DNA from: Rufibacter latericius
GTDB lineage: Bacteria > Bacteroidota > Bacteroidia > Cytophagales > Hymenobacteraceae
Length of the DNA: 64,000 bases
Direction of reading: 5' to 3'
NCBI RefSeq assembly: GCF_003721515.1
Contig: NZ_RJJD01000001.1
Span: 558,001 to 622,000 of the forward strand
The notes beneath the pieces were generated by a model that worked only from the letters and a program-made list of their open reading frames with translations, had not been told where the DNA came from and did not search any database. Position numbers and translations under genes: made by a program. Shown piece by piece: positions 1 through 64,000 of the stretch (position 1 is its first letter; each line of letters starts with the position of its first letter).

Positions 1-2144
1 CTGCGGCCCTCTCCTACTTTGACCAGGACGGAATTGTGGGTGGCGACAAGTCTAACTTCCAGCGCTACACTGCCCGGGTGAACGCCGACAACCAGGTGAA
101 AAGCTTCCTGAAATTCGGGACCAATCTGGCTTATACGCACATCAAAAGAAGATCCTTTGACCCCAACCAGGAGTTTGGCGGCATCCTGAACAATGCCCTG
201 AACATGGATCCCCTGACTCCCGTTTATGAGACGGATCCTGAAAAACTGGCTCAAACCACTTATACCCTTAACCCGGTGGTCAGGGATGCAAACGGAAATG
301 TGTTTGCCATCTCTCCTCACGTGTCACAGGAAGTAGTAAACCCGTTAGCGCGTCTGCAGGTAATGAATGGCCTCACCAACGTAGACAAATTTGTAGGCAA
401 TATCTACGGCGAGGTTAAACTGCTGGAAGGCCTTACTTTCCGTTCCACCTTGGGCATTGACTTAGCCTATGTGGTAAGCACCAACTACAACCCGGTTTAC
501 TTCCTGAATGCGGCTCAGCAAAACGCCACCTCTTTGGTGTCCAGAGGGACCGATCGGTACTACACCTGGCAAGCCGAGAACTATTTCAACTACAACAAGA
601 ACTTCGGGGATCATAGCCTGGGCTTGACCGCTGGTACATCCGCTCTTAAAAGACGCAGTGAGGGGTTATTCGGCTCAAACACCGGATTGGTTACGGCTGA
701 CCCTAACATGGCTTACCTGAACTTAGCCGTTGGCGCAGGAACTGCCCGGGCTACCGGTGGTTTCGGCGAGGGTTCTATCCTTTCCTTCTTCGGAAGAGCA
801 AATTATGCCTACCAAGGCAAATACCTGTTAACAGCCACCGTGCGGAGAGATGGTTCTTCCAGATTCGGGCGTAACAACCAATACGCTGTCTTCCCTTCTT
901 TCTCTGCCGGCTGGGTACTTTCAGACGAATCTTTCTTCCCGCAGGGAAACCTCATCAGCCTGGCCAAGATCAGAGCTTCCTGGGGCCAGAACGGAAACGA
1001 AGAGATTGGAGGTAACTATCCTTGGGCCGCCCAGATTGGCGTTGGCCGAGGCTATACTTTCTACAACGGAGGCAGTGCGATTGGCTACCTGAGTGGTGCC
1101 GCCGCCTTGGATGCTCCTAACCCTGAGCTGAAGTGGGAAACCTCTGAGCAAACCGACTTAGGTATTGACCTCGCTTTCTTCAACAACGCTCTTTCCGTTA
1201 CCGCTGACTATTACATCAAAACCACCAAAGGCCTGCTGGTTCGTCCGCCCATCTTAGGACACACCGGTTATAATGCGCCCTTTGTGAACGGCGGCGAGGT
1301 AAGAAACTCTGGTTTTGAGTTTGCCGTCAACTACCAAGGTGATATTCGTGACTTTGGCTATAACATTGGCCTGAACGGAAGCTTCAACAAAAACGAGGTG
1401 ATCGCCATCAACAATGCAGAAGGCATCTTAACAGGAGCCAACTTCATTACCTACGGATTAGCGTCTCAAAGCAAAGAAGGCTTGCCAATTGGCTACTTCT
1501 ACGGCTACAAAACAGCCGGCATTTTCCAAAACCAGGCCGAGGTAGAAGCACAGACGCTTCAAGCCAATGCCGTACCCGGTGATGTCAGATTCGTGGACGT
1601 GAACGGAGATGGTGCCTTGAATGGCTCAGATAGAACCATGATTGGGAATCCTACCCCTAAAACGGTACTTGGCCTGAACCTGGGCTTCGACTACAAAGGA
1701 TTTGATGTAAGCGCCTTCTTCAACAGCGCGTTCGGTCACCAGATCTTCAACGGAATCCGCCGCTACGATATCGTGCGGGCAAACCAGCAAACCAGGTTCC
1801 TGAACCGCTGGACCGGCGAAGGCAGTACCAATGAGTTCCCAAGATTCACCTGGAACGATACCAACGGTAACTACACCCGGGTTTCTGACCTGTTTATCGA
1901 AGACGGAGACTATGTGCGCCTGAAAACCTTACAGTTAGGCTACAGCCTACCGGCAGGTGCCCTTTCCAGCATCCATTTACAGAAGCTACGCATCTACGTT
2001 TCTGCTGACAACCTGTTCACCCTTACAGACTACTCAGGATTCGATCCGGAAATTGGAGCCAGAGGCAGCTTAGACATAGGCTTTGACCGCGGGGTTTATC
2101 CGCAGTCTAGAACGTTCAGACTTGGAGTTAACGCCACTTTCTAA
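1..2144 (+). CDS. SusC/RagA-family TonB-dependent outer-membrane receptor, 3' part
   Basis: The reading frame is open from the first bases of the window (frame 3) to a TAA at 2142-2144, so about 713 C-terminal residues are visible. The N-terminal signal, carboxypeptidase-regulatory-like domain and plug lie upstream. The visible part is the 22-strand barrel of a SusC porin: a 'RDGSSRFG' strand, a 'W.LS.ESFF' stretch, the 'NPELKWE' motif, a DVNGDG loop and a terminal aromatic residue. SusC forms a lidded complex with SusD and imports oligosaccharides using TonB energy. SusD starts 11 nt downstream, so the two are surely co-transcribed. The following PKD lipoprotein, GH16 and GH3 genes suggest a beta-1,3-glucan oligosaccharide as cargo (inference from neighbours). 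Confidence 0.95.
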   Translation, partial: AALSYFDQDGIVGGDKSNFQRYTARVNADNQVKSFLKFGTNLAYTHIKRRSFDPNQEFGGILNNALNMDPLTPVYETDPEKLAQTTYTLNPVVRDANGNVFAISPHVSQEVVNPLARLQVMNGLTNVDKFVGNIYGEVKLLEGLTFRSTLGIDLAYVVSTNYNPVYFLNAAQQNATSLVSRGTDRYYTWQAENYFNYNKNFGDHSLGLTAGTSALKRRSEGLFGSNTGLVTADPNMAYLNLAVGAGTARATGGFGEGSILSFFGRANYAYQGKYLLTATVRRDGSSRFGRNNQYAVFPSFSAGWVLSDESFFPQGNLISLAKIRASWGQNGNEEIGGNYPWAAQIGVGRGYTFYNGGSAIGYLSGAAALDAPNPELKWETSEQTDLGIDLAFFNNALSVTADYYIKTTKGLLVRPPILGHTGYNAPFVNGGEVRNSGFEFAVNYQGDIRDFGYNIGLNGSFNKNEVIAINNAEGILTGANFITYGLASQSKEGLPIGYFYGYKTAGIFQNQAEVEAQTLQANAVPGDVRFVDVNGDGALNGSDRTMIGNPTPKTVLGLNLGFDYKGFDVSAFFNSAFGHQIFNGIRRYDIVRANQQTRFLNRWTGEGSTNEFPRFTWNDTNGNYTRVSDLFIEDGDYVRLKTLQLGYSLPAGALSSIHLQKLRIYVSADNLFTLTDYSGFDPEIGARGSLDIGFDRGVYPQSRTFRLGVNATF

Positions 2145-2155
2145 AGATTTTACAG

Positions 2156-3739
2156 ATGAAAAATATAGTTAAAAAGACATCCACCCTTTTGCTTGCCGGG
2201 CTGCTTTTGGGTACTGCAACCAGTTGCAGTGACTTTCTGGATTTAGACCCCAAAGACACCAGAACCGAGGAAAACTTCTACAGAACACAGGCTGATGCCA
2301 CAGAGGCGCTGATTGGCGTGTACGATGTGCTGCAATGGAACACAGTGGTTGGGTTCCATCCAACTCCGCTGGTCCTGGATATTCTTTCCGATGATGCTTA
2401 CTCCGCGGGTCAGCCTAGCTCAGAGCCGAACCTGTTGCAAATGGACCGCCACCAGGTCCTAACCACCAATGGGGAGGTGCTGGGCCTCTGGCGGAAAGGG
2501 TTCATTGGCATTGCCCGGGCAAATACCCTGTTGCAACGCATTGCGGATATAGACGCGCCAGACGATTTCAAAAAAAGAACCATTGCCGAGGCGAAATTCC
2601 TCAGAGCCCATTTCTACCTGGACTTGGTTCGCTTGTTCGAGAATGTTCCGCTGCACCTTACTCCGCTTGCCCCTAGTGAGTACAACCAGCCGCAGGCCAC
2701 TCCAAAAGCCGTGTACGATCAGATTGCGTTGGACTTAACCGAAGCCATGGCTGATTTACCCGCCTCAAACCTTCGCGCCAGCACTGGCCGCGCTACCAGA
2801 TGGGCCGCCAAGGCGTTGTTAGCCAAAGCGTATCTGTTCTACAAGGGCGTTTACAACCAGGACTTGCAAGCGGGCAGCACGGCCATCACCGCTCCGGTGG
2901 CTTTGCAGCACCTGAACGACATCATCGCTACCAGTGGTCATAATCTGCTACCGAACTATGCAGACAATTTCACCAGAGCCAATGAGTTCAGCGTGGAGTC
3001 TGTGTGGGAGATTTCTTACTCAGATGAAAACCCGTGGTTTGACTGGGGGTATGTACAAGGTGGCGAAGGCAACATGCAGCCGCAGCAGCAAGGTCCCCGC
3101 ATCAAGAACACGGCCATAGAAAACTACTTGGCCGGTTGGAGCACAGGAACCCCAACCCAGGAGCTGTATGATGCCTTTGAAGCCAATGACCCTCGCCGTG
3201 ACGCTACCATTCTCGCCGAAACTGAATTAGAAGGCGGCAAGGATAACCTGAACATCGGGTACCAGCACACCGGGTACTTCAGCCAGAAATACACCACCTC
3301 CAAAGAGTACGCGCCATCAGCCGGGCAATTGGAGTTGAACTGGGGAAACAACTACCGCGCCATCCGTTTTTCAGACGTGTTGCTCATGGCCTCAGAACTC
3401 ATGGTAATGACCGGCACCAGCGATGCCCAAGCGCCTTTGACCCGCGTGAGAGCCCGGGTGGGTCTTGCCCCCGTACCGGCTACCCTGGAGAATATCTTCA
3501 AAGAGCGCCGCGTAGAGTTGGCCCTGGAAGGACACCGCTACTGGGATTTGCTTCGCCAGGGAACCGCCGCGGCGGCGGCAGCCATCACCGTCAACAGAAC
3601 CACCCTTCCAGAGAACTACGAAGGAACTTTAACTGATTACAACCTTCAGTTCAACACTGCCAGAAGAGGATTCCTGCCTGTTCCTCAAAGCGAAATAGAC
3701 CTTTCAGCGGGTCTTCTCAAGCCAAATGCAGGTTATTAA
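2156..3739 (+). CDS. SusD/RagB-family surface glycan-binding lipoprotein
   Basis: A 527-residue protein with a lipoprotein signal; the lipidated cysteine is Cys24 (TATSC). The TPR-rich SusD fold is recognisable from 'AEAKFLRAHFYLDLVRLFENVPL' type helices near residue 145, the 'RFSDVLLMASE' segment, 'ERRVELALEGHRYWDLLRQG' near 455-475 and the usual C-terminal 'LKPNAGY' ending. SusD proteins cap the SusC barrel at the cell surface and hand glycans to it. It begins 11 nt after susC, and the next gene starts 25 nt downstream. Start chosen at the ATG directly before the signal peptide. Family assignment is firm; the glycan is inferred from the GH16 and GH3 genes that follow. Confidence 0.95.
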   Translation: MKNIVKKTSTLLLAGLLLGTATSCSDFLDLDPKDTRTEENFYRTQADATEALIGVYDVLQWNTVVGFHPTPLVLDILSDDAYSAGQPSSEPNLLQMDRHQVLTTNGEVLGLWRKGFIGIARANTLLQRIADIDAPDDFKKRTIAEAKFLRAHFYLDLVRLFENVPLHLTPLAPSEYNQPQATPKAVYDQIALDLTEAMADLPASNLRASTGRATRWAAKALLAKAYLFYKGVYNQDLQAGSTAITAPVALQHLNDIIATSGHNLLPNYADNFTRANEFSVESVWEISYSDENPWFDWGYVQGGEGNMQPQQQGPRIKNTAIENYLAGWSTGTPTQELYDAFEANDPRRDATILAETELEGGKDNLNIGYQHTGYFSQKYTTSKEYAPSAGQLELNWGNNYRAIRFSDVLLMASELMVMTGTSDAQAPLTRVRARVGLAPVPATLENIFKERRVELALEGHRYWDLLRQGTAAAAAAITVNRTTLPENYEGTLTDYNLQFNTARRGFLPVPQSEIDLSAGLLKPNAGY

Positions 3740-3764
3740 TTTTCATCTTAAAAGAAACAAGACC

Positions 3765-5147
3765 ATGAAGAAATATATATCATATGTCACCCTCCTGTTT
3801 CTGGCCTGTTTTGCCTGGACTGGCTGCGAACTGGAAGATCCGGAGTTAGGCACGCCGCCTACCGCAGAGCAGGTCACCTTCACCCACACCTATGATGCCG
3901 CAAACCCCAACATCGTGCATTTCAAAAGCACGGCTCCCGGGTTCAAAGCGCTCTGGGACTTTGGCAACGGAACCACCGCCGAGGGCATGGAAGTAGACGG
4001 TGCCTTTCCGCTGGAAGGGAATTATACCGTGAAACTCACCATCTACACCAGCGGCGGCTCGGCTAGCAGCAGCAAAACCATCAACATCGCACAAACCAAC
4101 CCTGTCATGCTGAACCGGGAAGACTATAACTTCCTGACAGGTGGCGCCAGCCAGACTGCAGGCAAAACCTGGGTGTTCAGTCCGGTAGGGCCTATGAACT
4201 TTGGCGGACAGGTGGCCGCGGGCGGTAATAACTGGTGGAGCCAGCCCCTTTCCGAGCAGAACGACTGCATGAAAGATGATGAATACACCTTCTCCCTGGC
4301 CGGCTTCAAGTTCGAAAACCAAAGCAAGGGTGCCATGTGGGGTATCAACAACGGGGCAGAAAACCAGTGCGTTCCCCAACCCGCCACCCCGGTAGCCAGC
4401 ACCTGGAACCTGTACGAAGAAGACGGCAAAACCATGCTGTCAGTGAGCAACGGAGAAACCATCGCTTGGGATGACAACGAAGGCGTGTACCAGGTCATGG
4501 AGCTTTCCGAGAACAGACTGGTCATTCGTAAGGTTTGCTGCGGCGGGGAAGGAGTTCGTAATTACGTGCTGGTACCCAAGGGATACACCCCACCGGTAAT
4601 TCAGAAGCCTTTCAAGGTGGTAGACATCAACGACACCTTTGATGAGCCTGGTAACTTCACCTGGTCTACTGATAGAGCCCTGTTCAACGAAAGCTTTGAC
4701 AACCCGGCCCAGGTAGGCATCAACACCTCAGACAAAGTAGCCCGTTACACCAAGTCCGCTGGTCAGGCTAATGAATTCGCGAACATCTTCATTGACCTGG
4801 GCTACCGCATTGACCTGTCACAGCGTAACATCATCAAACTGAAAGTGTTTGTGCCTTCCTTCAACGACTATACCAGCATGTTGGGAGCCGAGGACTGGGC
4901 CGTGAAAACCCTGCAGAAACAGGTATCGGTGAAACTCCAGAACTCACTGTTGGGAGGGAATGCTTATACCACCCAAGCCGAGGTGATCCAGAAAGTAACC
5001 CAGATGGATCAGTGGGTGGAGCTTACCTTTGATTTCAGCAACGTAAGCGCCCGCACCGATTTTGACAAAATTGTAGTGCAGTTAGGGGGCGAAGGCCACT
5101 TCAATCCGGGTATTTTCTACCTAGACGATTTCCGTCTGATGCCTTAA
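3765..5147 (+). CDS. PKD-domain surface glycan-binding lipoprotein (SusE-position protein)
   Basis: About 460 residues. The open frame extends upstream to 3726, overlapping susD, but the ATG at 3765 precedes a clean lipoprotein signal with Cys21 (WTGC), so that start is used. Residues about 30-105 form a PKD-type beta-sandwich ('ALWDFGNGTTAEG' resembles the WDFGDG signature). A middle region with paired cysteines and many tryptophans follows, then a jelly-roll-like C-terminal domain ending in 'FYLDDFRLMP', typical of carbohydrate-binding modules. Its place directly after susCD is where surface glycan-binding proteins of beta-glucan PULs sit. No catalytic motif is visible, so a binding role is inferred. 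A hairpin terminator follows the stop codon. Confidence 0.8.
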   Translation: MKKYISYVTLLFLACFAWTGCELEDPELGTPPTAEQVTFTHTYDAANPNIVHFKSTAPGFKALWDFGNGTTAEGMEVDGAFPLEGNYTVKLTIYTSGGSASSSKTINIAQTNPVMLNREDYNFLTGGASQTAGKTWVFSPVGPMNFGGQVAAGGNNWWSQPLSEQNDCMKDDEYTFSLAGFKFENQSKGAMWGINNGAENQCVPQPATPVASTWNLYEEDGKTMLSVSNGETIAWDDNEGVYQVMELSENRLVIRKVCCGGEGVRNYVLVPKGYTPPVIQKPFKVVDINDTFDEPGNFTWSTDRALFNESFDNPAQVGINTSDKVARYTKSAGQANEFANIFIDLGYRIDLSQRNIIKLKVFVPSFNDYTSMLGAEDWAVKTLQKQVSVKLQNSLLGGNAYTTQAEVIQKVTQMDQWVELTFDFSNVSARTDFDKIVVQLGGEGHFNPGIFYLDDFRLMP

Positions 5148-5159
5148 CCCTTCACCAGA

Positions 5160-5198
5160 AAGTAAGCCAAAGACTTCCCGTTTTTGGCTTACTTTTTA
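5160..5198 (+). terminator. Rho-independent terminator after the PKD lipoprotein gene
   Basis: A perfect 12-bp stem (arms 5160-5171 and 5183-5194) with an 11-nt loop is followed by a T run. It lies between the PKD lipoprotein gene and the GH16 gene, so it may partially attenuate transcription into the enzyme genes or mark an operon end. Confidence 0.8.
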
Positions 5199-5213
5199 TG
5201 AACCTCCTCTAAA

Positions 5214-6350
5214 ATGCAGAAAATATACTATCTGACCCTTTTCCTCTGCTTGGCCCTCGGGTGGCAGGCAGTGGCCCAGACCCCTACGTTTAATGAATTG
5301 ATCTGGAGTGATGAATTTGAAGGCGAAGGCGCCCCCAATCCCGCTTACTGGAGTTATGACCTAGGCAACGGACACGACGGCTGGGGAAACCACGAGCTAC
5401 AGTCTTACACAAACCAATTGGCCAATGCGCGCCAAGCCAACGGCAAGCTGGTGATAGAAGCCCTTAAAAAGGATGGCAACTGGACTTCGGCTAGATTGAA
5501 ATCACAGGGCAAAATCAAATTCACGTACGGCCGGGTAGAATTCAAGGCCAAACTGGCACCCGGGGTGGGCACCTGGCCCGCGTTGTGGATGCTGGGTGAA
5601 TCGGTGACCACGAAAGGCTGGCCCGCTTGCGGCGAAATTGACGTGATGGAATACATTGACAAAAGGCCGGGCATTGTGCAGACCGCCTTACATTCGCCTT
5701 CCAGCTACGGAAACACGCAGAACCTAGCCTTTACTCCCGTGCCGGATGCCACTACCGCTTTCCACGTATATGCCTTGGAATGGACCGAAAACGACCTGAA
5801 GGTTTTCGTGGACAATACGCTTTACTACACCTATGCTCCTCCCGTGAAGGACGCCAAAACCTGGCCCTTTGAGGATGATTTCTTCCTTATCATGAACATC
5901 GCCGTAGGCGGAAACCTGGGCAGCGAACCTTCGCTTGAGACAAACGGCCTGAAAAACGGGATCGACCCAAACCTCACCAGCACCCGCATGGAGGTAGAGT
6001 ATGTACGCGTGTACCAGCAGTTCAAAGACCTGGCCCTCACCGGCCCGGCAGTAGTGGAACCAACGGCCCAGAACGTCACCTTCAAAGCCAGCCGCCTGGC
6101 CAATGCCACTTACAATTGGAAACTTCCATCAGGCGCTACCCTTGTCAGGGGCCAAAACTCACCCGAGGCGGTGGTCAACTGGGGAACAAAGCCAGGAAAA
6201 GTGAAAGTGCGGGTACAACACAAAGGCCAGACCTACACTAAAACTCTAGCGGTGAAAACCCAGAAAGCCTCCACCGGTACTACGTCTTTTCTCCCGAAAG
6301 GCCTCTTCCCTTTTCTCGCGAACACCTTACCCACAAATCGGCACCAATAA
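5214..6350 (+). CDS. GH16 family endo-beta-glucanase (laminarinase-like)
   Basis: A 378-residue secreted protein with a cleavable Sec signal ending near Ala21. The GH16 catalytic core spans residues about 25-266 and carries the ExDxxE signature as E141-I-D143-V-M-E146, with E141 the expected nucleophile and E146 the acid/base. 'TWPALWML' just before it and 'LIMNIAVGGNLG' further on are typical of GH16 endo-beta-1,3-glucanases. Residues about 267-350 form an extra PKD/Ig-like beta-sandwich, followed by a short unstructured tail with no T9SS sorting motif. With the GH3 enzyme next door, a beta-1,3-glucanase role is likely. A beta-galactanase cannot be excluded from sequence alone. Confidence 0.9.
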   Translation: MQKIYYLTLFLCLALGWQAVAQTPTFNELIWSDEFEGEGAPNPAYWSYDLGNGHDGWGNHELQSYTNQLANARQANGKLVIEALKKDGNWTSARLKSQGKIKFTYGRVEFKAKLAPGVGTWPALWMLGESVTTKGWPACGEIDVMEYIDKRPGIVQTALHSPSSYGNTQNLAFTPVPDATTAFHVYALEWTENDLKVFVDNTLYYTYAPPVKDAKTWPFEDDFFLIMNIAVGGNLGSEPSLETNGLKNGIDPNLTSTRMEVEYVRVYQQFKDLALTGPAVVEPTAQNVTFKASRLANATYNWKLPSGATLVRGQNSPEAVVNWGTKPGKVKVRVQHKGQTYTKTLAVKTQKASTGTTSFLPKGLFPFLANTLPTNRHQ

Positions 6351-6359
6351 GGAGCCAGT

Positions 6360-6400
6360 CCGGAAAACGCTTTTTTTCCTACCCGTTTTCCGGGCTTTTT
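6360..6400 (+). terminator. Hairpin terminator after the GH16 gene
   Basis: A 10-bp perfect stem (6360-6369 with 6384-6393) is followed by GCTTTTT. The right arm and the next bases also resemble the recurring GTTTT/GGGC intergenic element described elsewhere in this window. Confidence 0.65.
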
Positions 6401-6478
6401 CCTTAAAACGGCCTTATTTCAAATCCCTTTTCTTCAGACGGAAGAAAGGGGCAACAACTTTCACCTAAAACCAAACCC

Positions 6479-8746
6479 ATGAAAAGGTTTACCACCTCTA
6501 TTTTAGTACTAAGTTTTACATTCTTCACCTTTACCTCATTCACCTCACCCCAGAAAGCAGCCAAAGAGCCCATTGAAGAACGAATTGAGGCCCTTTTGGC
6601 CAAAATGACCTTAGAAGAGAAAGCAGGTCAGCTCAATTTTGTGGTGGGCGAATTGTTCAACACTGGTCCAACCCAGAACTCTCCCAAGGCGCAGCAATTC
6701 AACGAATCTATCCGGAAAGGCCAGATTACCGGCGTCTTCAACATCCACGGAGCCGAGTACATTGGCAAATTACAGAGACTGGCCGTGAAGGAGTCTAGGC
6801 TGGGCATTCCGCTGCTGATTGGCGCCGATATCATCCATGGGTTCAAAACTATTTTCCCTATTCCACTAGGCGAATCTGCCAGTTGGGACCTAGCGGCCAT
6901 TGAAAACGGTGCCCGCGTGGCAGCCCTGGAATCAACAGCCGGTGGTATCAACCTCACGTTTGCTCCCATGGTAGATATTACCCGCGACTCCCGCTGGGGA
7001 CGTGTGGCCGAAGGTGCCGGCGAAGACCCGTATCTGGGTTCATTGATTGCCGCCGCCCGCGTGAAAGGTTTCCAGGGCAAAGACCTGGCAGATCCACGTA
7101 CCATGGCGGCTTGTGTGAAGCACTTCGTGGCCTACGGTGCCGCTGAAGCCGGTCGGGATTACAACACCACAGATGTATCTGAGTACCTGTTGCGCGATGT
7201 GTATCTTCCGCCGTTCAAGGCTGCTTTGGATGCAGGTTCCGCCACGTTGATGTCGTCGTTCAATGAATTGAATGGCGTGCCTGCCACGGCCAACATGTTC
7301 ACCATGCAACAGATCCTGCGCAAAGAGTGGGGGTTCAAAGGTGCCGTGATCTCTGACTGGCAGAACATCACCGAGATGGTCCAACATGGCTATTCCAAAG
7401 ACCACGGGCAGGCTGCCCAGCAAGCCCTATTAGCCGGCACCGATGTAGATATGATGGGCGAGGCGTACCTTCGCTTCATCCCCGAGATGGTGAAAAGCGG
7501 CAAACTGGACCAGAAAGTTCTGGATGAATCAGTTCGCCGGGTGCTATGGCTCAAATTCAAGCTGGGCCTTTTTGACAAGCCTTACCAGTACTCAGACACC
7601 AAGCGCGAGAAAAAAGAAATCCGCTCCAAAGAGAACCTGGCAGCCGCCTTTGACATGGCCCGCAAATCTATTGTGTTGCTGAAAAACCAAGGCAACTTGC
7701 TTCCGCTCACCGCAAACGTGAAGAGAATCGCCGTGATTGGGCCGTTGGGTAACAACAAAGCCGACATGAACGGAACCTGGTCTTTCTTCGGGGAGGAGCA
7801 ACACGCCGTGAGTTTCCTGGAGGGAATCAGGAAATACGCCAAAGGCGCGGAGGTAACGTATGCCCAAGGTTGCGACCTTTACAGCAACACCACCGCTATG
7901 TTCGCCGAGGCCGTAGCCGCCGCCCAGAAAGCCGATGTGGTAATCATGGCCATTGGCGAAAGTGCTGTGATGAACGGAGAGGGTGCTTCCCGCGCCGATG
8001 TGGGTTTACCGGGCAATCAACTGGACTTGGTAAAGGAAATCCATAAAACCGGCAAACCCATTGTGGCGTTGGTGAGCAGTGGCCGCGCCCTGGAACTGAG
8101 CTGGTTGGACCAGAACATCCCGGCTATCCTGGCTACCTGGTCTTTGGGATCTGAGGCTGGTAATGCCGTAGCCAGCGTTTTGTATGGTGAGTACAACCCA
8201 GCCGGAAAACTGCCGCTCTCTTTCCCAAGAGCCGTGGGACAGTTGCCGCTGTACTACAACTACAAAAACACTGGCCGCATGTATGAAGGCAACCACTCTG
8301 AACCGGGCAGCGAGCGCGTGTACCGGTCCCGCTACCGCGATGTGCCTAACACACCGCTGTACCCATTTGGGTACGGTCTAAGCTACACCACATTCAGCTA
8401 CGGCAAACCTACCCTGAACAAAAGCAGCCTGGCGGGCAATGAAACCTTAACTGTAACGGTAGAGGTCACCAACACCGGAAAAGTAGTCGGCGAAGAAGTG
8501 GTGCAGCTATACATCCGTGACTTAGTGGGTAGCACTGCCCGTCCAGTGAAACAACTGAAGAAGTTCCAGAAGCTATCCTTCGCCCCCGGCGAAAAGAAAA
8601 CCGTCACCTTCACCCTGAACGCCACCGATCTTTCTTTCTGGCGCCAGGACATGACCTTCGGGGCAGAGCCCGGCGACTTCAAAGTAATGGTAGGCGGAAA
8701 CTCGCGTGACACGCAGGAACTTCCTTTCACGTTAACCTCCATTTAA
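6479..8746 (+). CDS. bglX: GH3 family beta-glucosidase (BglX-like)
   Basis: A 755-residue exported protein with an N-terminal hydrophobic signal of about 24 residues. It has the three-domain GH3 layout: a TIM-barrel domain (about 30-380), an alpha/beta sandwich domain (about 400-620) and a C-terminal fibronectin III-like domain (about 660-750). The nucleophile is Asp293 in 'AVISDWQNI'. The 'GEGASRADVGLPG' loop in domain 2 matches the region that supplies the acid/base in BglX-type enzymes. It would hydrolyse beta-gluco-oligosaccharides to glucose in the periplasm, completing the pathway begun by GH16 and SusCD. The gene symbol reflects family resemblance to BglX, not proven orthology. Confidence 0.93.
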   Translation: MKRFTTSILVLSFTFFTFTSFTSPQKAAKEPIEERIEALLAKMTLEEKAGQLNFVVGELFNTGPTQNSPKAQQFNESIRKGQITGVFNIHGAEYIGKLQRLAVKESRLGIPLLIGADIIHGFKTIFPIPLGESASWDLAAIENGARVAALESTAGGINLTFAPMVDITRDSRWGRVAEGAGEDPYLGSLIAAARVKGFQGKDLADPRTMAACVKHFVAYGAAEAGRDYNTTDVSEYLLRDVYLPPFKAALDAGSATLMSSFNELNGVPATANMFTMQQILRKEWGFKGAVISDWQNITEMVQHGYSKDHGQAAQQALLAGTDVDMMGEAYLRFIPEMVKSGKLDQKVLDESVRRVLWLKFKLGLFDKPYQYSDTKREKKEIRSKENLAAAFDMARKSIVLLKNQGNLLPLTANVKRIAVIGPLGNNKADMNGTWSFFGEEQHAVSFLEGIRKYAKGAEVTYAQGCDLYSNTTAMFAEAVAAAQKADVVIMAIGESAVMNGEGASRADVGLPGNQLDLVKEIHKTGKPIVALVSSGRALELSWLDQNIPAILATWSLGSEAGNAVASVLYGEYNPAGKLPLSFPRAVGQLPLYYNYKNTGRMYEGNHSEPGSERVYRSRYRDVPNTPLYPFGYGLSYTTFSYGKPTLNKSSLAGNETLTVTVEVTNTGKVVGEEVVQLYIRDLVGSTARPVKQLKKFQKLSFAPGEKKTVTFTLNATDLSFWRQDMTFGAEPGDFKVMVGGNSRDTQELPFTLTSI

Positions 8747-8783
8747 GGAAGTCGGTTTAAAGCCTCTTTTATGAAACTGAACC

Positions 8784-8818
8784 AAAAACGCCCGCTTTGC
8801 AGCGGGCGTTTTTTTTGT
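8784..8818. terminator. Bidirectional terminator between GH3 and DUF4440 genes
   Basis: A GC-rich 13-bp perfect stem (8784-8796 with 8801-8813) with a 4-nt loop, flanked by A and T runs, sits between two convergent genes. Confidence 0.9.
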
Positions 8819-8845
8819 GTAAGCCTATCTATTGACCGATTCAAA

Positions 8846-9289
8846 TCATAATTTGAAGGATTGCCGGGCCAGGAGTTTCCAAGCACTTCCTTGCTTCTGC
8901 CAAACCAGCATTACCCCCAATTTTACCGTACTAGGTTTGCCGCTGTCATTGGTTTCGCCGGTAAGTTGATGCCGCACAATGGCGGTTTTGCCGGTGACCC
9001 GGATGGTTTGGTTCGTCAGGTCCATGGTCACGAAATCGGAGGTGCCGCTTACAATGGCTTCCACGAAGGCCGCTTTATCTTCTACTTTTCCGCTGGAGTG
9101 GCCGTAACTCAGCGCATCAGAAACTATCGCTTCCAAGGCTTTTCGCTCACCCGAGATCATGGCTTGTTTCAATTGCTCCACCGCCGCGGCTACTTGTTTT
9201 TCCTCTTTCGTTTGCGCCTGGGCGGTGGCAAGAAAGCCAATCAGGGAAATGCTTAACAGAATCAGCCATCTGTTTAGGTAACGTTTCAT
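8846..9289 (-). CDS. DUF4440 / NTF2-like (SnoaL-fold) exported protein
   Basis: A 147-residue protein with a Sec signal ending near 'ATAQAQ' (about residue 25). The rest has the length and pattern of the NTF2-like DUF4440 domain: an N-terminal helix with 'QLKQAMISGERKALEAIVSDALSYGHSSG', then alternating strands ending in 'LVWQKQGSAWKLLARQS', a common DUF4440 closing strand. These cone-shaped folds bind small ligands or act as isomerases, but no catalytic residue can be assigned. It stands alone, convergent with the GH3 gene and divergent from the SIMPL gene. Function unknown beyond the fold. Confidence 0.8.
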   Translation of the reverse strand: MKRYLNRWLILLSISLIGFLATAQAQTKEEKQVAAAVEQLKQAMISGERKALEAIVSDALSYGHSSGKVEDKAAFVEAIVSGTSDFVTMDLTNQTIRVTGKTAIVRHQLTGETNDSGKPSTVKLGVMLVWQKQGSAWKLLARQSFKL

Positions 9290-9467
9290 TGACTCAGGGT
9301 TTGTTGTATGTTCTAAATGTAGACATTCTTCTTTTAGCGCTCTTCTTCTGCTTTAGAATTTACTAGTACAGACAGCACCACCTAAACATTTTTCCTTCGT
9401 CTGTTTATGGAAAACCACGCTGGCGTGAATCATGGTATCTGACGCAAACCCTTTATCTTCCTCCTAT

Positions 9468-10211
9468 ATGAAAAAATTTTGTCTCCGCCCGTTTGCCTTG
9501 TTCCTGGGGCCATCTCTTCTGGTGTTAGTTTTGCTGGCCTCCTGCACTCCGCAGGCTGCGGCTCCGCCCCGGCAGGTAAAGGTTCTTGGCTTCGGCAGCC
9601 TCACCTCTTATCCAGACCTGGCCGAGATTACCGTGGAATCCTCTTTTACCAGACCCCGCATGAGAGACGCCGTGCAGGAGATGAAGATCGTAACGGAGGA
9701 GGTACTGGCCTTGTCCAGACAATTCACGTCCCAGCCCGAGGACATCAGAATCAGCAGTGTCTCGGCCAATAAAGAGTACCAATACCTGCAGAATCAGAAT
9801 AAATTCGTGGGCTACAACACCTCGCAGTCCATCACCATCAAGCTCACCAACCTCAAGCAGTTGGAGTCTTTCATGGAAGGCCTCTTGAAAACCCGCATCA
9901 ACCGCATTCAACACATCCGGTACTCCCACACCCAAGCTGATAGTCTTCAGCGCGAGGCTGATTTGCTGGCGCTCAAAGAAGCCTCCAAAACCGCCGACCA
10001 ACTGTGCCGAACGTCACAGGTGACAAAGGGCAAACTGCTGGAAATGGCAAATTACAATTCTAGAGGCAGTTCTATCATTGGCGATGCTGTTATGGCGCAG
10101 GAAACCAGTATGCGGCTTGAGGCCAAAGGCATTGGAAACACTGGACTACGCATGACCCCAGACCTTATTATTTTCAGCAGCACGTGCCACGCCACCTATC
10201 AGATAGATTAA
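9468..10211 (+). CDS. SIMPL-domain (DUF541) lipoprotein
   Basis: About 247 residues. The frame is open from 9432, but the ATG at 9468 gives a proper lipoprotein signal with Cys26 (LLASC). From about residue 35 it follows the SIMPL/DUF541 pattern: 'VKVLGFGSLTSYPDLAEITVESSF', then 'SRQFTSQPEDIRISSVSANKEY', then a second half with 'LKQLESFMEGLLKTRINRIQHIRYSH'. SIMPL proteins are periplasmic or envelope proteins of unclear role; some form large oligomers and are linked to oxidative stress. A degenerate copy of the recurring intergenic palindrome lies downstream at about 10269-10310. Confidence 0.85.
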   Translation: MKKFCLRPFALFLGPSLLVLVLLASCTPQAAAPPRQVKVLGFGSLTSYPDLAEITVESSFTRPRMRDAVQEMKIVTEEVLALSRQFTSQPEDIRISSVSANKEYQYLQNQNKFVGYNTSQSITIKLTNLKQLESFMEGLLKTRINRIQHIRYSHTQADSLQREADLLALKEASKTADQLCRTSQVTKGKLLEMANYNSRGSSIIGDAVMAQETSMRLEAKGIGNTGLRMTPDLIIFSSTCHATYQID

Positions 10212-10336
10212 TCCGTTTGGCTGGTGTTCTGGCTGAGCGGAAGAGGTACGGGAAACCTGTCAAGCTTTGTTTTAGGGCCGTTTTACGGAAACCAACTCCA
10301 AATCTGCTCGGGCAAGATGTTGCCATCCCCTCCCTT

Positions 10337-11023
10337 TTACATGGTGAACGGCGGCTCAGCCTTCGGATTCCAGACCTGGTGGGCCAGTTCGTTCAAGGCC
10401 AAGCGGGCGTGCCGGAATCCTTCGGCTAGTTGATGATAGATTTGGGCCAGTTCTAATTGGGAGGCTAGTTTATGGTGGGCGGCGGTCCGGAAACTGGATC
10501 GGCCTACTTCCTCATAGAAAGAAAAGTCTGGGGCTCCGCGCTGCTGCCGGCGTTCAATCCACGCCCTGAACATGCCCGACAAAAACAGGGCATAGTTCCC
10601 GATGTGCACGCGAATCAAAAAAGCCTCGGCCGCCGACGCAGTGGTCAGGGCCTCCAGCATCTCCACGATGTAGTGGAACTGGTGCGGCAGTTTGTCATGG
10701 GGCGAGTGCATGCTCTGCACGGTGGAGAATCTCCAGAGAAGCGCTCCCAGGTAATCAGCCAGGTCGCGGTCTTCTATCCCTTGCCGACGCAGGGCCGTAC
10801 GGGCCAGCACATAGAAATACAGTTGCTGAGATACCTCCACCTGTCCTTCTCTAGAAAGCAGGGCTTTGGGCAGGGCCTCATGGTCCAGCATCTCGTCACG
10901 GCACTCAGGGTCACTGAGCAGTTCTACCAGGCTAATGCGCTGGCTGTTCTGGCGGGACAACACGCTGGCCACGAAATCAAAATCATTGGCGGTGAATTGG
11001 GCTCGGCAATTGGCTAATACCAT
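10337..11023 (-). CDS. Hypothetical helical protein, 228 aa
   Basis: I do not recognise this family. The protein has no signal peptide or membrane span and looks almost entirely alpha-helical, with many Leu/Ala/Arg/His residues. A central stretch (about 100-150) carries 'HYIVEMLEALTTASAAEAFLIRVHIGNYALFLSGMF', and the C-terminal part has paired amphipathic helices reminiscent of TPR-like packing. It lies alone between the SIMPL gene (convergent) and the cystathionine gamma-synthase gene. A 181-aa open frame on the opposite strand has no family signature and is taken as its shadow. Probably cytoplasmic; function unknown. Confidence 0.7.
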   Translation of the reverse strand: MVLANCRAQFTANDFDFVASVLSRQNSQRISLVELLSDPECRDEMLDHEALPKALLSREGQVEVSQQLYFYVLARTALRRQGIEDRDLADYLGALLWRFSTVQSMHSPHDKLPHQFHYIVEMLEALTTASAAEAFLIRVHIGNYALFLSGMFRAWIERRQQRGAPDFSFYEEVGRSSFRTAAHHKLASQLELAQIYHQLAEGFRHARLALNELAHQVWNPKAEPPFTM

Positions 11024-11240
11024 CGTTCACACTCCTCTCCCTTGGGTAAGTGAAATAAATAGATTGAATTCTGAAAAGCCCAGATGGCTCTCTCTCCTTC
11101 TCTATTTAAAACGGAATTGAATTTTGGAAGGTTATCCACCGTAGACTAGGAATTGTCTACCGAGCTGTTTCAGGGCTCTTTTCAGGAAATCTGTCTTAAA
11201 ACGCAACTTCCAACCACGAATGGTTTTCTCCTCCTAGACT

Positions 11241-11315
11241 TGTAGGGACAATTCCTTGTGGTTGCCCATTACGTTTGCATTCGTATGAGGGCAACCACAA
11301 GGGATTGTCCCTACA
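11241..11315. repeat. Long inverted repeat, 27-bp arms, 21-nt loop
   Basis: Left arm 11241-11267 and right arm 11289-11315 pair at 26 of 27 positions. The arms carry TAGGGACAAT and GGTTGCCC blocks. There is no U run, so it looks less like a terminator and more like a REP/MITE-type palindrome that would form a cruciform or RNA hairpin. Confidence 0.85.
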
Positions 11316-11356
11316 GAATTGGCTATCGTTTCAGGGCTTCTTTTTGGGAAACAGGT

Positions 11357-11401
11357 TAAAAACAGAGAAGCCTGCCCGGCACAAACACCAGACAGGCTTC
11401 T
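11357..11401 (-). terminator. Terminator of the cystathionine gamma-synthase gene
   Basis: Read on the minus strand, a stem of at least 9 bp (11401-11393 with 11374-11366) is followed by a T-rich tract, about 65 nt after the stop codon. Confidence 0.7.
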
Positions 11402-11464
11402 AGTTCTATTTACAGGAACCCAGCAACCTGAATTCTTTCAATCAATCATTCTCTCAATCTCACA

Positions 11465-12604
11465 TTAACCAATGGCCTGCTCCAGATCGGCGATCAAGTC
11501 TTCTACGTCTTCAATGCCCACGCTCAGGCGGATAAGTGAGTCAGACAAGCCACCTTTGAGACGCTCAACCTGCGGGATGCTGGCGTGCGTCATGGTAGCG
11601 GGGTGTCCGCACAGTGATTCCACTCCGCCCAGTGACTCGGCTAGCGCGAAATAATGCAGTTTCTCCAGCACCTGGATGGCGTCTTCCTGGCGGTCGCCCT
11701 TCAGCACGAAGGAAATCATCCCCCCGAAATCACGCATCTGGTCGCGAGCGATCTGGTGATTAGGGTGGTTCTCAAAGCCGGGCCAGAACACTTTCTCCAC
11801 TTTGGGGTGCTGGCGCAGGTACTCGGCTACGGCTTTCCCGTTCTCGCAGTGGCGCTGCATACGGATGTGCAGGGTCTTGATGCCGCGCAGCACCAGGAAG
11901 CAGTCCTGCGGACCAGGCGTGCCGCCGCAAGCATTCTGGAGGAACGCCAGGCGCTCGGCCAGTTCATCGTCCTGAACCACAATGGCACCCATGACCACGT
12001 CTGAGTGACCGGCCATATATTTGGTAAGCGAGTGCATGACAATATCGGCGCCCAGGTCCAACGGCGTTTGCAGGTACGGCGTGGAGAAAGTATTGTCCAC
12101 CACCAGCAGCAGGTTGCGTCTTTTACAAATCTCGGCGGCACCTTTGATGTCAATGATGTTGAGCAGCGGGTTGGTAGGCGTTTCCACCCACACCATCTTG
12201 GTGTTCTCGGACACGTACTGCTCAATGGTACTGATGTCGGCCATGGACACGAACTGGAACTTGATGCCGTACTCCTGGAACACCTTGGTGAAGATGCGGT
12301 AGGTGCCCCCGTACAGGTCATTGGTGGCGATGACCTCATCGCCGGGCTTCAGCATCTTGATGATACAGTCCGTAGCGGCCATACCCGAGGCGAAGCACAG
12401 CCCGTGTTTTCCATTCTCCAGCGCTGCCAGCGAGTTTTGGAGAGCCGTGCGGGTAGGGTTGTGGGTACGGGAATATTCATAACCCTGATGGTCTCCGGGG
12501 GAGCGCTGCACGTAGGTCGAGGTCTGGTAAATAGGCGTCATGATGGCGCCGGTGGTAGGATCTGGCGATACGCCAGCGTGTATGGTCTTGGTTCCGAATT
12601 TCAT
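11465..12604 (-). CDS. metB: Cystathionine gamma-synthase/lyase-type PLP enzyme
   Basis: A 379-residue cytoplasmic protein of the Cys/Met-metabolism PLP family, at the usual full length. The PLP lysine is K195 in 'HSLTKYMAGHSD', the family signature. 'YEYSRTHNPTR' near residue 42 and 'CFASGMAATDCI' near 70 (phosphate binding) are also present, and 'VVDNTFSTPYLQTPLDLGAD' supplies the aspartate that contacts the pyridine ring. The family includes gamma-synthase (O-acyl-homoserine plus cysteine to cystathionine), gamma-lyase and methionine gamma-lyase. These are hard to separate by eye, so metB is the best but not the only reading. It is monocistronic, divergent from the VTT gene. Confidence 0.88.
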   Translation of the reverse strand: MKFGTKTIHAGVSPDPTTGAIMTPIYQTSTYVQRSPGDHQGYEYSRTHNPTRTALQNSLAALENGKHGLCFASGMAATDCIIKMLKPGDEVIATNDLYGGTYRIFTKVFQEYGIKFQFVSMADISTIEQYVSENTKMVWVETPTNPLLNIIDIKGAAEICKRRNLLLVVDNTFSTPYLQTPLDLGADIVMHSLTKYMAGHSDVVMGAIVVQDDELAERLAFLQNACGGTPGPQDCFLVLRGIKTLHIRMQRHCENGKAVAEYLRQHPKVEKVFWPGFENHPNHQIARDQMRDFGGMISFVLKGDRQEDAIQVLEKLHYFALAESLGGVESLCGHPATMTHASIPQVERLKGGLSDSLIRLSVGIEDVEDLIADLEQAIG

Positions 12605-12731
12605 AGAGTCTTATACGGTAGTATCGGCGCAAGTTAGAGAAAATGCCTTCAAGTTTCCAAGCCAGGCCCTTGGACAGCCCTCGGCACGTTTTCCCCGTAC
12701 TTTCCTAAAAATCCCCGATATTCGGACGCTT

Positions 12732-13427
12732 ATGTGGAAGAAACTCCTGAAACAAAATACCGGTACGCTTCTTTATTCTCTTTTGCTGGTGGTGATTCCT
12801 GTGGTGGCTAGTTCAGGCTTAGCTCTTTGGCTTTACCACAACCAGGACCTGCTGGAGTCCCTCACCCCGTTGCAACTGATTCTCTACTTTTTGGTGGTTT
12901 CCCTCACCATGGCCTTTGCCATCACTCCTACTACCTTCGTGGCCCTTGCCACGGGTTTTCTTTTTGGTTGGGCCGCCTTCCCGGGAGTGGTTATTTCCTA
13001 TGGAGTGGCCGCTTTGATTGGCTACGGCGTAGCCCGACTCATTGATCACGGAAAGATGACCGCCTTTCTGCACCAATCCCCCAAAGCTGAAGGAGTGATG
13101 GACGAATTGCGGGAGCACAGCTGGAGTTTGATTATTTTGACCCGTATCTCTCCTGTCCTGCCTTTTGCCTTCATGACCTTCGTGCTTTCTCTGGTGCAGG
13201 TACCCCGTGGTCGTTTCCTGTTGGCCAGCATGGCGGGCATGTTACCCCGTACACTCTTTTTCTTCTGGGTTGGCACTCAGGCACAGGACCTGCTTACCCT
13301 CTTAAAAGACCCTAATGCGGGCACCATGGGCAAACTTCTACTGGGCGGCTTGGTCTTGATTTCCTTAGGTGGGCTGTATTTCTTGCTGAACCGTGCAATT
13401 AAAAAGGCCTTAAACAGAAGCAGATAG
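12732..13427 (+). CDS. VTT-domain (TVP38/TMEM64, DedA-like) membrane protein
   Basis: About 231 residues. The frame is open from 12540, but that would overlap the divergent metB gene; the ATG at 12732 starts a compact membrane protein. It has about five hydrophobic segments (around 15-35, 55-75, 80-105, 155-180 and 200-220) and a re-entrant loop carrying 'LTRISPVLPFAFMTFVLSL', which matches the R..P..PF pattern of the VTT/SNARE-associated family. Members act as lipid scramblases or flippases, or in undecaprenyl-phosphate recycling. The exact substrate is not deducible. It ends in a basic tail and is followed by the tRNA promoter. Confidence 0.85.
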   Translation: MWKKLLKQNTGTLLYSLLLVVIPVVASSGLALWLYHNQDLLESLTPLQLILYFLVVSLTMAFAITPTTFVALATGFLFGWAAFPGVVISYGVAALIGYGVARLIDHGKMTAFLHQSPKAEGVMDELREHSWSLIILTRISPVLPFAFMTFVLSLVQVPRGRFLLASMAGMLPRTLFFFWVGTQAQDLLTLLKDPNAGTMGKLLLGGLVLISLGGLYFLLNRAIKKALNRSR

Positions 13428-13457
13428 CAACTTTTTAAAGTTTTTTCAGCCAAGGAC

Positions 13458-13488
13458 TTGCGCAGCACCGTAAAAGCTTCTACATTTG
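13458..13488 (+). promoter_or_regulatory. Bacteroidota-type promoter of tRNA-Arg
   Basis: A TTG at 13458-13460, a 20-nt spacer and TACATTTG at 13481-13488 match the known Bacteroidota sigma-A consensus (-33 TTTG, -7 TAnnTTTG). Transcription would begin a few bases before the mature tRNA. Confidence 0.75.
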
Positions 13489-13503
13489 CATCACTAAATA
13501 ACT

Positions 13504-13577
13504 GGTCACGTAGCTCAACTGGATAGAGCATCTGACTACGAATCAGAAGGTTTGGGGTTCGACTCCCTACGCGACCA
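13504..13577 (+). tRNA. tRNA-Arg (ACG)
   Basis: A 74-nt cloverleaf. The D-arm has GCTC/GAGC; the anticodon stem TCTGA/TCAGA encloses loop CTACGAA with anticodon ACG at 13538-13540 (A34 becomes inosine by TadA in bacteria); the T-arm has the TTCGACT loop. The acceptor pairs GGTCACG with CGCGACC, with one A-C mismatch at the fifth pair. The discriminator is A and CCA is not encoded. A Bacteroidota promoter precedes it and a terminator follows at 13589. Confidence 0.95.
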
Positions 13578-13588
13578 CCCTGTTATTT

Positions 13589-13630
13589 AAAACAGCCTGT
13601 AAGACAACATCTTACAGGCTGTTTTCTTTT
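13589..13630 (+). terminator. Terminator after tRNA-Arg
   Basis: A perfect 15-bp stem (13589-13603 with 13611-13625), 7-nt loop, then a T-rich run. Confidence 0.9.
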
Positions 13631-14350
13631 TCTACGTACACTTATTCGTACAACTTTTGATTCCCTGCTGCACTTCATTCCTTAGAGAGCCATGTCTTAG
13701 GGTGCGTAATTTTCTGCGCACTTTCATCTTTAAGCAGCATAGGGCTTTGCCCCGGTAACTAGTTTTTTTTGAGTGGGGTTATAGTTCTATGATTGAACGC
13801 TTTGGGTGTGACCGGGTGGGTCTGTTTGGGCCAGGCTATACCATTTCAGACAATGATAGGTATGAATCTGGCAGAAATGGCCTGCCTCAGACTTTCACTT
13901 CTGGCGCAATCTGCACTTTAATCTACCTCACATCGGGGTGTCATGGCACTGGTCAACCCTCCGCCAAAAATTTTCTCCTTCAGGGAAAGCGGTAGATCCT
14001 GGTAGGATGGCAACCGCCCTACTCGGTAACCTAGGCCAAGGATACCATCCTCTTATGTGGTAAGCTTTTACGACTAGTTTATTTACCTTTTATTCTTTTA
14101 GATATTTTCAAATAAATTGTAAATTATAAAAAGCATAAATTAAGAGCAGCCGCCGGCTATTCTTTCGGGTAAAAGGCCATATAGCTGCCGCTCCTCCCTT
14201 CCCGTTGACTGACATATCGGTAGATACCCTGTAATTTCAGATTTACCCTTTATGTTTCCGTTGGCCCTTCAAGAAAGCCATTCGTCTCCCTCACGACATT
14301 GGTTTGTGCCCTGCCTTTCACCTCAAACGAAGCATTTCAAAGGCACTTTT
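13631..14350. other. Gene-poor spacer upstream of the kelch gene
   Basis: About 720 nt with no convincing gene. A 68-codon frame at 13789-13995 has no recognisable protein pattern. The stretch contains direct repeat R1 (13799-13827, related sequence from about 13771) and an AT-rich tract (about 14070-14140) that probably holds the kelch gene promoter. Confidence 0.6.
13799..13827 (+). repeat. 29-nt direct repeat, left copy (R1)
   Basis: Matches 15862-15890 at 27 of 29 positions in the same orientation. The two copies bracket the kelch/PKD lipoprotein gene, about 2.06 kb apart. Confidence 0.85.
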
Positions 14351-15796
14351 ATGAAATCAACCCTGAAACTATCAATTGTTGCCCTGCTGTTGGCGATCCT
14401 GCCCTTCGCCTCCTGCACAGAGGATGACGAAGGTACCGGACCGGACACGACCCTTAAAGCAGACGCCGGACCGGACCAGACCATCACGCCGCCGCCGAAC
14501 AGTGTTGGCCTAAACGGCAGCAACTCCACCAGCCTCGACTCGTATATCGTCGGCTATGAATGGACCAAGGCTTACGGTCCCGACACCTTCCGGATAGCAG
14601 ACGGGAAATCTGCCTCGGTCTTTGTGGACAGACTTGTCCCGGGCACCTACGGATTTGCCCTTACCGTGCGGGACGCGGCGGGCAGAGTGGATAGCGACAC
14701 CGTGCAGGTGACTGTGAACCCAGGGTTCATAGATGTCGAATGCGATAGCACCGGCCGCCCTCTGGTCAACGCCCGGCTAGTACCCATAGGGACCCTCTCT
14801 GAGGCCAGAGCCATGATGGCGGGAGTAGCGGTCGGCACTAAGGTCCTGTTCGCCGGCGCGGCATGGTCGAATGCAAGCGCCAACGGCCAAGGCTCCTCCC
14901 GGGTGGATATCTTTGACGCGGCCACCGGCCGATGGTCGACGGCCCGTCTGAGCCAAGCTCGCTCCGCCATCGCCACCGTGGCCGCTGGGGACAAGGTGTT
15001 CTTCGCCGGAGGCAGGTTGCACGGTGGAGGCACCGGCGACTCTGACGTTAATTTCTCCACGGTGGATATCTACGATGCGGCCACAGGTTCCTGGTCGGTG
15101 GCCTCGCTGAGCGAGCCGCGGGCGTACGTCGCCGCGGCAGCCCTGGGCGACAAGGTATTTTTCGCGGGCGGAGAGAGAGGCGGGGATTTCCTTCCATCTG
15201 CTAGGGTAGACATCTACGACCTGTCCACCGGCCAGTGGTCCGCCGTCTCCCTGAGCGAACCCCGGAGGCTTGTCACCGCCGTGGCGGCAGGAGAGAAGGT
15301 GTTTTTTGCGGGTGGGCACAAGGATGACATTTGGGAGCCAACCCTCTCTAACAGGGTGGATGTGTACGACGGTGCCACGGGCACCTGGTCTACGACCTCC
15401 CTGAACTATACCTTGGGGCACTTGGCCGGCCTTGCCGTGGGGGATGATGTCTACTGGCTGGCGGGTTGCGCAATGGAGAGGGTAAACGCGAATACGGGGG
15501 AAACTTCCTTTGGGCGATTGTTCCAGCCTACTCTCTCAGTGATTTGGTTCATGAATAACCATGCCGTGGTGAAAGACAACAAGCTGCTCTTCTTCCGGGA
15601 TGCAGGGGAGGATGCCCACCGGTTCGATATATACGACCTGGGGACCCGGACCTGGTCTATCGGGATGCTGCCCCAGGATGCGATCCAATATAAAACAATC
15701 GTCGCCGCTGGCAATGAAGTTTACCTGGCGGGGGGCGCTACCCTGGGGGACAATCTACTCTCTCTTTCAAACCAGGTCTGGAGGCTGGAGTTCTGA
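14351..15796 (+). CDS. PKD plus kelch-repeat lipoprotein
   Basis: About 481 residues. The frame opens at 14252, but the ATG at 14351 gives a good lipoprotein signal with Cys22 (FASC). Residues about 35-130 are a PKD/Ig-like domain ('ADAGPDQTITPP', 'GYEWTKAYGPD', 'LTVRDAAGRVDSDTVQVTV'). From about 155 there are five to six kelch-like beta-propeller repeats with the recurring unit 'VDIYDxxTGxWS' and 'KVFFAGG', so a propeller on the cell surface is likely. No catalytic residue is evident; a binding or adhesion role is possible. The gene looks GC-richer by eye than its flanks and is bracketed by 29-nt direct repeats, which suggests it arrived as a unit. Confidence 0.85.
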   Translation: MKSTLKLSIVALLLAILPFASCTEDDEGTGPDTTLKADAGPDQTITPPPNSVGLNGSNSTSLDSYIVGYEWTKAYGPDTFRIADGKSASVFVDRLVPGTYGFALTVRDAAGRVDSDTVQVTVNPGFIDVECDSTGRPLVNARLVPIGTLSEARAMMAGVAVGTKVLFAGAAWSNASANGQGSSRVDIFDAATGRWSTARLSQARSAIATVAAGDKVFFAGGRLHGGGTGDSDVNFSTVDIYDAATGSWSVASLSEPRAYVAAAALGDKVFFAGGERGGDFLPSARVDIYDLSTGQWSAVSLSEPRRLVTAVAAGEKVFFAGGHKDDIWEPTLSNRVDVYDGATGTWSTTSLNYTLGHLAGLAVGDDVYWLAGCAMERVNANTGETSFGRLFQPTLSVIWFMNNHAVVKDNKLLFFRDAGEDAHRFDIYDLGTRTWSIGMLPQDAIQYKTIVAAGNEVYLAGGATLGDNLLSLSNQVWRLEF

Positions 15797-15861
15797 GGCA
15801 GGTGCATCGTGGGCCGTGACTTATGAGTTCAGACAGGGAGGGGTGTGCCCTCAATCGACAT

Positions 15862-15890
15862 GCTTTGGGTCTGAGCGGGTGGGTCTGTTT
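15862..15890 (+). repeat. 29-nt direct repeat, right copy (R2)
   Basis: Partner of the copy at 13799-13827 (two mismatches). It lies 66 nt after the kelch stop codon and 31 nt before a 52-bp palindrome. Confidence 0.85.
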
Positions 15891-15920
15891 TGGCAGTGGT
15901 ACTTCTTTGCGAATCTATAT

Positions 15921-15972
15921 AATTCAAAAACTGCATACACCCCTTTAAAGGGGTATATGCAGTTTTTGAATT
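15921..15972. repeat. Near-perfect 52-bp palindrome
   Basis: The sequence pairs with itself at 25 of 26 positions about the centre 15946/15947 and has no real loop. Between convergent genes it could act as a bidirectional terminator, but its length and symmetry also fit a mobile-element end or recombination site. Confidence 0.85.
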
Positions 15973-16249
15973 GATAAAGGTGAGCGCCCCCGCTGGAGTA
16001 AGCTCCAGACCCATTAGCTCATCGGAAGCACTTCGTGGCCTTTTTGTCCTTTTATGAAGTACTTCACTGCTGGTATTTGTTAGAATTGAAGCGAAAATAA
16101 GAATGGCAAACTGCACAGGCTAGCTATAAAGAAGGTACTTAAAGCAAGGGTAATTTTTGAAGTGAAAATACATTGCGCAGAAGACTACCAGCATCATCAT
16201 CCTGAACTCTGAAACATCGCACCTAGGGAACTTCCCTTTACCAACACAT

Positions 16250-17359
16250 TTATTTCAGCATCCACCATTCTGCTGTCTTTGTTTCTCCCGGTATTACTTT
16301 CTGCCCCATTATGGGCGTTACTATTTCTATGTTGTTCTTTGAGGCCAGATCAGCCACCATATTGATAGATTCATCCCAGGGATGTAAGGCTAAATCAAAG
16401 GTGGAGAAATGGATTGGGAACAAGATTCTGGCATTTACATCCTGGCAAGCTTTGATAACCTGCTCAGGGAAAAGGTGGGTGTTTGGCCATCCATTGTTCC
16501 AAGCATCTATCTCCATAAAAGCCAGGTCAAAGGGGCCGTATTTGCTGCCAATCTCCTTGAAATGCTCCCCATAGCCCGTATCACCGCTCCAGTACACGTT
16601 CTTCTCTTTCCCCTTGATTACATAGGAAGCCCATAGAGTCTTGTTTCTGTCATTGTAACTTCTTCCTGAGTAATGCACCGTAGGGCAGGCTGTTATTTTC
16701 AGTGATCCGTGGGTCACAGATTGGTACCAACCAAGTTCAGTGATTTTGTTTTTCGGAACTCCCCAGCCCTGTAACCTGCCCCCCACAGCCAGCGGTGCGA
16801 TGAACTGGATGTCCTTATCGGCCAAATACTTTATGGTTTCTGCTTCCAGGTGATCATAGTGGTCATGGGTGATGATGACGGCATCAATGTTAGGGAGTTC
16901 TTCCCGAAGCAATGGAGACACACTCATCCTTTTGGCAATCATAGGTAAGGGGCCCGCGTTCCCAAACACCGGATCAATCAGAACACGGTGCCCGTCAAGC
17001 TCAATGATAGCTGTGGAATGCCCTAACCAATAGGCCGCATAAGACGAAGGTACTTCCGGAAAACCATTTTTCGTAAGCATACGTTTCGGCAGCTCAGACT
17101 TTGGGGCATTGGGAGAGGTTTTGAAAAATCTTGCAAAACCAGAGTTTCCCCCAGTTACCTTTTCGGCGTAATAGACTATCTCTTTGGGGCTAACGAATTC
17201 ATCTTTCCTAGGTGAATAATAGGGGATTTTGGAATATTCACTTTTGCGCTCATCTTGGGAGTCTACTTTGCCAAGCTGGTTATTTACATAACAACCAGTT
17301 ACGCCTAAAGCAAGGACCAGTGCCATGGCAAAAAAACTTAAAATGTATTTTCTTTTCAT
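16250..17359 (-). CDS. MBL-fold metal-dependent hydrolase lipoprotein (NAPE-PLD/UlaG-like)
   Basis: A 369-residue protein with a lipoprotein signal (Cys23 in 'GVTGC'). The metallo-beta-lactamase core begins near residue 105 ('YWLGHSTAIIELDGHRVLIDPVF'); the metal-binding motif is H165-D-H167-Y-D169-H170. Further ligands fit 'CPTVHYSGRSY', 'YWSGDTGY' and 'ILFPIHFSTFDLALHPWDE'. That last histidine-rich block and the beta-sheet order resemble NAPE-phospholipase D/RomA-type proteins. The exact substrate (phosphodiester or lactone) cannot be read from sequence. It is transcribed away from the broken hydrolase gene, which lies about 470 nt upstream. Confidence 0.88.
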   Translation of the reverse strand: MKRKYILSFFAMALVLALGVTGCYVNNQLGKVDSQDERKSEYSKIPYYSPRKDEFVSPKEIVYYAEKVTGGNSGFARFFKTSPNAPKSELPKRMLTKNGFPEVPSSYAAYWLGHSTAIIELDGHRVLIDPVFGNAGPLPMIAKRMSVSPLLREELPNIDAVIITHDHYDHLEAETIKYLADKDIQFIAPLAVGGRLQGWGVPKNKITELGWYQSVTHGSLKITACPTVHYSGRSYNDRNKTLWASYVIKGKEKNVYWSGDTGYGEHFKEIGSKYGPFDLAFMEIDAWNNGWPNTHLFPEQVIKACQDVNARILFPIHFSTFDLALHPWDESINMVADLASKNNIEIVTPIMGQKVIPGETKTAEWWMLK

Positions 17360-17825
17360 TAAGAGGTTCTTATGCTGTCTGTGCTAGTGGGAAGAAGGAG
17401 TCTCCCAAATTGTTTGAACGGCTTTCTGGGTGGAAGCATTGCAATAAGGTTGTAAACTTAAAGATTCACATGGTATTTCAGCCATACTACACTATTTTCC
17501 TACAGTTTTACCTCCGTTAACTGCAGATTTGTAGAGGGCTTCTTTGCAGCTATTCGCTTACTTGGAAGTGATCGGCCACGTTATTAGGGGAGAGTATTTT
17601 CCAGGTTTCTACAGCTCTTCTTCAATACAAAAGAGCCAAGTTTATTGTAAAACAGCTCCTTTTGTCGCTCTTAGAGATATAAAAGGGCACTAGACTTCAA
17701 CTAATCTATTCCAGGTAGGTAAGGTTCACCCAGCCGATAATTTAAGCCGGATGAACACAGTTTTTTTCCCAAAACCATAAGTTTATTGGTTGTTTTTGGC
17801 AATAGCATGCAGGAACCAGCTACTT
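17360..17825. other. Gene-free spacer
   Basis: About 466 nt with no convincing gene. It should hold the promoter of the MBL-fold gene near 17360-17480. A weak inverted repeat (GTTCA...TGAAC) at about 17727-17757 may terminate the broken hydrolase gene. Confidence 0.5.
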
Positions 17826-19100
17826 TCAACCTTTGTAAAAAACGTGGTCGAAGAAGGATTGCATTTCAGCTGCATACTTCACCCCGTACCTGGCGAAAGT
17901 CGCCTTCCTTGCCGCATCCGGTTTCCAGTCGAAAAAGGCATGCCCGGCACCCTCCACCTGGATATATTGCACGGGCTGCCCGGCTGCCTTCAGTACATCC
18001 ACATACCGCTGCACCATGGCATGGTTTACTATCGGGTCTTCGGTGCCACGTACCATGAAATGCGGAAGGATGCGTTCGCTTACATTGGGCACATGCTTTA
18101 AAGGAGAAATAGCGTCCCAATACTTTTGATCGGTTTGCTCCAGTAATCTTTTGAAATCGGACGCATCGGAAGCGCCTTAACTGGGAGCCACGGCTTTGAT
18201 CGCGCTAGTGATCTCGCTCCTCACCTGGTCCACCGATTTACCCTTCGGCAAGTAGGTGGGCATGTACTGGTATACCCCATTGTTTTCCCCGAAGCCACCT
18301 GCGCCGATAAGAGGGCTTAGCGTTGCCGCAGCCTCCGCCAGATGCCCTCCGGCACTGTCACCTGTTACCCCTATGCGGGTGGGATCGCCCCCGTACCGCG
18401 CGGCGTGCTCCTGGATATGGGCGATGGCCCCAAAGACATCCTCTATCAGTTTTTGCATGTAGGTGGGCTGGGCTTCCCCGTCCAAGTTGTTTATCCAGCG
18501 GTAATCGATGCTGAACACCACATACTTGCCGCCTTTCACCAGTTCGCGGGCCAGTCCGCGCATGATGTCCTCGTTGTTGGAAGACCAGCCGCCCCCGTGT
18601 AAGATCACAATGATGGGAAGCTTCTTGGCGCCTTTGGGTGAATAGACATCGTACTTCAGGGGCTTCACCCTGGGCTTTGCATAGATTACGTCTTGAGTTA
18701 CCTTCACATCCTTCACCAGCGAACGCGGCATAAAGGTTGCCCCGACTACCATGTCCTTGGTGACCGTGATCTTCATTTCAGCCGAAAAACTTTCGTAGTA
18801 GGTCGTGCCCCAAATGCCTCCCTTTACCGTGTAATACACTGCATCCATGCTGAACCCGGAGGCCGGCTTGGCTTTGACCCTCAAGACCGTGCCCGCCGGC
18901 ACTTTGCCGTCTGCCGGAAGCTTGGGAGTGATCTTATAAGAACCATTCTCGGCCGGGACAGGTGTTACCGTGAAAGTTTCTGCGGGCTTTTCCTCACCCT
19001 TAGGGAACAATAAGGCGGCCGCGGAATTCGTGCTGAAAACAAATAATATGGCAACCAAGGTGACCATCATGGCCAGCAGCTTGCAGGTTGGTCTATTCAT
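17826..19100 (-). pseudogene. Alpha/beta hydrolase (BD-FAE-type esterase) interrupted by an in-frame TAA
   Basis: From the ATG at 19100 the frame runs to a TAA at 18179-18177, then continues in the same frame with clear hydrolase sequence to a TGA at 17826-17828. Before the stop come a signal peptide, an InlB-like repeat domain (about residues 40-125), the oxyanion motif HGGGW and the nucleophile motif GDSAGG. After the stop come 'FMVRGTEDPIV' (acid Asp) and 'GAGHAFFDW' (catalytic His). The triad is thus split by a single nonsense codon; a TAT/TAC to TAA change would explain it. Neither piece should be active alone. A sequencing error is the main alternative. Two neighbouring genes are also broken. 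Confidence 0.85.
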
Positions 19101-19169
19101 AAACCTAGGTTTCAAGTGTCAGGATTTTACTATCAGGTAATTACGCCTCTCTCTTCTTCAAGGGAGATT

Positions 19170-19655
19170 TTATTCCAATTCAAACGTGACGGTGACTTCC
19201 CTTGAACCCAACGCAGCGGCAAGCCCCTCGGGGTCATTGATGTGCCCTAACCTGCTGTAGCTGTAGGAGGTGGGGAAAGTTTTGTAGAAAAGCACCAGGG
19301 TTCTGGAGCCGTACAGCATCAGGTCGCCGCTCTTGATGGTGCCCGGTTTGACCGCGTTGGTCGGTAAGCCGGCAGAGAAATCATAGTACTTCTCGTTGCT
19401 GTTCAGGTCGCGCATGTTGATGGTCAGCGGCAACAAGGCTTTGAAGGCGGTTGCGGAAGCATTATCAAACAGGGTGGCCGTGAAAGTATTGGTACCGAAT
19501 CTTATCTTCATCTTGCTGCCTGTTGGGTTAGGGGTGTCATTCCCGTTCGTATTTCCTGCCTCAGGCTTGGAGCCCCCTGAGGGATCTTCCTCACAGGAGG
19601 CAAAGCCTGCGGAAAGGAATAGAAGGGAGAAAATGACAACAAGGGAATATTTCAT
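19170..19655 (-). CDS. Cyclophilin-like fold lipoprotein
   Basis: A 161-residue lipoprotein (Cys21 in 'GFASC') with a Gly/Asn/Pro-rich linker of about 25 residues, then a beta-rich domain that reads like the bacterial cyclophilin-like family: 'MKIRFGTNTFTATLFDNASATAFKALLPLTI', 'YDFSAGLPT', 'GDLMLYGSRTLVLFYKTF' and a closing 'GREVTVTFELE'-type strand. Members resemble cyclophilins in fold but usually lack proline-isomerase residues, and their role is unclear. It lies in the AraC-linked cluster, upstream of the broken esterase, and is often found near SDR, AKR and cupin genes in Bacteroidota (from memory). Confidence 0.75.
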   Translation of the reverse strand: MKYSLVVIFSLLFLSAGFASCEEDPSGGSKPEAGNTNGNDTPNPTGSKMKIRFGTNTFTATLFDNASATAFKALLPLTINMRDLNSNEKYYDFSAGLPTNAVKPGTIKSGDLMLYGSRTLVLFYKTFPTSYSYSRLGHINDPEGLAAALGSREVTVTFELE

Positions 19656-19817
19656 GGCAATTGTGATTTAAAGACTTCTCCATTTGATGGTTATGCAACA
19701 TTATTGCCACCAACTGTAGCGTATAGCTTACCATTCATCTGCCTGCTAGGTAATCCTATTCATATACCTGAATGGATGGGTGTATTACTCTTCCCGGATA
19801 AGGGACTATCTAACTGA

Positions 19818-20980
<1,163 letters not shown>

Positions 20981-21061
20981 CGCTTTTATCTTTTCGTGAA
21001 ACACGTAAGCTTTACCGATCACCCTATACACGGCACGGCTGATTGATCCTTTTTAAGGAGT

Positions 21062-21564
21062 CTATTTCGAACTGCCGTATTCTTCATCCGAGACAGGGTG
21101 AAACCACTGCACAATGCCTTTCTCCGTGTTCGGGATGATGTACATCTGCTGCATGCCCTTTTTTGGACTAGCCCCGTGCCAATGGGTCACATTAGGCGGG
21201 CATTTTACCACATCGCCTTTTTTGAGGATTGCCGTGGCTGGCCCTTTATCTGGTGAAATCCCTCACCGTCGGTGATGATCAGGATCTGACCGGCCGGGTG
21301 GGTGTGCCAATTGCTTCTGGCCCCGGGCTCGAAATAGACGTTGCCCACAAGCGTGTTATATACAGAATCATTGGCTACCAGGCCTGTATTCCATGCTTTG
21401 CCGGTAAAGTTCTCCGCCGATCCTGCCTCGCCTTTGGGGAAGATGGCTTGAGTTTCACCGTTTTCTGTATTCTTTGGAGCCTGATTATTGCAGCTAACCG
21501 TGAAAAGTGCTGCCAAAGCGAAGGCTACTAAAGGCGCTGCTGTCCTAATTCTAAATCTGTTCAT
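21062..21564 (-). pseudogene. Cupin-domain lipoprotein with a 1-nt frameshift
   Basis: The gene starts at ATG 21564 with a lipoprotein signal (Cys25) and a cupin motif 1 ('WHTHPAGQILIITDGEG'). The original frame then ends in 'QPRQSSKKAMW' and a stop at 21205. In the shifted frame the expected cupin continuation is intact: 'ATAILKKGDVVKCPPNVTHWHG', 'MQQMYIIPNTEKG' and a TAG at 21062-21064. A single base lost near 21243, in the CCACGGCA stretch, explains it; the span is 503 nt, one short of 168 codons. Full length would be about 167 residues, related to cupins that accompany carboxymuconolactone-decarboxylase-like proteins. The metal site is split between the frames, so the present gene is probably inactive. 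Confidence 0.85.
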
Positions 21565-21681
21565 ATCTTGAGAGTTTGGATTCCAGTGGCCAGCTATGGT
21601 ATTGGCTTGGCTAAATAGTTCAGTGACTTCTAATCGGCTCAGGCCTACCTATGATACAGGCCTGCTACTGGCTTACAGTTC

Positions 21682-22416
21682 CTAGGCGGTTGGCCGGAAA
21701 AGGATCTCGTTGATGTCAACATCTGCTGGTTGGCTGATGGCAAAGGCAACCAGCCTGGCAAAGGCGTCGGGGGTAACCCCAACCTGTCCTACGTAGCTTT
21801 GGTTTGCCTCCTTGATATCTGCTTCGCTGATGTGCTCGAGAAGCTCCGTCTTCACGGCGCCTGGGGAGATGATGGTGGTGCAGATGTTGTAAGGCTTCAC
21901 CTCTTGGCGTAGCCCCTCAGACAAGGCACGTACGCCAAACTTAGTTGCTGAGTAAACCGCGGAGCCATGGAAAACCAAGTGGCCAGCCACCGAAGAGACA
22001 TTGATGATATGGCCGGACTTCTGCTCCTTCATGTGGGGAAGCGCTGCAGCGATGCCGTAGAGTACCCCTTTCAGGTTGACATCTATCATTTGGTCCCACT
22101 CATCCACATTCAGGCGCTCCAGCGGTGAGAGCGGCATGATGCCTGCGTTATTGAGAACCACATCCACCCGGCCAAACTGCTCCACGGCCGCATCCACTAG
22201 GTTTTGTATCTGCTCACGCTTGGTGACGTCTGTGGTTATGGCGATGGCCCTGCCACCATTCCCATTGATTTCCTCCGCTAGTGCTTCAATGCGCTCACCA
22301 CGCCGGGCCCCTAGTGCCACGGCTGCACCCATTGCGGCAAGGTGACGGGCTGTTTCCTGGCCTAGGCCACTGCTTGCCCCTGTGATGACGATTACTTTTC
22401 CTTCGACATTATTCAT
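21682..22416 (-). CDS. SDR-family oxidoreductase
   Basis: A 244-residue classical short-chain dehydrogenase of typical length. The cofactor motif TGxxxGxG is T12-G-A-S-S-G-L-G19, NNAG is at 89-92, the catalytic Ser is in 'VSSVAG' near 141 and the YxxxK pair is Y155/K159. An Arg pair after the second strand ('GARRG') favours NADP(H). It resembles the YdfG-like serine/3-hydroxy-acid dehydrogenase group, but the substrate cannot be fixed. It lies in a run of minus-strand genes divergent from an AraC regulator, with the cupin 117 nt downstream and an alpha/beta hydrolase 76 nt upstream. It is intact, unlike its downstream neighbours. Confidence 0.9.
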
Positions 22417-22492
22417 GACTTTAAACTCGATTTGTATTATCAGTTATTTGGCTAGGTCAAATGTGACCAGCTGTATTTTTGGTTCAGTTTGG

Positions 22493-23608
22493 TTAATTCG
22501 GCTGCAAAGCGCTTCCCGACTGAAAGCTCTTCCTGAAAAAGGATTCCAGCTTGTCGAACGGTATCTTATCTAGCCTGTCGTACAGGTCAACGTGGTCTGC
22601 CTGCGGTACAATCACCAACTCCTTCGGTCCCGGTGCCATTTTATAGATATCTTCAGAATAGTAACGGGAGTGGGCATTTTCCCCCGCAATCAGCATAATA
22701 GGGCGGGGTGAAATCATCGCAATGTTCGCGGCCATCGGGAAGCTGAAGAAGGACATGGGGGTGGTAGCGGTCCAAGCGGTGGTGGAGTTAATGGACCTGG
22801 GGTGGAAACCGCGTTTTGTGCGGTAATAATCGAAAAACGAAGCTAAAACAGGATCTGGATTCTTAGGGAGCGATTCCGGAAGCACCCGGGTACCTTTTAC
22901 AATGTTGCCGTTTTCGTCAAAAGGGACTTCGTGTAAGCCCAAGGCAGATTTCCCGGTTTCTGCATCGGCCCAACGCTGCTGGCTCAGGTACTCAATTACC
23001 TTTTTTCGTTGTTCCGGTGTATAGCTGTCTTTGTGGCTGCGACTCATGCTGCGGGACATATCATACATAGAGGCGGTGGCAACGGCTTTTATACGGCTGT
23101 CGCTGGTAGCGGCTGTAAGGGCCATTCCGCTCAAACCACAGATGCCCACTGCACCAATGCGGTTGCGGTCAACGGAGGGTAATAAGCCGATATAGTCCAC
23201 GGCTGCGCTGAAGTCTTCAGTGAAAATATCAGGCGAGGCCACGTTCCGCACCTCTCCGCCACTTTCGCCGGTGAAGGAAGGGTCGAATGCCAGAGTCACA
23301 AAACCTCTGGCCGCCAATTCGTTTGCGTACAGCCCAGAAGATTGCTCCTTCACCGCCCCAAATGGGCCACTCAATATTAAAGCGGGCAGTTTCTGATTGG
23401 CGGCACCTTTAGGCGTATACAAATCACCTGTAACGGTGACCCCATAACGGTTCTTAAAGGTTACTTCTTTTCGGGTAACCTTATCGCTTAATAGGAAGGT
23501 ATACTGGTCTTTAGTATCCACTTTTAACTTGTTTGGATTTATGGGGGTCTGGCTGAATGCTTGCCCGCTGATAAACAGCCCAAGCATAACTATTATGATT
23601 TTTCGCAT
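22493..23608 (-). CDS. Alpha/beta hydrolase, dienelactone-hydrolase/YcjY-like
   Basis: A 371-residue exported protein with a Sec signal of about 19 residues. It has an alpha/beta-hydrolase core: 'LPALILSGPFGAVKEQSSGLYANELAARGFVTLAFDPSFTGESGG', then the nucleophile elbow 'GAVGICGLSGMAL', where the central residue of GxCxG is cysteine (the Ser sits two positions further), as in dienelactone hydrolase/YcjY-like proteins. An acid is in 'MLIAGENAHSR' and the His in 'VPQADHVDLYD'. It follows the O-acetyltransferase gene by only 12 nt, so the two are co-transcribed. Substrate unknown; the pairing suggests removal and addition of ester groups on one small molecule, which is inference. Confidence 0.85.
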   Translation of the reverse strand: MRKIIIVMLGLFISGQAFSQTPINPNKLKVDTKDQYTFLLSDKVTRKEVTFKNRYGVTVTGDLYTPKGAANQKLPALILSGPFGAVKEQSSGLYANELAARGFVTLAFDPSFTGESGGEVRNVASPDIFTEDFSAAVDYIGLLPSVDRNRIGAVGICGLSGMALTAATSDSRIKAVATASMYDMSRSMSRSHKDSYTPEQRKKVIEYLSQQRWADAETGKSALGLHEVPFDENGNIVKGTRVLPESLPKNPDPVLASFFDYYRTKRGFHPRSINSTTAWTATTPMSFFSFPMAANIAMISPRPIMLIAGENAHSRYYSEDIYKMAPGPKELVIVPQADHVDLYDRLDKIPFDKLESFFRKSFQSGSALQPN

Positions 23609-23620
23609 TGCTCTGGCACT

Positions 23621-24187
23621 TTAAATTGTCTTGATGATTCTGGCAGGGATTCCCCCTACAACAGAATTGTCCGGCACATCCCTGGAAACCACGGCACCAG
23701 CCGCTACCACAGAGTTCTCCCCGATGGTTACCCCTGGAAGAATGGTTGCGCCTGCACCAATCCAAGCATTTTCCTTGATGTGAATTGGTTTAGAAACAAG
23801 TGATCGCCTGCTGCCGGGAGGAATGGGATGCCCTTCGGTCAACAGGCTTACCTTGGGGGCAATCATTACATTGTCTTCGATTGTTATGCCCCCCAAGTCT
23901 AGGAAAGTACAATCAAAGTTGATGAACACGTTTTTACCGATCTGGGTGTTCTTTCCATAATTGATTTGAAAAGGAGGGAAAACAGCTGTGCTGGGATCTA
24001 CCTCAGAACCGGTTATGCTGCTTAGCAGCTTTCTTATCTTATCAGGGTCTGCTTCCGTGTTCATTTGTATGAGCAGTAGCCGGGTTTCATCACAGGCTTT
24101 GCTGATCTTGTAATAATCCGGATCATCAAATGGGATAGCTTCGCCGTTTAGCAACCTTTGAAAAATATCATAGTGTTTTGGCTCCAT
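23621..24187 (-). CDS. Sugar O-acetyltransferase, left-handed beta-helix (Maa/LacA/NodL-like)
   Basis: A 188-residue cytoplasmic protein. An N-terminal Mac-like segment (about 5-55) precedes a hexapeptide-repeat left-handed beta-helix: repeated [IV]GxN steps such as 'QIGKNVFINFDCTFLDLGGITIEDNVMIAPKVSLLTEGHPI' and 'WIGAGATILPGVTIGENSVVAAGAVVSRDVPDNSVVGGIPAR'. The histidine in 'TEGHP' matches the catalytic His of maltose/galactoside acetyltransferases, which use acetyl-CoA. It is first in a minus-strand operon whose promoter faces the divergent AraC gene across a 117-nt gap, so it is a likely AraC target. The sugar acceptor is unknown. Confidence 0.9.
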   Translation of the reverse strand: MEPKHYDIFQRLLNGEAIPFDDPDYYKISKACDETRLLLIQMNTEADPDKIRKLLSSITGSEVDPSTAVFPPFQINYGKNTQIGKNVFINFDCTFLDLGGITIEDNVMIAPKVSLLTEGHPIPPGSRRSLVSKPIHIKENAWIGAGATILPGVTIGENSVVAAGAVVSRDVPDNSVVGGIPARIIKTI

Positions 24188-24304
24188 TTTCCTTCAATTT
24201 ATGGTACTGCAAATATCGAAAGCCTCGGTGTTCCATTTGTTACACATCTTGCGTATATAGTGTCAAATTTCACGCATAATAAAGCAGACTAGATTAGGAT
24301 TGAA

Positions 24305-25132
24305 ATGATTGAAGGCAAGGAGGATAGAGTTGTTTTGCTTGAGGCAGTAGGACACGTGCAGTTTCCTGAAGACTATTTACAGCGTTACCAAACGCACATC
24401 TTCTGTCACAGGGGAAGTATTAGCTTTGTCTTCAATGATATTCCATATAGATGCAGTGCCGGCGAGTTCGTGTTTTGGTTTGCCGACAGCAAGGTGAGGA
24501 ACCTGGCGTTTTCCAGAAACTTCAAAGCGACTACTTTATTGGTGGAAAGAGATTTTCTGAACGACAATATTCCAGACCAGAGTTGGAGTATTGATGTGGT
24601 GTTGCATTCCAAAGAAAACCCTGTTTTGCACCTGAATGACAAAAACAACAATCAAAGGGTAATTTCAAATTTCAACCTCCTGCACAAAAGGTTTTTAGAC
24701 CGAGAACACCATTTTTACGAGGAAGCCTTGAAGTTGCAAATGCAGCTGTTTATTCTTGAGATGTGGCACACGTTCGCCAATGAATATGAACACCGCAAGC
24801 GAACATTAGAAAGTGGGTCTATTTATGAGCGGTTTATGCTATTGGTGCAGGAGCATTGCATGAGAGAGCGAGAGGTCCAGTTTTACGCTAACCGCCTTCA
24901 CATCACCGCCAAGCATTTGAATTTTGTTTGTAAACAGAACACGGGGTTTACCGCCTCTGAATGGGTGCATCGTTTTGCAAGGGAAAGGATTATCCTTCTC
25001 CTGCAAAACAAGAACCTGAACATTGCTGAGGTTGCCGACGAGATGAACTTCTCAAGCCGGTCGTTTTTTACTAGGTATGTAAAAAAAATGTTGGGAGTCA
25101 CCCCGAGGGAATATAGGGAACGCTTAGGGTAA
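24305..25132 (+). CDS. AraC-family transcriptional regulator
   Basis: A 275-residue cytoplasmic protein. The N-terminal half (about 1-140) is a cupin-like sensory region ('FCHRGSISFVFNDIPYRCSAGEFVFWF'). The C-terminal 100 residues are the double helix-turn-helix of AraC/XylS: first HTH around 'YANRLHITAKHLNFVCKQNTGFTASEWVHRFA', second around 'NIAEVADEMNFSSRSFFTRYVKKMLGVTPREYRE', a near-consensus ending. It is divergent from the acetyltransferase/hydrolase/SDR operon and is the obvious candidate regulator. The inducer is not evident. No special start issue: the ATG is preceded by purine-rich sequence. Confidence 0.93.
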   Translation: MIEGKEDRVVLLEAVGHVQFPEDYLQRYQTHIFCHRGSISFVFNDIPYRCSAGEFVFWFADSKVRNLAFSRNFKATTLLVERDFLNDNIPDQSWSIDVVLHSKENPVLHLNDKNNNQRVISNFNLLHKRFLDREHHFYEEALKLQMQLFILEMWHTFANEYEHRKRTLESGSIYERFMLLVQEHCMREREVQFYANRLHITAKHLNFVCKQNTGFTASEWVHRFARERIILLLQNKNLNIAEVADEMNFSSRSFFTRYVKKMLGVTPREYRERLG

Positions 25133-25630
25133 AAAAGAGATGTACGCTATAGGGCAATCATGGCTTTTCAGCTTGAATACAACTACAGTGCATGGTACCC
25201 CAGTTCCTGGATCATTGACTGGAATCTCTACTACTGTTTTCCATCTCCCTTAAGCACAACTTCCGCACTCAAACTTAGTTGATGGGGAAAAAGAAGACAA
25301 GCTATCTCCATAGAATAGATCCTTTTTAATAAGCTAGGGCTTAATAGACTTTACAGAAGGCTATGAAAATTCGAAGTAAATTTTAGTAGCTTATAAATGA
25401 ATGCTATGTTAACCAAGGATCAAATAGCCCGAAAATCGAAATCAAGGGAGTGGATAAGTGTGGCTTGTATTTGAGGGGTGGGGGTGTGTTTACTGGATAG
25501 GAACGCTTTAGGTCTGACATTTAGTTTGAGCTTAGCTTTAGCAAGAGTAAGTCAGAACGGAATTGCACCTCCTGCCCAATTCACTCATTGGGCAGGAGGT
25601 GCAAATTTATCGAGAGGCAAATGAAGCTTT
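25133..25630. other. Spacer between AraC and lipase genes
   Basis: About 500 nt without a credible gene. It contains a degenerate R-type repeat (about 25463-25519) and a strong hairpin (25564-25603) that ends the lipase gene. Confidence 0.7.
25564..25603 (-). terminator. Strong hairpin, likely terminator of the lipase gene
   Basis: A perfect 17-bp stem (25564-25580 with 25587-25603), 6-nt loop, lies just downstream of the lipase stop codon. The T tract is weak, so it may instead be an RNA-stabilising hairpin. Confidence 0.65.
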
Positions 25631-28600
25631 TTATTGCTTAACCACACGGCGGACAATACCCCCCTCGTCAGTCGTAAGCCGAAGCAAATATATACCCGTC
25701 GCCTTGCCCTTTAAGTCCAACCTTTGATTGAATTCTCCGGAAACTTTAGAAAACCTTTCCCTTAGCACTTCCTTGCCCTTTGAATCAAACAGCGTAAGCT
25801 CAACAGCTGTCTTTTTGGGTATAGTAAATGTGACGTGAAGGCTCTCGCCCGTGGGGTTGGGGTAAAGGGAGAGGCTCTTGGAAAGCTCGCTCTCTGCTAT
25901 GCCCGTGCAGGTCGATACCGTGATCTCCTGCGAAGCAGTTTCCATGCACCCGTTGACCCAATAGGTATAGGTGATGGAGTGGGAGCCCACACCCGCCAGG
26001 GTTGCATTGAAGATACCGTTGCTCACACCGGGGCCGGAATAGGTACCTCCCGCGGGGCTTCCCTCCGACAGGCCGAAATTGGCGTTTGTGCTACACACAG
26101 TATTTGCGAAGGGAATCAGCGTGACTGCCGGCAACGCCTTTATAGTGACGGTTACCTTAGCCCTCAGGCTCTCGCAGCCGTTCTCCGTCTGCGATACATA
26201 GTAGTCCGTCACCCCGGCGGAGACAGTAGCAGGGGTTGGGGCCTGGGCGAGGGCAGCCCCACCTGTAGAGGCTGAATACCACTTTAGATTGCTGCCCGTC
26301 GCCGAAAGCGGCTGTGCTGTTTCACCGACACAGTAGGAAACGGCAGGGGTTACCGTGGGAACCGTCGGGGAAACGCAGAACGTTTGGGTAGCCTCCTGCG
26401 CCTTCCTGTGGTATATATCCCCCTCGCTAAAAGCCTTTATCGTCACCTTGCCTAGGCCGGTAAGGGTAAGTATGTCGCCGTGTAGCGTGGCAGGTCCCGA
26501 AACCAAGGTGAACATTACCGGCAGGTCGGAGGCAGCCGAGGCAGTCAGGCCAAACGAGGGATCCGATACTTCCCTGTCCCCAATAGGGGGAAAGGTGATG
26601 GAATCTCCCTTCAGCACTGACAAGGCGAAATCCGGGGAGACAGTCACCGGCACGGTCAGCGTTTGGTCACCATACTTGACCTCTACTAAATCCGTCCCAG
26701 CCTTCACCGCCGTCACCAAGCCGGCCCCTTCCACCTTCACGATTTCCGAGCCTTTCAATGCCCGGAAGGTGGCCCCGGCCCGGTTGAGGTAAACGGTGAC
26801 CGAGTCGGCCCCGTCAAGGTACTTCCCCGATAAAGACAGGGGAGCTTGCCTGAGCAGGGAATCGAGCAGGATCTCTTTTGGGGTGACGCTTAGCCGGGTA
26901 ATCGGGGAGCTGGCTTGGATGAAGATGTGCGAGGTGTCAGCCATTGCCAACCCAGAGGAGTCCCGGGAGAGTAAGGCTATGTTAACCTTTCCCAAGGGCA
27001 TATCCTTGGTTATTTCGAACGTTGCCTCAAAGGGAGCTGTGGCCGGAACGCTGACCATCCCCACTCCCTCGATCAGGAAGAGAGTGGCTAGCGGTTTGGA
27101 CCCACCTACTGGGGCATATTTCAAAGTGATCTTGTTTCCTGCCTTGTGGTCGAATGCCTCCCCTCTGCCTGGGGAAACGATCGATACCCGCTCCTTTCCG
27201 GTTCCGGTCCTTTTGGAGTTGGCCTGGCCGCCCCTCAGCCTTTTCCCGTCCGCAAGTATTCCCTCGCTATCAGGGTTCATCGTGCTTTTCTTGGGCCTGA
27301 TCCCTGGCTTGGGGAATGAAGGGGCAAAAAGGTCAGGGTCGTTGGAAATCAACAGGTCCCTTACCCGCTTTTGGATCGCGATAGAACTGGTTTCAGTATC
27401 ACTAAGGACAGATGGACCAGAATGGATAGTATTGGAGAAAGGGGTCACGGCTTCCGCACCTAATTTCCCCTCTTGGCTCCCCAAAGGGACGATAACATCA
27501 TTAGGCTTATTCCCGAAGACCTTCTGGTGAGTTGACATTGGGTCTCCTATCACTAAGTCTAAACGGTCTGTCAGTATTTGCAGAAGGCCTCCTATCACAC
27601 CAACCAAATCGAGGCCACTGACTCCATAGGTGCCTGTGATGGCGTGCGACTTGACTTTGGTTTCTTCCAAGTTTGCGTACGCATTACTTTCCTCCGGGTT
27701 AAAGTCACGGTGGCAAGTTCCAATGGGCTGTTTAGCCCATTGGGTAATGGCATTATAGGTGAGACCCTCAAAAAAGCTGCCTTGGGAAGGTTGCACATTC
27801 AATAACAATATATTGGGTTTAGCTTCGTACAGGAGCGGACCTAAAGGGGTGCCTAAGTGGGGCGTGCCCAATGTTATGAGCTTATGGACATACCCCTTCC
27901 TGTAGTTAGAAGCTTTCGTATAATACGTTTGCTGGGCAAAGCTCCTGGTCATCAAACCCCCGAGGCTGTGTGCCACGACGTCCACTTGGGTGCAGGCAAT
28001 ATCAAGCTCACCATAGTTCCGAAGGGCCTGTAGAGTGGCAACTTCAACTGCCCTTACCGGCAAACCCGCGTTCATGGGATCGAAGGTGGAATAGTTGTTA
28101 AAGGAGTAATCAGCCACCTGGTTCTCCGGTATCTCGAATCCGTTGAAATTCAAATAATTCCGAAACCTCCTATCCTCGTCACCCTCCCAGGCCTTGGGGT
28201 TAGACCACATACCGTGAACCAAGATAACCGGTGGGGTATATAGGCGCAGGGACAGCTCGTACTTCTCGCCGTTTGCCGGTTTGGTTATGAATACCGGAAC
28301 TTTCCTTCCACCCTTCAATTTGTGGCCTTCCCCATAGGAATCAGGTGCAGTGTACACCGCCACGGCCAACCATTTTTCCTTACCATCGACGACTGCCCTT
28401 TCGGAGGGGAGGGTCAATTCCTTTTTCCTTTGATCCGGTTGGTTGAGTGTCCCGAAGGAACCATCCTCAAGGTCAGGCAAGGTAAACCTTACATCTTCTT
28501 TTTTATTGGTTTCCAAAACCAGAAGCAGCTTGGTAACTCCATCGGTGGAGACACCCTTGACTTTGAATGGGGGTTTTAACGCGGCAATGGCGTCAAGGTC

Positions 28601-29254
28601 ATTCTTCAATATCCCTTTTTCATCTATCAAAGAAGGGTTGGGGTTGATGACCAAAACGGATTTGAAGTAAATGTCAACGGTGAACTCGACCTCCTGTCCG
28701 GCGTACCCGTTGGCGTTGGCCACCGTTCCGTAGGAGGCTTTCTCCTCGCCGGTCTTTGTGTCCAGGTAATACCGGAACTGGTACTCCCAGTCAAAGGTGG
28801 TCCCGGAGGTGGCGTTTGTCCTCCAGGCTCCGGTTGAGAGGTTTACCCATATCTTTTTGAAACCCTCCTCATCCTGTTTTATGGCGATGAAGCTTGACCC
28901 TCCAAGCCTGTTTGGGAAAGGGTTGTTTGCCCTTAAGGGGCTAGGGAAGGCCTGTGCCCCCCCGCTGACGGCGTAAAAGGTCGCCCCGGGCTCTACTTGG
29001 CTACTATAGAGGGGGCTTCCCCGCTCCGGTTTCCCATTGGAACCATTGAACCTAGTGGTAGGGCCGGTGAAGGATTTGGCGACTATTTTGGCGGGCAGCG
29101 CAAAATTACCTCCTGCAGCCCCTCCTGTTAGGTTTACCTCGATACTGTCCGGGGGAGCGGGGATAGGGGCTTGAGCAAATACGGATGCAGAGAGAAGCTG
29201 ATAGAGGGCCACTAATAGCATTGTCTGAATGGTTACAAGCTTTCTCATGATCAT
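25631..29254 (-). CDS. Large secreted lipase/esterase-like protein with T9SS sorting domain
   Basis: A 1207-residue protein with a Sec signal (about 1-27) and a C-terminal type A sorting domain ('LSLYPNPTGESLHVTF', 'GKATGIYLLRLTTDEG'), so it is exported by the type IX system. A beta-rich N-terminal region (about 30-340) precedes a PGAP1/lipase-like alpha/beta-hydrolase domain (about 340-640): oxyanion 'VILVHGMWSNPKAW' and nucleophile elbow 'VVAHSLGGLM' near Ser430. Then come several Big/Ig-like domains, including a T9SS-associated one ('YCVGETAQPLSATGSNLKWY'). Start is either the codon at 29254 or the Met two codons on. It could act on lipids or esters outside the cell. R-type repeats lie on both sides. 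Confidence 0.85.
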   Translation of the reverse strand: MIMRKLVTIQTMLLVALYQLLSASVFAQAPIPAPPDSIEVNLTGGAAGGNFALPAKIVAKSFTGPTTRFNGSNGKPERGSPLYSSQVEPGATFYAVSGGAQAFPSPLRANNPFPNRLGGSSFIAIKQDEEGFKKIWVNLSTGAWRTNATSGTTFDWEYQFRYYLDTKTGEEKASYGTVANANGYAGQEVEFTVDIYFKSVLVINPNPSLIDEKGILKNDLDAIAALKPPFKVKGVSTDGVTKLLLVLETNKKEDVRFTLPDLEDGSFGTLNQPDQRKKELTLPSERAVVDGKEKWLAVAVYTAPDSYGEGHKLKGGRKVPVFITKPANGEKYELSLRLYTPPVILVHGMWSNPKAWEGDEDRRFRNYLNFNGFEIPENQVADYSFNNYSTFDPMNAGLPVRAVEVATLQALRNYGELDIACTQVDVVAHSLGGLMTRSFAQQTYYTKASNYRKGYVHKLITLGTPHLGTPLGPLLYEAKPNILLLNVQPSQGSFFEGLTYNAITQWAKQPIGTCHRDFNPEESNAYANLEETKVKSHAITGTYGVSGLDLVGVIGGLLQILTDRLDLVIGDPMSTHQKVFGNKPNDVIVPLGSQEGKLGAEAVTPFSNTIHSGPSVLSDTETSSIAIQKRVRDLLISNDPDLFAPSFPKPGIRPKKSTMNPDSEGILADGKRLRGGQANSKRTGTGKERVSIVSPGRGEAFDHKAGNKITLKYAPVGGSKPLATLFLIEGVGMVSVPATAPFEATFEITKDMPLGKVNIALLSRDSSGLAMADTSHIFIQASSPITRLSVTPKEILLDSLLRQAPLSLSGKYLDGADSVTVYLNRAGATFRALKGSEIVKVEGAGLVTAVKAGTDLVEVKYGDQTLTVPVTVSPDFALSVLKGDSITFPPIGDREVSDPSFGLTASAASDLPVMFTLVSGPATLHGDILTLTGLGKVTIKAFSEGDIYHRKAQEATQTFCVSPTVPTVTPAVSYCVGETAQPLSATGSNLKWYSASTGGAALAQAPTPATVSAGVTDYYVSQTENGCESLRAKVTVTIKALPAVTLIPFANTVCSTNANFGLSEGSPAGGTYSGPGVSNGIFNATLAGVGSHSITYTYWVNGCMETASQEITVSTCTGIAESELSKSLSLYPNPTGESLHVTFTIPKKTAVELTLFDSKGKEVLRERFSKVSGEFNQRLDLKGKATGIYLLRLTTDEGGIVRRVVKQ

Positions 29255-29460
29255 GGGTTATATGAAATGAATTTATGGTTTGAATAACCGGTTCCATAAG
29301 GGACTAGTGACTAATGGGATAATAGTGACTCAAACGGTTGTTCACCATTGGCCAAAGTGGGTGATTGGGAGACTTGATTAGTATATGAATAGATTAAAGG
29401 ATGAGAGTTGATACAATATTAAATAATAAAATTTTCCAATTTTTTATCAAAAATATCTTT

Positions 29461-29512
29461 AAACCACCAATAAAGGAATACCTACTTGTTGGTATTCCTT
29501 TATTGGTGGTTT
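29461..29512. repeat. Perfect 22-bp inverted repeat, 8-nt loop
   Basis: Arms 29461-29482 and 29491-29512 are exact reverse complements. It sits about 200 nt upstream of the lipase start and faces neither gene end, so it is not an obvious terminator. Confidence 0.9.
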
Positions 29513-29946
29513 ATAAACTCTTAAAATCTAATTTGCTCTATATTTGTATGAAAATGGTGGTTACAACCCTGATCAGCTTACAAGGAAGTAATCCTACAAT
29601 CACACCTTGATTTCGCTTTTGGTCCCTTATTACATGGGTTAAGGCTTTACCCATAAATTTAGAAGTAATCCTGATTAACATGGCAAAAGGAATATAAGGG
29701 CAACCGAGTAGGTGCTTGTATTTCAAGGATGAGAGGTGTATTCCCCGTCTAGGGATACTTTAGGCCAACTTGGATGGGTCTAAACCCCACCATTGACTCA
29801 CCTTCATTACTAGCCTCTTCCTTCTGGGGAATCTTTTAGTTTCTGGCCAATGGAACCATATGGCTCTTATGTAAAACTAGTCATAAATAAAATGACACTT
29901 TACAGGAGCAATAGCTAGCATGCATTCGCCCTCCTTGAAATTCTAC

Positions 29947-30310
29947 CTATTCTGATGCTTTTCCAAAAGCAGTAAGGGCGCTTGAAAATTTCCTCTTCAT
30001 ATTGTCCTCAAAATATTGTCCTCAAAGCTATCCAAGTAGCTCTCTGTTATTTTGAGGTTGCTATGCCCCAAAGCTTCTGAGATCAATCCCAACGGAGCCC
30101 CTGCCCTTTTCATGACGGTAGAGAAGGAATGCCGGGCTGAGTAAGGAGAAACATTCTTTTCAATGCCACCCCCAAAGCGATTCTTTTGATGTATTTATTA
30201 ATGTACTTCGTAATGTTCCTTACCCTCGCCAATTCCCTTTCCGGCCTTAGGCACTCTTCCAGAAGAGAGAAGATGTAAGTGTCAGGCTTACTGTCTTTAG
30301 CCCTCCGCAA
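29947..30310 (-). pseudogene. Tyrosine recombinase (integrase) C-terminal remnant
   Basis: The remnant begins near 30310 with 'RRAKDSKPDTYIFSLLEECLRPERELARVRNITKYINKYIKRIA', the inter-motif region of Bacteroidota phage-type integrases. Near 30165-30175 the frame shifts, and the next frame reads the catalytic core: 'YSARHSFSTV' (ARH box), 'ISEALGHSN' (GH) and 'ESYLDSF' (nucleophile Tyr). A 14-nt tandem duplication (30001-30014 repeated from 30015) then breaks the frame again; removing it restores 'EDNMKRKFSSALTAFGKASE' and a stop at 29947-29949. The N-terminal half is missing. It is clearly non-functional, and it marks a former integration event next to the orphan susCD. Confidence 0.88.
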
Positions 30311-30733
30311 AGTACCCGTCCTGGAGCTACCAGCTACCTCCTAAAACTAAGTACACTTCATTCTAACTCACCAGCACCTTCTTTCAACTCCTGACACTAC
30401 TACAAGGGCCCACTTAGCCATCAGATACATGAAAGCAATGATCTAGTAATCGATTTAGAGCACCTTGATCAAAGTCTGTATTGAATCTTTATTTCAGCGG
30501 TTAAGCTGAATTTCTAGCCAAACTTCCTGCACCTGATTCAAATGAAATGCACTCCCACTTGGTCTTTCTAGCCGGGCCAGGATCTATTATCAAAGCAATA
30601 TTTTAAAAACGATAAAATAATTATTTCATAAAATCTGTCTAAACCCACAAAGTGTTGCCTCTAATATTTCAATAGCTCAAACTCTTACCATCCTTTTACC
30701 TCCACTATCATTAACCCTTTTACCAAGAAAAAT

Positions 30734-33694
30734 ATGCAACACTTTTTACCCCGAGGGTTGAAATATCTCCTCCTAATTCCTATCTACTTTATAGCCCACT
30801 CTATGGCGGTGGCTCAGGGTATCACCGTGAAAGGCAAGGTGACTGACGATAGTGGTGCCGGCCTTCCAGGAGTGACTGTACTTTTGAAAGGAACTACGAA
30901 TGCTGCCCCTACCGATGTGAACGGGGCCTACAGCATTAATGTACCTAGCGCAAACGGAACTCTGGTATTCTCTTACCTTGGTTTTCTGCCCCAAGAGGTT
31001 CCCATTAACAACAGGACCACTATTGATGTGCAATTAGGAACAGATTCTAAGGCATTGGATGAAGTAGTGGTGGTAGGATATGGTACCCAAAAGCGATCTG
31101 ATATCACCGGGTCTGTCGCTTCCATCCCCAAGGACAGGCTTTCAAACCTTCCCGTAACTGACATCACCCAGGCCATTCAGGGTACAACAGCCGGTTTGAG
31201 CATTTCTCAGGGCTCGTCTGTTCCGGGTAGCTCTGGATCCATTCAGGTGAGAGGGGTGAATTCCATTAATGCAAGCAACAGTCCTTTTATAGTGGTAGAC
31301 GGGGTTCCTTTCTTTGGGGCTTTAAATGACCTCAACCCTAATGATGTGGAGTCAATGGAGGTTTTGAAGGATGCATCTTCGGTGGCTATTTACGGTACAA
31401 GGGGAGCCAATGGGGTAATCCTGATTACCACGAAGCGAGGTTCCACCGGGAAACCTCGGGTAAGTTATAGTGGGTACTACGGTGTGGAGAACATTTCCCA
31501 TGAGCTGAAGCCCATGTCACCAGAGGCGTATGTGCAGAAATACAAAGACTACATGATTGCCGTAGGCCTCACGCAAACGCAGGTACTTCCAAACAACAGA
31601 GAAGTAGATGCCTATAATGCGGGTCTCACCACCGACTGGTTAGACGAAGCTTCTCAGACCGGAAAGATTCAGGAACACAATCTTAGTATTTCCGGTGGAA
31701 CAGAAGCCATCCAATACTTCCTGGGTGGAGGGTACCTGACCCAAAGCGGCGTGGTAAAAGGGTATGAATTCAACCGGGCTAGCATTCGGGCAAACCTGGA
31801 TGCCACCGTCACCAGTTTTCTGAAAGTAGGCACCTCTTTGTTTTTCGCAGACAAGAACTCTGACGGCGGACGGGCCAACCTTTTAAATGCCACCGCCATG
31901 AGCCCCTATTCAGTACCAACTGATGCTTTGGGGAATTATGAGATTTACCCAATGTTCCCGGAGCTGCTTTTCGCCAATCCCATGTTGGGCTTGACGACAG
32001 ACAGAATAGACCGAAACAAAAACCTGAACGGAAGTGCGTATGCGGAGGTAACACCTGGGTTTATCAAAGGACTTAAGTACAGACTGAATGCTTCTGCCGT
32101 TTACCAGATAGGCCGGCAAAGCGGCTATACCGGTCGGCTTGCCAATGATTTGGTGGGTTCTGCCTATGCCAATAACAGTGAAAGCCAAAACTGGGTGTTG
32201 GAGAACATCCTGTCTTACAATAAAGACTGGGGCAAACACCACATTGACTTAACTGGTTTGTACAGTGCCCAGGAAACAGAATATGTCTGGTCAGGTGCCT
32301 CTTCCAATACCTTCATCAATGACCAGCTTTCCTTTAATTCCTTGGAATCTGGGTTAAACAGAACATCCTCCTCAGACGGAAACAGATCCTCTCTCCTCTC
32401 GCAGATGGGCAGGGTCAATTATTCCTATGACAGCCGCTACCTGTTAACGGTTACTGCAAGAAGAGACGGTTACTCAGCGTTTGGAGCAAACACAAATAAA
32501 TACGGCCTGTTCCCTTCCCTGGCCCTTGGCTGGAACATAGCCAATGAAAGGTTCTTCCAGGATTTAGAATTCGTGAACCAACTCAAGTTGCGGTTCTCCT
32601 ATGGTAAATCCGGAAACCAGGCAATAGGCGTAAACCAAACTTCTACTATTGCTAACAGCGTCCGGATTCCTTTTAATGGCGCAAGTGCGGTAGGCGTTTT
32701 AGCGGGTACTTTAGGAAATGCCAACCTAAACTGGGAAACCACTACTTCCTCCAACGTTGGGATTGATTTTGGCTTCCTTCGCAACAGAATCCATGGAACC
32801 CTTGAGGTATACCAAACCAAGTCAGAAGACATCCTGCTGAGAAGAAACATCCCGGTTATCTCAGGGTACACCTCGGTATGGGACAACCTGGGCGTGCTTG
32901 AAAACCGAGGCATTGAATTCACCCTGAACACCGTGAACGTAGAAGCAGGCAAATTCAGATGGGAAACCAACTTTAACATCACCTCCAACAAAAACAAGCT
33001 GGTTGATATCTACGGTGACGGAAAAGACGACGTGGTGAACCGGTGGTTCATTGGAAAGCCTCTGGGTGCCATCTATGACTACAGACTGACTGGCATTTGG
33101 CAGCAGGGAGAAGACAACACCGGCTCTGACCCAACCGCAAAACCCGGCGATCTGAAGTTTGAAGACATAAACCAGGACGGGATCATCAACGCCGATGATA
33201 GAGTGTACCTGGGGTCAACCCTGCCTAAATGGTATGGTGGCCTTACCAACACGTTCCACTACAACAATTTCCACTTGAGCGTTTTCGTACAAACCTCCCA
33301 GGGCTCACTAAAAGGCAACCCAGACGTTTATTACGGTGATGAGGCCGGCAAGAGAAACCTGCCTGCAGAATTTGGCTACTGGACCCCAGAAAACCGCAGC
33401 AATGAGTGGCCTTCTCTAAGCTACAGAAACCCAAGAGGCTACAGCTTTCCTAAAGACAACAGCTATGTACGCATCAAAGATGTAAGGCTCAGCTATACAG
33501 TACCGGGTTCTTTCCTGGAGAAATATAGCCTGAGCAATTTAACGCTCTACGTGGCCGGAAGAAACCTGTACACCTTCACCGATTGGATAGGATGGGATCC
33601 TGAGAACAACCATTCTTCCAGAGGATCTGGTGACTGGGCCAACAATTACCCGTTAGTGAGATCCATTTCCTTTGGCCTTAACGTGACCCTTTAG
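30734..33694 (+). CDS. SusC/RagA-family TonB-dependent receptor (orphan pair)
   Basis: A 986-residue complete SusC. Signal peptide about 1-28, then a carboxypeptidase-regulatory-like domain (about 30-105, 'VKGKVTDDSGAGLPGVTVLLKGTT'), the TonB-linked motif 'LDEVVVVGYGTQKRSDITGSV' near 110-130, the plug with 'IQVRGVNSINASNSPFIVVDGVPF' and 'DVESMEVLKDASSVAIYGTRGANGVILITTK', and a barrel ending in the usual '...SFGLNVTL'. It imports an unknown oligosaccharide together with the SusD 22 nt downstream. No glycosidase is on the same strand; the nearest enzyme is the convergent GH97. The unusually short N terminus lacks an STN domain, so no anti-sigma signalling is expected. Confidence 0.96.
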   Translation: MQHFLPRGLKYLLLIPIYFIAHSMAVAQGITVKGKVTDDSGAGLPGVTVLLKGTTNAAPTDVNGAYSINVPSANGTLVFSYLGFLPQEVPINNRTTIDVQLGTDSKALDEVVVVGYGTQKRSDITGSVASIPKDRLSNLPVTDITQAIQGTTAGLSISQGSSVPGSSGSIQVRGVNSINASNSPFIVVDGVPFFGALNDLNPNDVESMEVLKDASSVAIYGTRGANGVILITTKRGSTGKPRVSYSGYYGVENISHELKPMSPEAYVQKYKDYMIAVGLTQTQVLPNNREVDAYNAGLTTDWLDEASQTGKIQEHNLSISGGTEAIQYFLGGGYLTQSGVVKGYEFNRASIRANLDATVTSFLKVGTSLFFADKNSDGGRANLLNATAMSPYSVPTDALGNYEIYPMFPELLFANPMLGLTTDRIDRNKNLNGSAYAEVTPGFIKGLKYRLNASAVYQIGRQSGYTGRLANDLVGSAYANNSESQNWVLENILSYNKDWGKHHIDLTGLYSAQETEYVWSGASSNTFINDQLSFNSLESGLNRTSSSDGNRSSLLSQMGRVNYSYDSRYLLTVTARRDGYSAFGANTNKYGLFPSLALGWNIANERFFQDLEFVNQLKLRFSYGKSGNQAIGVNQTSTIANSVRIPFNGASAVGVLAGTLGNANLNWETTTSSNVGIDFGFLRNRIHGTLEVYQTKSEDILLRRNIPVISGYTSVWDNLGVLENRGIEFTLNTVNVEAGKFRWETNFNITSNKNKLVDIYGDGKDDVVNRWFIGKPLGAIYDYRLTGIWQQGEDNTGSDPTAKPGDLKFEDINQDGIINADDRVYLGSTLPKWYGGLTNTFHYNNFHLSVFVQTSQGSLKGNPDVYYGDEAGKRNLPAEFGYWTPENRSNEWPSLSYRNPRGYSFPKDNSYVRIKDVRLSYTVPGSFLEKYSLSNLTLYVAGRNLYTFTDWIGWDPENNHSSRGSGDWANNYPLVRSISFGLNVTL

Positions 33695-33716
33695 CAAAAC
33701 CCTCAATACAGAAAAA

Positions 33717-35318
33717 ATGAAAAGATATATAAAGTTTTTAGTTGGTGCCTGTATCAGTTTACAGACGTTTACCGCCTGTGACAAGAGCTTCCTGGAGGAA
33801 GAAGTTTTAGGTTCCTACTCTCCCTCTACCTTGAATGACCCAGCTGGTTTTGAAGCTTCTTTGATTGGCCTTTACAACCACCAAAGCAACCTGTACACCA
33901 TGAGTGATGCCCAGGGCTGGATATCTGTTTGGCAGGTGGGCACTGATATTACCTGGGCTACCCAAGCCCAGGGCATTGAGGTTCCTTATACCAATTATGC
34001 TACCCTCACTCCCCTAGATGGGGCTGCCCGTGATGCCTGGAGATGGGCGTATATCATGGTGAACAATACCAATGTGATCATCAAGAATGTCGAAGATCCT
34101 GCCTTAACGGGCCTCACAGAGGAGCAGAAAGCTAAAATAGATGCCGAAGCCCGCTTCTTCAGAGGCTTCGCCTATAACTTCCTGGCCAATGCTTTTGGGG
34201 CTGTTCCTTTGGTAACCGAACCGCTTACCGCCCCTAAAACAGATTTCGTGCGCGCTCCTCTGCAAGAAGTAAATGCCCTGATTGAAGCCGACCTGCTGTA
34301 TGCCGCCCAAAACCTGCCTGAGATAGGTGCTGCCAAAGCACAGGCCAGAGCTAATAAATACATGGCGCATCAACTGCTGGCCGAGGCCTATTTGCGCATG
34401 GGCAAACCAGCTGAAGCCGAGGTTCAGGCCGACAATGTGATTAACAGTGGAAAGTTCAGCCTGATCAAAGCCCGCTACGGGGTAAAAGCCAACCAACCAG
34501 GGGACCCTTTCTCTGACATGTTCATCTATGGCAACCAACGCAGAAGCCAGGGTAACACAGAGGGTATTTGGGTGATGGAAGCAGAGAATCCAAGAAACGT
34601 ACCGGGTGGGATGACCAACAACCCACAGCAGCGTAGGAACTGGCAAGCCTCTTACCACAGCAGAAGGGGAATGCTAGCCGCCGATTCTCTTGGCGGACGC
34701 GGGATTGGCCGGATGCGCCTTAACAACTGGGTTCTGTACGGCTTGTATGACGCCAATGACATGCGGAACTCAAAACACAACATCCGCCGGGAATTCTTTT
34801 ACAACGACCCTACGTATGTAGATTACAAAAAGAAGGTACCATACACAGGCCCAGACACCCTATTCATCATCAATCCTTACATCACCAAGTGGGGGCAGTT
34901 TGATCCCCAGGATGTGTTCGGGTTCGGGATGTGGAAAGACTTTATCTTAATGCGCCTGGGCGAAACCTACCTGCTCCGCGCCGAAGCCCAGTTTAAACAA
35001 GGCAAGATGGGCGAGGCAGCAGCATCCATCAATGTCTTACGCGAACGGGCCCATGCCCCATTGGTCACTGCGGCAGATATTACCATGGACTTTATTCTGG
35101 ATGAGCGGGTAAGGGAACTGATTGGCGAGGAAAACCGCCGTTTAACCCTTATGCGAACAGGCACCTTGGTAGACAGAGCCCTGCGCTTAAATGCAACAGC
35201 TCCCATCAACCCAATTGTAGGTCTGTCCCAAACCCACCTCCTGCTGCCTATTCCCAAAAATGAAATCGACCTGAACAAAGACGCCGTCCTGACGCAGAAT
35301 CCAGGATATAATAACTAA
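33717..35318 (+). CDS. SusD/RagB-family lipoprotein (orphan pair)
   Basis: A 533-residue SusD with a lipoprotein signal (Cys21 in 'FTAC'). SusD features: 'AEARFFRGFAYNFLANAFGAVPLVTEPL' near residue 140-170, 'MAHQLLAEAYLRMGKPAEAEVQADNVI' TPR helices, 'DFILMRLGETYLLRAEAQFKQGKMGEAAASINVLRERA' and a C-terminal '...QNPGY' ending. It starts 22 nt after susC, so they form a bicistron. A strong terminator follows at 35348-35400, showing that the transcription unit consists of just the pair. The cargo cannot be deduced; it may import products made by the neighbouring arabinogalactan locus (inference). Confidence 0.95.
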   Translation: MKRYIKFLVGACISLQTFTACDKSFLEEEVLGSYSPSTLNDPAGFEASLIGLYNHQSNLYTMSDAQGWISVWQVGTDITWATQAQGIEVPYTNYATLTPLDGAARDAWRWAYIMVNNTNVIIKNVEDPALTGLTEEQKAKIDAEARFFRGFAYNFLANAFGAVPLVTEPLTAPKTDFVRAPLQEVNALIEADLLYAAQNLPEIGAAKAQARANKYMAHQLLAEAYLRMGKPAEAEVQADNVINSGKFSLIKARYGVKANQPGDPFSDMFIYGNQRRSQGNTEGIWVMEAENPRNVPGGMTNNPQQRRNWQASYHSRRGMLAADSLGGRGIGRMRLNNWVLYGLYDANDMRNSKHNIRREFFYNDPTYVDYKKKVPYTGPDTLFIINPYITKWGQFDPQDVFGFGMWKDFILMRLGETYLLRAEAQFKQGKMGEAAASINVLRERAHAPLVTAADITMDFILDERVRELIGEENRRLTLMRTGTLVDRALRLNATAPINPIVGLSQTHLLLPIPKNEIDLNKDAVLTQNPGYNN

Positions 35319-35347
35319 AAAGAAAGTACTAATTTCCTGATAGTTTC

Positions 35348-35400
35348 TTCAAAGAGAAAAGCCAGGCCTCCTATTTGGAAGCCTGGCTTTTCTCTTTGAA
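35348..35400 (+). terminator. Terminator after the orphan susD
   Basis: A perfect 20-bp stem (35348-35367 with 35381-35400), 13-nt loop, with T-rich sequence within the right arm. Confidence 0.88.
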
Positions 35401-35670
35401 GTTAATTCTGATAATTCTTTACTCATTATTATCAAGCCAGAGTATCCAGGAACCTGCCAGAACCAAAAAGGGAGTTGAACAAATGCTTTCTTACCATTTT
35501 GGGTGTAAAATGGAGCTTCTAATTTTGACAAGAAATTTAACTTGCCATCAATTTATCGGCTCAGACCAATATCTGGCAGCGGCTAACAAAGTACTGTTCT
35601 AATGGAGCCAATCAAACCAGAATCAAACAACAAGCTTCGACCAAGTCAGGGATAAGGAGAGGATTTTGGT

Positions 35671-35720
35671 ACCTCCTGTTTTAAGGCCGTTCTTCAGAAA
35701 ACGGCCTAAAAACAGGAGGT
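35671..35720. repeat. Recurring intergenic palindrome, copy with 21-bp arms
   Basis: Arms 35671-35691 and 35700-35720 pair at 20 of 21 positions around an 8-nt loop. It contains the family core (CTGTTTTAAGGCCGTT). It lies just past the GH97 stop and would end that minus-strand transcript or stabilise its 3' end. Confidence 0.85.
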
Positions 35721-35726
35721 AAACCG

Positions 35727-37664
35727 TTAAAACTCCATTACAAAACCACCGTTGGGTTTAAGGGTGACAGAATATTTCCCATCGGCAGGGAGTTTAACTG
35801 ATTTCTGTTGCAGAGAGGTTTTATCTGCCGTGTCGGTAATAAGGTTAGCCGTTTTCTTAGCCAGAAATGAAAGATCCAGAGTAAGGGTCTTCTCTTGTAG
35901 CTCGCCATTGATGCCAGCCACGTACCAGCGGTTGTTTCCTTTTCTGGCCATGACTACTGATTTTCCGGGGTACCCTTCAATAAATTTGGAGTCTTCCCAA
36001 ACCGCAGGCACTTCTTTCAAGAAATCCTGCACAAAAGTAGGTACCTGCGCCATGCCGGTGGGTGTCTCCACGTAGTGCTGAATGCCGGACGTAAATAGAA
36101 CCGACAAGGCAGTCTCAAACCCTTTGGTCGTTTTCCGTTGCACCTTGCCCGGAATCTCTGACAAGTTAAGCGGCGTAAAATCCATGGGATCAAAGACGTT
36201 GCGCGTGAAAGGAAGCATGGTGGCATGGGCCGCCTGTTCATCTGCGTTGGGTTGCTCAAAGGTCACAAACTCAAATCCTTTGATGGATTCCATGGTCATG
36301 AGGTTGGGGTAGGTACGCTGCCAGCCGCGGGGCAAGGTGCAGCCATGGAAATTCACCAACAACTGGTAGTCGGCGGCGTCTTTCAGAATGTCCAGGTAAT
36401 ACTGCATCACGCTTTGGCCATCGCCCCCGAAGAAATCTATTTTCACGCCTTTGATGCCCATCTGCTGCAGGCGGGCGAACTCTTTGCGTCTGGCCTCCGG
36501 GGTTACCAGTGCGCCTTTGGGTGTATAGGGCGTAGTGTTCCAGGTGCCGGAGGAATTGTACCAGAGGATAAGCCCCACATTTTTGGTTTTGGCGTAATCT
36601 GCCAGTTCCTTAATCCGGTCATACCCGATTTTGGTGTCCCAGTTCACATCTATCAGACAGTACTCCCATTTCATTTTGGCAGAATAATCAATAAACCGCT
36701 TCTGCACGTCATACACAATGGAATCGTCTTTCAGCAAGCCCCAGCTCCAGGATGCCTGACCAGGTTTGATAAAGGACATATCCATTTTCACCGCGGCCGG
36801 GGCCAGATCGGTCCCCATAGTAGACTCCGCGATGGTTTTGAGCGAGCCCACGGTCACCAGTCGCCAAGGCGATAACCAGGGCAACGTAGACTGCGGATTC
36901 AGGACATTGCCCGGATATTTTTCCTGTTCCTGCGGAAAACCCACCTGGTACTCCCCTTTGGGGGCATTCTGGCGCAACCGGGTACCGCAGTAGCTTCCGT
37001 CCATGCCAGTCTCCGAGAGCAGCACCCAGGTATCGCCGGTCTGGAACAAGGCCGGGTAAACCCAACCCGCTTTGAGAGGCGAAGGAGTACCCACCGGCAC
37101 GCCTTTCAGGTAATGTTCCTCGTAAGACGGATTGGTTTGCGACCAGCCCGTCTTGGCATCAGACATGGGCTGCATCCAGGCTTTCGCGTCTTGTTTGAGA
37201 CGGAAAGAAGTGACCTCTTCTTTTATCATTTTCACGTCTTTGGAGGTACCCGGAAAGTAATACCGGAACGCCACCCCGTCATTGGACACCTGAAAGATAA
37301 TGTCCATTTTCTCGCCGTTGGCTCCCTGCAGATGGGCCGTTTTCCGGTTGGCCAGATAGGTGTTTTTCTTTCTTTTCGAGGTCAGGATTTCATAAGAGTC
37401 TTTGACTTTCTCAAGTTTAGAAAAGTCCAGCAAAGTCAGGTTCTGGGACAAATCAACGTCTTCCCGCACCACGCCTAACTTTGAATCCTGCAGCGCCACG
37501 GTTTGCCCGTGCTGTACCCGGTAAAAAGGCTGCCGGTTCTGGAGCCAAAAGCTGACGGTTATTTTGTTATCTGGACTTACCACCTCCATTACGTTACTGA
37601 GTTGCCCGAAGGCAGCAGCAGTACTCATGCAAAGGCAGAAAAGAAACGCCACGAATAGTTTCAT
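35727..37664 (-). CDS. GH97 family alpha-glycosidase (retaining alpha-galactosidase-like)
   Basis: About 645 residues. The open frame reaches 37733, but the ATG at 37664 begins a clean Sec signal ('MKLFVAFLFCLCMSTAAAFG'). It has the GH97 N-terminal beta-sandwich ('VVSPDNKITVSFWLQNRQPFYRVQHG', about 28-270) and a TIM barrel with 'GVKIDFFGGDGQ', where Asp is the expected nucleophile of retaining GH97 members, and 'MESIKGFE', with the acid/base Glu. Inverting SusB-like members use glutamates instead, so an alpha-galactosidase or beta-L-arabinopyranosidase role is more likely than alpha-glucosidase. This fits terminal residues on arabinogalactan. It is the last gene of the minus-strand PUL. Confidence 0.9.
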   Translation of the reverse strand: MKLFVAFLFCLCMSTAAAFGQLSNVMEVVSPDNKITVSFWLQNRQPFYRVQHGQTVALQDSKLGVVREDVDLSQNLTLLDFSKLEKVKDSYEILTSKRKKNTYLANRKTAHLQGANGEKMDIIFQVSNDGVAFRYYFPGTSKDVKMIKEEVTSFRLKQDAKAWMQPMSDAKTGWSQTNPSYEEHYLKGVPVGTPSPLKAGWVYPALFQTGDTWVLLSETGMDGSYCGTRLRQNAPKGEYQVGFPQEQEKYPGNVLNPQSTLPWLSPWRLVTVGSLKTIAESTMGTDLAPAAVKMDMSFIKPGQASWSWGLLKDDSIVYDVQKRFIDYSAKMKWEYCLIDVNWDTKIGYDRIKELADYAKTKNVGLILWYNSSGTWNTTPYTPKGALVTPEARRKEFARLQQMGIKGVKIDFFGGDGQSVMQYYLDILKDAADYQLLVNFHGCTLPRGWQRTYPNLMTMESIKGFEFVTFEQPNADEQAAHATMLPFTRNVFDPMDFTPLNLSEIPGKVQRKTTKGFETALSVLFTSGIQHYVETPTGMAQVPTFVQDFLKEVPAVWEDSKFIEGYPGKSVVMARKGNNRWYVAGINGELQEKTLTLDLSFLAKKTANLITDTADKTSLQQKSVKLPADGKYSVTLKPNGGFVMEF

Positions 37665-37713
37665 AGAACAAGGGATAAATTGAGCAGAAAGGTTTGATGT
37701 TGGTATTGGTGAA

Positions 37714-37763
37714 GTTTCCTGTTTTGGGGCCATTTTTTGTAAAACAGCCCCAAAACAGGAAAC
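37714..37763. repeat. Recurring intergenic palindrome copy between GH97 and GH51
   Basis: Outer arms of 17 nt pair exactly (37714-37730 with 37747-37763); inner bases are imperfect. A second, weaker copy lies at 37819-37860. Confidence 0.8.
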
Positions 37764-37818
37764 CAGCTACATTAAGAAACTTTGACCTTGATCACGTGTA
37801 CCGAGCAAGATAAGCTCT

Positions 37819-37860
37819 TCTGTTTTAAGCCTGTTTTTAGAAATTAAGCCCCAAAACAGA
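37819..37860. repeat. Recurring intergenic palindrome, weaker copy
   Basis: Carries CTGTTTTAAGCCTGTTTTT on the left and CCCCAAAACAGA on the right, just downstream of the GH51 stop codon (37882). Confidence 0.6.
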
Positions 37861-37881
37861 GGGCAATGAATTTACTTCAGA

Positions 37882-40497
37882 TTACTTTCTGGAAAACTTC
37901 AGGCGGATAATGGTGCAGGAGTAAGCCGGCAACTCCGTGTTTGAAAGATCGGCTAACGCCATAGTGGTTTCCGCTGGCTTCAGGAGCTTGTCAGTGGGGT
38001 TTCCCTGCAGCACGGTTCTGGTGGCCTTGTCGCCGAAGGAACCTAATTCCTTCAGGTCCACCGAGGAGGTGACGGCCACTGGCAGCAGGTTCACCATTTT
38101 CAGGATCACATCCTTGCTCTTAGGGTCACGCACCACCGAGACGGCCACCCGCTTGTTCACCGCCTCCTGGGTGTTGGACAGGCTCACGGTGCTGGGCAGG
38201 TACTCGCTGCCGGCGTTCTGGCCGAAGAGTTTCTGCACCTCGTATCCCACGGTGGGCTTTACCTCGGTGTTGTTGAAGTAGATCAGGTCGGGGTTCCATT
38301 GGGTGTGGCCTTCTTTGGCCAGCAGCGGCGCGTAGGAAGTCATGTGCACAACATCGCCGTTGCGCTCCACCGAGGTCAGGTACAGGGCCTCAGAAAGGGC
38401 GGTTTCCAGGTTGTTAGGGCGGCCGGGCAAATGGGCCGCGTACTCGCCCAGATAGACTTTTGACTTGTTCCGGTCATAACGGTCATAGTAGTCCTGGTTG
38501 TGGATGAACCAGCCCGGCGGTTGGTAATAGTGCTCATCCACCATGGCCAGGCCCATCTTATCGGCGATGTCCCAGCCCTCCACGTAGTCGGTGCCCTCAG
38601 AGAAAGGCCCCACCGTGCCGATGACCGTGATCTCGGGGTGCTTTTCCTTCAGCGCCTTGTAGATCATCGCGAAGCGCTCCTCAAATACATCGGTGATGAG
38701 GTCCTCGTTGCCTACGCCAATGTATTTCAGGTTGAACGGTTTGGGGTGGCCCGCCTCGGCCCGTTTCTTGCCCCACTTGGTGGTCACGTCGCCGTTGGCG
38801 TACTCCACCAGGTCCAGGACATCCTGCACGTACTCGTCCATTTCGCTCATCGGGATGCCGCCCTGTTGCCCACCGCCTTGGGGACTGCTGCCGGAGTTCT
38901 GGCAAGGCACGCCCGCCGCGACCACCGGCACCGGCTGGGCCCCGATGTCCTCGCAGAACTGGAAGTACTCAAAGTAGCCCAAACCCACGGACTGATGGTA
39001 GCCCCACAGGTTACGCTGCGGCTTGCGGGCCTCCACCGGCCCGATGGTATTCTTCCAGTGGTAGATGTTCTCCAGGCCGTCTCCGTGGGCCACACAGCCT
39101 CCGGGGAACCGAACAAAACGCGGCTTCAGATCAGCGATGGTCTTCGCCAGATCAGCGCGCAGGCCGTTTTTCCGGCCTTTGAAGGTCTGCTGGGGAAACA
39201 AAGAGACCATATCCAGGGCTAGCTTCCCTTCGGTGAGTGGTTGCAGTTCCAGGCGCGCATCGGCGGCGGTCTTGTTGGGCGTCAGCACTGCGGTGAGTTT
39301 CTTCCAATTGCCCGCAGGAGCGTTTAGGGTAGTTTTTGCCAAAACACCCTCTTTTTCACTGATCAGGCGCACTTCTAGTTTGGAGCTCTTTCCTTGTAAA
39401 TGCCTTGTAAACAGGGAGAGGTTATAACGTTGCCCTTTCTGGACGGAGATGCCATCAAACCCGGCGTTTACCAATGAGGCCCCCGGCGTTTTGGCCTCCA
39501 GCACCGCGTAATGCGGATTGTTGGGGTGCACTGGGGCGGCGGTCTCCACGGTGAACGAAGTGTTCTCGCCTTTCAGGCTCCAGGAGTGGGTGTTGGTCCA
39601 GCTTTTATCGTGACCTTCCTTGTCGCTAGGCGAGTACTCAAACCCGCGGTTCTGCACCAGCTCGGCATACAGTCCACCGTCGGCTGCGTAGTTCAGGTCC
39701 TCAAAGAAGACGCCTACCAACAGATCGCTGATGGGTTTTGCCTTGGCCGCCTCTATAGTGATTTTGGCCTCCACTGGTTTCAGCCCGGCAAAACGCTGGG
39801 CATCCTGCGCCATGGTCTCACTGTACTGGCTGCTTTTGAACTGTTTCTGCTCATAGGTTTTTACCAGCCTGTCCACGTCCGTCCAGGCCACCCGGTGCAC
39901 CTGCCCGGTTGCGTTGCCCTCCGGCAAGGTCACCTTTTGGCTGTTGTCCCGGTACTGGGCCGCCGGTACTTCCGTAGCCGGCGAAAAGGCATTGAAGTCT
40001 TTGGTGGTGACCCGGTAATACTTACCCGAAGCGTCTGCGTACGTGATGGCGTAGTTCCCCGATTGAGCCTCATACTGGACCACAGGCCGCAGCACATGGG
40101 CACTTCCTTTCACCATCGGGTAGCTCTGCCGTCCCCAATACACCAGGTCCGGGGAGGCGCTGTGCGCGAAAAGCGGTTCCCGATCGTTCAGGCTCCACAC
40201 GGCCTGCCAAACCCCGTTGGGACCGCGGAACACATAGGGCGTGTGCATCCGCTTCTCGGCGCCCCACCTGCCGTAGTCTGACCGCACGAAGCCGTACTCG
40301 CTCCCGATGCTGAACCATTTCTCCTTGTCGCGGCTCCAGGCAAAGTGCAGCCCGTTCCGGCCGCCGTTTTTCTCGGTGCCGTAAGAGAAAAGGTACACCG
40401 AGTCTGGTTCGTTCACCGTTTTCCCGGGGCCGGCCAGGGCGGTCTGAAACATAACCGCCCCCGCGTAAAGCCCCGACAGCGCTAAAAATTTCTTCAT
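37882..40497 (-). CDS. GH51 alpha-L-arabinofuranosidase with extra N-terminal propeller-like domain
   Basis: About 871 residues. A TTG codon lies at 40506, but the ATG at 40497 starts the signal peptide ('MKKFLALSGLYAGAV'). Residues about 30-225 look like a partial GH43-type beta-propeller domain ('MHTPYVFRGPNGVWQAVWSLNDREPLFAHSASPDLVYW'). A CBM-like jelly roll comes next, then the GH51 catalytic barrel ('RFPGGCVAHGD'). Acid/base is the Glu in 'YIGVGNEDL', nucleophile the Glu in 'VYLGEYAAH'. It would release arabinofuranose from arabinogalactan or arabinan. The N-terminal domain's role is unknown; it may be a binding module or a vestigial catalytic unit. Upstream neighbour: tandem GH43 lipoprotein. 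Confidence 0.9.
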   Translation of the reverse strand: MKKFLALSGLYAGAVMFQTALAGPGKTVNEPDSVYLFSYGTEKNGGRNGLHFAWSRDKEKWFSIGSEYGFVRSDYGRWGAEKRMHTPYVFRGPNGVWQAVWSLNDREPLFAHSASPDLVYWGRQSYPMVKGSAHVLRPVVQYEAQSGNYAITYADASGKYYRVTTKDFNAFSPATEVPAAQYRDNSQKVTLPEGNATGQVHRVAWTDVDRLVKTYEQKQFKSSQYSETMAQDAQRFAGLKPVEAKITIEAAKAKPISDLLVGVFFEDLNYAADGGLYAELVQNRGFEYSPSDKEGHDKSWTNTHSWSLKGENTSFTVETAAPVHPNNPHYAVLEAKTPGASLVNAGFDGISVQKGQRYNLSLFTRHLQGKSSKLEVRLISEKEGVLAKTTLNAPAGNWKKLTAVLTPNKTAADARLELQPLTEGKLALDMVSLFPQQTFKGRKNGLRADLAKTIADLKPRFVRFPGGCVAHGDGLENIYHWKNTIGPVEARKPQRNLWGYHQSVGLGYFEYFQFCEDIGAQPVPVVAAGVPCQNSGSSPQGGGQQGGIPMSEMDEYVQDVLDLVEYANGDVTTKWGKKRAEAGHPKPFNLKYIGVGNEDLITDVFEERFAMIYKALKEKHPEITVIGTVGPFSEGTDYVEGWDIADKMGLAMVDEHYYQPPGWFIHNQDYYDRYDRNKSKVYLGEYAAHLPGRPNNLETALSEALYLTSVERNGDVVHMTSYAPLLAKEGHTQWNPDLIYFNNTEVKPTVGYEVQKLFGQNAGSEYLPSTVSLSNTQEAVNKRVAVSVVRDPKSKDVILKMVNLLPVAVTSSVDLKELGSFGDKATRTVLQGNPTDKLLKPAETTMALADLSNTELPAYSCTIIRLKFSRK

Positions 40498-40526
40498 AAT
40501 GATCAACAGGTAATTATTGAGGAAAA

Positions 40527-40580
40527 CCAGAGGAATCTACTGGTCAAAAAGATACAGCTAATCAGGCAAGATTCCTCTGG
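40527..40580. repeat. 11-bp inverted repeat between GH43 and GH51
   Basis: Arms 40527-40537 and 40570-40580 (CCAGAGGAATC and its complement) enclose a 32-nt loop in the 97-nt gap. It may be an mRNA processing or attenuation hairpin inside the PUL operon. Confidence 0.6.
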
Positions 40581-40594
40581 CATCATGCTTAAGC

Positions 40595-42802
40595 TTACCG
40601 CAGTGGTTTGAGACCTTCATGCGTAGGCTTCACCTGCTTGATGGTACCGTCTGCATTAAACTCCATCTTGTCAATGGCCACCTCCCGGTTGAAGCCGGCG
40701 GCATCGCCCATGGTAATGCCTTTGGGGTAGTTGAACCGATGGTAGACAATGTACCACTCGTCTTTGCCGGGCACCTGAATCACGGAATTATGCCCGGTAC
40801 CGTAGATCCCGGACGCGGGGTCTTTGGCGATGACCAGGTTATTAGCGGGAACCTTGATCTTGCCCAACGGCGAGGTGGAAGTGCCGTAGCGTACCCGATA
40901 ATTCTCGCTGCGCGTGTCATCCTCTGACCACAGGAAGTAGTAGATGCCTTTGCGGAAGAGCACGTGGGTTCCTTCTCTAAAGGTGTTATCCGGGGTAAGG
41001 ACTTTGATGGTCTCGGGTTTGATAGATACCATATCGGCGTTCAGCTCGGCGCCGGCCATGTAGCCGTTCCCCCAGTACAGATAACTCTTGCCGGTTTTAG
41101 GATCGGTGAACACATCAGGGTCAATCTGTTGACCGCCTTTCACGCCTGGCGGCAACTGGTCTACCAGCGGTTTCCCGGAATCCACGAAAGGACCGGTTGG
41201 GCTATCCGATACGGCTACGCCTACCTTCTGGGCCGCCGTGAAGTAATAGAAGTACTTATACTGGCCGTTTACTTTCTTCTCGATGATGGCCGGAGCCCAG
41301 GCGTTTCTTTTTCCCCAACTCACGTCTTTGGGCAAATCCAGGATCACGCCTTCGTCTTTCCAGTTCACCAGGTCCGGGGAAGAAAAGGTCTTGAAATAGG
41401 TCCCCGACCAGCCGTTGAACCCGTCGCTGGTAGGATAAATGTAGTATTTGCCGGTCTTTTCTGCGTAAATGATGTCTGGGTCTGCGAAGTAGCCATCCAG
41501 CACCGGGTTATGGTCTTCGCGGGCAGTAGCGGCAAAAGTCTGGGGTTGTTGCCCTTTGATCTCCACGGTGTAGTTTACGGCTCCTTTTGAAAAATCGGCC
41601 GCAGAAGGGGAAACGGTCACGCCCGGGAAGGACTCGAACTGCGGTTTGAAGGAAGCCAGGTTTGTACCGGGTTTTACCGGAAGATGCAGGGTTCTTTTAA
41701 CAGAGTCTAGGGCCACGTTGAACCGTTTCAGCTCGGGCGCTTTGGCGGTAAGCAGCACTTCTTCTGCCGTCAGCCATTTAGAAACCAACGCCTCGTATTC
41801 TCTGGAGGTGATGGGAATGACGGTGCCGTGGCGCGGATGAAAGTTCATGGACACCTCCGTGTCCACTACGGTAAAGTTCTGCAGATCGGTGGTTTTGGTG
41901 AACTGGTAGCGGCCTTTGGTGTACACATCGTACATCAGGATGTAGCCGGGTTCATTGATGAGTTTGAACACGCCCGCGCCTTCCACGGGGTCTTTGGTCT
42001 GCTGTACATACTTGTCCTGCAAGACGTAGCCGCCGGTCAGTTTATCAGACACCGCGATCTTGATGCCCGATCCCTCGCCTTCGGTCTTGAAGAACAGGTG
42101 GTATTTGCCGTCTTTCAGCACGATGTCACCGTCAATGGCCGCGCCGTTGGTGGGGCTGAAAAACAGTTGCTTGGGCTCACTCTCCAAGTCGGTGAAATCC
42201 TGATTGGCGTAGGCGTAGTAGATCTTATCGGGGTCATCGCCGTGCTTCATGGAGAAGTAGACCATGTACTTTTTGGCCTCGGGGTCATAGATGGTCTGCG
42301 GGGCCCACACGCGCAGCAGTTTCTCGTTCCCGGCAAATCTCTTCTGGATGTTCACCACACTGGAGGTCCAGTTGATGAGGTCCGTGGATTTGAGCAAGAC
42401 CATGGCCCGGTTAGAGCTCCAGCCGTTCGCCGATACCATGTCAGTCACCACCATGTAAAAGGTTTTGCCGTCGGCCCTTCGCAGAATATGCGGATCGCGC
42501 ACGCCACCGGTGGAGCTGATCTGGGCTGAAGAGATGATGGGCTTGTTGCCATTAAGCGCCCGGTAATGATAGCCGTCTGGGCTCACTGCAAACCGGATGG
42601 CCTCTTCGCTTTTGTCATTGCCGGTGAAGTAGGTAAAGAGATACCCGCTGTACTTCTCCTGCGGCGCTTTCATTTCGGCCCCCGTTTGGTCAGACCCGGA
42701 TTTTTTTGCCACCTGCGGAGAGCAGGCTGAGCCCAATACCCCGATGGCCAGGCAAAAGGCCGCGCAGTTTTTCGCCAGGTTTCTGGAAAGTTGTTTGTTC
42801 AT
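40595..42802 (-). CDS. Tandem GH43 lipoprotein (two five-bladed propellers)
   Basis: A 735-residue lipoprotein (Cys27 in 'LGSAC'). Two GH43-type propellers are visible, and each seems to keep the D/D/E triad: domain 1 (about 50-350) with 'GVRDPHIL', 'AIDGDIVLK' and 'VEGAGVFK'; domain 2 (about 425-725) with 'GYFADPDIIY', 'QIDPDVF' and 'REGTHVLF'. A short linker domain separates them. GH43 enzymes act on arabinofuranosides, xylosides or galactans. Next to GH51 in this locus, an arabinofuranosidase or arabinanase role is likely. Two complete active sites in one chain are less usual and could mean two specificities. It starts with ATG 157 nt after the GH35 stop. Confidence 0.88.
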   Translation of the reverse strand: MNKQLSRNLAKNCAAFCLAIGVLGSACSPQVAKKSGSDQTGAEMKAPQEKYSGYLFTYFTGNDKSEEAIRFAVSPDGYHYRALNGNKPIISSAQISSTGGVRDPHILRRADGKTFYMVVTDMVSANGWSSNRAMVLLKSTDLINWTSSVVNIQKRFAGNEKLLRVWAPQTIYDPEAKKYMVYFSMKHGDDPDKIYYAYANQDFTDLESEPKQLFFSPTNGAAIDGDIVLKDGKYHLFFKTEGEGSGIKIAVSDKLTGGYVLQDKYVQQTKDPVEGAGVFKLINEPGYILMYDVYTKGRYQFTKTTDLQNFTVVDTEVSMNFHPRHGTVIPITSREYEALVSKWLTAEEVLLTAKAPELKRFNVALDSVKRTLHLPVKPGTNLASFKPQFESFPGVTVSPSAADFSKGAVNYTVEIKGQQPQTFAATAREDHNPVLDGYFADPDIIYAEKTGKYYIYPTSDGFNGWSGTYFKTFSSPDLVNWKDEGVILDLPKDVSWGKRNAWAPAIIEKKVNGQYKYFYYFTAAQKVGVAVSDSPTGPFVDSGKPLVDQLPPGVKGGQQIDPDVFTDPKTGKSYLYWGNGYMAGAELNADMVSIKPETIKVLTPDNTFREGTHVLFRKGIYYFLWSEDDTRSENYRVRYGTSTSPLGKIKVPANNLVIAKDPASGIYGTGHNSVIQVPGKDEWYIVYHRFNYPKGITMGDAAGFNREVAIDKMEFNADGTIKQVKPTHEGLKPLR

Positions 42803-42958
42803 GTGGTGGTGGAGTTCTTAAGTAATGCTTCATCCAGGAAAGAAACTTCTTGCCCTGACAGAGCGGTTAATGCCTTATTTTTATAGAAACTGCCCTGAAA
42901 CAGGAATGCCCGAAGAGAAGACAGATAGCCTTCCCTTCGGGATATTTTCCTCTATGTC

Positions 42959-45313
42959 TTACATTTTGAATGGACTGCTTTTGAGGTAAATGCGGTAGTC
43001 TTTCACCATGCCGCCAGTGTTCTTGTCGGAGCGGGGCAGGTAGCGGAGGCCCTTCACGGTCACATTTTCGCCCAAGTCAATTACCAGGTGGTGCGGGTGC
43101 TTGGGTTTGTCGCCGGAGTACTGGGTGTGCCAGAAAGTAGACTCCTGTTGGTCGTACACTTTGTCGGCGGCGTTGTTAGCACCGGTCACCTCCTCGCTAT
43201 CGGCGTAGACGGCTTTCCATTTCAGGCGGGATACGGGGTTCCCTTTCTCATCTACCAGCTCCAGCTCCGCGATAGAGGAATAAGGATCATCCGGTTTCTG
43301 CGAGTTCAGGGCCTCGAAGCAGAGGTAACGCCCCTGCACCGCCTTGTCGAAGGTCACCTGCTGCCAGGCGCTGCCCGCCGGGAACGAGCCCGTGGCCACT
43401 GCCTTCTCCCCTTCCAGGTTCAGCGTTTGGCCTTTGGCGCGGTGCGTTAAAGACTCTTCGGCCCGAAGCTGGTCCAGGATGGGTTCTTTCAGTCCCGCGA
43501 TGGTGGTCGCCTCGGGTTGGTCCACGTCCAACACTATCACCTCATTGCGGCCTTTCTTGAGCCACACGCCCGGTACGAACAGCGTCTGTTGCGGCCCGAT
43601 TTTCCAGAAGCGGCCCAGATTCTGCCCGTTCACCCACACCATGCCTTTGCCCCACTTGCTCACGTCCAGGAACGAGTCGCCGGTTTCTTTCAGGTCAAAC
43701 GTGCCCCGGTACCAGGCCGGACCATCTGCCGTGCCCTTCTTGAACTTCGCTTTCTTCTGAAATTTATAATCCACGGGGAAGTTGTAGACAAGCCAGTTTT
43801 TGAGCTCGGTGTTCTTCCGGCCGTCGTTCAGCTCCACTTTCTCGGTGATGCCCTTTCGGTCGATGATGGCCTTGCCGTAGTTCACCCGGCCGGTGGCCTC
43901 TATCAGGATGTCCAGTTGCGCGTCTCCCTGGAAGGCGGGGAGCGTCACGGTGTTCTCGCCCCGGCGCCGGTCCAGCTTGCCGATGGACTTCCCGTTCACG
44001 AACACGTTGGCCCAGTCATGCACTTCGGTGATCACCAGCTTCTGCCCCGAGGCCGAGGCCGGCAAGGTGGTGCGGTACAGAATGCGGCCCCAGCCCTGGT
44101 CAAAGTTCTCCATGGGCTGGATCGTTTCGGTCTTCCTGGCTGCCGGCAAGTTGGCGAACAGGGCTGCGCTCTTGGTCAGATTGAACGCGGGGATCTCGAT
44201 GATGGGTTTGGCGACTGGGATCTCGCCCAGGGTCTCGCCTTCCTGCAGGTAGTTCTTGAGCAGGTCGCGCACGGCGAAGAACTTCTCGGTGGTGTTGCCC
44301 TGCTCGCCTACCGGCGCGTTGTAGTCATAGGAAGTGGCCATGGCCGAGTAAGGTGGCGCGTTGGCCCCGCCCCACTGCCCGAAGGTGGTGCCGCCATGGG
44401 CCATATAGAGGCTGAAGGAAATCCGGCGGTCCATCATGTCTTTCAAACTGCCGATGAAGCTGCTCACCGAGCGGGTCTCGTGCGGACGGCCCCAATGGTC
44501 AAACCAACCGGACCAGTACTCGCTGCACATCAACGGCGCGGTGGGATTCAGTTCCTTGAAGGTTTTGAAGGCCTCCTCCACATTGGTGCCCGCTCCGAAG
44601 TTGAGCGTAGTGGCCACGCCGTCCAATTTGTATTTGTTGAAGTTAGAAGGCCAGTCGCAGCGGAAAAGCTGCACTTTGTCAAAGCCAGCCTCACGCACCG
44701 CGTCACGGGTGGCCTCCATATAAGCCTGCTCGTCGCCGAAAGTGGCGTACTCGTTCTCCACCTGCACCATCAGGATGTTGCCGCCGTTCTGGATCTGCAG
44801 GGGGGCCAGCTGTTTGGCCGCCTCTTTCAGGAACAGCTTGGTGTGGTCCATGAAGTACGGGTCCTGCAGGGTGCGCACTTGCGCGTCCTTCTGCTTGAGG
44901 AGCCACCAGGGCAGGCCGCCCATGTCCCACTCGGCGCATACGTACGGCCCGGGCCGCACAATGCAGTACATGCCGTTTTTCTGGGCCAATTTCACAAACT
45001 CGGCCACATCGTTCTGGCCTTTGAAGTCATACTGGCCCGGCTGCTGCTCGTGCAGGTTCCAGAAGAGGTAAATACAGATGGTGTTCATGCCCATGGCCTT
45101 GCTGAGCTTGATGCGGTGCTCCCAGTACTCGCGCGGAATACGGGGGTAGTGCAGCTCGGCCGCCCGGATTACGAAGGGCTTGCCGTTGAGCAGGAACTCC
45201 TTGTTCCCGACGGTAAAGGTGCCAGGCTTCCCGCTGAGCTGCTGGGCCTGTCCGGTGAGGCTGAGCAGAAGCAAGAGAAGCAGTATGTAAAGTTTGGACC
45301 TGGTTTGATTCAT
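42959..45313 (-). CDS. GH35 family beta-galactosidase
   Basis: About 784 residues. The frame continues upstream to 45400, but the ATG at 45313 precedes a classic signal peptide rich in Leu. The GH35 barrel (about 30-360) has acid/base Glu in 'ILMVQVENEYATFG' and nucleophile Glu in 'PLMCSEYWSGWFDHWG'. Galactose-binding-like beta domains follow, and the C-terminal 140 residues resemble an F5/8 type C (CBM32-like) module ('AADKVYDQQESTFWHTQYSG', 'HHLVIDLGENVTVKGLRYLP'). It would release terminal beta-galactose from galactan side chains. Neighbours on both sides are arabinogalactan-directed enzymes. A GH35 exo-beta-glucosaminidase activity exists in the family but is less likely here. Confidence 0.92.
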   Translation of the reverse strand: MNQTRSKLYILLLLLLLSLTGQAQQLSGKPGTFTVGNKEFLLNGKPFVIRAAELHYPRIPREYWEHRIKLSKAMGMNTICIYLFWNLHEQQPGQYDFKGQNDVAEFVKLAQKNGMYCIVRPGPYVCAEWDMGGLPWWLLKQKDAQVRTLQDPYFMDHTKLFLKEAAKQLAPLQIQNGGNILMVQVENEYATFGDEQAYMEATRDAVREAGFDKVQLFRCDWPSNFNKYKLDGVATTLNFGAGTNVEEAFKTFKELNPTAPLMCSEYWSGWFDHWGRPHETRSVSSFIGSLKDMMDRRISFSLYMAHGGTTFGQWGGANAPPYSAMATSYDYNAPVGEQGNTTEKFFAVRDLLKNYLQEGETLGEIPVAKPIIEIPAFNLTKSAALFANLPAARKTETIQPMENFDQGWGRILYRTTLPASASGQKLVITEVHDWANVFVNGKSIGKLDRRRGENTVTLPAFQGDAQLDILIEATGRVNYGKAIIDRKGITEKVELNDGRKNTELKNWLVYNFPVDYKFQKKAKFKKGTADGPAWYRGTFDLKETGDSFLDVSKWGKGMVWVNGQNLGRFWKIGPQQTLFVPGVWLKKGRNEVIVLDVDQPEATTIAGLKEPILDQLRAEESLTHRAKGQTLNLEGEKAVATGSFPAGSAWQQVTFDKAVQGRYLCFEALNSQKPDDPYSSIAELELVDEKGNPVSRLKWKAVYADSEEVTGANNAADKVYDQQESTFWHTQYSGDKPKHPHHLVIDLGENVTVKGLRYLPRSDKNTGGMVKDYRIYLKSSPFKM

Positions 45314-45548
45314 TATTACTGGTAAGTTAATGGTAAAGGGTAAGCTTTTGATGCCGGCATCTTCCTCCTCTTTTACCCGAGGGAAAAGTACCTGCCGCAT
45401 CTGAATATATCTGGGGGATACTTATTGGTGGCTGTTACATCGGTTCAATCTTTATGGCGCATAAAATAATCTGCTATTCAGGTTTATGTATCTTTTGGAA
45501 AAACACCCCTAAAAAAGGCATGAACCTCCCGTCCTGCAGCGTTCTTTC

Positions 45549-46370
45549 CTAGTCTAATCGCTTGATCTTGATATCCTTGAATTCAATTCCCTGGCCTTCG
45601 CTCTGGAGGCCTATGTAGCCCTGTGTCAGGCGCTTGCCATCCTGCTTTACTGTGGGGTCATAGTTGTTGGCCACTCCTCCCCCGATCTGCGGACGGGTAT
45701 ACTGCAGCACCGTGTCACCGTTGATGAGGTGCGTCACCAAGGAATCTCCCAATACAATCAGTTCGGCTTTCACCCACTGATCCCACGCATAGGTAGCCGA
45801 GGAAGAGTTGATGCAGTGCCGGTCATCTATTTTGTCTTCGTACACCACATCAGTACCCGGGGAGCACATGTTTCCGGTGGGGCGGGGTTTGCCGTCTCCG
45901 GCGTCCGCCAGCAACTGAAACTCCACGGAAATTGGCCAATCCTGCTCTTTTAAGATGGATTCTGGGCTCTGGGAATGGAACATAATGCCGCTGTTCCGAT
46001 AGGTGTAGGAAGGCGCATCTTTCAACCATTGGTCGGTGAAGCGGTACTCCCATTTCAAATGGAAAGAAGAGAACGGGGCTTTGTAAAACAGATGACCGTA
46101 CCGTTCATTGAAGGTTCCGTAGTTATCATAATTCACCTGCAACGCGCCGTCTTTCACTCTAAACGTCTGCGCGTAATTGTCTCCTACCTCATGATGATGA
46201 ATTTTGACGATCCAATCCTTCAGGTCCTTGCCGTTGAAGAGCGTTTGCCAGCCGCCTCCCTGCTTTGCTGTTTCTTTGATAGTGCTGGGCGAACAGGAAA
46301 TCACCACCAGCAATGTGACAGCCAGCAGAATAGCCTTGCAATGCACTCGTATGTTTTTAATATGCTTCAT
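45549..46370 (-). CDS. DUF1080 (3-keto-disaccharide hydrolase-type) lipoprotein
   Basis: About 273 residues. The frame opens at 46418, but the ATG at 46370 starts the lipoprotein signal, giving Cys26 ('VVISC'). The rest is a single DUF1080 concanavalin-like jelly roll: 'GWQTLFNGKDLKDWIVKIHHHEVGDNYAQTFRVKDGALQVNYDNYG', 'FHLKWEYRF', 'NSGIMFHSQSP', 'WPISVEFQLLADAG' and 'GYIGLQSEGQGIEFKDIKIKRLD'. Some DUF1080 proteins hydrolyse 3-keto-glycosides; others may only bind sugars. In this PUL it might help process oxidised or capped side chains (inference). It ends 235 nt upstream of the GH35 start and begins 62 nt after the GH16 stop. Confidence 0.85.
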   Translation of the reverse strand: MKHIKNIRVHCKAILLAVTLLVVISCSPSTIKETAKQGGGWQTLFNGKDLKDWIVKIHHHEVGDNYAQTFRVKDGALQVNYDNYGTFNERYGHLFYKAPFSSFHLKWEYRFTDQWLKDAPSYTYRNSGIMFHSQSPESILKEQDWPISVEFQLLADAGDGKPRPTGNMCSPGTDVVYEDKIDDRHCINSSSATYAWDQWVKAELIVLGDSLVTHLINGDTVLQYTRPQIGGGVANNYDPTVKQDGKRLTQGYIGLQSEGQGIEFKDIKIKRLD

Positions 46371-46432
46371 CCTGATTTTTTCTAAAACACGCTTAAACCT
46401 TATTCCACTAGCCTCCAAATCTCGGAGCCGCC

Positions 46433-47308
46433 CTATTTTTTCTGATACACCCGCACGTAATCCACCTCATATCTTTTAGGGAATGGTGTCCCCGAAGGGT
46501 TTCCCCCATTGCCGCCAATCGCCAGGTTCAACAGGAGGTAATGCGGCTGGTGAAAGGGATTGAAGCCATCGGGGTTCAGGGTTTTGGTTAAGTCAATCTC
46601 GTTGAGCAGTTCGCCGTCTAAGTAGAGCTTTATGTATTCAGTTGTCCAGTCCATTTTCCAGACATGGAACTTGCAGGGCCACTGGGCATCCTTCTCCAGG
46701 AAATTCGAAAACGGGATTCTGGCGTCATCCCAGACCGCTTTCATTTTATCATCTGACCATGCCGCATTGGCTAGGATGGTAGGACGGTTTCCCACCCGGT
46801 AGAATTCCATCAGGTCTATTTCTCCGCCTGCGGGCCATTCCTTAGCAACTCCCAAAGTCCAGATGGCGGGCCACATACCCATCGCGGTGTCTATTCGTGC
46901 CCTTACTTCAAAAACCCCGTACTGAAAGGACTTCTTGTTTAGGGTATGGAGGCTGGCCGAGGTATATTCAGCAAACTCACGGTGACGTCTCCAGTCTTTA
47001 TGGGTAGCCTCGAACCTGGGGTTTTCCAGGTTCTCGCGCCTGCCTTCAATCACCAGAACTCCTTTGGAACAGGTGGCATTCTGCGGCTGGTACCACTGCA
47101 GTTCACGGTTGCGCACAAACCCGAGTTCGTAGCCCCAGCTAGCGCTATCAGGCTTCCCATTGGCGTTGAACTCATCGTGCCAGACCAGAGAATAACCTGG
47201 CAGTTCCGTGGGAGGCTGAGCATCGGGTTGGTAGGCAAATTGCCGCCTGCTGCAAGCAAACTGCCCCAGCATTAGTAGGCATAAAAGAAGCCCGTACCAT
47301 TTGTTCAT
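46433..47308 (-). CDS. GH16 family surface lipoprotein (candidate endo-beta-1,3-galactanase)
   Basis: A 291-residue lipoprotein (Cys19 in 'QFAC') consisting of one GH16 domain. The catalytic signature is E163-I-D165-L-M-E168 in 'AGGEIDLMEFY', and the end 'RYEVDYVRVYQKK' closes the jelly roll. Surface-exposed GH16 endo-enzymes in known arabinogalactan loci cut the beta-1,3-galactan backbone, and that is the likely role here. Beta-glucanase activity is the alternative. It differs from the GH16 of the first locus, which is not lipidated and has an extra C-terminal domain. Order: between DUF2264 (upstream) and DUF1080. Confidence 0.88.
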   Translation of the reverse strand: MNKWYGLLLCLLMLGQFACSRRQFAYQPDAQPPTELPGYSLVWHDEFNANGKPDSASWGYELGFVRNRELQWYQPQNATCSKGVLVIEGRRENLENPRFEATHKDWRRHREFAEYTSASLHTLNKKSFQYGVFEVRARIDTAMGMWPAIWTLGVAKEWPAGGEIDLMEFYRVGNRPTILANAAWSDDKMKAVWDDARIPFSNFLEKDAQWPCKFHVWKMDWTTEYIKLYLDGELLNEIDLTKTLNPDGFNPFHQPHYLLLNLAIGGNGGNPSGTPFPKRYEVDYVRVYQKK

Positions 47309-47352
47309 ATTCTATCTCCTGTTATCACCTCGCCTGAAAGCAAAGGCATATG

Positions 47353-47395
47353 TTCTGTTTTGAAGGTGTTTTGGGATTTCTGGCCCCAAAACGGC
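47353..47395. repeat. Recurring intergenic palindrome copy between DUF2264 and GH16
   Basis: Carries TCTGTTTTGAAGGTGTTTT and, on the right, GGCCCCAAAACGG. It lies between the DUF2264 stop (47434) and the GH16 start (47308). Confidence 0.6.
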
Positions 47396-47433
47396 CTTGC
47401 CCAATTGTCTAATGTATAATGCTGCCCATCGTC

Positions 47434-49482
47434 CTACTCGAAACGGACCGTTTTTGCCTCTCCTTTTCTAAAAGAGACCGTAAACGATTTCCCATTGGCA
47501 GCTGGGCTAATTTTCTTCACCGGCACCAGTTCCTCGTCGGTCCATTTCTCCCCAGATTTCTTCCAGAGCATCAGGGTAGCGTACACCTCCGACTTTTGGC
47601 TTGGCTGGAATTGATCGGTCACGGTAAGGACGGTGCTTTCTTTGCTCACGGGGTGCAGGCCAGTCGCGTTGACAGCTTCCAGCCCGTCCCACCCGCTGAG
47701 GGAAACCAGGGCCAACTGGTACTCGCCGTTGTCGATGATCTGCACCGGATGGCCTTTCACTTTCCGGCTTTCTTTTCTGATAGCGGTCTTCAACTGGGGC
47801 AAGGCGTAGTGACCCAGGCGAAGTTGTGAAGCCTGGGTGCTGGTGTTCAAATCCACCCGGAGGATACCGTTGGGTAGTGGGACATCGGCTAGGCTCAGTT
47901 TTATTTGGTCATTGGTTTCCAGTACTGCATCGCGGTAATAAATGCCGTTGTCAAACTTTTTGAAGGTGAAGAGCCGCAGGGCTTCCCACTCGTTTTTCTG
48001 GTTTTTGATGACGTAGTTCATGGCCACTTCGCCGTTAGGGCCATCGGCTTGCCATGGGAAAGCGCTGTTGTAGGAAAGGCGGTTGTAGTTCTCGGTGGAT
48101 CGGAACAGTTGCCAGTCCTTAGCTACCGTTTCATGGCACCAGGCCCGTACCTCGGCGGCCCCGATGTTGGGATAATCGGTGATGAGGATCTTGGAGCCTT
48201 CCTGAAATTTGTTGTAGACGTTGCCTTTGCTGAGCTCTTTTTCCCAAGCACCTTCATTCTCTACCGCGGTCCAGAACGGATTGCCCTCGGGCACGATCAG
48301 GCCCAGAAACGCCTTGCCCATCCAGAAGGCACTGGCGCGGGCGCTGTAGATTTGCACGGCCGGTTCATAGGCACCGTAGAAGCCTAAGGTTGGAATGTTA
48401 TCAGGGGCCATGAAATCGGGGTTCTGCAGGAACTGGAGGATGGTGCCCGAGGCGATTCGGCGCATCCAGCCATAATTGGTCCCGGGTTCCTGGGTCAAGC
48501 CCATGAGCGGGAACGGTACCACGGCGGCAAAGCGGTAGGCGATGCTGCGGCCCCACATGATCATCTGGCCATCGCGGCTGAACAGGTACGGGTAGTTTTC
48601 GTCTAATTCTTTGAAATTGGCCACAAAACGGGCGGCATACTCCGGGTGGTGTTTCTTCCCGAAGAACTCGGCCCACAGCGGTCCATACATCTGGAAAGCC
48701 CACATGCTATAGTAATCGTAGGCGGGGCTGTCATTGTACCAACCCTGGCCGCGGTACTGCTCCAGCGACTTATCCAGGTACTCCAGCATCAGTTTCTCGT
48801 TTACCGGGTAGCCCTGCTCCTTGAAGAAACTCATCACGAAGATGTTGAAGAAGCGCCAGTTAGACCCGATGGTGGGGCCATCGCCGTAGCTGAGCATGGT
48901 TTTGGAGAGAATTTCCTTCTGCGGGGGGGTCAGCGGTTTCCAGAGCACGTCGGGCGCGTAGAAAAGCGATACCGCCAATCCGCCGAACTCCACCAGAATC
49001 TGGCTCGGACCGCCGTTACTGGCGCGGGGCTTCACATAGGTGGGGCTGGTGGGTTCCGTCAGTTTCACCAACTGGCGCCGGTAATAGTCAGCGACCTTGA
49101 TGCCGTTGATTTCCAGGTTCGGGTTTTCTTTGAGCAGGGGCACGGCCACAAACAAGGTGCGGCAGAGGCCTTCCAGCATCTCGGTGGGCGTGTGGACCCC
49201 ATCGCGCGGATAGCTTTTGCCGGGCTGCTTGGGAAACACCATGGGGTCCTCCACGGTCTTCACGTATTGGAAGGCTCCCTCCAGCAGGTACTGCGCCGCG
49301 TCTTTCCAATGCTGGCGGGTCATGCCTGTGTGTGGACTGGTTTTATAGTCAGGGTTGATGACCTGAAAAGTTTTCTGGCCCGCTCCCGCCTTCACGGTAG
49401 GGTCCGCCTCTGTTTGCGCCCACAAATGAGTACTGAAAAACAGGGAGACAATCAGCAGAAGAACACTGGCACGGTACCGCAT
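47434..49482 (-). CDS. DUF2264-domain secreted protein (candidate GH154-type beta-glucuronidase)
   Basis: A 682-residue protein with a Sec signal (about 1-22, 'LWAQ'). It has a helix-rich (alpha/alpha)6-like domain (about 45-450) with the DUF2264 pattern: 'MTRQHWKDAAQYLLEGAF', 'YPRDGVHTPTEMLEGLCRTL', 'GSNWRFFNIFVMSFF', 'WYNDSPAYDYYSMWAFQMYGPLW', 'RDGQMIMWGRSIAYRFAAVVPF'; a beta-rich C-terminal half follows. From memory, DUF2264 proteins of Bacteroides arabinogalactan loci are beta-glucuronidases (GH154); I could not check this. In this locus it would remove uncapped glucuronic acid from galactan side chains. The neighbouring GH105 and BNR_4 genes handle the rhamnose-capped or unsaturated form. 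Confidence 0.75.
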   Translation of the reverse strand: MRYRASVLLLIVSLFFSTHLWAQTEADPTVKAGAGQKTFQVINPDYKTSPHTGMTRQHWKDAAQYLLEGAFQYVKTVEDPMVFPKQPGKSYPRDGVHTPTEMLEGLCRTLFVAVPLLKENPNLEINGIKVADYYRRQLVKLTEPTSPTYVKPRASNGGPSQILVEFGGLAVSLFYAPDVLWKPLTPPQKEILSKTMLSYGDGPTIGSNWRFFNIFVMSFFKEQGYPVNEKLMLEYLDKSLEQYRGQGWYNDSPAYDYYSMWAFQMYGPLWAEFFGKKHHPEYAARFVANFKELDENYPYLFSRDGQMIMWGRSIAYRFAAVVPFPLMGLTQEPGTNYGWMRRIASGTILQFLQNPDFMAPDNIPTLGFYGAYEPAVQIYSARASAFWMGKAFLGLIVPEGNPFWTAVENEGAWEKELSKGNVYNKFQEGSKILITDYPNIGAAEVRAWCHETVAKDWQLFRSTENYNRLSYNSAFPWQADGPNGEVAMNYVIKNQKNEWEALRLFTFKKFDNGIYYRDAVLETNDQIKLSLADVPLPNGILRVDLNTSTQASQLRLGHYALPQLKTAIRKESRKVKGHPVQIIDNGEYQLALVSLSGWDGLEAVNATGLHPVSKESTVLTVTDQFQPSQKSEVYATLMLWKKSGEKWTDEELVPVKKISPAANGKSFTVSFRKGEAKTVRFE

Positions 49483-49543
49483 GGGAGTAAAAACGTTTAT
49501 TAAAATTTTGAAAGCACTTGGTCTAGTTAGTGTTTCCCGAGAA

Positions 49544-49586
49544 GCCGTTTTGGGGCTGTTTTTAGGAAATCAGGGGTAAAACCCCG
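49544..49586. repeat. Recurring intergenic palindrome copy between GH105 and DUF2264
   Basis: Shares the 19-nt core GCCGTTTTGGGGCTGTTTT exactly with the copy at 59259. It lies in the 116-nt gap between the DUF2264 start and the GH105 stop. Confidence 0.8.
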
Positions 49587-49598
49587 AACTGTATTCCG

Positions 49599-50747
49599 TC
49601 AATCCAGCAGGCGGTACATCTCCGAGGCAGCCAGCAAAAACGCCCCTACCCCGAAACCGGTGGTGGAGTTCACGTCTACCACCTGCCCCGGAATGGCTCT
49701 CTCCCCGATGGGCTGCACATAGCCGATTTTTCCGTTAGGCTGCAGCGCGGTGTTGGTCAGGTAATGGTAACCTTTGGCGGCTACGGGCAGGTATTCTTTT
49801 TTGTCCAGCAAGCCGTTGTTGATGCCCCACAGAAAGCCGTAGGTAAAGAAGGCGGTGCCGCTGGTCTCAGGGCCTGGCGCGTGGGCCGGATCCAGGATGC
49901 TTCTGGTCCAGTAGCCTTCGGCTTGCTGCGAGCGGGCGATGGCGCTGGCCATGTCTTTGAAGCGCTGCTCGTACTCCTTGCGGTGCGGGTCTTTTTTAGG
50001 CAGATCCTGCAATACCTTAGCTAAACCGGCAAACACCCAACCATCTCCGCGCGCCCAGAAATCCTTTTTGCCGTTGGCGCTTTTGTGCTTGGGGTAGACG
50101 TATTTGGCATCGCGGTAATAGAGTTTTTCGTCTGCGTCATACATGATGGAGTTGGCATAGGTCAGGTACTCGTGCAGTTTCTCCAAATACTGTTTATTGC
50201 CGGTCACCTTATAGAGTTTGGTCATGACGGGCATCACCATGTAAAGGCCATCGGCCCACCACCAGTAATCGTTTTTGGGCGTGCTCATCTGGTATTCCAT
50301 GACCTCGCGGGCGCGGGCGATTTTGCGGTCGTCTTTGGCGCCGTCCAGACAGTACAGGTCAATGTAGGTCTGGAAACAGATCTGCCAGTCCCCGAAGAGC
50401 ACGTAGTCGTCTTTTTCACCGTAGGAGTATTTCCAATCGGCTTTGTTCGTGGATTTGGCGCCCATCCACTGGTTTTTCTCGGCCCAAGCCTCTGAATACC
50501 GGCGGTAGGCTTCGTTTTTGGTGATTTTGTAGGCCTCCATGTTGCCGGTGTGGTAAGCCGCCACATCCCAGAAAGCCCAACCGGGCATAGGGTTGGCGCT
50601 CTGCCAGTAAGCGTTGGCTTTGTGCAGTTGGTCTGCCACTTCTTTTTTGGAGGCGGGCAGCAGAGGATGCTTGGGTTTGGCTACGACTGATGCACCGAAT
50701 GCGCCAAGCAACAACAGGAGGGTAAAAAAGGCTTTCTTCTGAATCAT
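49599..50747 (-). CDS. GH105/GH88-type unsaturated glucuronyl hydrolase
   Basis: A 382-residue protein with an N-terminal Sec signal (about 1-23). It has the six-hairpin (alpha/alpha)6 fold of GH105: 'WQSANPMPGWAFWDVAAYHTGNMEAYK', 'FGDWQICFQTYIDLY', the catalytic Asp166 in 'YWWWADGLYM', 'DFWARGDGWVFAGLAKVLQDLP' and 'SGTAFFTYGFLWGINNGLLDKKEYLPVAAKGYHYL'. GH105 enzymes remove 4,5-unsaturated hexuronic acid left by lyases. With a propeller lyase candidate directly upstream (70-nt gap), it probably removes unsaturated glucuronate from arabinogalactan side chains. A rhamnogalacturonan role is the alternative, but no pectin lyase is visible here. Confidence 0.9.
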   Translation of the reverse strand: MIQKKAFFTLLLLLGAFGASVVAKPKHPLLPASKKEVADQLHKANAYWQSANPMPGWAFWDVAAYHTGNMEAYKITKNEAYRRYSEAWAEKNQWMGAKSTNKADWKYSYGEKDDYVLFGDWQICFQTYIDLYCLDGAKDDRKIARAREVMEYQMSTPKNDYWWWADGLYMVMPVMTKLYKVTGNKQYLEKLHEYLTYANSIMYDADEKLYYRDAKYVYPKHKSANGKKDFWARGDGWVFAGLAKVLQDLPKKDPHRKEYEQRFKDMASAIARSQQAEGYWTRSILDPAHAPGPETSGTAFFTYGFLWGINNGLLDKKEYLPVAAKGYHYLTNTALQPNGKIGYVQPIGERAIPGQVVDVNSTTGFGVGAFLLAASEMYRLLD

Positions 50748-50817
50748 GTTAACTTCAATGCGGGGAATACCGCCCCAGTTTATCTATATTTTGCGGAAAA
50801 CAGGCTTTATACACCTT

Positions 50818-52179
50818 TTAAAACTTCGGCTTCCATTCCACCACCTGGATGGGTTGCGGCGCGATCTCGGCCTGGCCTTCCCCGTCTACCTGGTCTACTT
50901 TCTGTACAAACAGGTTCAGCACCTGCTTTTTCTTCCAGAGTTCGGTGTCATAGGTGGGCTCCCAGGAACCCAAGGATTCCGACGTTAAATCCAGGATGGT
51001 CCAAGTAGGATCTGACATTTTGTTGATGACCAGTGCCGATGCCTTGCTGCCCCGCTCCTCGTCCCTGAAAATCAACAGCACCGATGCTTTCCCGCCGGCG
51101 TTTTTCACCACGATCTGCGGCCGGGCGATGGGAATGCGTTTGGTGCCCACCCCACTCAAACTGAAGGGCGTTTTCCGAAAATCCAGCTCCAGTTTCTGCC
51201 AAGATTTGCCGTCATGGTACACCAAATGGTACTGCGGAATGGTAGACCCGGCCTCGCGCCAGTACGTGGCAATAAAGGGATTTCCCTCGTCATCTGCGGC
51301 CATGGAGGTCTGGTTGATGAGTTCGCTGTTCTGCGGAATGGCCAGGGCTTTCTCGGCGGTGGCTTCGGTGATAGGCAAGGTGTACTTTTCACCGGTTGAC
51401 TTCTCCCAGGTTTTGCCGCCGTCCAGAGAGCGGGCGTAGGCCAGGTCATGGTTACTGGCTACATCGGGGCTCTCGCGCCACACCCAGGACACGTGGAGGG
51501 TGCCTTTCTTATCAAGATAGGCCTGCCAGTAGGCATTGCGCTTTCCTTCGCCGTTGATGAGGTTGCTGTGCAGCTGCGTCCATTGCTGGATACCGGTGTC
51601 ATAGCTGTTGATGACCAGATTGCCCTGACCCGAGCCGCCGCCGCGGTAGAAGAACATGAGGTTGCCGTTGGGCAGCCGGTAGAACTCGGGGTAAGAAACC
51701 ACCTTTTCGCGTTGGCCCGTCATGGGCATTTTCTCCATCATCTGCAGGGAGCCGGGGCTCACGCTGCGGGCGTAGTTCAGGGCATTGTTGTGGTGATCCC
51801 AGGAAAGGTGCAGGAAGCCCTTGCCGTCTACCATGATGCTGATGGTGTTATGGGCATCAGATGCATTGCCTTTGAAGTTGGTTTTCTGGATTTCCCAGGC
51901 AGTTGCCCCGCTTTTGCGTTTGGCTAGCATCACCGAGCGGTCGGCGGCATACCAAGCGGTGTATTGGGTATCTTCAAAAGTGACCAGCGAATTCTTCCGG
52001 AAAGCCACCACGTTCACCGAGTTGTTCGCCCAGCCATCGGCTACGTGGGTGATGGTAGGGTTAGAAGCCGTAATAGCACCTCCAGATCTGGAGGTGCTAC
52101 AGGAAAGGGAACTCAGCGAGAAAGCGAGGGCGAGGAGGCCGTACGTAGCTTTTCTGCGTGTATGTAGGGGATAAACCAT
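50818..52179 (-). CDS. BNR_4 beta-propeller lipoprotein, candidate rhamnose-glucuronate lyase
   Basis: A 453-residue lipoprotein (Cys27 in 'LSSLSC') with a seven-bladed BNR_4 propeller from about residue 45. In known BNR_4 polysaccharide lyases (PL24/PL25 type) the active site is two His about 20 apart, then a Tyr and an Arg 16 apart (from memory). Here H110 ('DAHN') and H130 ('DHHNN') are 20 apart; Y163 ('SYPEF') and R179 ('FFYRGGG') are 16 apart. GH145 propellers, seen in arabinogalactan loci, are related and act on L-Rha-alpha-1,4-GlcA. The GH105 next door would take the unsaturated GlcA that a lyase leaves. Lyase activity is inferred; a glycosidase or a sugar-binding protein is possible. 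Confidence 0.7.
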   Translation of the reverse strand: MVYPLHTRRKATYGLLALAFSLSSLSCSTSRSGGAITASNPTITHVADGWANNSVNVVAFRKNSLVTFEDTQYTAWYAADRSVMLAKRKSGATAWEIQKTNFKGNASDAHNTISIMVDGKGFLHLSWDHHNNALNYARSVSPGSLQMMEKMPMTGQREKVVSYPEFYRLPNGNLMFFYRGGGSGQGNLVINSYDTGIQQWTQLHSNLINGEGKRNAYWQAYLDKKGTLHVSWVWRESPDVASNHDLAYARSLDGGKTWEKSTGEKYTLPITEATAEKALAIPQNSELINQTSMAADDEGNPFIATYWREAGSTIPQYHLVYHDGKSWQKLELDFRKTPFSLSGVGTKRIPIARPQIVVKNAGGKASVLLIFRDEERGSKASALVINKMSDPTWTILDLTSESLGSWEPTYDTELWKKKQVLNLFVQKVDQVDGEGQAEIAPQPIQVVEWKPKF

Positions 52180-52232
52180 GTGTCGATGATGAACAAAACC
52201 TGCTCCTGAGACTGCCTAAAGGAGCAGCTACT

Positions 52233-56689
<4,457 letters not shown>

Positions 56690-56714
56690 TTAATTTATCA
56701 GAAATTCTTGGGGT

Positions 56715-59192
56715 TTATTTCACCGATGCTGAACTGGATCCCCCGGCCATCCCATTTTGGGTCTGTTTTACCGAAAACTCCACCGTTTGAGGCGTCAGGC
56801 CGGGAGATTGGATCGTTACCCTGACTTTGCCGGGTTTCTGGCCTGCCTGAACGTAAGCCAGCAGTTTCCCGCGCAGCACTTTCCGCTTCTCAGACTGATA
56901 GTTCTCAAGGCCCGAATGGCTGCCGTTTTCCAGACCAAGGATTTTGGCGGGTCCTTCTACCGTGAAGGTCATCTCGTTTTCGGCGCCGTACACCAGGTTG
57001 CCCTTACTGTCTACCACGTTGATCTCCACATGCGCCACTCCTTTGCCAGCCAGGGTTTTCTTGTCGGCTTTGGCCTGGATGGCGGCGGGCGCAGCGGCGG
57101 TAACCAACACGTCACGGCTTACCTCTTTTCCGTTTTTATAGGCTTTGGCCATCAGTTCCCCGGGCGCGTAGACCAAGTCCCAATAGAGTGCGCGTTGAGG
57201 GCTCTGGGCCAGAGACTTTCTGCCCAGCGATTTGCCGTTCAGGAAGAGTTCTGCTTCATCGGCGTTCGTAAAGCAGCTTACCCGCACGCTATCGTTGGCT
57301 TTCCAGTTCCAGGTGGGGTCTGCCCTCCGGTGGCTCCAGATACCATTGTCCTGGTTCTTAGGTACCGGAGAAGCCCCGATGTACACCATGGGTTTGTCTG
57401 ACCACAGGCTTTGCCGGAAGAAATACTCGGGCTTCTTGAAGCCGGCCAGATCCATTAAGCCAGCACCGTTGCTGCGGCTGGGCCATTTGCCGGCCTCACC
57501 CATGTAGTCAATGCCGGTCCAGAGGTACTGCGCCGAAATATAGTCATTCGTGTCCACGGCGGCCCAGGCGTTCAGGCGCATGCCGTTCTCGCTGCCGTAG
57601 ATGACTCTGTCGGGGTATTTGGCGTGGTCCTCGGGGTAGCGGTGCTCCTGGTAATTGTAGCCCACGATATCCAGTACTTTGGGGTAATCGGTGAAGTTGG
57701 ACATCACCACACCGGCCAGGGCCGCGGTGATGGGCCGGGAAGTATCGTGCTTTTTCGCGACCTCCACCAGATGCCTGGACAGCTCGCTTAAGCGGCTGGC
57801 GGGCGGGTTGTTGGGCTGGTAGCCTTTGCCGTAGATCTGCGGGTTGTTGCCCGTGTTTAGGACCTCGTGGGAATAAGGGTCATTGGGGTAATCAATCTCG
57901 TTCCCGATGCTCCACATGATGATGGAAGGACGGTTGCGGTTCCGCAGGATCATGTCTGCCAGGTCTCTATCGGCCCATTCCTTGAAATGCTCATGATAGC
58001 CGTCTTTGCCCGGGGTGCCTACGTTCCAGCCAGCAATCCATTTGTTTTTACCGGTTTCCCACTCGTCAAAGGCCTCGTCCTGCACCAGGAGGCCCAGTTT
58101 GTCGCACAGGTCATAGAGGTAATCGGCGTGCGGGTTGTGACTCATCCGCAGGGAATTAACGCCACCTTCTTTCAGGGTGATGAGTCTTCTTTCCCACACT
58201 TCCTCCGGCACGGCGGTACCCAAGGCGCCGGCATCGTCATGGATGCAGACACCTTTCAGTTTCATGTTTTTCCCGTTCAAGAAGAAGCCTTTGTTTGCAT
58301 CAAAGGCAATGCTTCTGAAGCCCACCTGCTCCACGGTTTCATCGGTCTTTTTGCCGTTCACAAACAAAGACACCCGCAACTGGTACAAAGTAGGCTGTTC
58401 CACCGACCAAAGCTTAGGATTGTTCACCTGGAAGGACAAGGCAGCCTCAGCTTCTTTCCCGCCGGTTACGCTCACCTGCTTCTGCGTCTGGTTTACCACT
58501 TTGCCTCCCTTGTCCAGCAGCTCGGCTTTCACCTGGACATCCGCTGCTTTACCGGAAGCATTGGTCACCGATACTTTCACGTTGGACAAAGCCTTGGCCG
58601 CCGAGACCTCCGGGGTGGTGAAGGCCACTCCCCACAGGTTGATGTGCACGGGCTCTACTGTCACGAGGTAGACATTCCGGTTGATGCCCGAGCCAGTATA
58701 CCACCTAGAATCGGCGAACTGGGTGTGGTCCACTTTCACCGCCACCACGTTATTGCCGTTCTTGTTCAGGTGCTTGGTGATCTCGTACTGGAAGGGCGTG
58801 AAGCCGTTGGGTCTTTTGCCCAAGGCATGTCCGTTGATCCAGACTTCACTGTTCTTGTAAACCCCGTCAAAGTAGAGGAACAGCTGTTTGTTCTGCTGGG
58901 CAGCGGGCACTTTGAAGGTCTTTCGGTACCAGCCTATCCCGCCGGGCAAATACCCGGTGGCGCTGGCCCATTCCTGGCTGAAAGGCCCTTCAATGCTCCA
59001 GTCATGCGGCAAATCCAGGCTGCGCCATTGCGCATCAGCGAAACTAATGCCTTCGGCTTTGGCTACATCGCCTTTGTGGAATTTCCATTTATCGTTGAAA
59101 AGCGCTTTGGTGCGCGGCTGTTGCGCGAATACCTGAGAGGTATAGCTAAGCAACAACGTGGTGAAGAAGACGAGTAAAATTCTATTTTTCAT
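56715..59192 (-). CDS. GH2 family glycosidase (beta-galactosidase/glucuronidase), DUF4982 type
   Basis: An 825-residue protein with a Sec signal (about 1-23, 'QVFAQ'). Jelly roll ('WRSLDLPHDWSIEGPF', 'GGIGWYRKTF'), Ig domain and TIM barrel ('KGVCIHDDAGALGTAVPEEVWERRL', 'SHNPHADYLYDLCDKLGLLVQDEAFDEWETGKN') are in the usual order. Acid/base Glu is in 'MWSIGNEIDYP', nucleophile Glu in 'VIYGSENGMR'. After it comes a DUF4982/Ig-like tail, typical of GH2 enzymes of plant-glycan PULs. Substrate could be beta-galactoside or beta-glucuronide; the motifs do not decide. It follows the GH30 gene by 115 nt and precedes the longer GH2 by 127 nt. Confidence 0.9.
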   Translation of the reverse strand: MKNRILLVFFTTLLLSYTSQVFAQQPRTKALFNDKWKFHKGDVAKAEGISFADAQWRSLDLPHDWSIEGPFSQEWASATGYLPGGIGWYRKTFKVPAAQQNKQLFLYFDGVYKNSEVWINGHALGKRPNGFTPFQYEITKHLNKNGNNVVAVKVDHTQFADSRWYTGSGINRNVYLVTVEPVHINLWGVAFTTPEVSAAKALSNVKVSVTNASGKAADVQVKAELLDKGGKVVNQTQKQVSVTGGKEAEAALSFQVNNPKLWSVEQPTLYQLRVSLFVNGKKTDETVEQVGFRSIAFDANKGFFLNGKNMKLKGVCIHDDAGALGTAVPEEVWERRLITLKEGGVNSLRMSHNPHADYLYDLCDKLGLLVQDEAFDEWETGKNKWIAGWNVGTPGKDGYHEHFKEWADRDLADMILRNRNRPSIIMWSIGNEIDYPNDPYSHEVLNTGNNPQIYGKGYQPNNPPASRLSELSRHLVEVAKKHDTSRPITAALAGVVMSNFTDYPKVLDIVGYNYQEHRYPEDHAKYPDRVIYGSENGMRLNAWAAVDTNDYISAQYLWTGIDYMGEAGKWPSRSNGAGLMDLAGFKKPEYFFRQSLWSDKPMVYIGASPVPKNQDNGIWSHRRADPTWNWKANDSVRVSCFTNADEAELFLNGKSLGRKSLAQSPQRALYWDLVYAPGELMAKAYKNGKEVSRDVLVTAAAPAAIQAKADKKTLAGKGVAHVEINVVDSKGNLVYGAENEMTFTVEGPAKILGLENGSHSGLENYQSEKRKVLRGKLLAYVQAGQKPGKVRVTIQSPGLTPQTVEFSVKQTQNGMAGGSSSASVK

Positions 59193-59258
59193 TTATAGGG
59201 GAATAAAATGATTCAATTCATTTAAGTTGTCTCTTTTGGTCTCGACCGTTTCTTAAGA

Positions 59259-59297
59259 GCCGTTTTGGGGCTGTTTTCCTGAAAACAGGCGTAAAAT
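59259..59297. repeat. Recurring intergenic palindrome copy between GH30 and GH2
   Basis: Contains the exact 19-nt core also at 49544, then the near-complementary GAAAACAGGC on the right, giving a CTGTTTTC/GAAAACAG inner hairpin. Confidence 0.8.
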
Positions 59298-59307
59298 CCT
59301 GCCTTTA

Positions 59308-60915
59308 TCAAAGCTGCACATCGGCCACGAAGGTGACGATGGAGCGGGGCGCCAGGGTGATGTCTTCCTGTTTTTCCAGGGTGGCACCTGGCTTCAGGCT
59401 CTCCTTGTCAGAAGTGACGTAGGGCTTGATGTTACGGAGGGTGGCCCCCTTCAATTGCATGTTCAACTGAACAGGGGAAATGCTGGAGTTGATGGCAACT
59501 AAGACAAGCTTCTTCTGCTCAGAGTCCAGGTAGGCTGAGGCCAGCAAAGCATCATTTCCTTTGTTATTCCCAGTTACCTGTAGGTCCACGCGTTCGGCTC
59601 CCGGACGGATAAATCGGCTATAATTGCCCAGTGCCCACAGCATCTTGCTGTCATAGTAATGGCCGTCGGTTTTATTCTGGTCAATGTAAATGAGGCCGTC
59701 TTTGTAGTTGTAGGGCGAGATGGCCAGCCACCATTGCCAGGCCGTGGCATTGGCTACTACCAAATCATTGTGGATGACGCGGGCCAGGTAAATGGCCGGA
59801 TCAATTCCTAAAGAGCGCTTGTTGCCGTCTATCTCGCCGGCGTTGTCTCCCAGGATGCAGTACTCAGACTGCCAGAACTCCAGACCGGGCACTTCAGCCA
59901 CTTTGCTGGCCAGTTGTTTCCGGCTGGCTACGGCCTGGTCATGTGGAGAGGTGGTAAAGTAGCTGTGCCCGGAGATCACCTTGCTCACGTGGGGCAAGTC
60001 TGCCACGTAATGCGGGGAGCTTTTGGAGAAGAAGGCATCGATCTGGTTTCCTCTATTGGGTTTATCGGCTTGCTGGTATAGGTAGTCTATTTTGCCGGCT
60101 TCCGCGATGTCTATTTTGGTGGGTAGGTTTCTTCTGGCCAGGGAGGTGTTCAGCGCCCGGACAATGCCGGCTACATCCTCATTCATGAAGGGGGTTCCCT
60201 CCTGCCCGCCGTCGCTCCAGTCCCACTGCGGCTCATTCACCGGACTGATGTAGTTCATAGTAATGCCATGCACCCGTTGTACACCCTGGATCACATCGGC
60301 GAGGTAATCTGAAAAGGCTTCGTATTTGTTAGGGGCAAGATTGGGGGTACCGTTGGAGGCAAATGCCTTTCCGTTGGTAGTAAGGTTCACGGTGGGGCTG
60401 TTTGGGAAAGCCAGGAATTTATTTACCCCACGGGTCTGGGCGGCTTTCAGGAACCAGACCTGGCCGGCTTGGCGCTGCCAGTTATAGCTGCCGTCACTGT
60501 CCAGGAAAGACTCGGCGCGGCGCCACTCATCTTTAATCCCGCTCTGTTCGCCCTGCTGGGTACTGCCCGCGCCCACGTTGAACCGCCACAGGGACAAACC
60601 TATCCCTTTGGGTTGGCCATTGGCATCGGAGTCTGTACTGAAAAGCAGGTCTGCGATGGCGTTTTTTTTGTTTTCGGGCCAATTCCCCACAAACTGGCAA
60701 GACCAAGCGTCTGAGGCCGCAAAGTTGTCTATCTTCTGAAATTTCTTTCCGACATCTATGGTGGCCGTCACTTTCACCGAGGAATCGGTGGAGGGGTCAT
60801 CTCCCGCCCCAGTAGAACCAGCGTCGCTACAGCCCAACAAAGTGAAGAGGGTTACCAAGAAACAAGACCTAACCAACACAGATTCTTTTAGAACCCCAGG
60901 TAATGATTTAAGCAT
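59308..60915 (-). CDS. GH30 lipoprotein, candidate beta-1,6-galactanase
   Basis: About 535 residues. The frame opens at 60966, but the ATG at 60915 starts the lipoprotein signal, with Cys29 ('TLLGC'). It has the GH30 TIM barrel plus side beta-domain. Early on, 'QKIDNFAASDAWSCQFVGNWPENKK' and 'LSLWRFNVGAGS' match the glycan-cleft start. The acid/base Glu is in 'YISPVNEPQWDWSDGG', the nucleophile Glu in 'LEFWQSEYCIL'. The C-terminal domain is beta-rich ('LLASAYLDSEQKKLVLVAINSS'). GH30 subfamily members in arabinogalactan loci cut beta-1,6-galactan side chains; glucanase and xylanase are known alternatives. It is the first enzyme after susCD, and its lipid anchor places it at the surface. Confidence 0.87.
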   Translation of the reverse strand: MLKSLPGVLKESVLVRSCFLVTLFTLLGCSDAGSTGAGDDPSTDSSVKVTATIDVGKKFQKIDNFAASDAWSCQFVGNWPENKKNAIADLLFSTDSDANGQPKGIGLSLWRFNVGAGSTQQGEQSGIKDEWRRAESFLDSDGSYNWQRQAGQVWFLKAAQTRGVNKFLAFPNSPTVNLTTNGKAFASNGTPNLAPNKYEAFSDYLADVIQGVQRVHGITMNYISPVNEPQWDWSDGGQEGTPFMNEDVAGIVRALNTSLARRNLPTKIDIAEAGKIDYLYQQADKPNRGNQIDAFFSKSSPHYVADLPHVSKVISGHSYFTTSPHDQAVASRKQLASKVAEVPGLEFWQSEYCILGDNAGEIDGNKRSLGIDPAIYLARVIHNDLVVANATAWQWWLAISPYNYKDGLIYIDQNKTDGHYYDSKMLWALGNYSRFIRPGAERVDLQVTGNNKGNDALLASAYLDSEQKKLVLVAINSSISPVQLNMQLKGATLRNIKPYVTSDKESLKPGATLEKQEDITLAPRSIVTFVADVQL

Positions 60916-61001
60916 AAAAAATTCCTTTTGGTTTTCACCATGAGAGAAAAGACTCCCATGGCGCAACAGATGTGCACCATGGGAGATCCATGACCTAAGG
61001 C

Positions 61002-62687
61002 TTAGTACCCCGGGTTCTGCTCTAGCTTACCACCGGTTGCCTGTATTTCGGCTCTAGGAATTGGCAGCCAGTAATGTTTGCTCTGGAAGCTACGTCCTTC
61101 CAGGGCTACCTTGCGGGTATAGACAAAGTTGGTTCCCTGTTTGGTGATCTCTATTCCGTAGGCAGGCACGTTCTCAGTCTGCTCCGCGATCATCCAGCGA
61201 CGTACATCATAAAAACGGTGCTCCTCAAAGGCTAATTCCACCTGACGTTCGTGTCTGATACGTTCGCGCATCTCAGCTTGGGTAAGTCCTGGGGGAAGTG
61301 GAGGCAAGTTTACCGCTGTCCGTTGTCTGATGCGATTAACGGCCTCATACACCGTGGCGTCTGGTCCAACGGCCTCGTTCTGGGCTTCTGCGTAGTTCAA
61401 CAGGATCTCGGCAAAGCGGAAATAAATCCAAGGCTGTCTGCCGGCTACGTTCCAAGGGTTCTGGATGGGGTTGGTGTCATCCATGAACTTGCGGAGATAA
61501 TAGCCAGTCTGGGAGGTATTCCAGTTAGAGGGGCCATCCTTGCTGTCTTTTCCGCCAGGGGTGAAGGTCTCCAATGCTCTTCCTCTGTACTCGGCCCCGT
61601 TATACAGGATGGTGGCGTAAAAACGAGGGTCTCGGTTGGCGTAAGGGTTTTGCGGATCGAATTCAGAGGTGGGGTCTGTGATCATCTTCCCGTTCGCCAT
61701 TTCGTAGGCATCCACCAGGTTCTGCAGAGGGGCATTGCCTCCCCAGCCATCGTATCCATTCGGTCCGTTAGCAATCTCCAGAGCCGTGTGGCGCGAGTTC
61801 AGGTTATAGAACCGGGCGAAGATGATCTCGGGGCTGTTTCCTTCCTCGGCAATAAACATATTAGCATACTGCGGATCAAGGCTGTACTCATTCAAGGCCA
61901 TCACATCCTGGGCCGCACTGGCCGCCGCTTGCCAGGTAATCTGGCTTCCGTTCTGTTTGTAGAGCGGGCTGGCAGCATACAGCATCAGTCTTGACCTAAG
62001 GGCCAGAGCCGCACCTTTGGTAGCCCTCCCCTTTTGCCAGCTAGAGCTGTAGTCAACCGGCAAGATGGCAGCAGCTTCCTCTAGCTGGGTATTGACATAT
62101 TGCAGACCTTCCTGGATAGTGGAGCGGACAAAAAGGGCGGGGTCAGTGAAGTCTTCTCCTAATTGGGCTACCTTATCACCTACCAGAACTACCCTACCGT
62201 AATTCCGGATCAGGTCATGGTACCGGAATGCCCGGATGAATTTCAACTCGGCCACTAATAGGTTTTTGTGTGATTGGCTCATAGGAACCTTCTCAATGTT
62301 GGCCAAGGCGTAGTTCACTTCCCGGATGCTTCGGTAGCTTCTTCCCCAAAGAGTCCCGGTAATGCCCGTGTTCTCCGGGGCCAGCTGTCCGCGCTGCACC
62401 AGCCAGGTATTGTCATCGCTCCGGTAGATGGATTCATCGGTCAGGGACGACCACAGGGCGTATTCCCAGCCTCTCCCGAACCCGGGCGGAACGCCATCCC
62501 CTTCTTTGTCCTGAAGCCTTGCCCCCAGATAACGGTTGATGACAAAGGACTCAAAAAGCACCGAATCCCCGATGATGGCTTCGTCTGATACCCTGTCTGT
62601 AGGCGTTACTTCCAGGAAATCTTCTTTACATGAGCTCATGCACATTGCCATTCCTAGGGCAAATGCAGTAAATATTTTCAGTTTCAT
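61002..62687 (-). CDS. SusD/RagB-family lipoprotein of the arabinogalactan-type PUL
   Basis: About 561 residues. The frame opens at 62714, but the ATG at 62687 begins the lipoprotein signal ('MKLKIFTAFALGMAMCMSSC', Cys20). SusD helices are clear: 'VAELKFIRAFRYHDLIRNYGRVVLVGD' near 145-170, 'GAALALRSRLMLYAASPLY', 'WIYFRFAEILLNYAEAQNEAVG' and 'RIRHERQVELAFEEHRFYDVRRWMIAEQTE', with the common '...LEQNPGY' C terminus. It follows susC by 14 nt. Binding of a beta-galactan or arabinogalactan oligosaccharide is inferred from the downstream enzymes. No SusE/F-type third protein is in the window between it and GH30. Confidence 0.95.
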   Translation of the reverse strand: MKLKIFTAFALGMAMCMSSCKEDFLEVTPTDRVSDEAIIGDSVLFESFVINRYLGARLQDKEGDGVPPGFGRGWEYALWSSLTDESIYRSDDNTWLVQRGQLAPENTGITGTLWGRSYRSIREVNYALANIEKVPMSQSHKNLLVAELKFIRAFRYHDLIRNYGRVVLVGDKVAQLGEDFTDPALFVRSTIQEGLQYVNTQLEEAAAILPVDYSSSWQKGRATKGAALALRSRLMLYAASPLYKQNGSQITWQAAASAAQDVMALNEYSLDPQYANMFIAEEGNSPEIIFARFYNLNSRHTALEIANGPNGYDGWGGNAPLQNLVDAYEMANGKMITDPTSEFDPQNPYANRDPRFYATILYNGAEYRGRALETFTPGGKDSKDGPSNWNTSQTGYYLRKFMDDTNPIQNPWNVAGRQPWIYFRFAEILLNYAEAQNEAVGPDATVYEAVNRIRQRTAVNLPPLPPGLTQAEMRERIRHERQVELAFEEHRFYDVRRWMIAEQTENVPAYGIEITKQGTNFVYTRKVALEGRSFQSKHYWLPIPRAEIQATGGKLEQNPGY

Positions 62688-62700
62688 GGTATGCTTGGTA

Positions 62701-64000
62701 TTAGAATTTGACATTTACCCCCAGGTTGAGAATTCTCTGCTGCGGGTAGAATTGAGCGTTTCCTGAGCTGGTTTCCGGGTCAAAATCTTTCACTTTGGTG
62801 AAAGTGGCCAGGTTGAAGCCGTTGGCAAACACTCTTACATTCTCAATCTTGATTCTTGACAAAAGCTGAGAAGGAAGGTTGTAGCCCAACTCCACGTTCT
62901 TCAATCTCAAGAAAGCCGTGTTATACAACCAGAAGTCACTTGGGAAAAGGCCGCCGCTCACTGCAGAGCCGGTACGGGTGTCTACGCGTGGGTAAGAACC
63001 GTTTGGATTAGTTGGGCTCCATCTGTTGTCGGCCCAGGTGCTGAAGAAGTTTCCACTTAATCCTACATCTGGTAACACGTATTGTCTCACCTTAGCCTGG
63101 CCCTGGAAGAGGATAGAAAGGTCAAAGCCTTTGTACTCAGCGCCCAGGTTTAACCCGTACATGATCTGTGGGATGTTGCCCAAGTCAGTTCTAACCTGGT
63201 CATCAGCGGTTATTTTACCGTCTTTGTTGTAATCCTCATAGATCAGATCGCCCAGCTTTGCCCCAGATGGATGTGGGTATCTGTCCAGGTCTTCCTGGGT
63301 GCGGTAGATTCCAATGGAACGGTACAGCAAGGATGTATTTATTGGCCCACCAGTCTCTCTTTGATAATCAAGGATACTTGGCGCCTCGTCTTTGAATACA
63401 ATCTTATTTTTGGCGTAAGTGATGTTCCCGGAGATGTTGTATTTGAAATCACCAGCACTTTTGTCAAAGCCGAGGGTAGCCTCAATACCATTGTTATCTA
63501 CCCTCCCAATGTTCTCAGAAGGCACCAGTGCATCAGAACCAAAAGGGTTGACAATACCAGTTACATTAGGCACCGATGCGTTTCTGTAGGCCAAGAGATG
63601 TTTCCGTTTCTGCTGGAAATAGATAAACTCGAAGTTGAAGTTGTTCAGGAAGATACCGCTTACGCCAACATCTGTTTTCTGTGCTACCTCCCAAGTGATG
63701 CTAGGGTTAGCTAATTTCACCAGGTTCAGACCTGGGTATACCTCACCACCAATCACGTACCGGTTATCAAAGGTATAGTTGTTCATGAACTGGTTGGAAC
63801 CTACGTTATCATTCCCCAATTCACCATAAGAAGCGCGGAGTTTCAACTCGTTCATGAAAGGCAGGCTGTTCTTAAACCATCCTTCTTCAGAGATCCTCCA
63901 GCCCACCGAAACACCTGGGAAGTAGCCCCAGCGGCTGTCATTAGGGAAGTTTGAGGTTCCGTCGGCCCGCATCTGTACTTCTGCCAGATACTTTTCCTTG
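62701..64000 (-). CDS. SusC/RagA-family TonB-dependent receptor, 3' part
   Basis: The frame is open from the right edge of the window to a stop at 62701, giving about 432 C-terminal barrel residues; a 'KEKYLAEVQMRADGTSNF' strand marks the entry. Other SusC marks are 'WGYFPGVSVGWRISEEGWFK', 'LKLRASYGELGNDNVG', 'ITWEVAQKTDVGV', 'YEDYNKDGKITADDQV' and the terminal '...NLGVNVKF'. The plug and N terminus lie beyond 64000. It forms the import complex with the SusD 14 nt downstream and heads the minus-strand PUL. The promoter and any linked regulator are outside the window. Confidence 0.95.
   Translation of the reverse strand, partial: KEKYLAEVQMRADGTSNFPNDSRWGYFPGVSVGWRISEEGWFKNSLPFMNELKLRASYGELGNDNVGSNQFMNNYTFDNRYVIGGEVYPGLNLVKLANPSITWEVAQKTDVGVSGIFLNNFNFEFIYFQQKRKHLLAYRNASVPNVTGIVNPFGSDALVPSENIGRVDNNGIEATLGFDKSAGDFKYNISGNITYAKNKIVFKDEAPSILDYQRETGGPINTSLLYRSIGIYRTQEDLDRYPHPSGAKLGDLIYEDYNKDGKITADDQVRTDLGNIPQIMYGLNLGAEYKGFDLSILFQGQAKVRQYVLPDVGLSGNFFSTWADNRWSPTNPNGSYPRVDTRTGSAVSGGLFPSDFWLYNTAFLRLKNVELGYNLPSQLLSRIKIENVRVFANGFNLATFTKVKDFDPETSSGNAQFYPQQRILNLGVNVKF

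Follow-up and report, generated by a model that had tools for sequence, protein, structure and literature searches.

In Bacteroides thetaiotaomicron, the locus PULAGPS holds BT3686, a homologue of the GH145 protein in the Rufibacter cluster described here, and presumably also BT_3677, the homologue of its long DUF2264 protein. For GH145, a lyase site formed by the triad H90/Y143/R333 and a hydrolase site at H48 have been described, and BtGH145 keeps both H48 and the hydrolase site (PMC8406133), unlike the Rufibacter protein. The DUF2264 family (‘GH154’) is now reported to be a glucuronate dehydratase family: BT_3677 dehydrates methyl-glucuronide, and no hydrolase-like active-site geometry is seen in the family's structures (PMC12269599). 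The combination GH145-GH105-GH43_24 was described for B. plebeius PUL5, which acts on wine AGP and carries a GH145 lyase, also without the posterior histidine, a GH105 and a GH43_24 exo-beta-1,3-galactanase in one SusC-bearing locus (PMC8406133). In contrast to the Rufibacter cluster, GH30, GH16, GH154 and DUF1080 are absent from the main text on that system, and B. plebeius draws in addition on PUL13, which has sulfatases, whereas the Rufibacter cluster has none (PMC8406133). PUL 8 of Maribacter sp. MAR_2009_72 shares a tandem GH43 (GH43_19 + GH43_34) beside GH51, a GH105 pair, SusC/D and an arabinogalactan-induced uronate operon ahead, with 5-dehydro-4-deoxy-glucuronate isomerase, but GH145, GH154, GH16 and GH30 are absent from the main text of that report (PMC11036162). 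Finally, B. caccae PUL25 combines a DUF2264-family glucuronate dehydratase with an unsaturated uronyl hydrolase; its target, however, is chondroitin, and it holds GH88 and PL35 instead of GH105 and GH145 (PMC12269599).

The cluster was found in a 64,000-nucleotide stretch of the Rufibacter latericius genome (contig NZ_RJJD01000001.1), hereafter called the window. It consists of 14 complete genes on the minus strand between 35,727 and 62,714, to which susC adds a 15th, and their order from 35,727 onwards is that of Table 1. Intergenic spacing ranges from -14 to 156 bases. Pfam matches and gene coordinates thus bear out the initial annotation, which had listed these families on one strand with short gaps. 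The cluster extends past position 64,000: SusC reaches the equivalent of 65,784 (L001:2701-5784), and 208 bases upstream of susC lies a gene for a hybrid two-component regulator (L001:5993-10171), preceded by a second DUF2264 gene. Given 81 TonB plug-domain matches in the genome, the adjacent SusC/SusD pair accompanied by CAZymes is unremarkable in itself. Three other Rufibacter genomes show much of this gene order again, so it is not due to chance. Motifs that we take to be catalytic were found in GH16 (EIDLME), GH30 (NEP and SEY), GH51 (GNE and GEY) and GH97 (KIDFF), and GH2 and GH35 have the presumed acid/base and nucleophile motifs.

Table 1. Genes of the Rufibacter cluster, with an adjacent transporter pair in the last line (positions in the window).
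Feature	Position	Strand	Evidence
GH97, retaining type (D433), predicted beta-L-arabinopyranosidase/alpha-galactosidase	35727..37733	-	Pfam 215 bits; nearest 5xfm
GH51, BT_3657-like N-terminal domain and CBM4_9, alpha-L-arabinofuranosidase type	37882..40506	-	catalytic domain 451 bits
Tandem GH43, alpha-L-arabinofuranosidase type, probable lipoprotein (GSAC by eye)	40595..42802	-	Pfam 256 bits
GH35 with C-terminal F5/8 type C domain, beta-galactosidase type	42959..45400	-	Pfam 391 bits
DUF1080 lipoprotein, 3-keto-glycoside eliminase/hydratase-like fold	45549..46418	-	Pfam 138 bits; lipobox
GH16, probable lipoprotein, predicted surface endo-enzyme	46433..47308	-	Pfam 59 bits; nearest solved relative 6t2n
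DUF2264 long form, 682 aa, predicted glucuronate dehydratase (‘GH154’)	47434..49482	-	Pfam 284 bits
GH105-type (PF07470), predicted unsaturated beta-glucuronyl hydrolase	49599..50747	-	Pfam GH88/105 310 bits
BNR_4, GH145 relative, predicted L-Rha-alpha-1,4-GlcA lyase	50818..52179	-	BNR_4 313 bits; 5muk 510 bits
GH43, subfamily 24 type, predicted exo-beta-1,3-galactanase	52233..53435	-	Pfam 68 bits; 6eug 471 bits
GH2, LacZ-type beta-galactosidase	53432..56593	-	NF052611 1064 bits, above cut-off 999
GH2 with DUF4982, GalA/GalB-like, beta-galactosidase type	56715..59192	-	610 bits, NCBIfam cut-off 900 not reached
GH30 lipoprotein, nearest GH30_4 (3clw)	59308..60966	-	PF14587 556 bits; lipobox
SusD-like lipoprotein, probable glycan binding at surface	61002..62714	-	Pfam SusD 204 bits; lipobox
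SusC/RagA TonB-dependent transporter, 3' part	62701..64000	-	1027 aa whole; TIGR04056 932 bits
Second SusC/SusD pair, convergent with cluster, possible second transporter (uncertain)	30734..35318	+	same position in G409

We consider it likely that this locus is a polysaccharide utilization locus for type II arabinogalactan, the glycan of AGPs, from which the acidic caps would be removed by a lyase, a dehydratase and GH105. Family membership, catalytic residues, gene order and conservation were read from the sequence, and activities, placement, regulation and substrate were deduced from characterised relatives. The lipid-anchored GH30 and GH16 would probably nick the glycan at the cell surface, SusC/SusD would import the resulting pieces, and the upstream hybrid two-component regulator would probably sense them. 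The GH145-type lyase would split L-Rha-alpha-1,4-GlcA and leave an unsaturated GlcA; DUF2264 would form this residue too, by dehydrating GlcA that carries no cap, and GH105 could then cut it off, so that no dedicated beta-glucuronidase would be needed. KduI/KduD could carry the product onward. The cluster belongs to a known kind of AGP locus, and its possible twist may be how the acidic caps are removed. It represents a compact, complete-looking arabinogalactan enzyme set from beyond the Bacteroides species that served to elucidate such loci. It also offers a sharp biochemical test case for the question whether elimination and dehydration suffice to take off the acidic caps.

The identity of the BNR_4 protein is central to this reading. 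It matched the solved GH145 structures 5muk (510 bits) and 5mvh (488 bits), which rules out a generic or sialidase-like protein, and scored 637 bits against the NCBIfam BT3686 model (cut-off 700). The BT3686 lyase triad is retained as H110/Y163/R353, and the H48 position is F68. With F68 in place of His48, no hydrolase activity is claimed for the protein, which is probably a rhamnose-glucuronate lyase as judged from these residues. GH145 relatives that lack His48 were inactive on AGP from gum arabic (PMC8406133). The triad is kept in all 45 GH145 loci compared and the posterior histidine in 10; the set leaves out the duplicates L084, L086 and L088 (of L003, L004 and L005, respectively) and the short 30% match of a planctomycete (L024), and no two of its proteins are 97% or more identical.

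The cluster DUF2264, which like BNR_4 had been listed in the initial annotation without an assigned function, is probably a glucuronate dehydratase. Of the ten active-site positions mutated in the B. caccae enzyme (E74, R78, N176, N177, W178, F181, Y229, R285, Y289 and Y354), nine are identical both in this protein and in the upstream DUF2264, and N176 is replaced by S. The position of the proposed dehydratase base is M by a pairwise alignment, which misplaced one residue, and Y by the multiple alignment that superseded it; the latter has 27 rows, with the L018 and L068 genes each entered twice and L013 represented by a fragment. The long form has 682 residues, and the BT_3677 construct ends at residue 673. 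A plain glucuronidase, the role under which ‘GH154’ was first described, was demoted to an alternative after the report on BT_3677 (PMC12269599). Under that alternative, the same AGP locus would lose GlcA by hydrolysis, with DUF2264 or the GH2 at 56,715 as beta-glucuronidase and GH145 as a rhamnosidase. This GH2 does also match a beta-glucuronidase model, though more weakly than the GalA model (260 vs 610 bits). Set against the dehydratase activity and family structures cited above, the missing hydrolase histidine in the Rufibacter GH145 and a GH105 left without an obvious substrate, hydrolysis appears unlikely.

The distribution of these genes is consistent with removal by lyase and dehydratase. 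In 27 genomes chosen for clear GH145 (8 further genomes with weak matches only were excluded), DUF2264 is rare, with 26 copies in 19 genomes; 15 of them are no more than 10 kb away from GH145, where random placement would give 0.10, and outside Rufibacter this holds for 6 of 13 (0.05 expected). GH105 was near GH145 in 19/45 loci and together with DUF2264 in 16/45. As five of these 45 stretches fall short of 15 kb, the neighbour counts are lower bounds. Against this reading, loss of H48 showed no link to a nearby GH105, which was found at 15 of 35 loci without the histidine and 4 of 10 with it. It is plausible, with the balance about even, that GH145, GH105 and DUF2264 form a transferable module that frees arabinogalactan of all its terminal glucuronate with no glucuronidase involved, converting Rha-capped GlcA (lyase) and bare GlcA (dehydratase) to one unsaturated residue, and that has been plugged into varied transporters and endo-enzymes across Bacteroidota.

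Type II arabinogalactan as the target is well supported by the predicted set of GH145, GH43_24-type, GH105, GH35 and GH51/GH43 proteins, and by galK and galT, which two relatives (L004/L086 and L085) carry within their clusters. The target named in the initial annotation was thereby upheld. In another genome (G250), galK and galT are found about 3 kb from the LacZ gene of a related cluster. GH105 enzymes are also known to act on unsaturated rhamnogalacturonan (PMC11036162), and DUF4861, KduI/KduD, LacI and GH127 genes are encoded upstream; both would suit RG-I pectin or some other glycan with rhamnose or uronate as the target, arabinogalactan side chains being incidental. However, all 15 cluster genes could be assigned, with no pectin lyase, GH28, GH53, GH78 or GH106 among them, and GH43_24 and GH145 are of the AGP type (PMC8406133), which makes such a target very improbable. 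The KduI/KduD genes are found some 5 kb upstream of that for the regulator and about 23 kb from GH145; as they adjoin DUF4861 and GH127, they may be part of an operon of the pectin type. KduI was found in 1/45 GH145 loci and KduD-like matches in 3/45, two of them only 30-35% identical; as the GH145 stretches reach about 10 kb, an arrangement at 23 kb would be missed.

For the arabinogalactan backbone and side chains, the GH43 matched the GH43_24-type structure 6eug over residues 29-378 and is predicted, at the sequence level, to be the exo-beta-1,3-galactanase that had been proposed. Such subfamily assignment gave a different picture for GH30, which is nearest to the uncharacterised GH30_4 structure 3clw (288 bits) and not to the GH30_5 structure 24td (42.5 bits), so that a GH30_5 endo-beta-1,6-galactanase is ruled out as far as comparison with solved structures goes. 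The lipoprotein is a probable surface endo-enzyme, putatively acting on side chains. The GH30 form of the cluster is carried by R. sediminis and R. hautae as well. In G250 and G138 the GH30 gene comes next after susD, in G099 next but one, and SusD relatives with 61-64% identity were found in four genomes of three other genera; a GH30_4-type lipoprotein thus appears tied to its transporter in several genera. Among solved structures, GH16 best matched 6t2n, 6xof and 6xqf, members of its family for which no activity is named, and then laminarinases; it is predicted to be a surface endo-enzyme, putatively with beta-1,3-galactanase activity. GH16 relatives occur in 10 of 45 GH145 loci, one being only 26% identical. 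By eye and by pattern match, lipoboxes were clear in GH30 (LLGC), DUF1080 (VISC) and SusD; that of GH16 is weaker (FAC, outside the search pattern), and its R. hautae relative carries LWSC. Lipid anchoring of the putative endo-enzymes, as initially proposed, is accordingly probable for GH30 and, with its weaker lipobox, for GH16. The Pfam TIM barrels of the two GH2 proteins scored 325 and 90 bits.

GH97 is far nearer to 5xfm (488 bits), which we take to be an arabinopyranosidase, than to alpha-galactosidases (157 bits to 3a24). Its D433 aligns with the Asp of 3a24 (the BtGal97b position), Gly in 5e1q, in agreement with the retaining type suggested earlier, and a beta-L-arabinopyranosidase/alpha-galactosidase is predicted. 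Conservation of GH97 in the Rufibacter cluster was rejected: of the eight Rufibacter genomes with GH145, only the present one has it in the cluster, and the other seven do not. Beyond Rufibacter, GH97 relatives (27-56%) are near GH145 in 3/38 loci. GH43_24 is missing from the clusters of two of three close relatives and GH16 from one of three. Backbone removal is thus less central than had been stated, and the conserved core seems directed more to capped side chains than to the backbone.

The initial annotation did not recognise the combination of families; much of it is described, as GH145-GH105-GH43_24 (PMC8406133) and tandem GH43-GH51 (PMC11036162), but among the papers searched none joined DUF1080 and arabinogalactan, or its Pfam name and ‘polysaccharide utilization’. 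In its predicted fold, the DUF1080 lipoprotein matches BT2157 as well as 3-keto-glycoside eliminase/hydratases, with 19-20% identity, and family and modelled fold are consistent with a 3-keto-glycoside hydrolase/eliminase. No partner 3-dehydrogenase/oxidoreductase is encoded within the cluster. Specificity of DUF1080 for arabinogalactan was unsupported, as the neighbourhoods of 20 close relatives are mixed (20 of 30 places, excluding the protein itself, in G000, and nine weak or partial matches). Ten neighbour proteins from nine of these 20 loci include two M42 peptidases, GH3, GH31 and BNR_4, and no oxidoreductase. The protein might instead be an unrecognised surface endo-glycanase for galactan. 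The lipobox, the lacking oxidoreductase, the position beside GH16 here and in G286 (L114), and the DUF1080 protein THTE_1561, called an endo-xanthanase/lichenase (PMC9007349), would fit this role; the fold matches and the mixed neighbourhoods speak against it, and we find it doubtful. Also in its favour, each of the four Rufibacter clusters with GH30 contains DUF1080.

On contig C10 of this 5.67 Mb genome, where the window spans bases 558,001-622,000, fifteen consecutive minus-strand genes follow one another with intergenic gaps of at most 156 bases, in agreement with the short-gapped, one-strand arrangement described in the initial annotation. Its interpretation as an arabinogalactan locus was right in outline, but several details were wrong. 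The GH43 protein encoded at 52,233 scored 471 bits against 6eug across residues 29-378, and the galactan 1,3-beta-galactosidases by name (7bys, 5flw) stand lower in the same match list, which aids subfamily placement. We take 6eug to be a member of GH43_24, and the protein is a predicted exo-beta-1,3-galactanase. This subfamily comprises exo-beta-1,3-galactanases only (PMC8406133). Galactokinase (galK) and galactose-1-phosphate uridylyltransferase (galT) genes, recognized by eye from the sequence, lie between DUF2264 and GH16 in R. hautae, and both are found at the same in-cluster place in genome G400. Relatives of the two genes also occur in G250 (locus L116), a genome outside the class, where ~3 kb separates them from the LacZ gene of a related cluster. 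The GH145, GH43_24-type and galK/galT evidence provides strong pointers to a galactan as the predicted target.

Features of the cluster and its surroundings (positions in the window unless a fetched locus, L, is named)
Feature	Location	Strand	Remarks
Fifteen-gene cluster	35,727 to window end	minus	Transcription order: SusC, SusD, GH30, GH2 (GalA/GalB-like), GH2 (LacZ), GH43, BNR_4, GH105, DUF2264, GH16, DUF1080, GH35, tandem GH43, GH51, GH97 (Pfam and NCBIfam)
Genes upstream of the cluster	beyond the window		Hybrid two-component regulator, shorter second DUF2264, ECF sigma factor, DUF4861, KduD-like short-chain dehydrogenase, KduI, LacI regulator, GH127
Second DUF2264, single-domain	L001:10483-11751		Lies ahead of the regulator gene; scores 353 bits against 8oi4 and 314 against the B. 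caccae dehydratase
ECF sigma factor	L001:12441-13055		Between second DUF2264 and DUF4861
Second SusC/SusD pair	30734-35318	plus	Convergent with the cluster
1207-aa protein	25631-29254	minus	Alpha/beta-hydrolase (esterase- or lipase-like) region, Ig-like domains, secretion-system C-terminal sorting domain
Left-edge genes	3-8746	plus	Open frame continuing a TonB-receptor gene (plug at C10:557400), more ORFs, GH3 at 6479-8746
galK and galT, R. hautae	L004:14798-17080		
galK and galT, G400	L085:14083-16366		
Different GH97, G405 contig C6	L149:10178-11635		30% identical; ~22 kb past the cluster end

The BNR_4 protein scored 637 bits against the NCBIfam BT3686 model, under the model cut-off of 700. 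Its scores against four solved GH145 chains (5muk, 4irt, 5mum, 5mvh) were 488-510 bits, and among named organisms its closest relatives come from Rufibacter sediminis (90% identity) and R. hautae (85%). Members of GH145 carry two sites: a posterior one for hydrolysis, around His48, and an anterior one for lyase action, with His90, Tyr143 and Arg333. Rhamnose is freed from wine AGP and not from gum arabic AGP by two members in which His48 is missing, and for one of them lyase action was demonstrated, with a product that is cut by GH105 (PMC8406133). The cluster protein has Phe at the His48 position and keeps all three lyase residues. This triad is kept in 45 of 45 GH145 loci and His48 in 10, and the lyase site is therefore the constant feature of GH145. 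The GH145 matches in G387 (L030), G336 (L037) and G227 (L041) contain one stop codon apiece, which in G387 falls at the protein's end.

A B. caccae DUF2264 member and BT_3677 have been reported as glucuronate dehydratases, the same activity was proposed for the whole family, and the B. caccae enzyme prepares terminal GlcA for cleavage by an unsaturated uronyl hydrolase (PMC12269599); DUF2264 proteins had been filed as GH154. Both DUF2264 proteins of this locus keep nine of the ten active-site residues tested in PMC12269599, with N176 replaced by Ser. Tyr229 of the dehydratase was matched by a tyrosine after a two-residue loop deletion in a 27-row alignment including the solved chain; a pairwise alignment instead gave methionine. 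The 27 genomes with a clear GH145 hold few DUF2264 genes: 26 copies, spread over 19 of them. Within 10 kb of GH145 lie 15 of these copies, versus 0.10 expected, and 6 of 13 outside Rufibacter, versus 0.05, under a simple model of random placement, in which shared descent is not taken into account. Of the 45 GH145 loci, 16 have both GH105 and DUF2264 nearby (9/38 outside Rufibacter).

Based on the lyase site, the dehydratase residues and the co-location with GH105, we hypothesize that all glucuronate caps are removed via one unsaturated intermediate. Rhamnose-capped GlcA would be converted to an unsaturated residue by the GH145 lyase and bare GlcA to the same residue by the DUF2264 dehydratase, and GH105 would cut off the unsaturated GlcA from both routes. 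The cluster belongs among known kinds of AGP locus, and this specific, testable idea, which is worth keeping, is its distinctive point. The components are already published, namely the GH145 lyase with GH105 (PMC8406133) and GH154 as dehydratase (PMC12269599). Their combination into one scheme for AGP was not found in the available portions of three papers on arabinogalactan with dehydratase and GH105 (PMC11036162, PMC12269599 and PMC11784079), a set that lies apart from the primary accounts of the B. thetaiotaomicron AGP loci. Two comparisons were unhelpful to the hypothesis: GH105 is near GH145 at similar frequency with His48 (4/10) and without it (15/35), showing no link, and KduI was found in 1/45 GH145 loci and KduD-like matches in 3/45, in stretches of ~10 kb that the present Kdu genes would also escape. 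Given this rarity, the upstream Kdu genes may serve another operon; a precedent for a PUL-Kdu link is Maribacter PUL 8, which has ahead of it an arabinogalactan-induced uronate operon that includes the isomerase (PMC11036162). No anti-sigma gene was found among the scanned ORFs neighbouring the ECF sigma factor.

Among 16 Rufibacter genomes, GH30 of this kind is present in four and GH145 in eight. The other three GH30-bearing genomes keep the order SusD, GH30, GH2, GH2, GH145, GH105, DUF2264, DUF1080, GH35, tandem GH43, with GH43_24 in one of the three clusters, GH16 in two, and GH51 at the end in one. Four genomes (G395, G399, G407, G409) have GH145 without such a GH30, yet in these too GH105 and DUF2264 accompany it, a pattern suggestive of a movable cassette. 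In Rufibacter sp. XAAS-G3-1 (L005) and G399 (L090), the surroundings of these three genes are otherwise different. SusD relatives (61-64% identity) occur in four genomes from three other genera; GH30 stands directly after SusD or after one gene in G099, G138 and G250, and for the fourth genome, G363, the stretch examined gave no GH30 match. The transporter and GH30 thus tend to travel together.

The GH97 protein scored 488 bits against 5xfm, presumably an arabinopyranosidase, versus 157 against the alpha-galactosidase 3a24. The available text of PMC10086023 names BT_3661 as that arabinopyranosidase and leaves out entry 5xfm. The retaining type proposed initially stands, as the retaining aspartate is present, but its prominence as a cluster member does not: GH97 is in none of the other three GH30-bearing clusters. 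The genome-wide search for cluster-missing enzymes, which covered GH97 only, covered the seven other Rufibacter genomes with GH145: six have a 66-68% identical copy on another contig or at a distance of >1 Mb, and the seventh has none at this cut-off. Within Rufibacter, GH97 is an appendage of this genome. Relatives (27, 40 and 56% identity) are near GH145 in 3/38 loci outside Rufibacter, so this genome is not alone in having a GH97 in a locus of this type.

Subfamily assignment, a check proposed with the initial annotation, placed GH30 nearest to GH30_4 (288 bits against 3clw) and not GH30_5 (42.5 bits against the Streptomyces endo-1,6-galactanase 24td). The uncharacterised 3clw is placed in GH30_4, with a cleft that is GH30_5-like on the glycone side and different on the aglycone side (PMC13431644), which makes endo-beta-1,6-galactanase a possible activity. 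GH16 was nearest to 6t2n, followed by other GH16 proteins and laminarinases. Its relatives in 10/45 GH145 loci (7/38 outside Rufibacter, six at 51-62% identity and one at 26%) represent a recurrence that fits a predicted galactanase.

The DUF1080 protein carries a lipobox. Its structure model (18 sequences, mean pLDDT 85.7) gave TM-scores of ~0.5 on its own length against other DUF1080 structures, and the fold matches included BT2157 and 3-keto-glycoside eliminase/hydratases at 19-20% identity; no 3-dehydrogenase gene was found in the cluster. One DUF1080 has been described as an endo-xanthanase/lichenase (PMC9007349), a possibility that PMC5673643 also raises for that organism. Relatives are common (55/395 genomes, E up to 1e-20) and their neighbourhoods mixed, yet one adjoins a 62% identical GH16 in G286, another is in the related cluster of G250, and DUF1080 is kept in all four Rufibacter clusters with GH30.

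The SusD of the second SusC/SusD pair is ~15.5 kb from GH145. G409 has this pair (SusD 84%) in an equivalent position with respect to tandem GH43 and GH35, and in G405 the pair is close to a contig end; across the 16 Rufibacter genomes, the SusD was found in none besides these (E up to 1e-60). The pair is a possible second transporter of the system. The left-edge genes are perhaps another utilisation locus.
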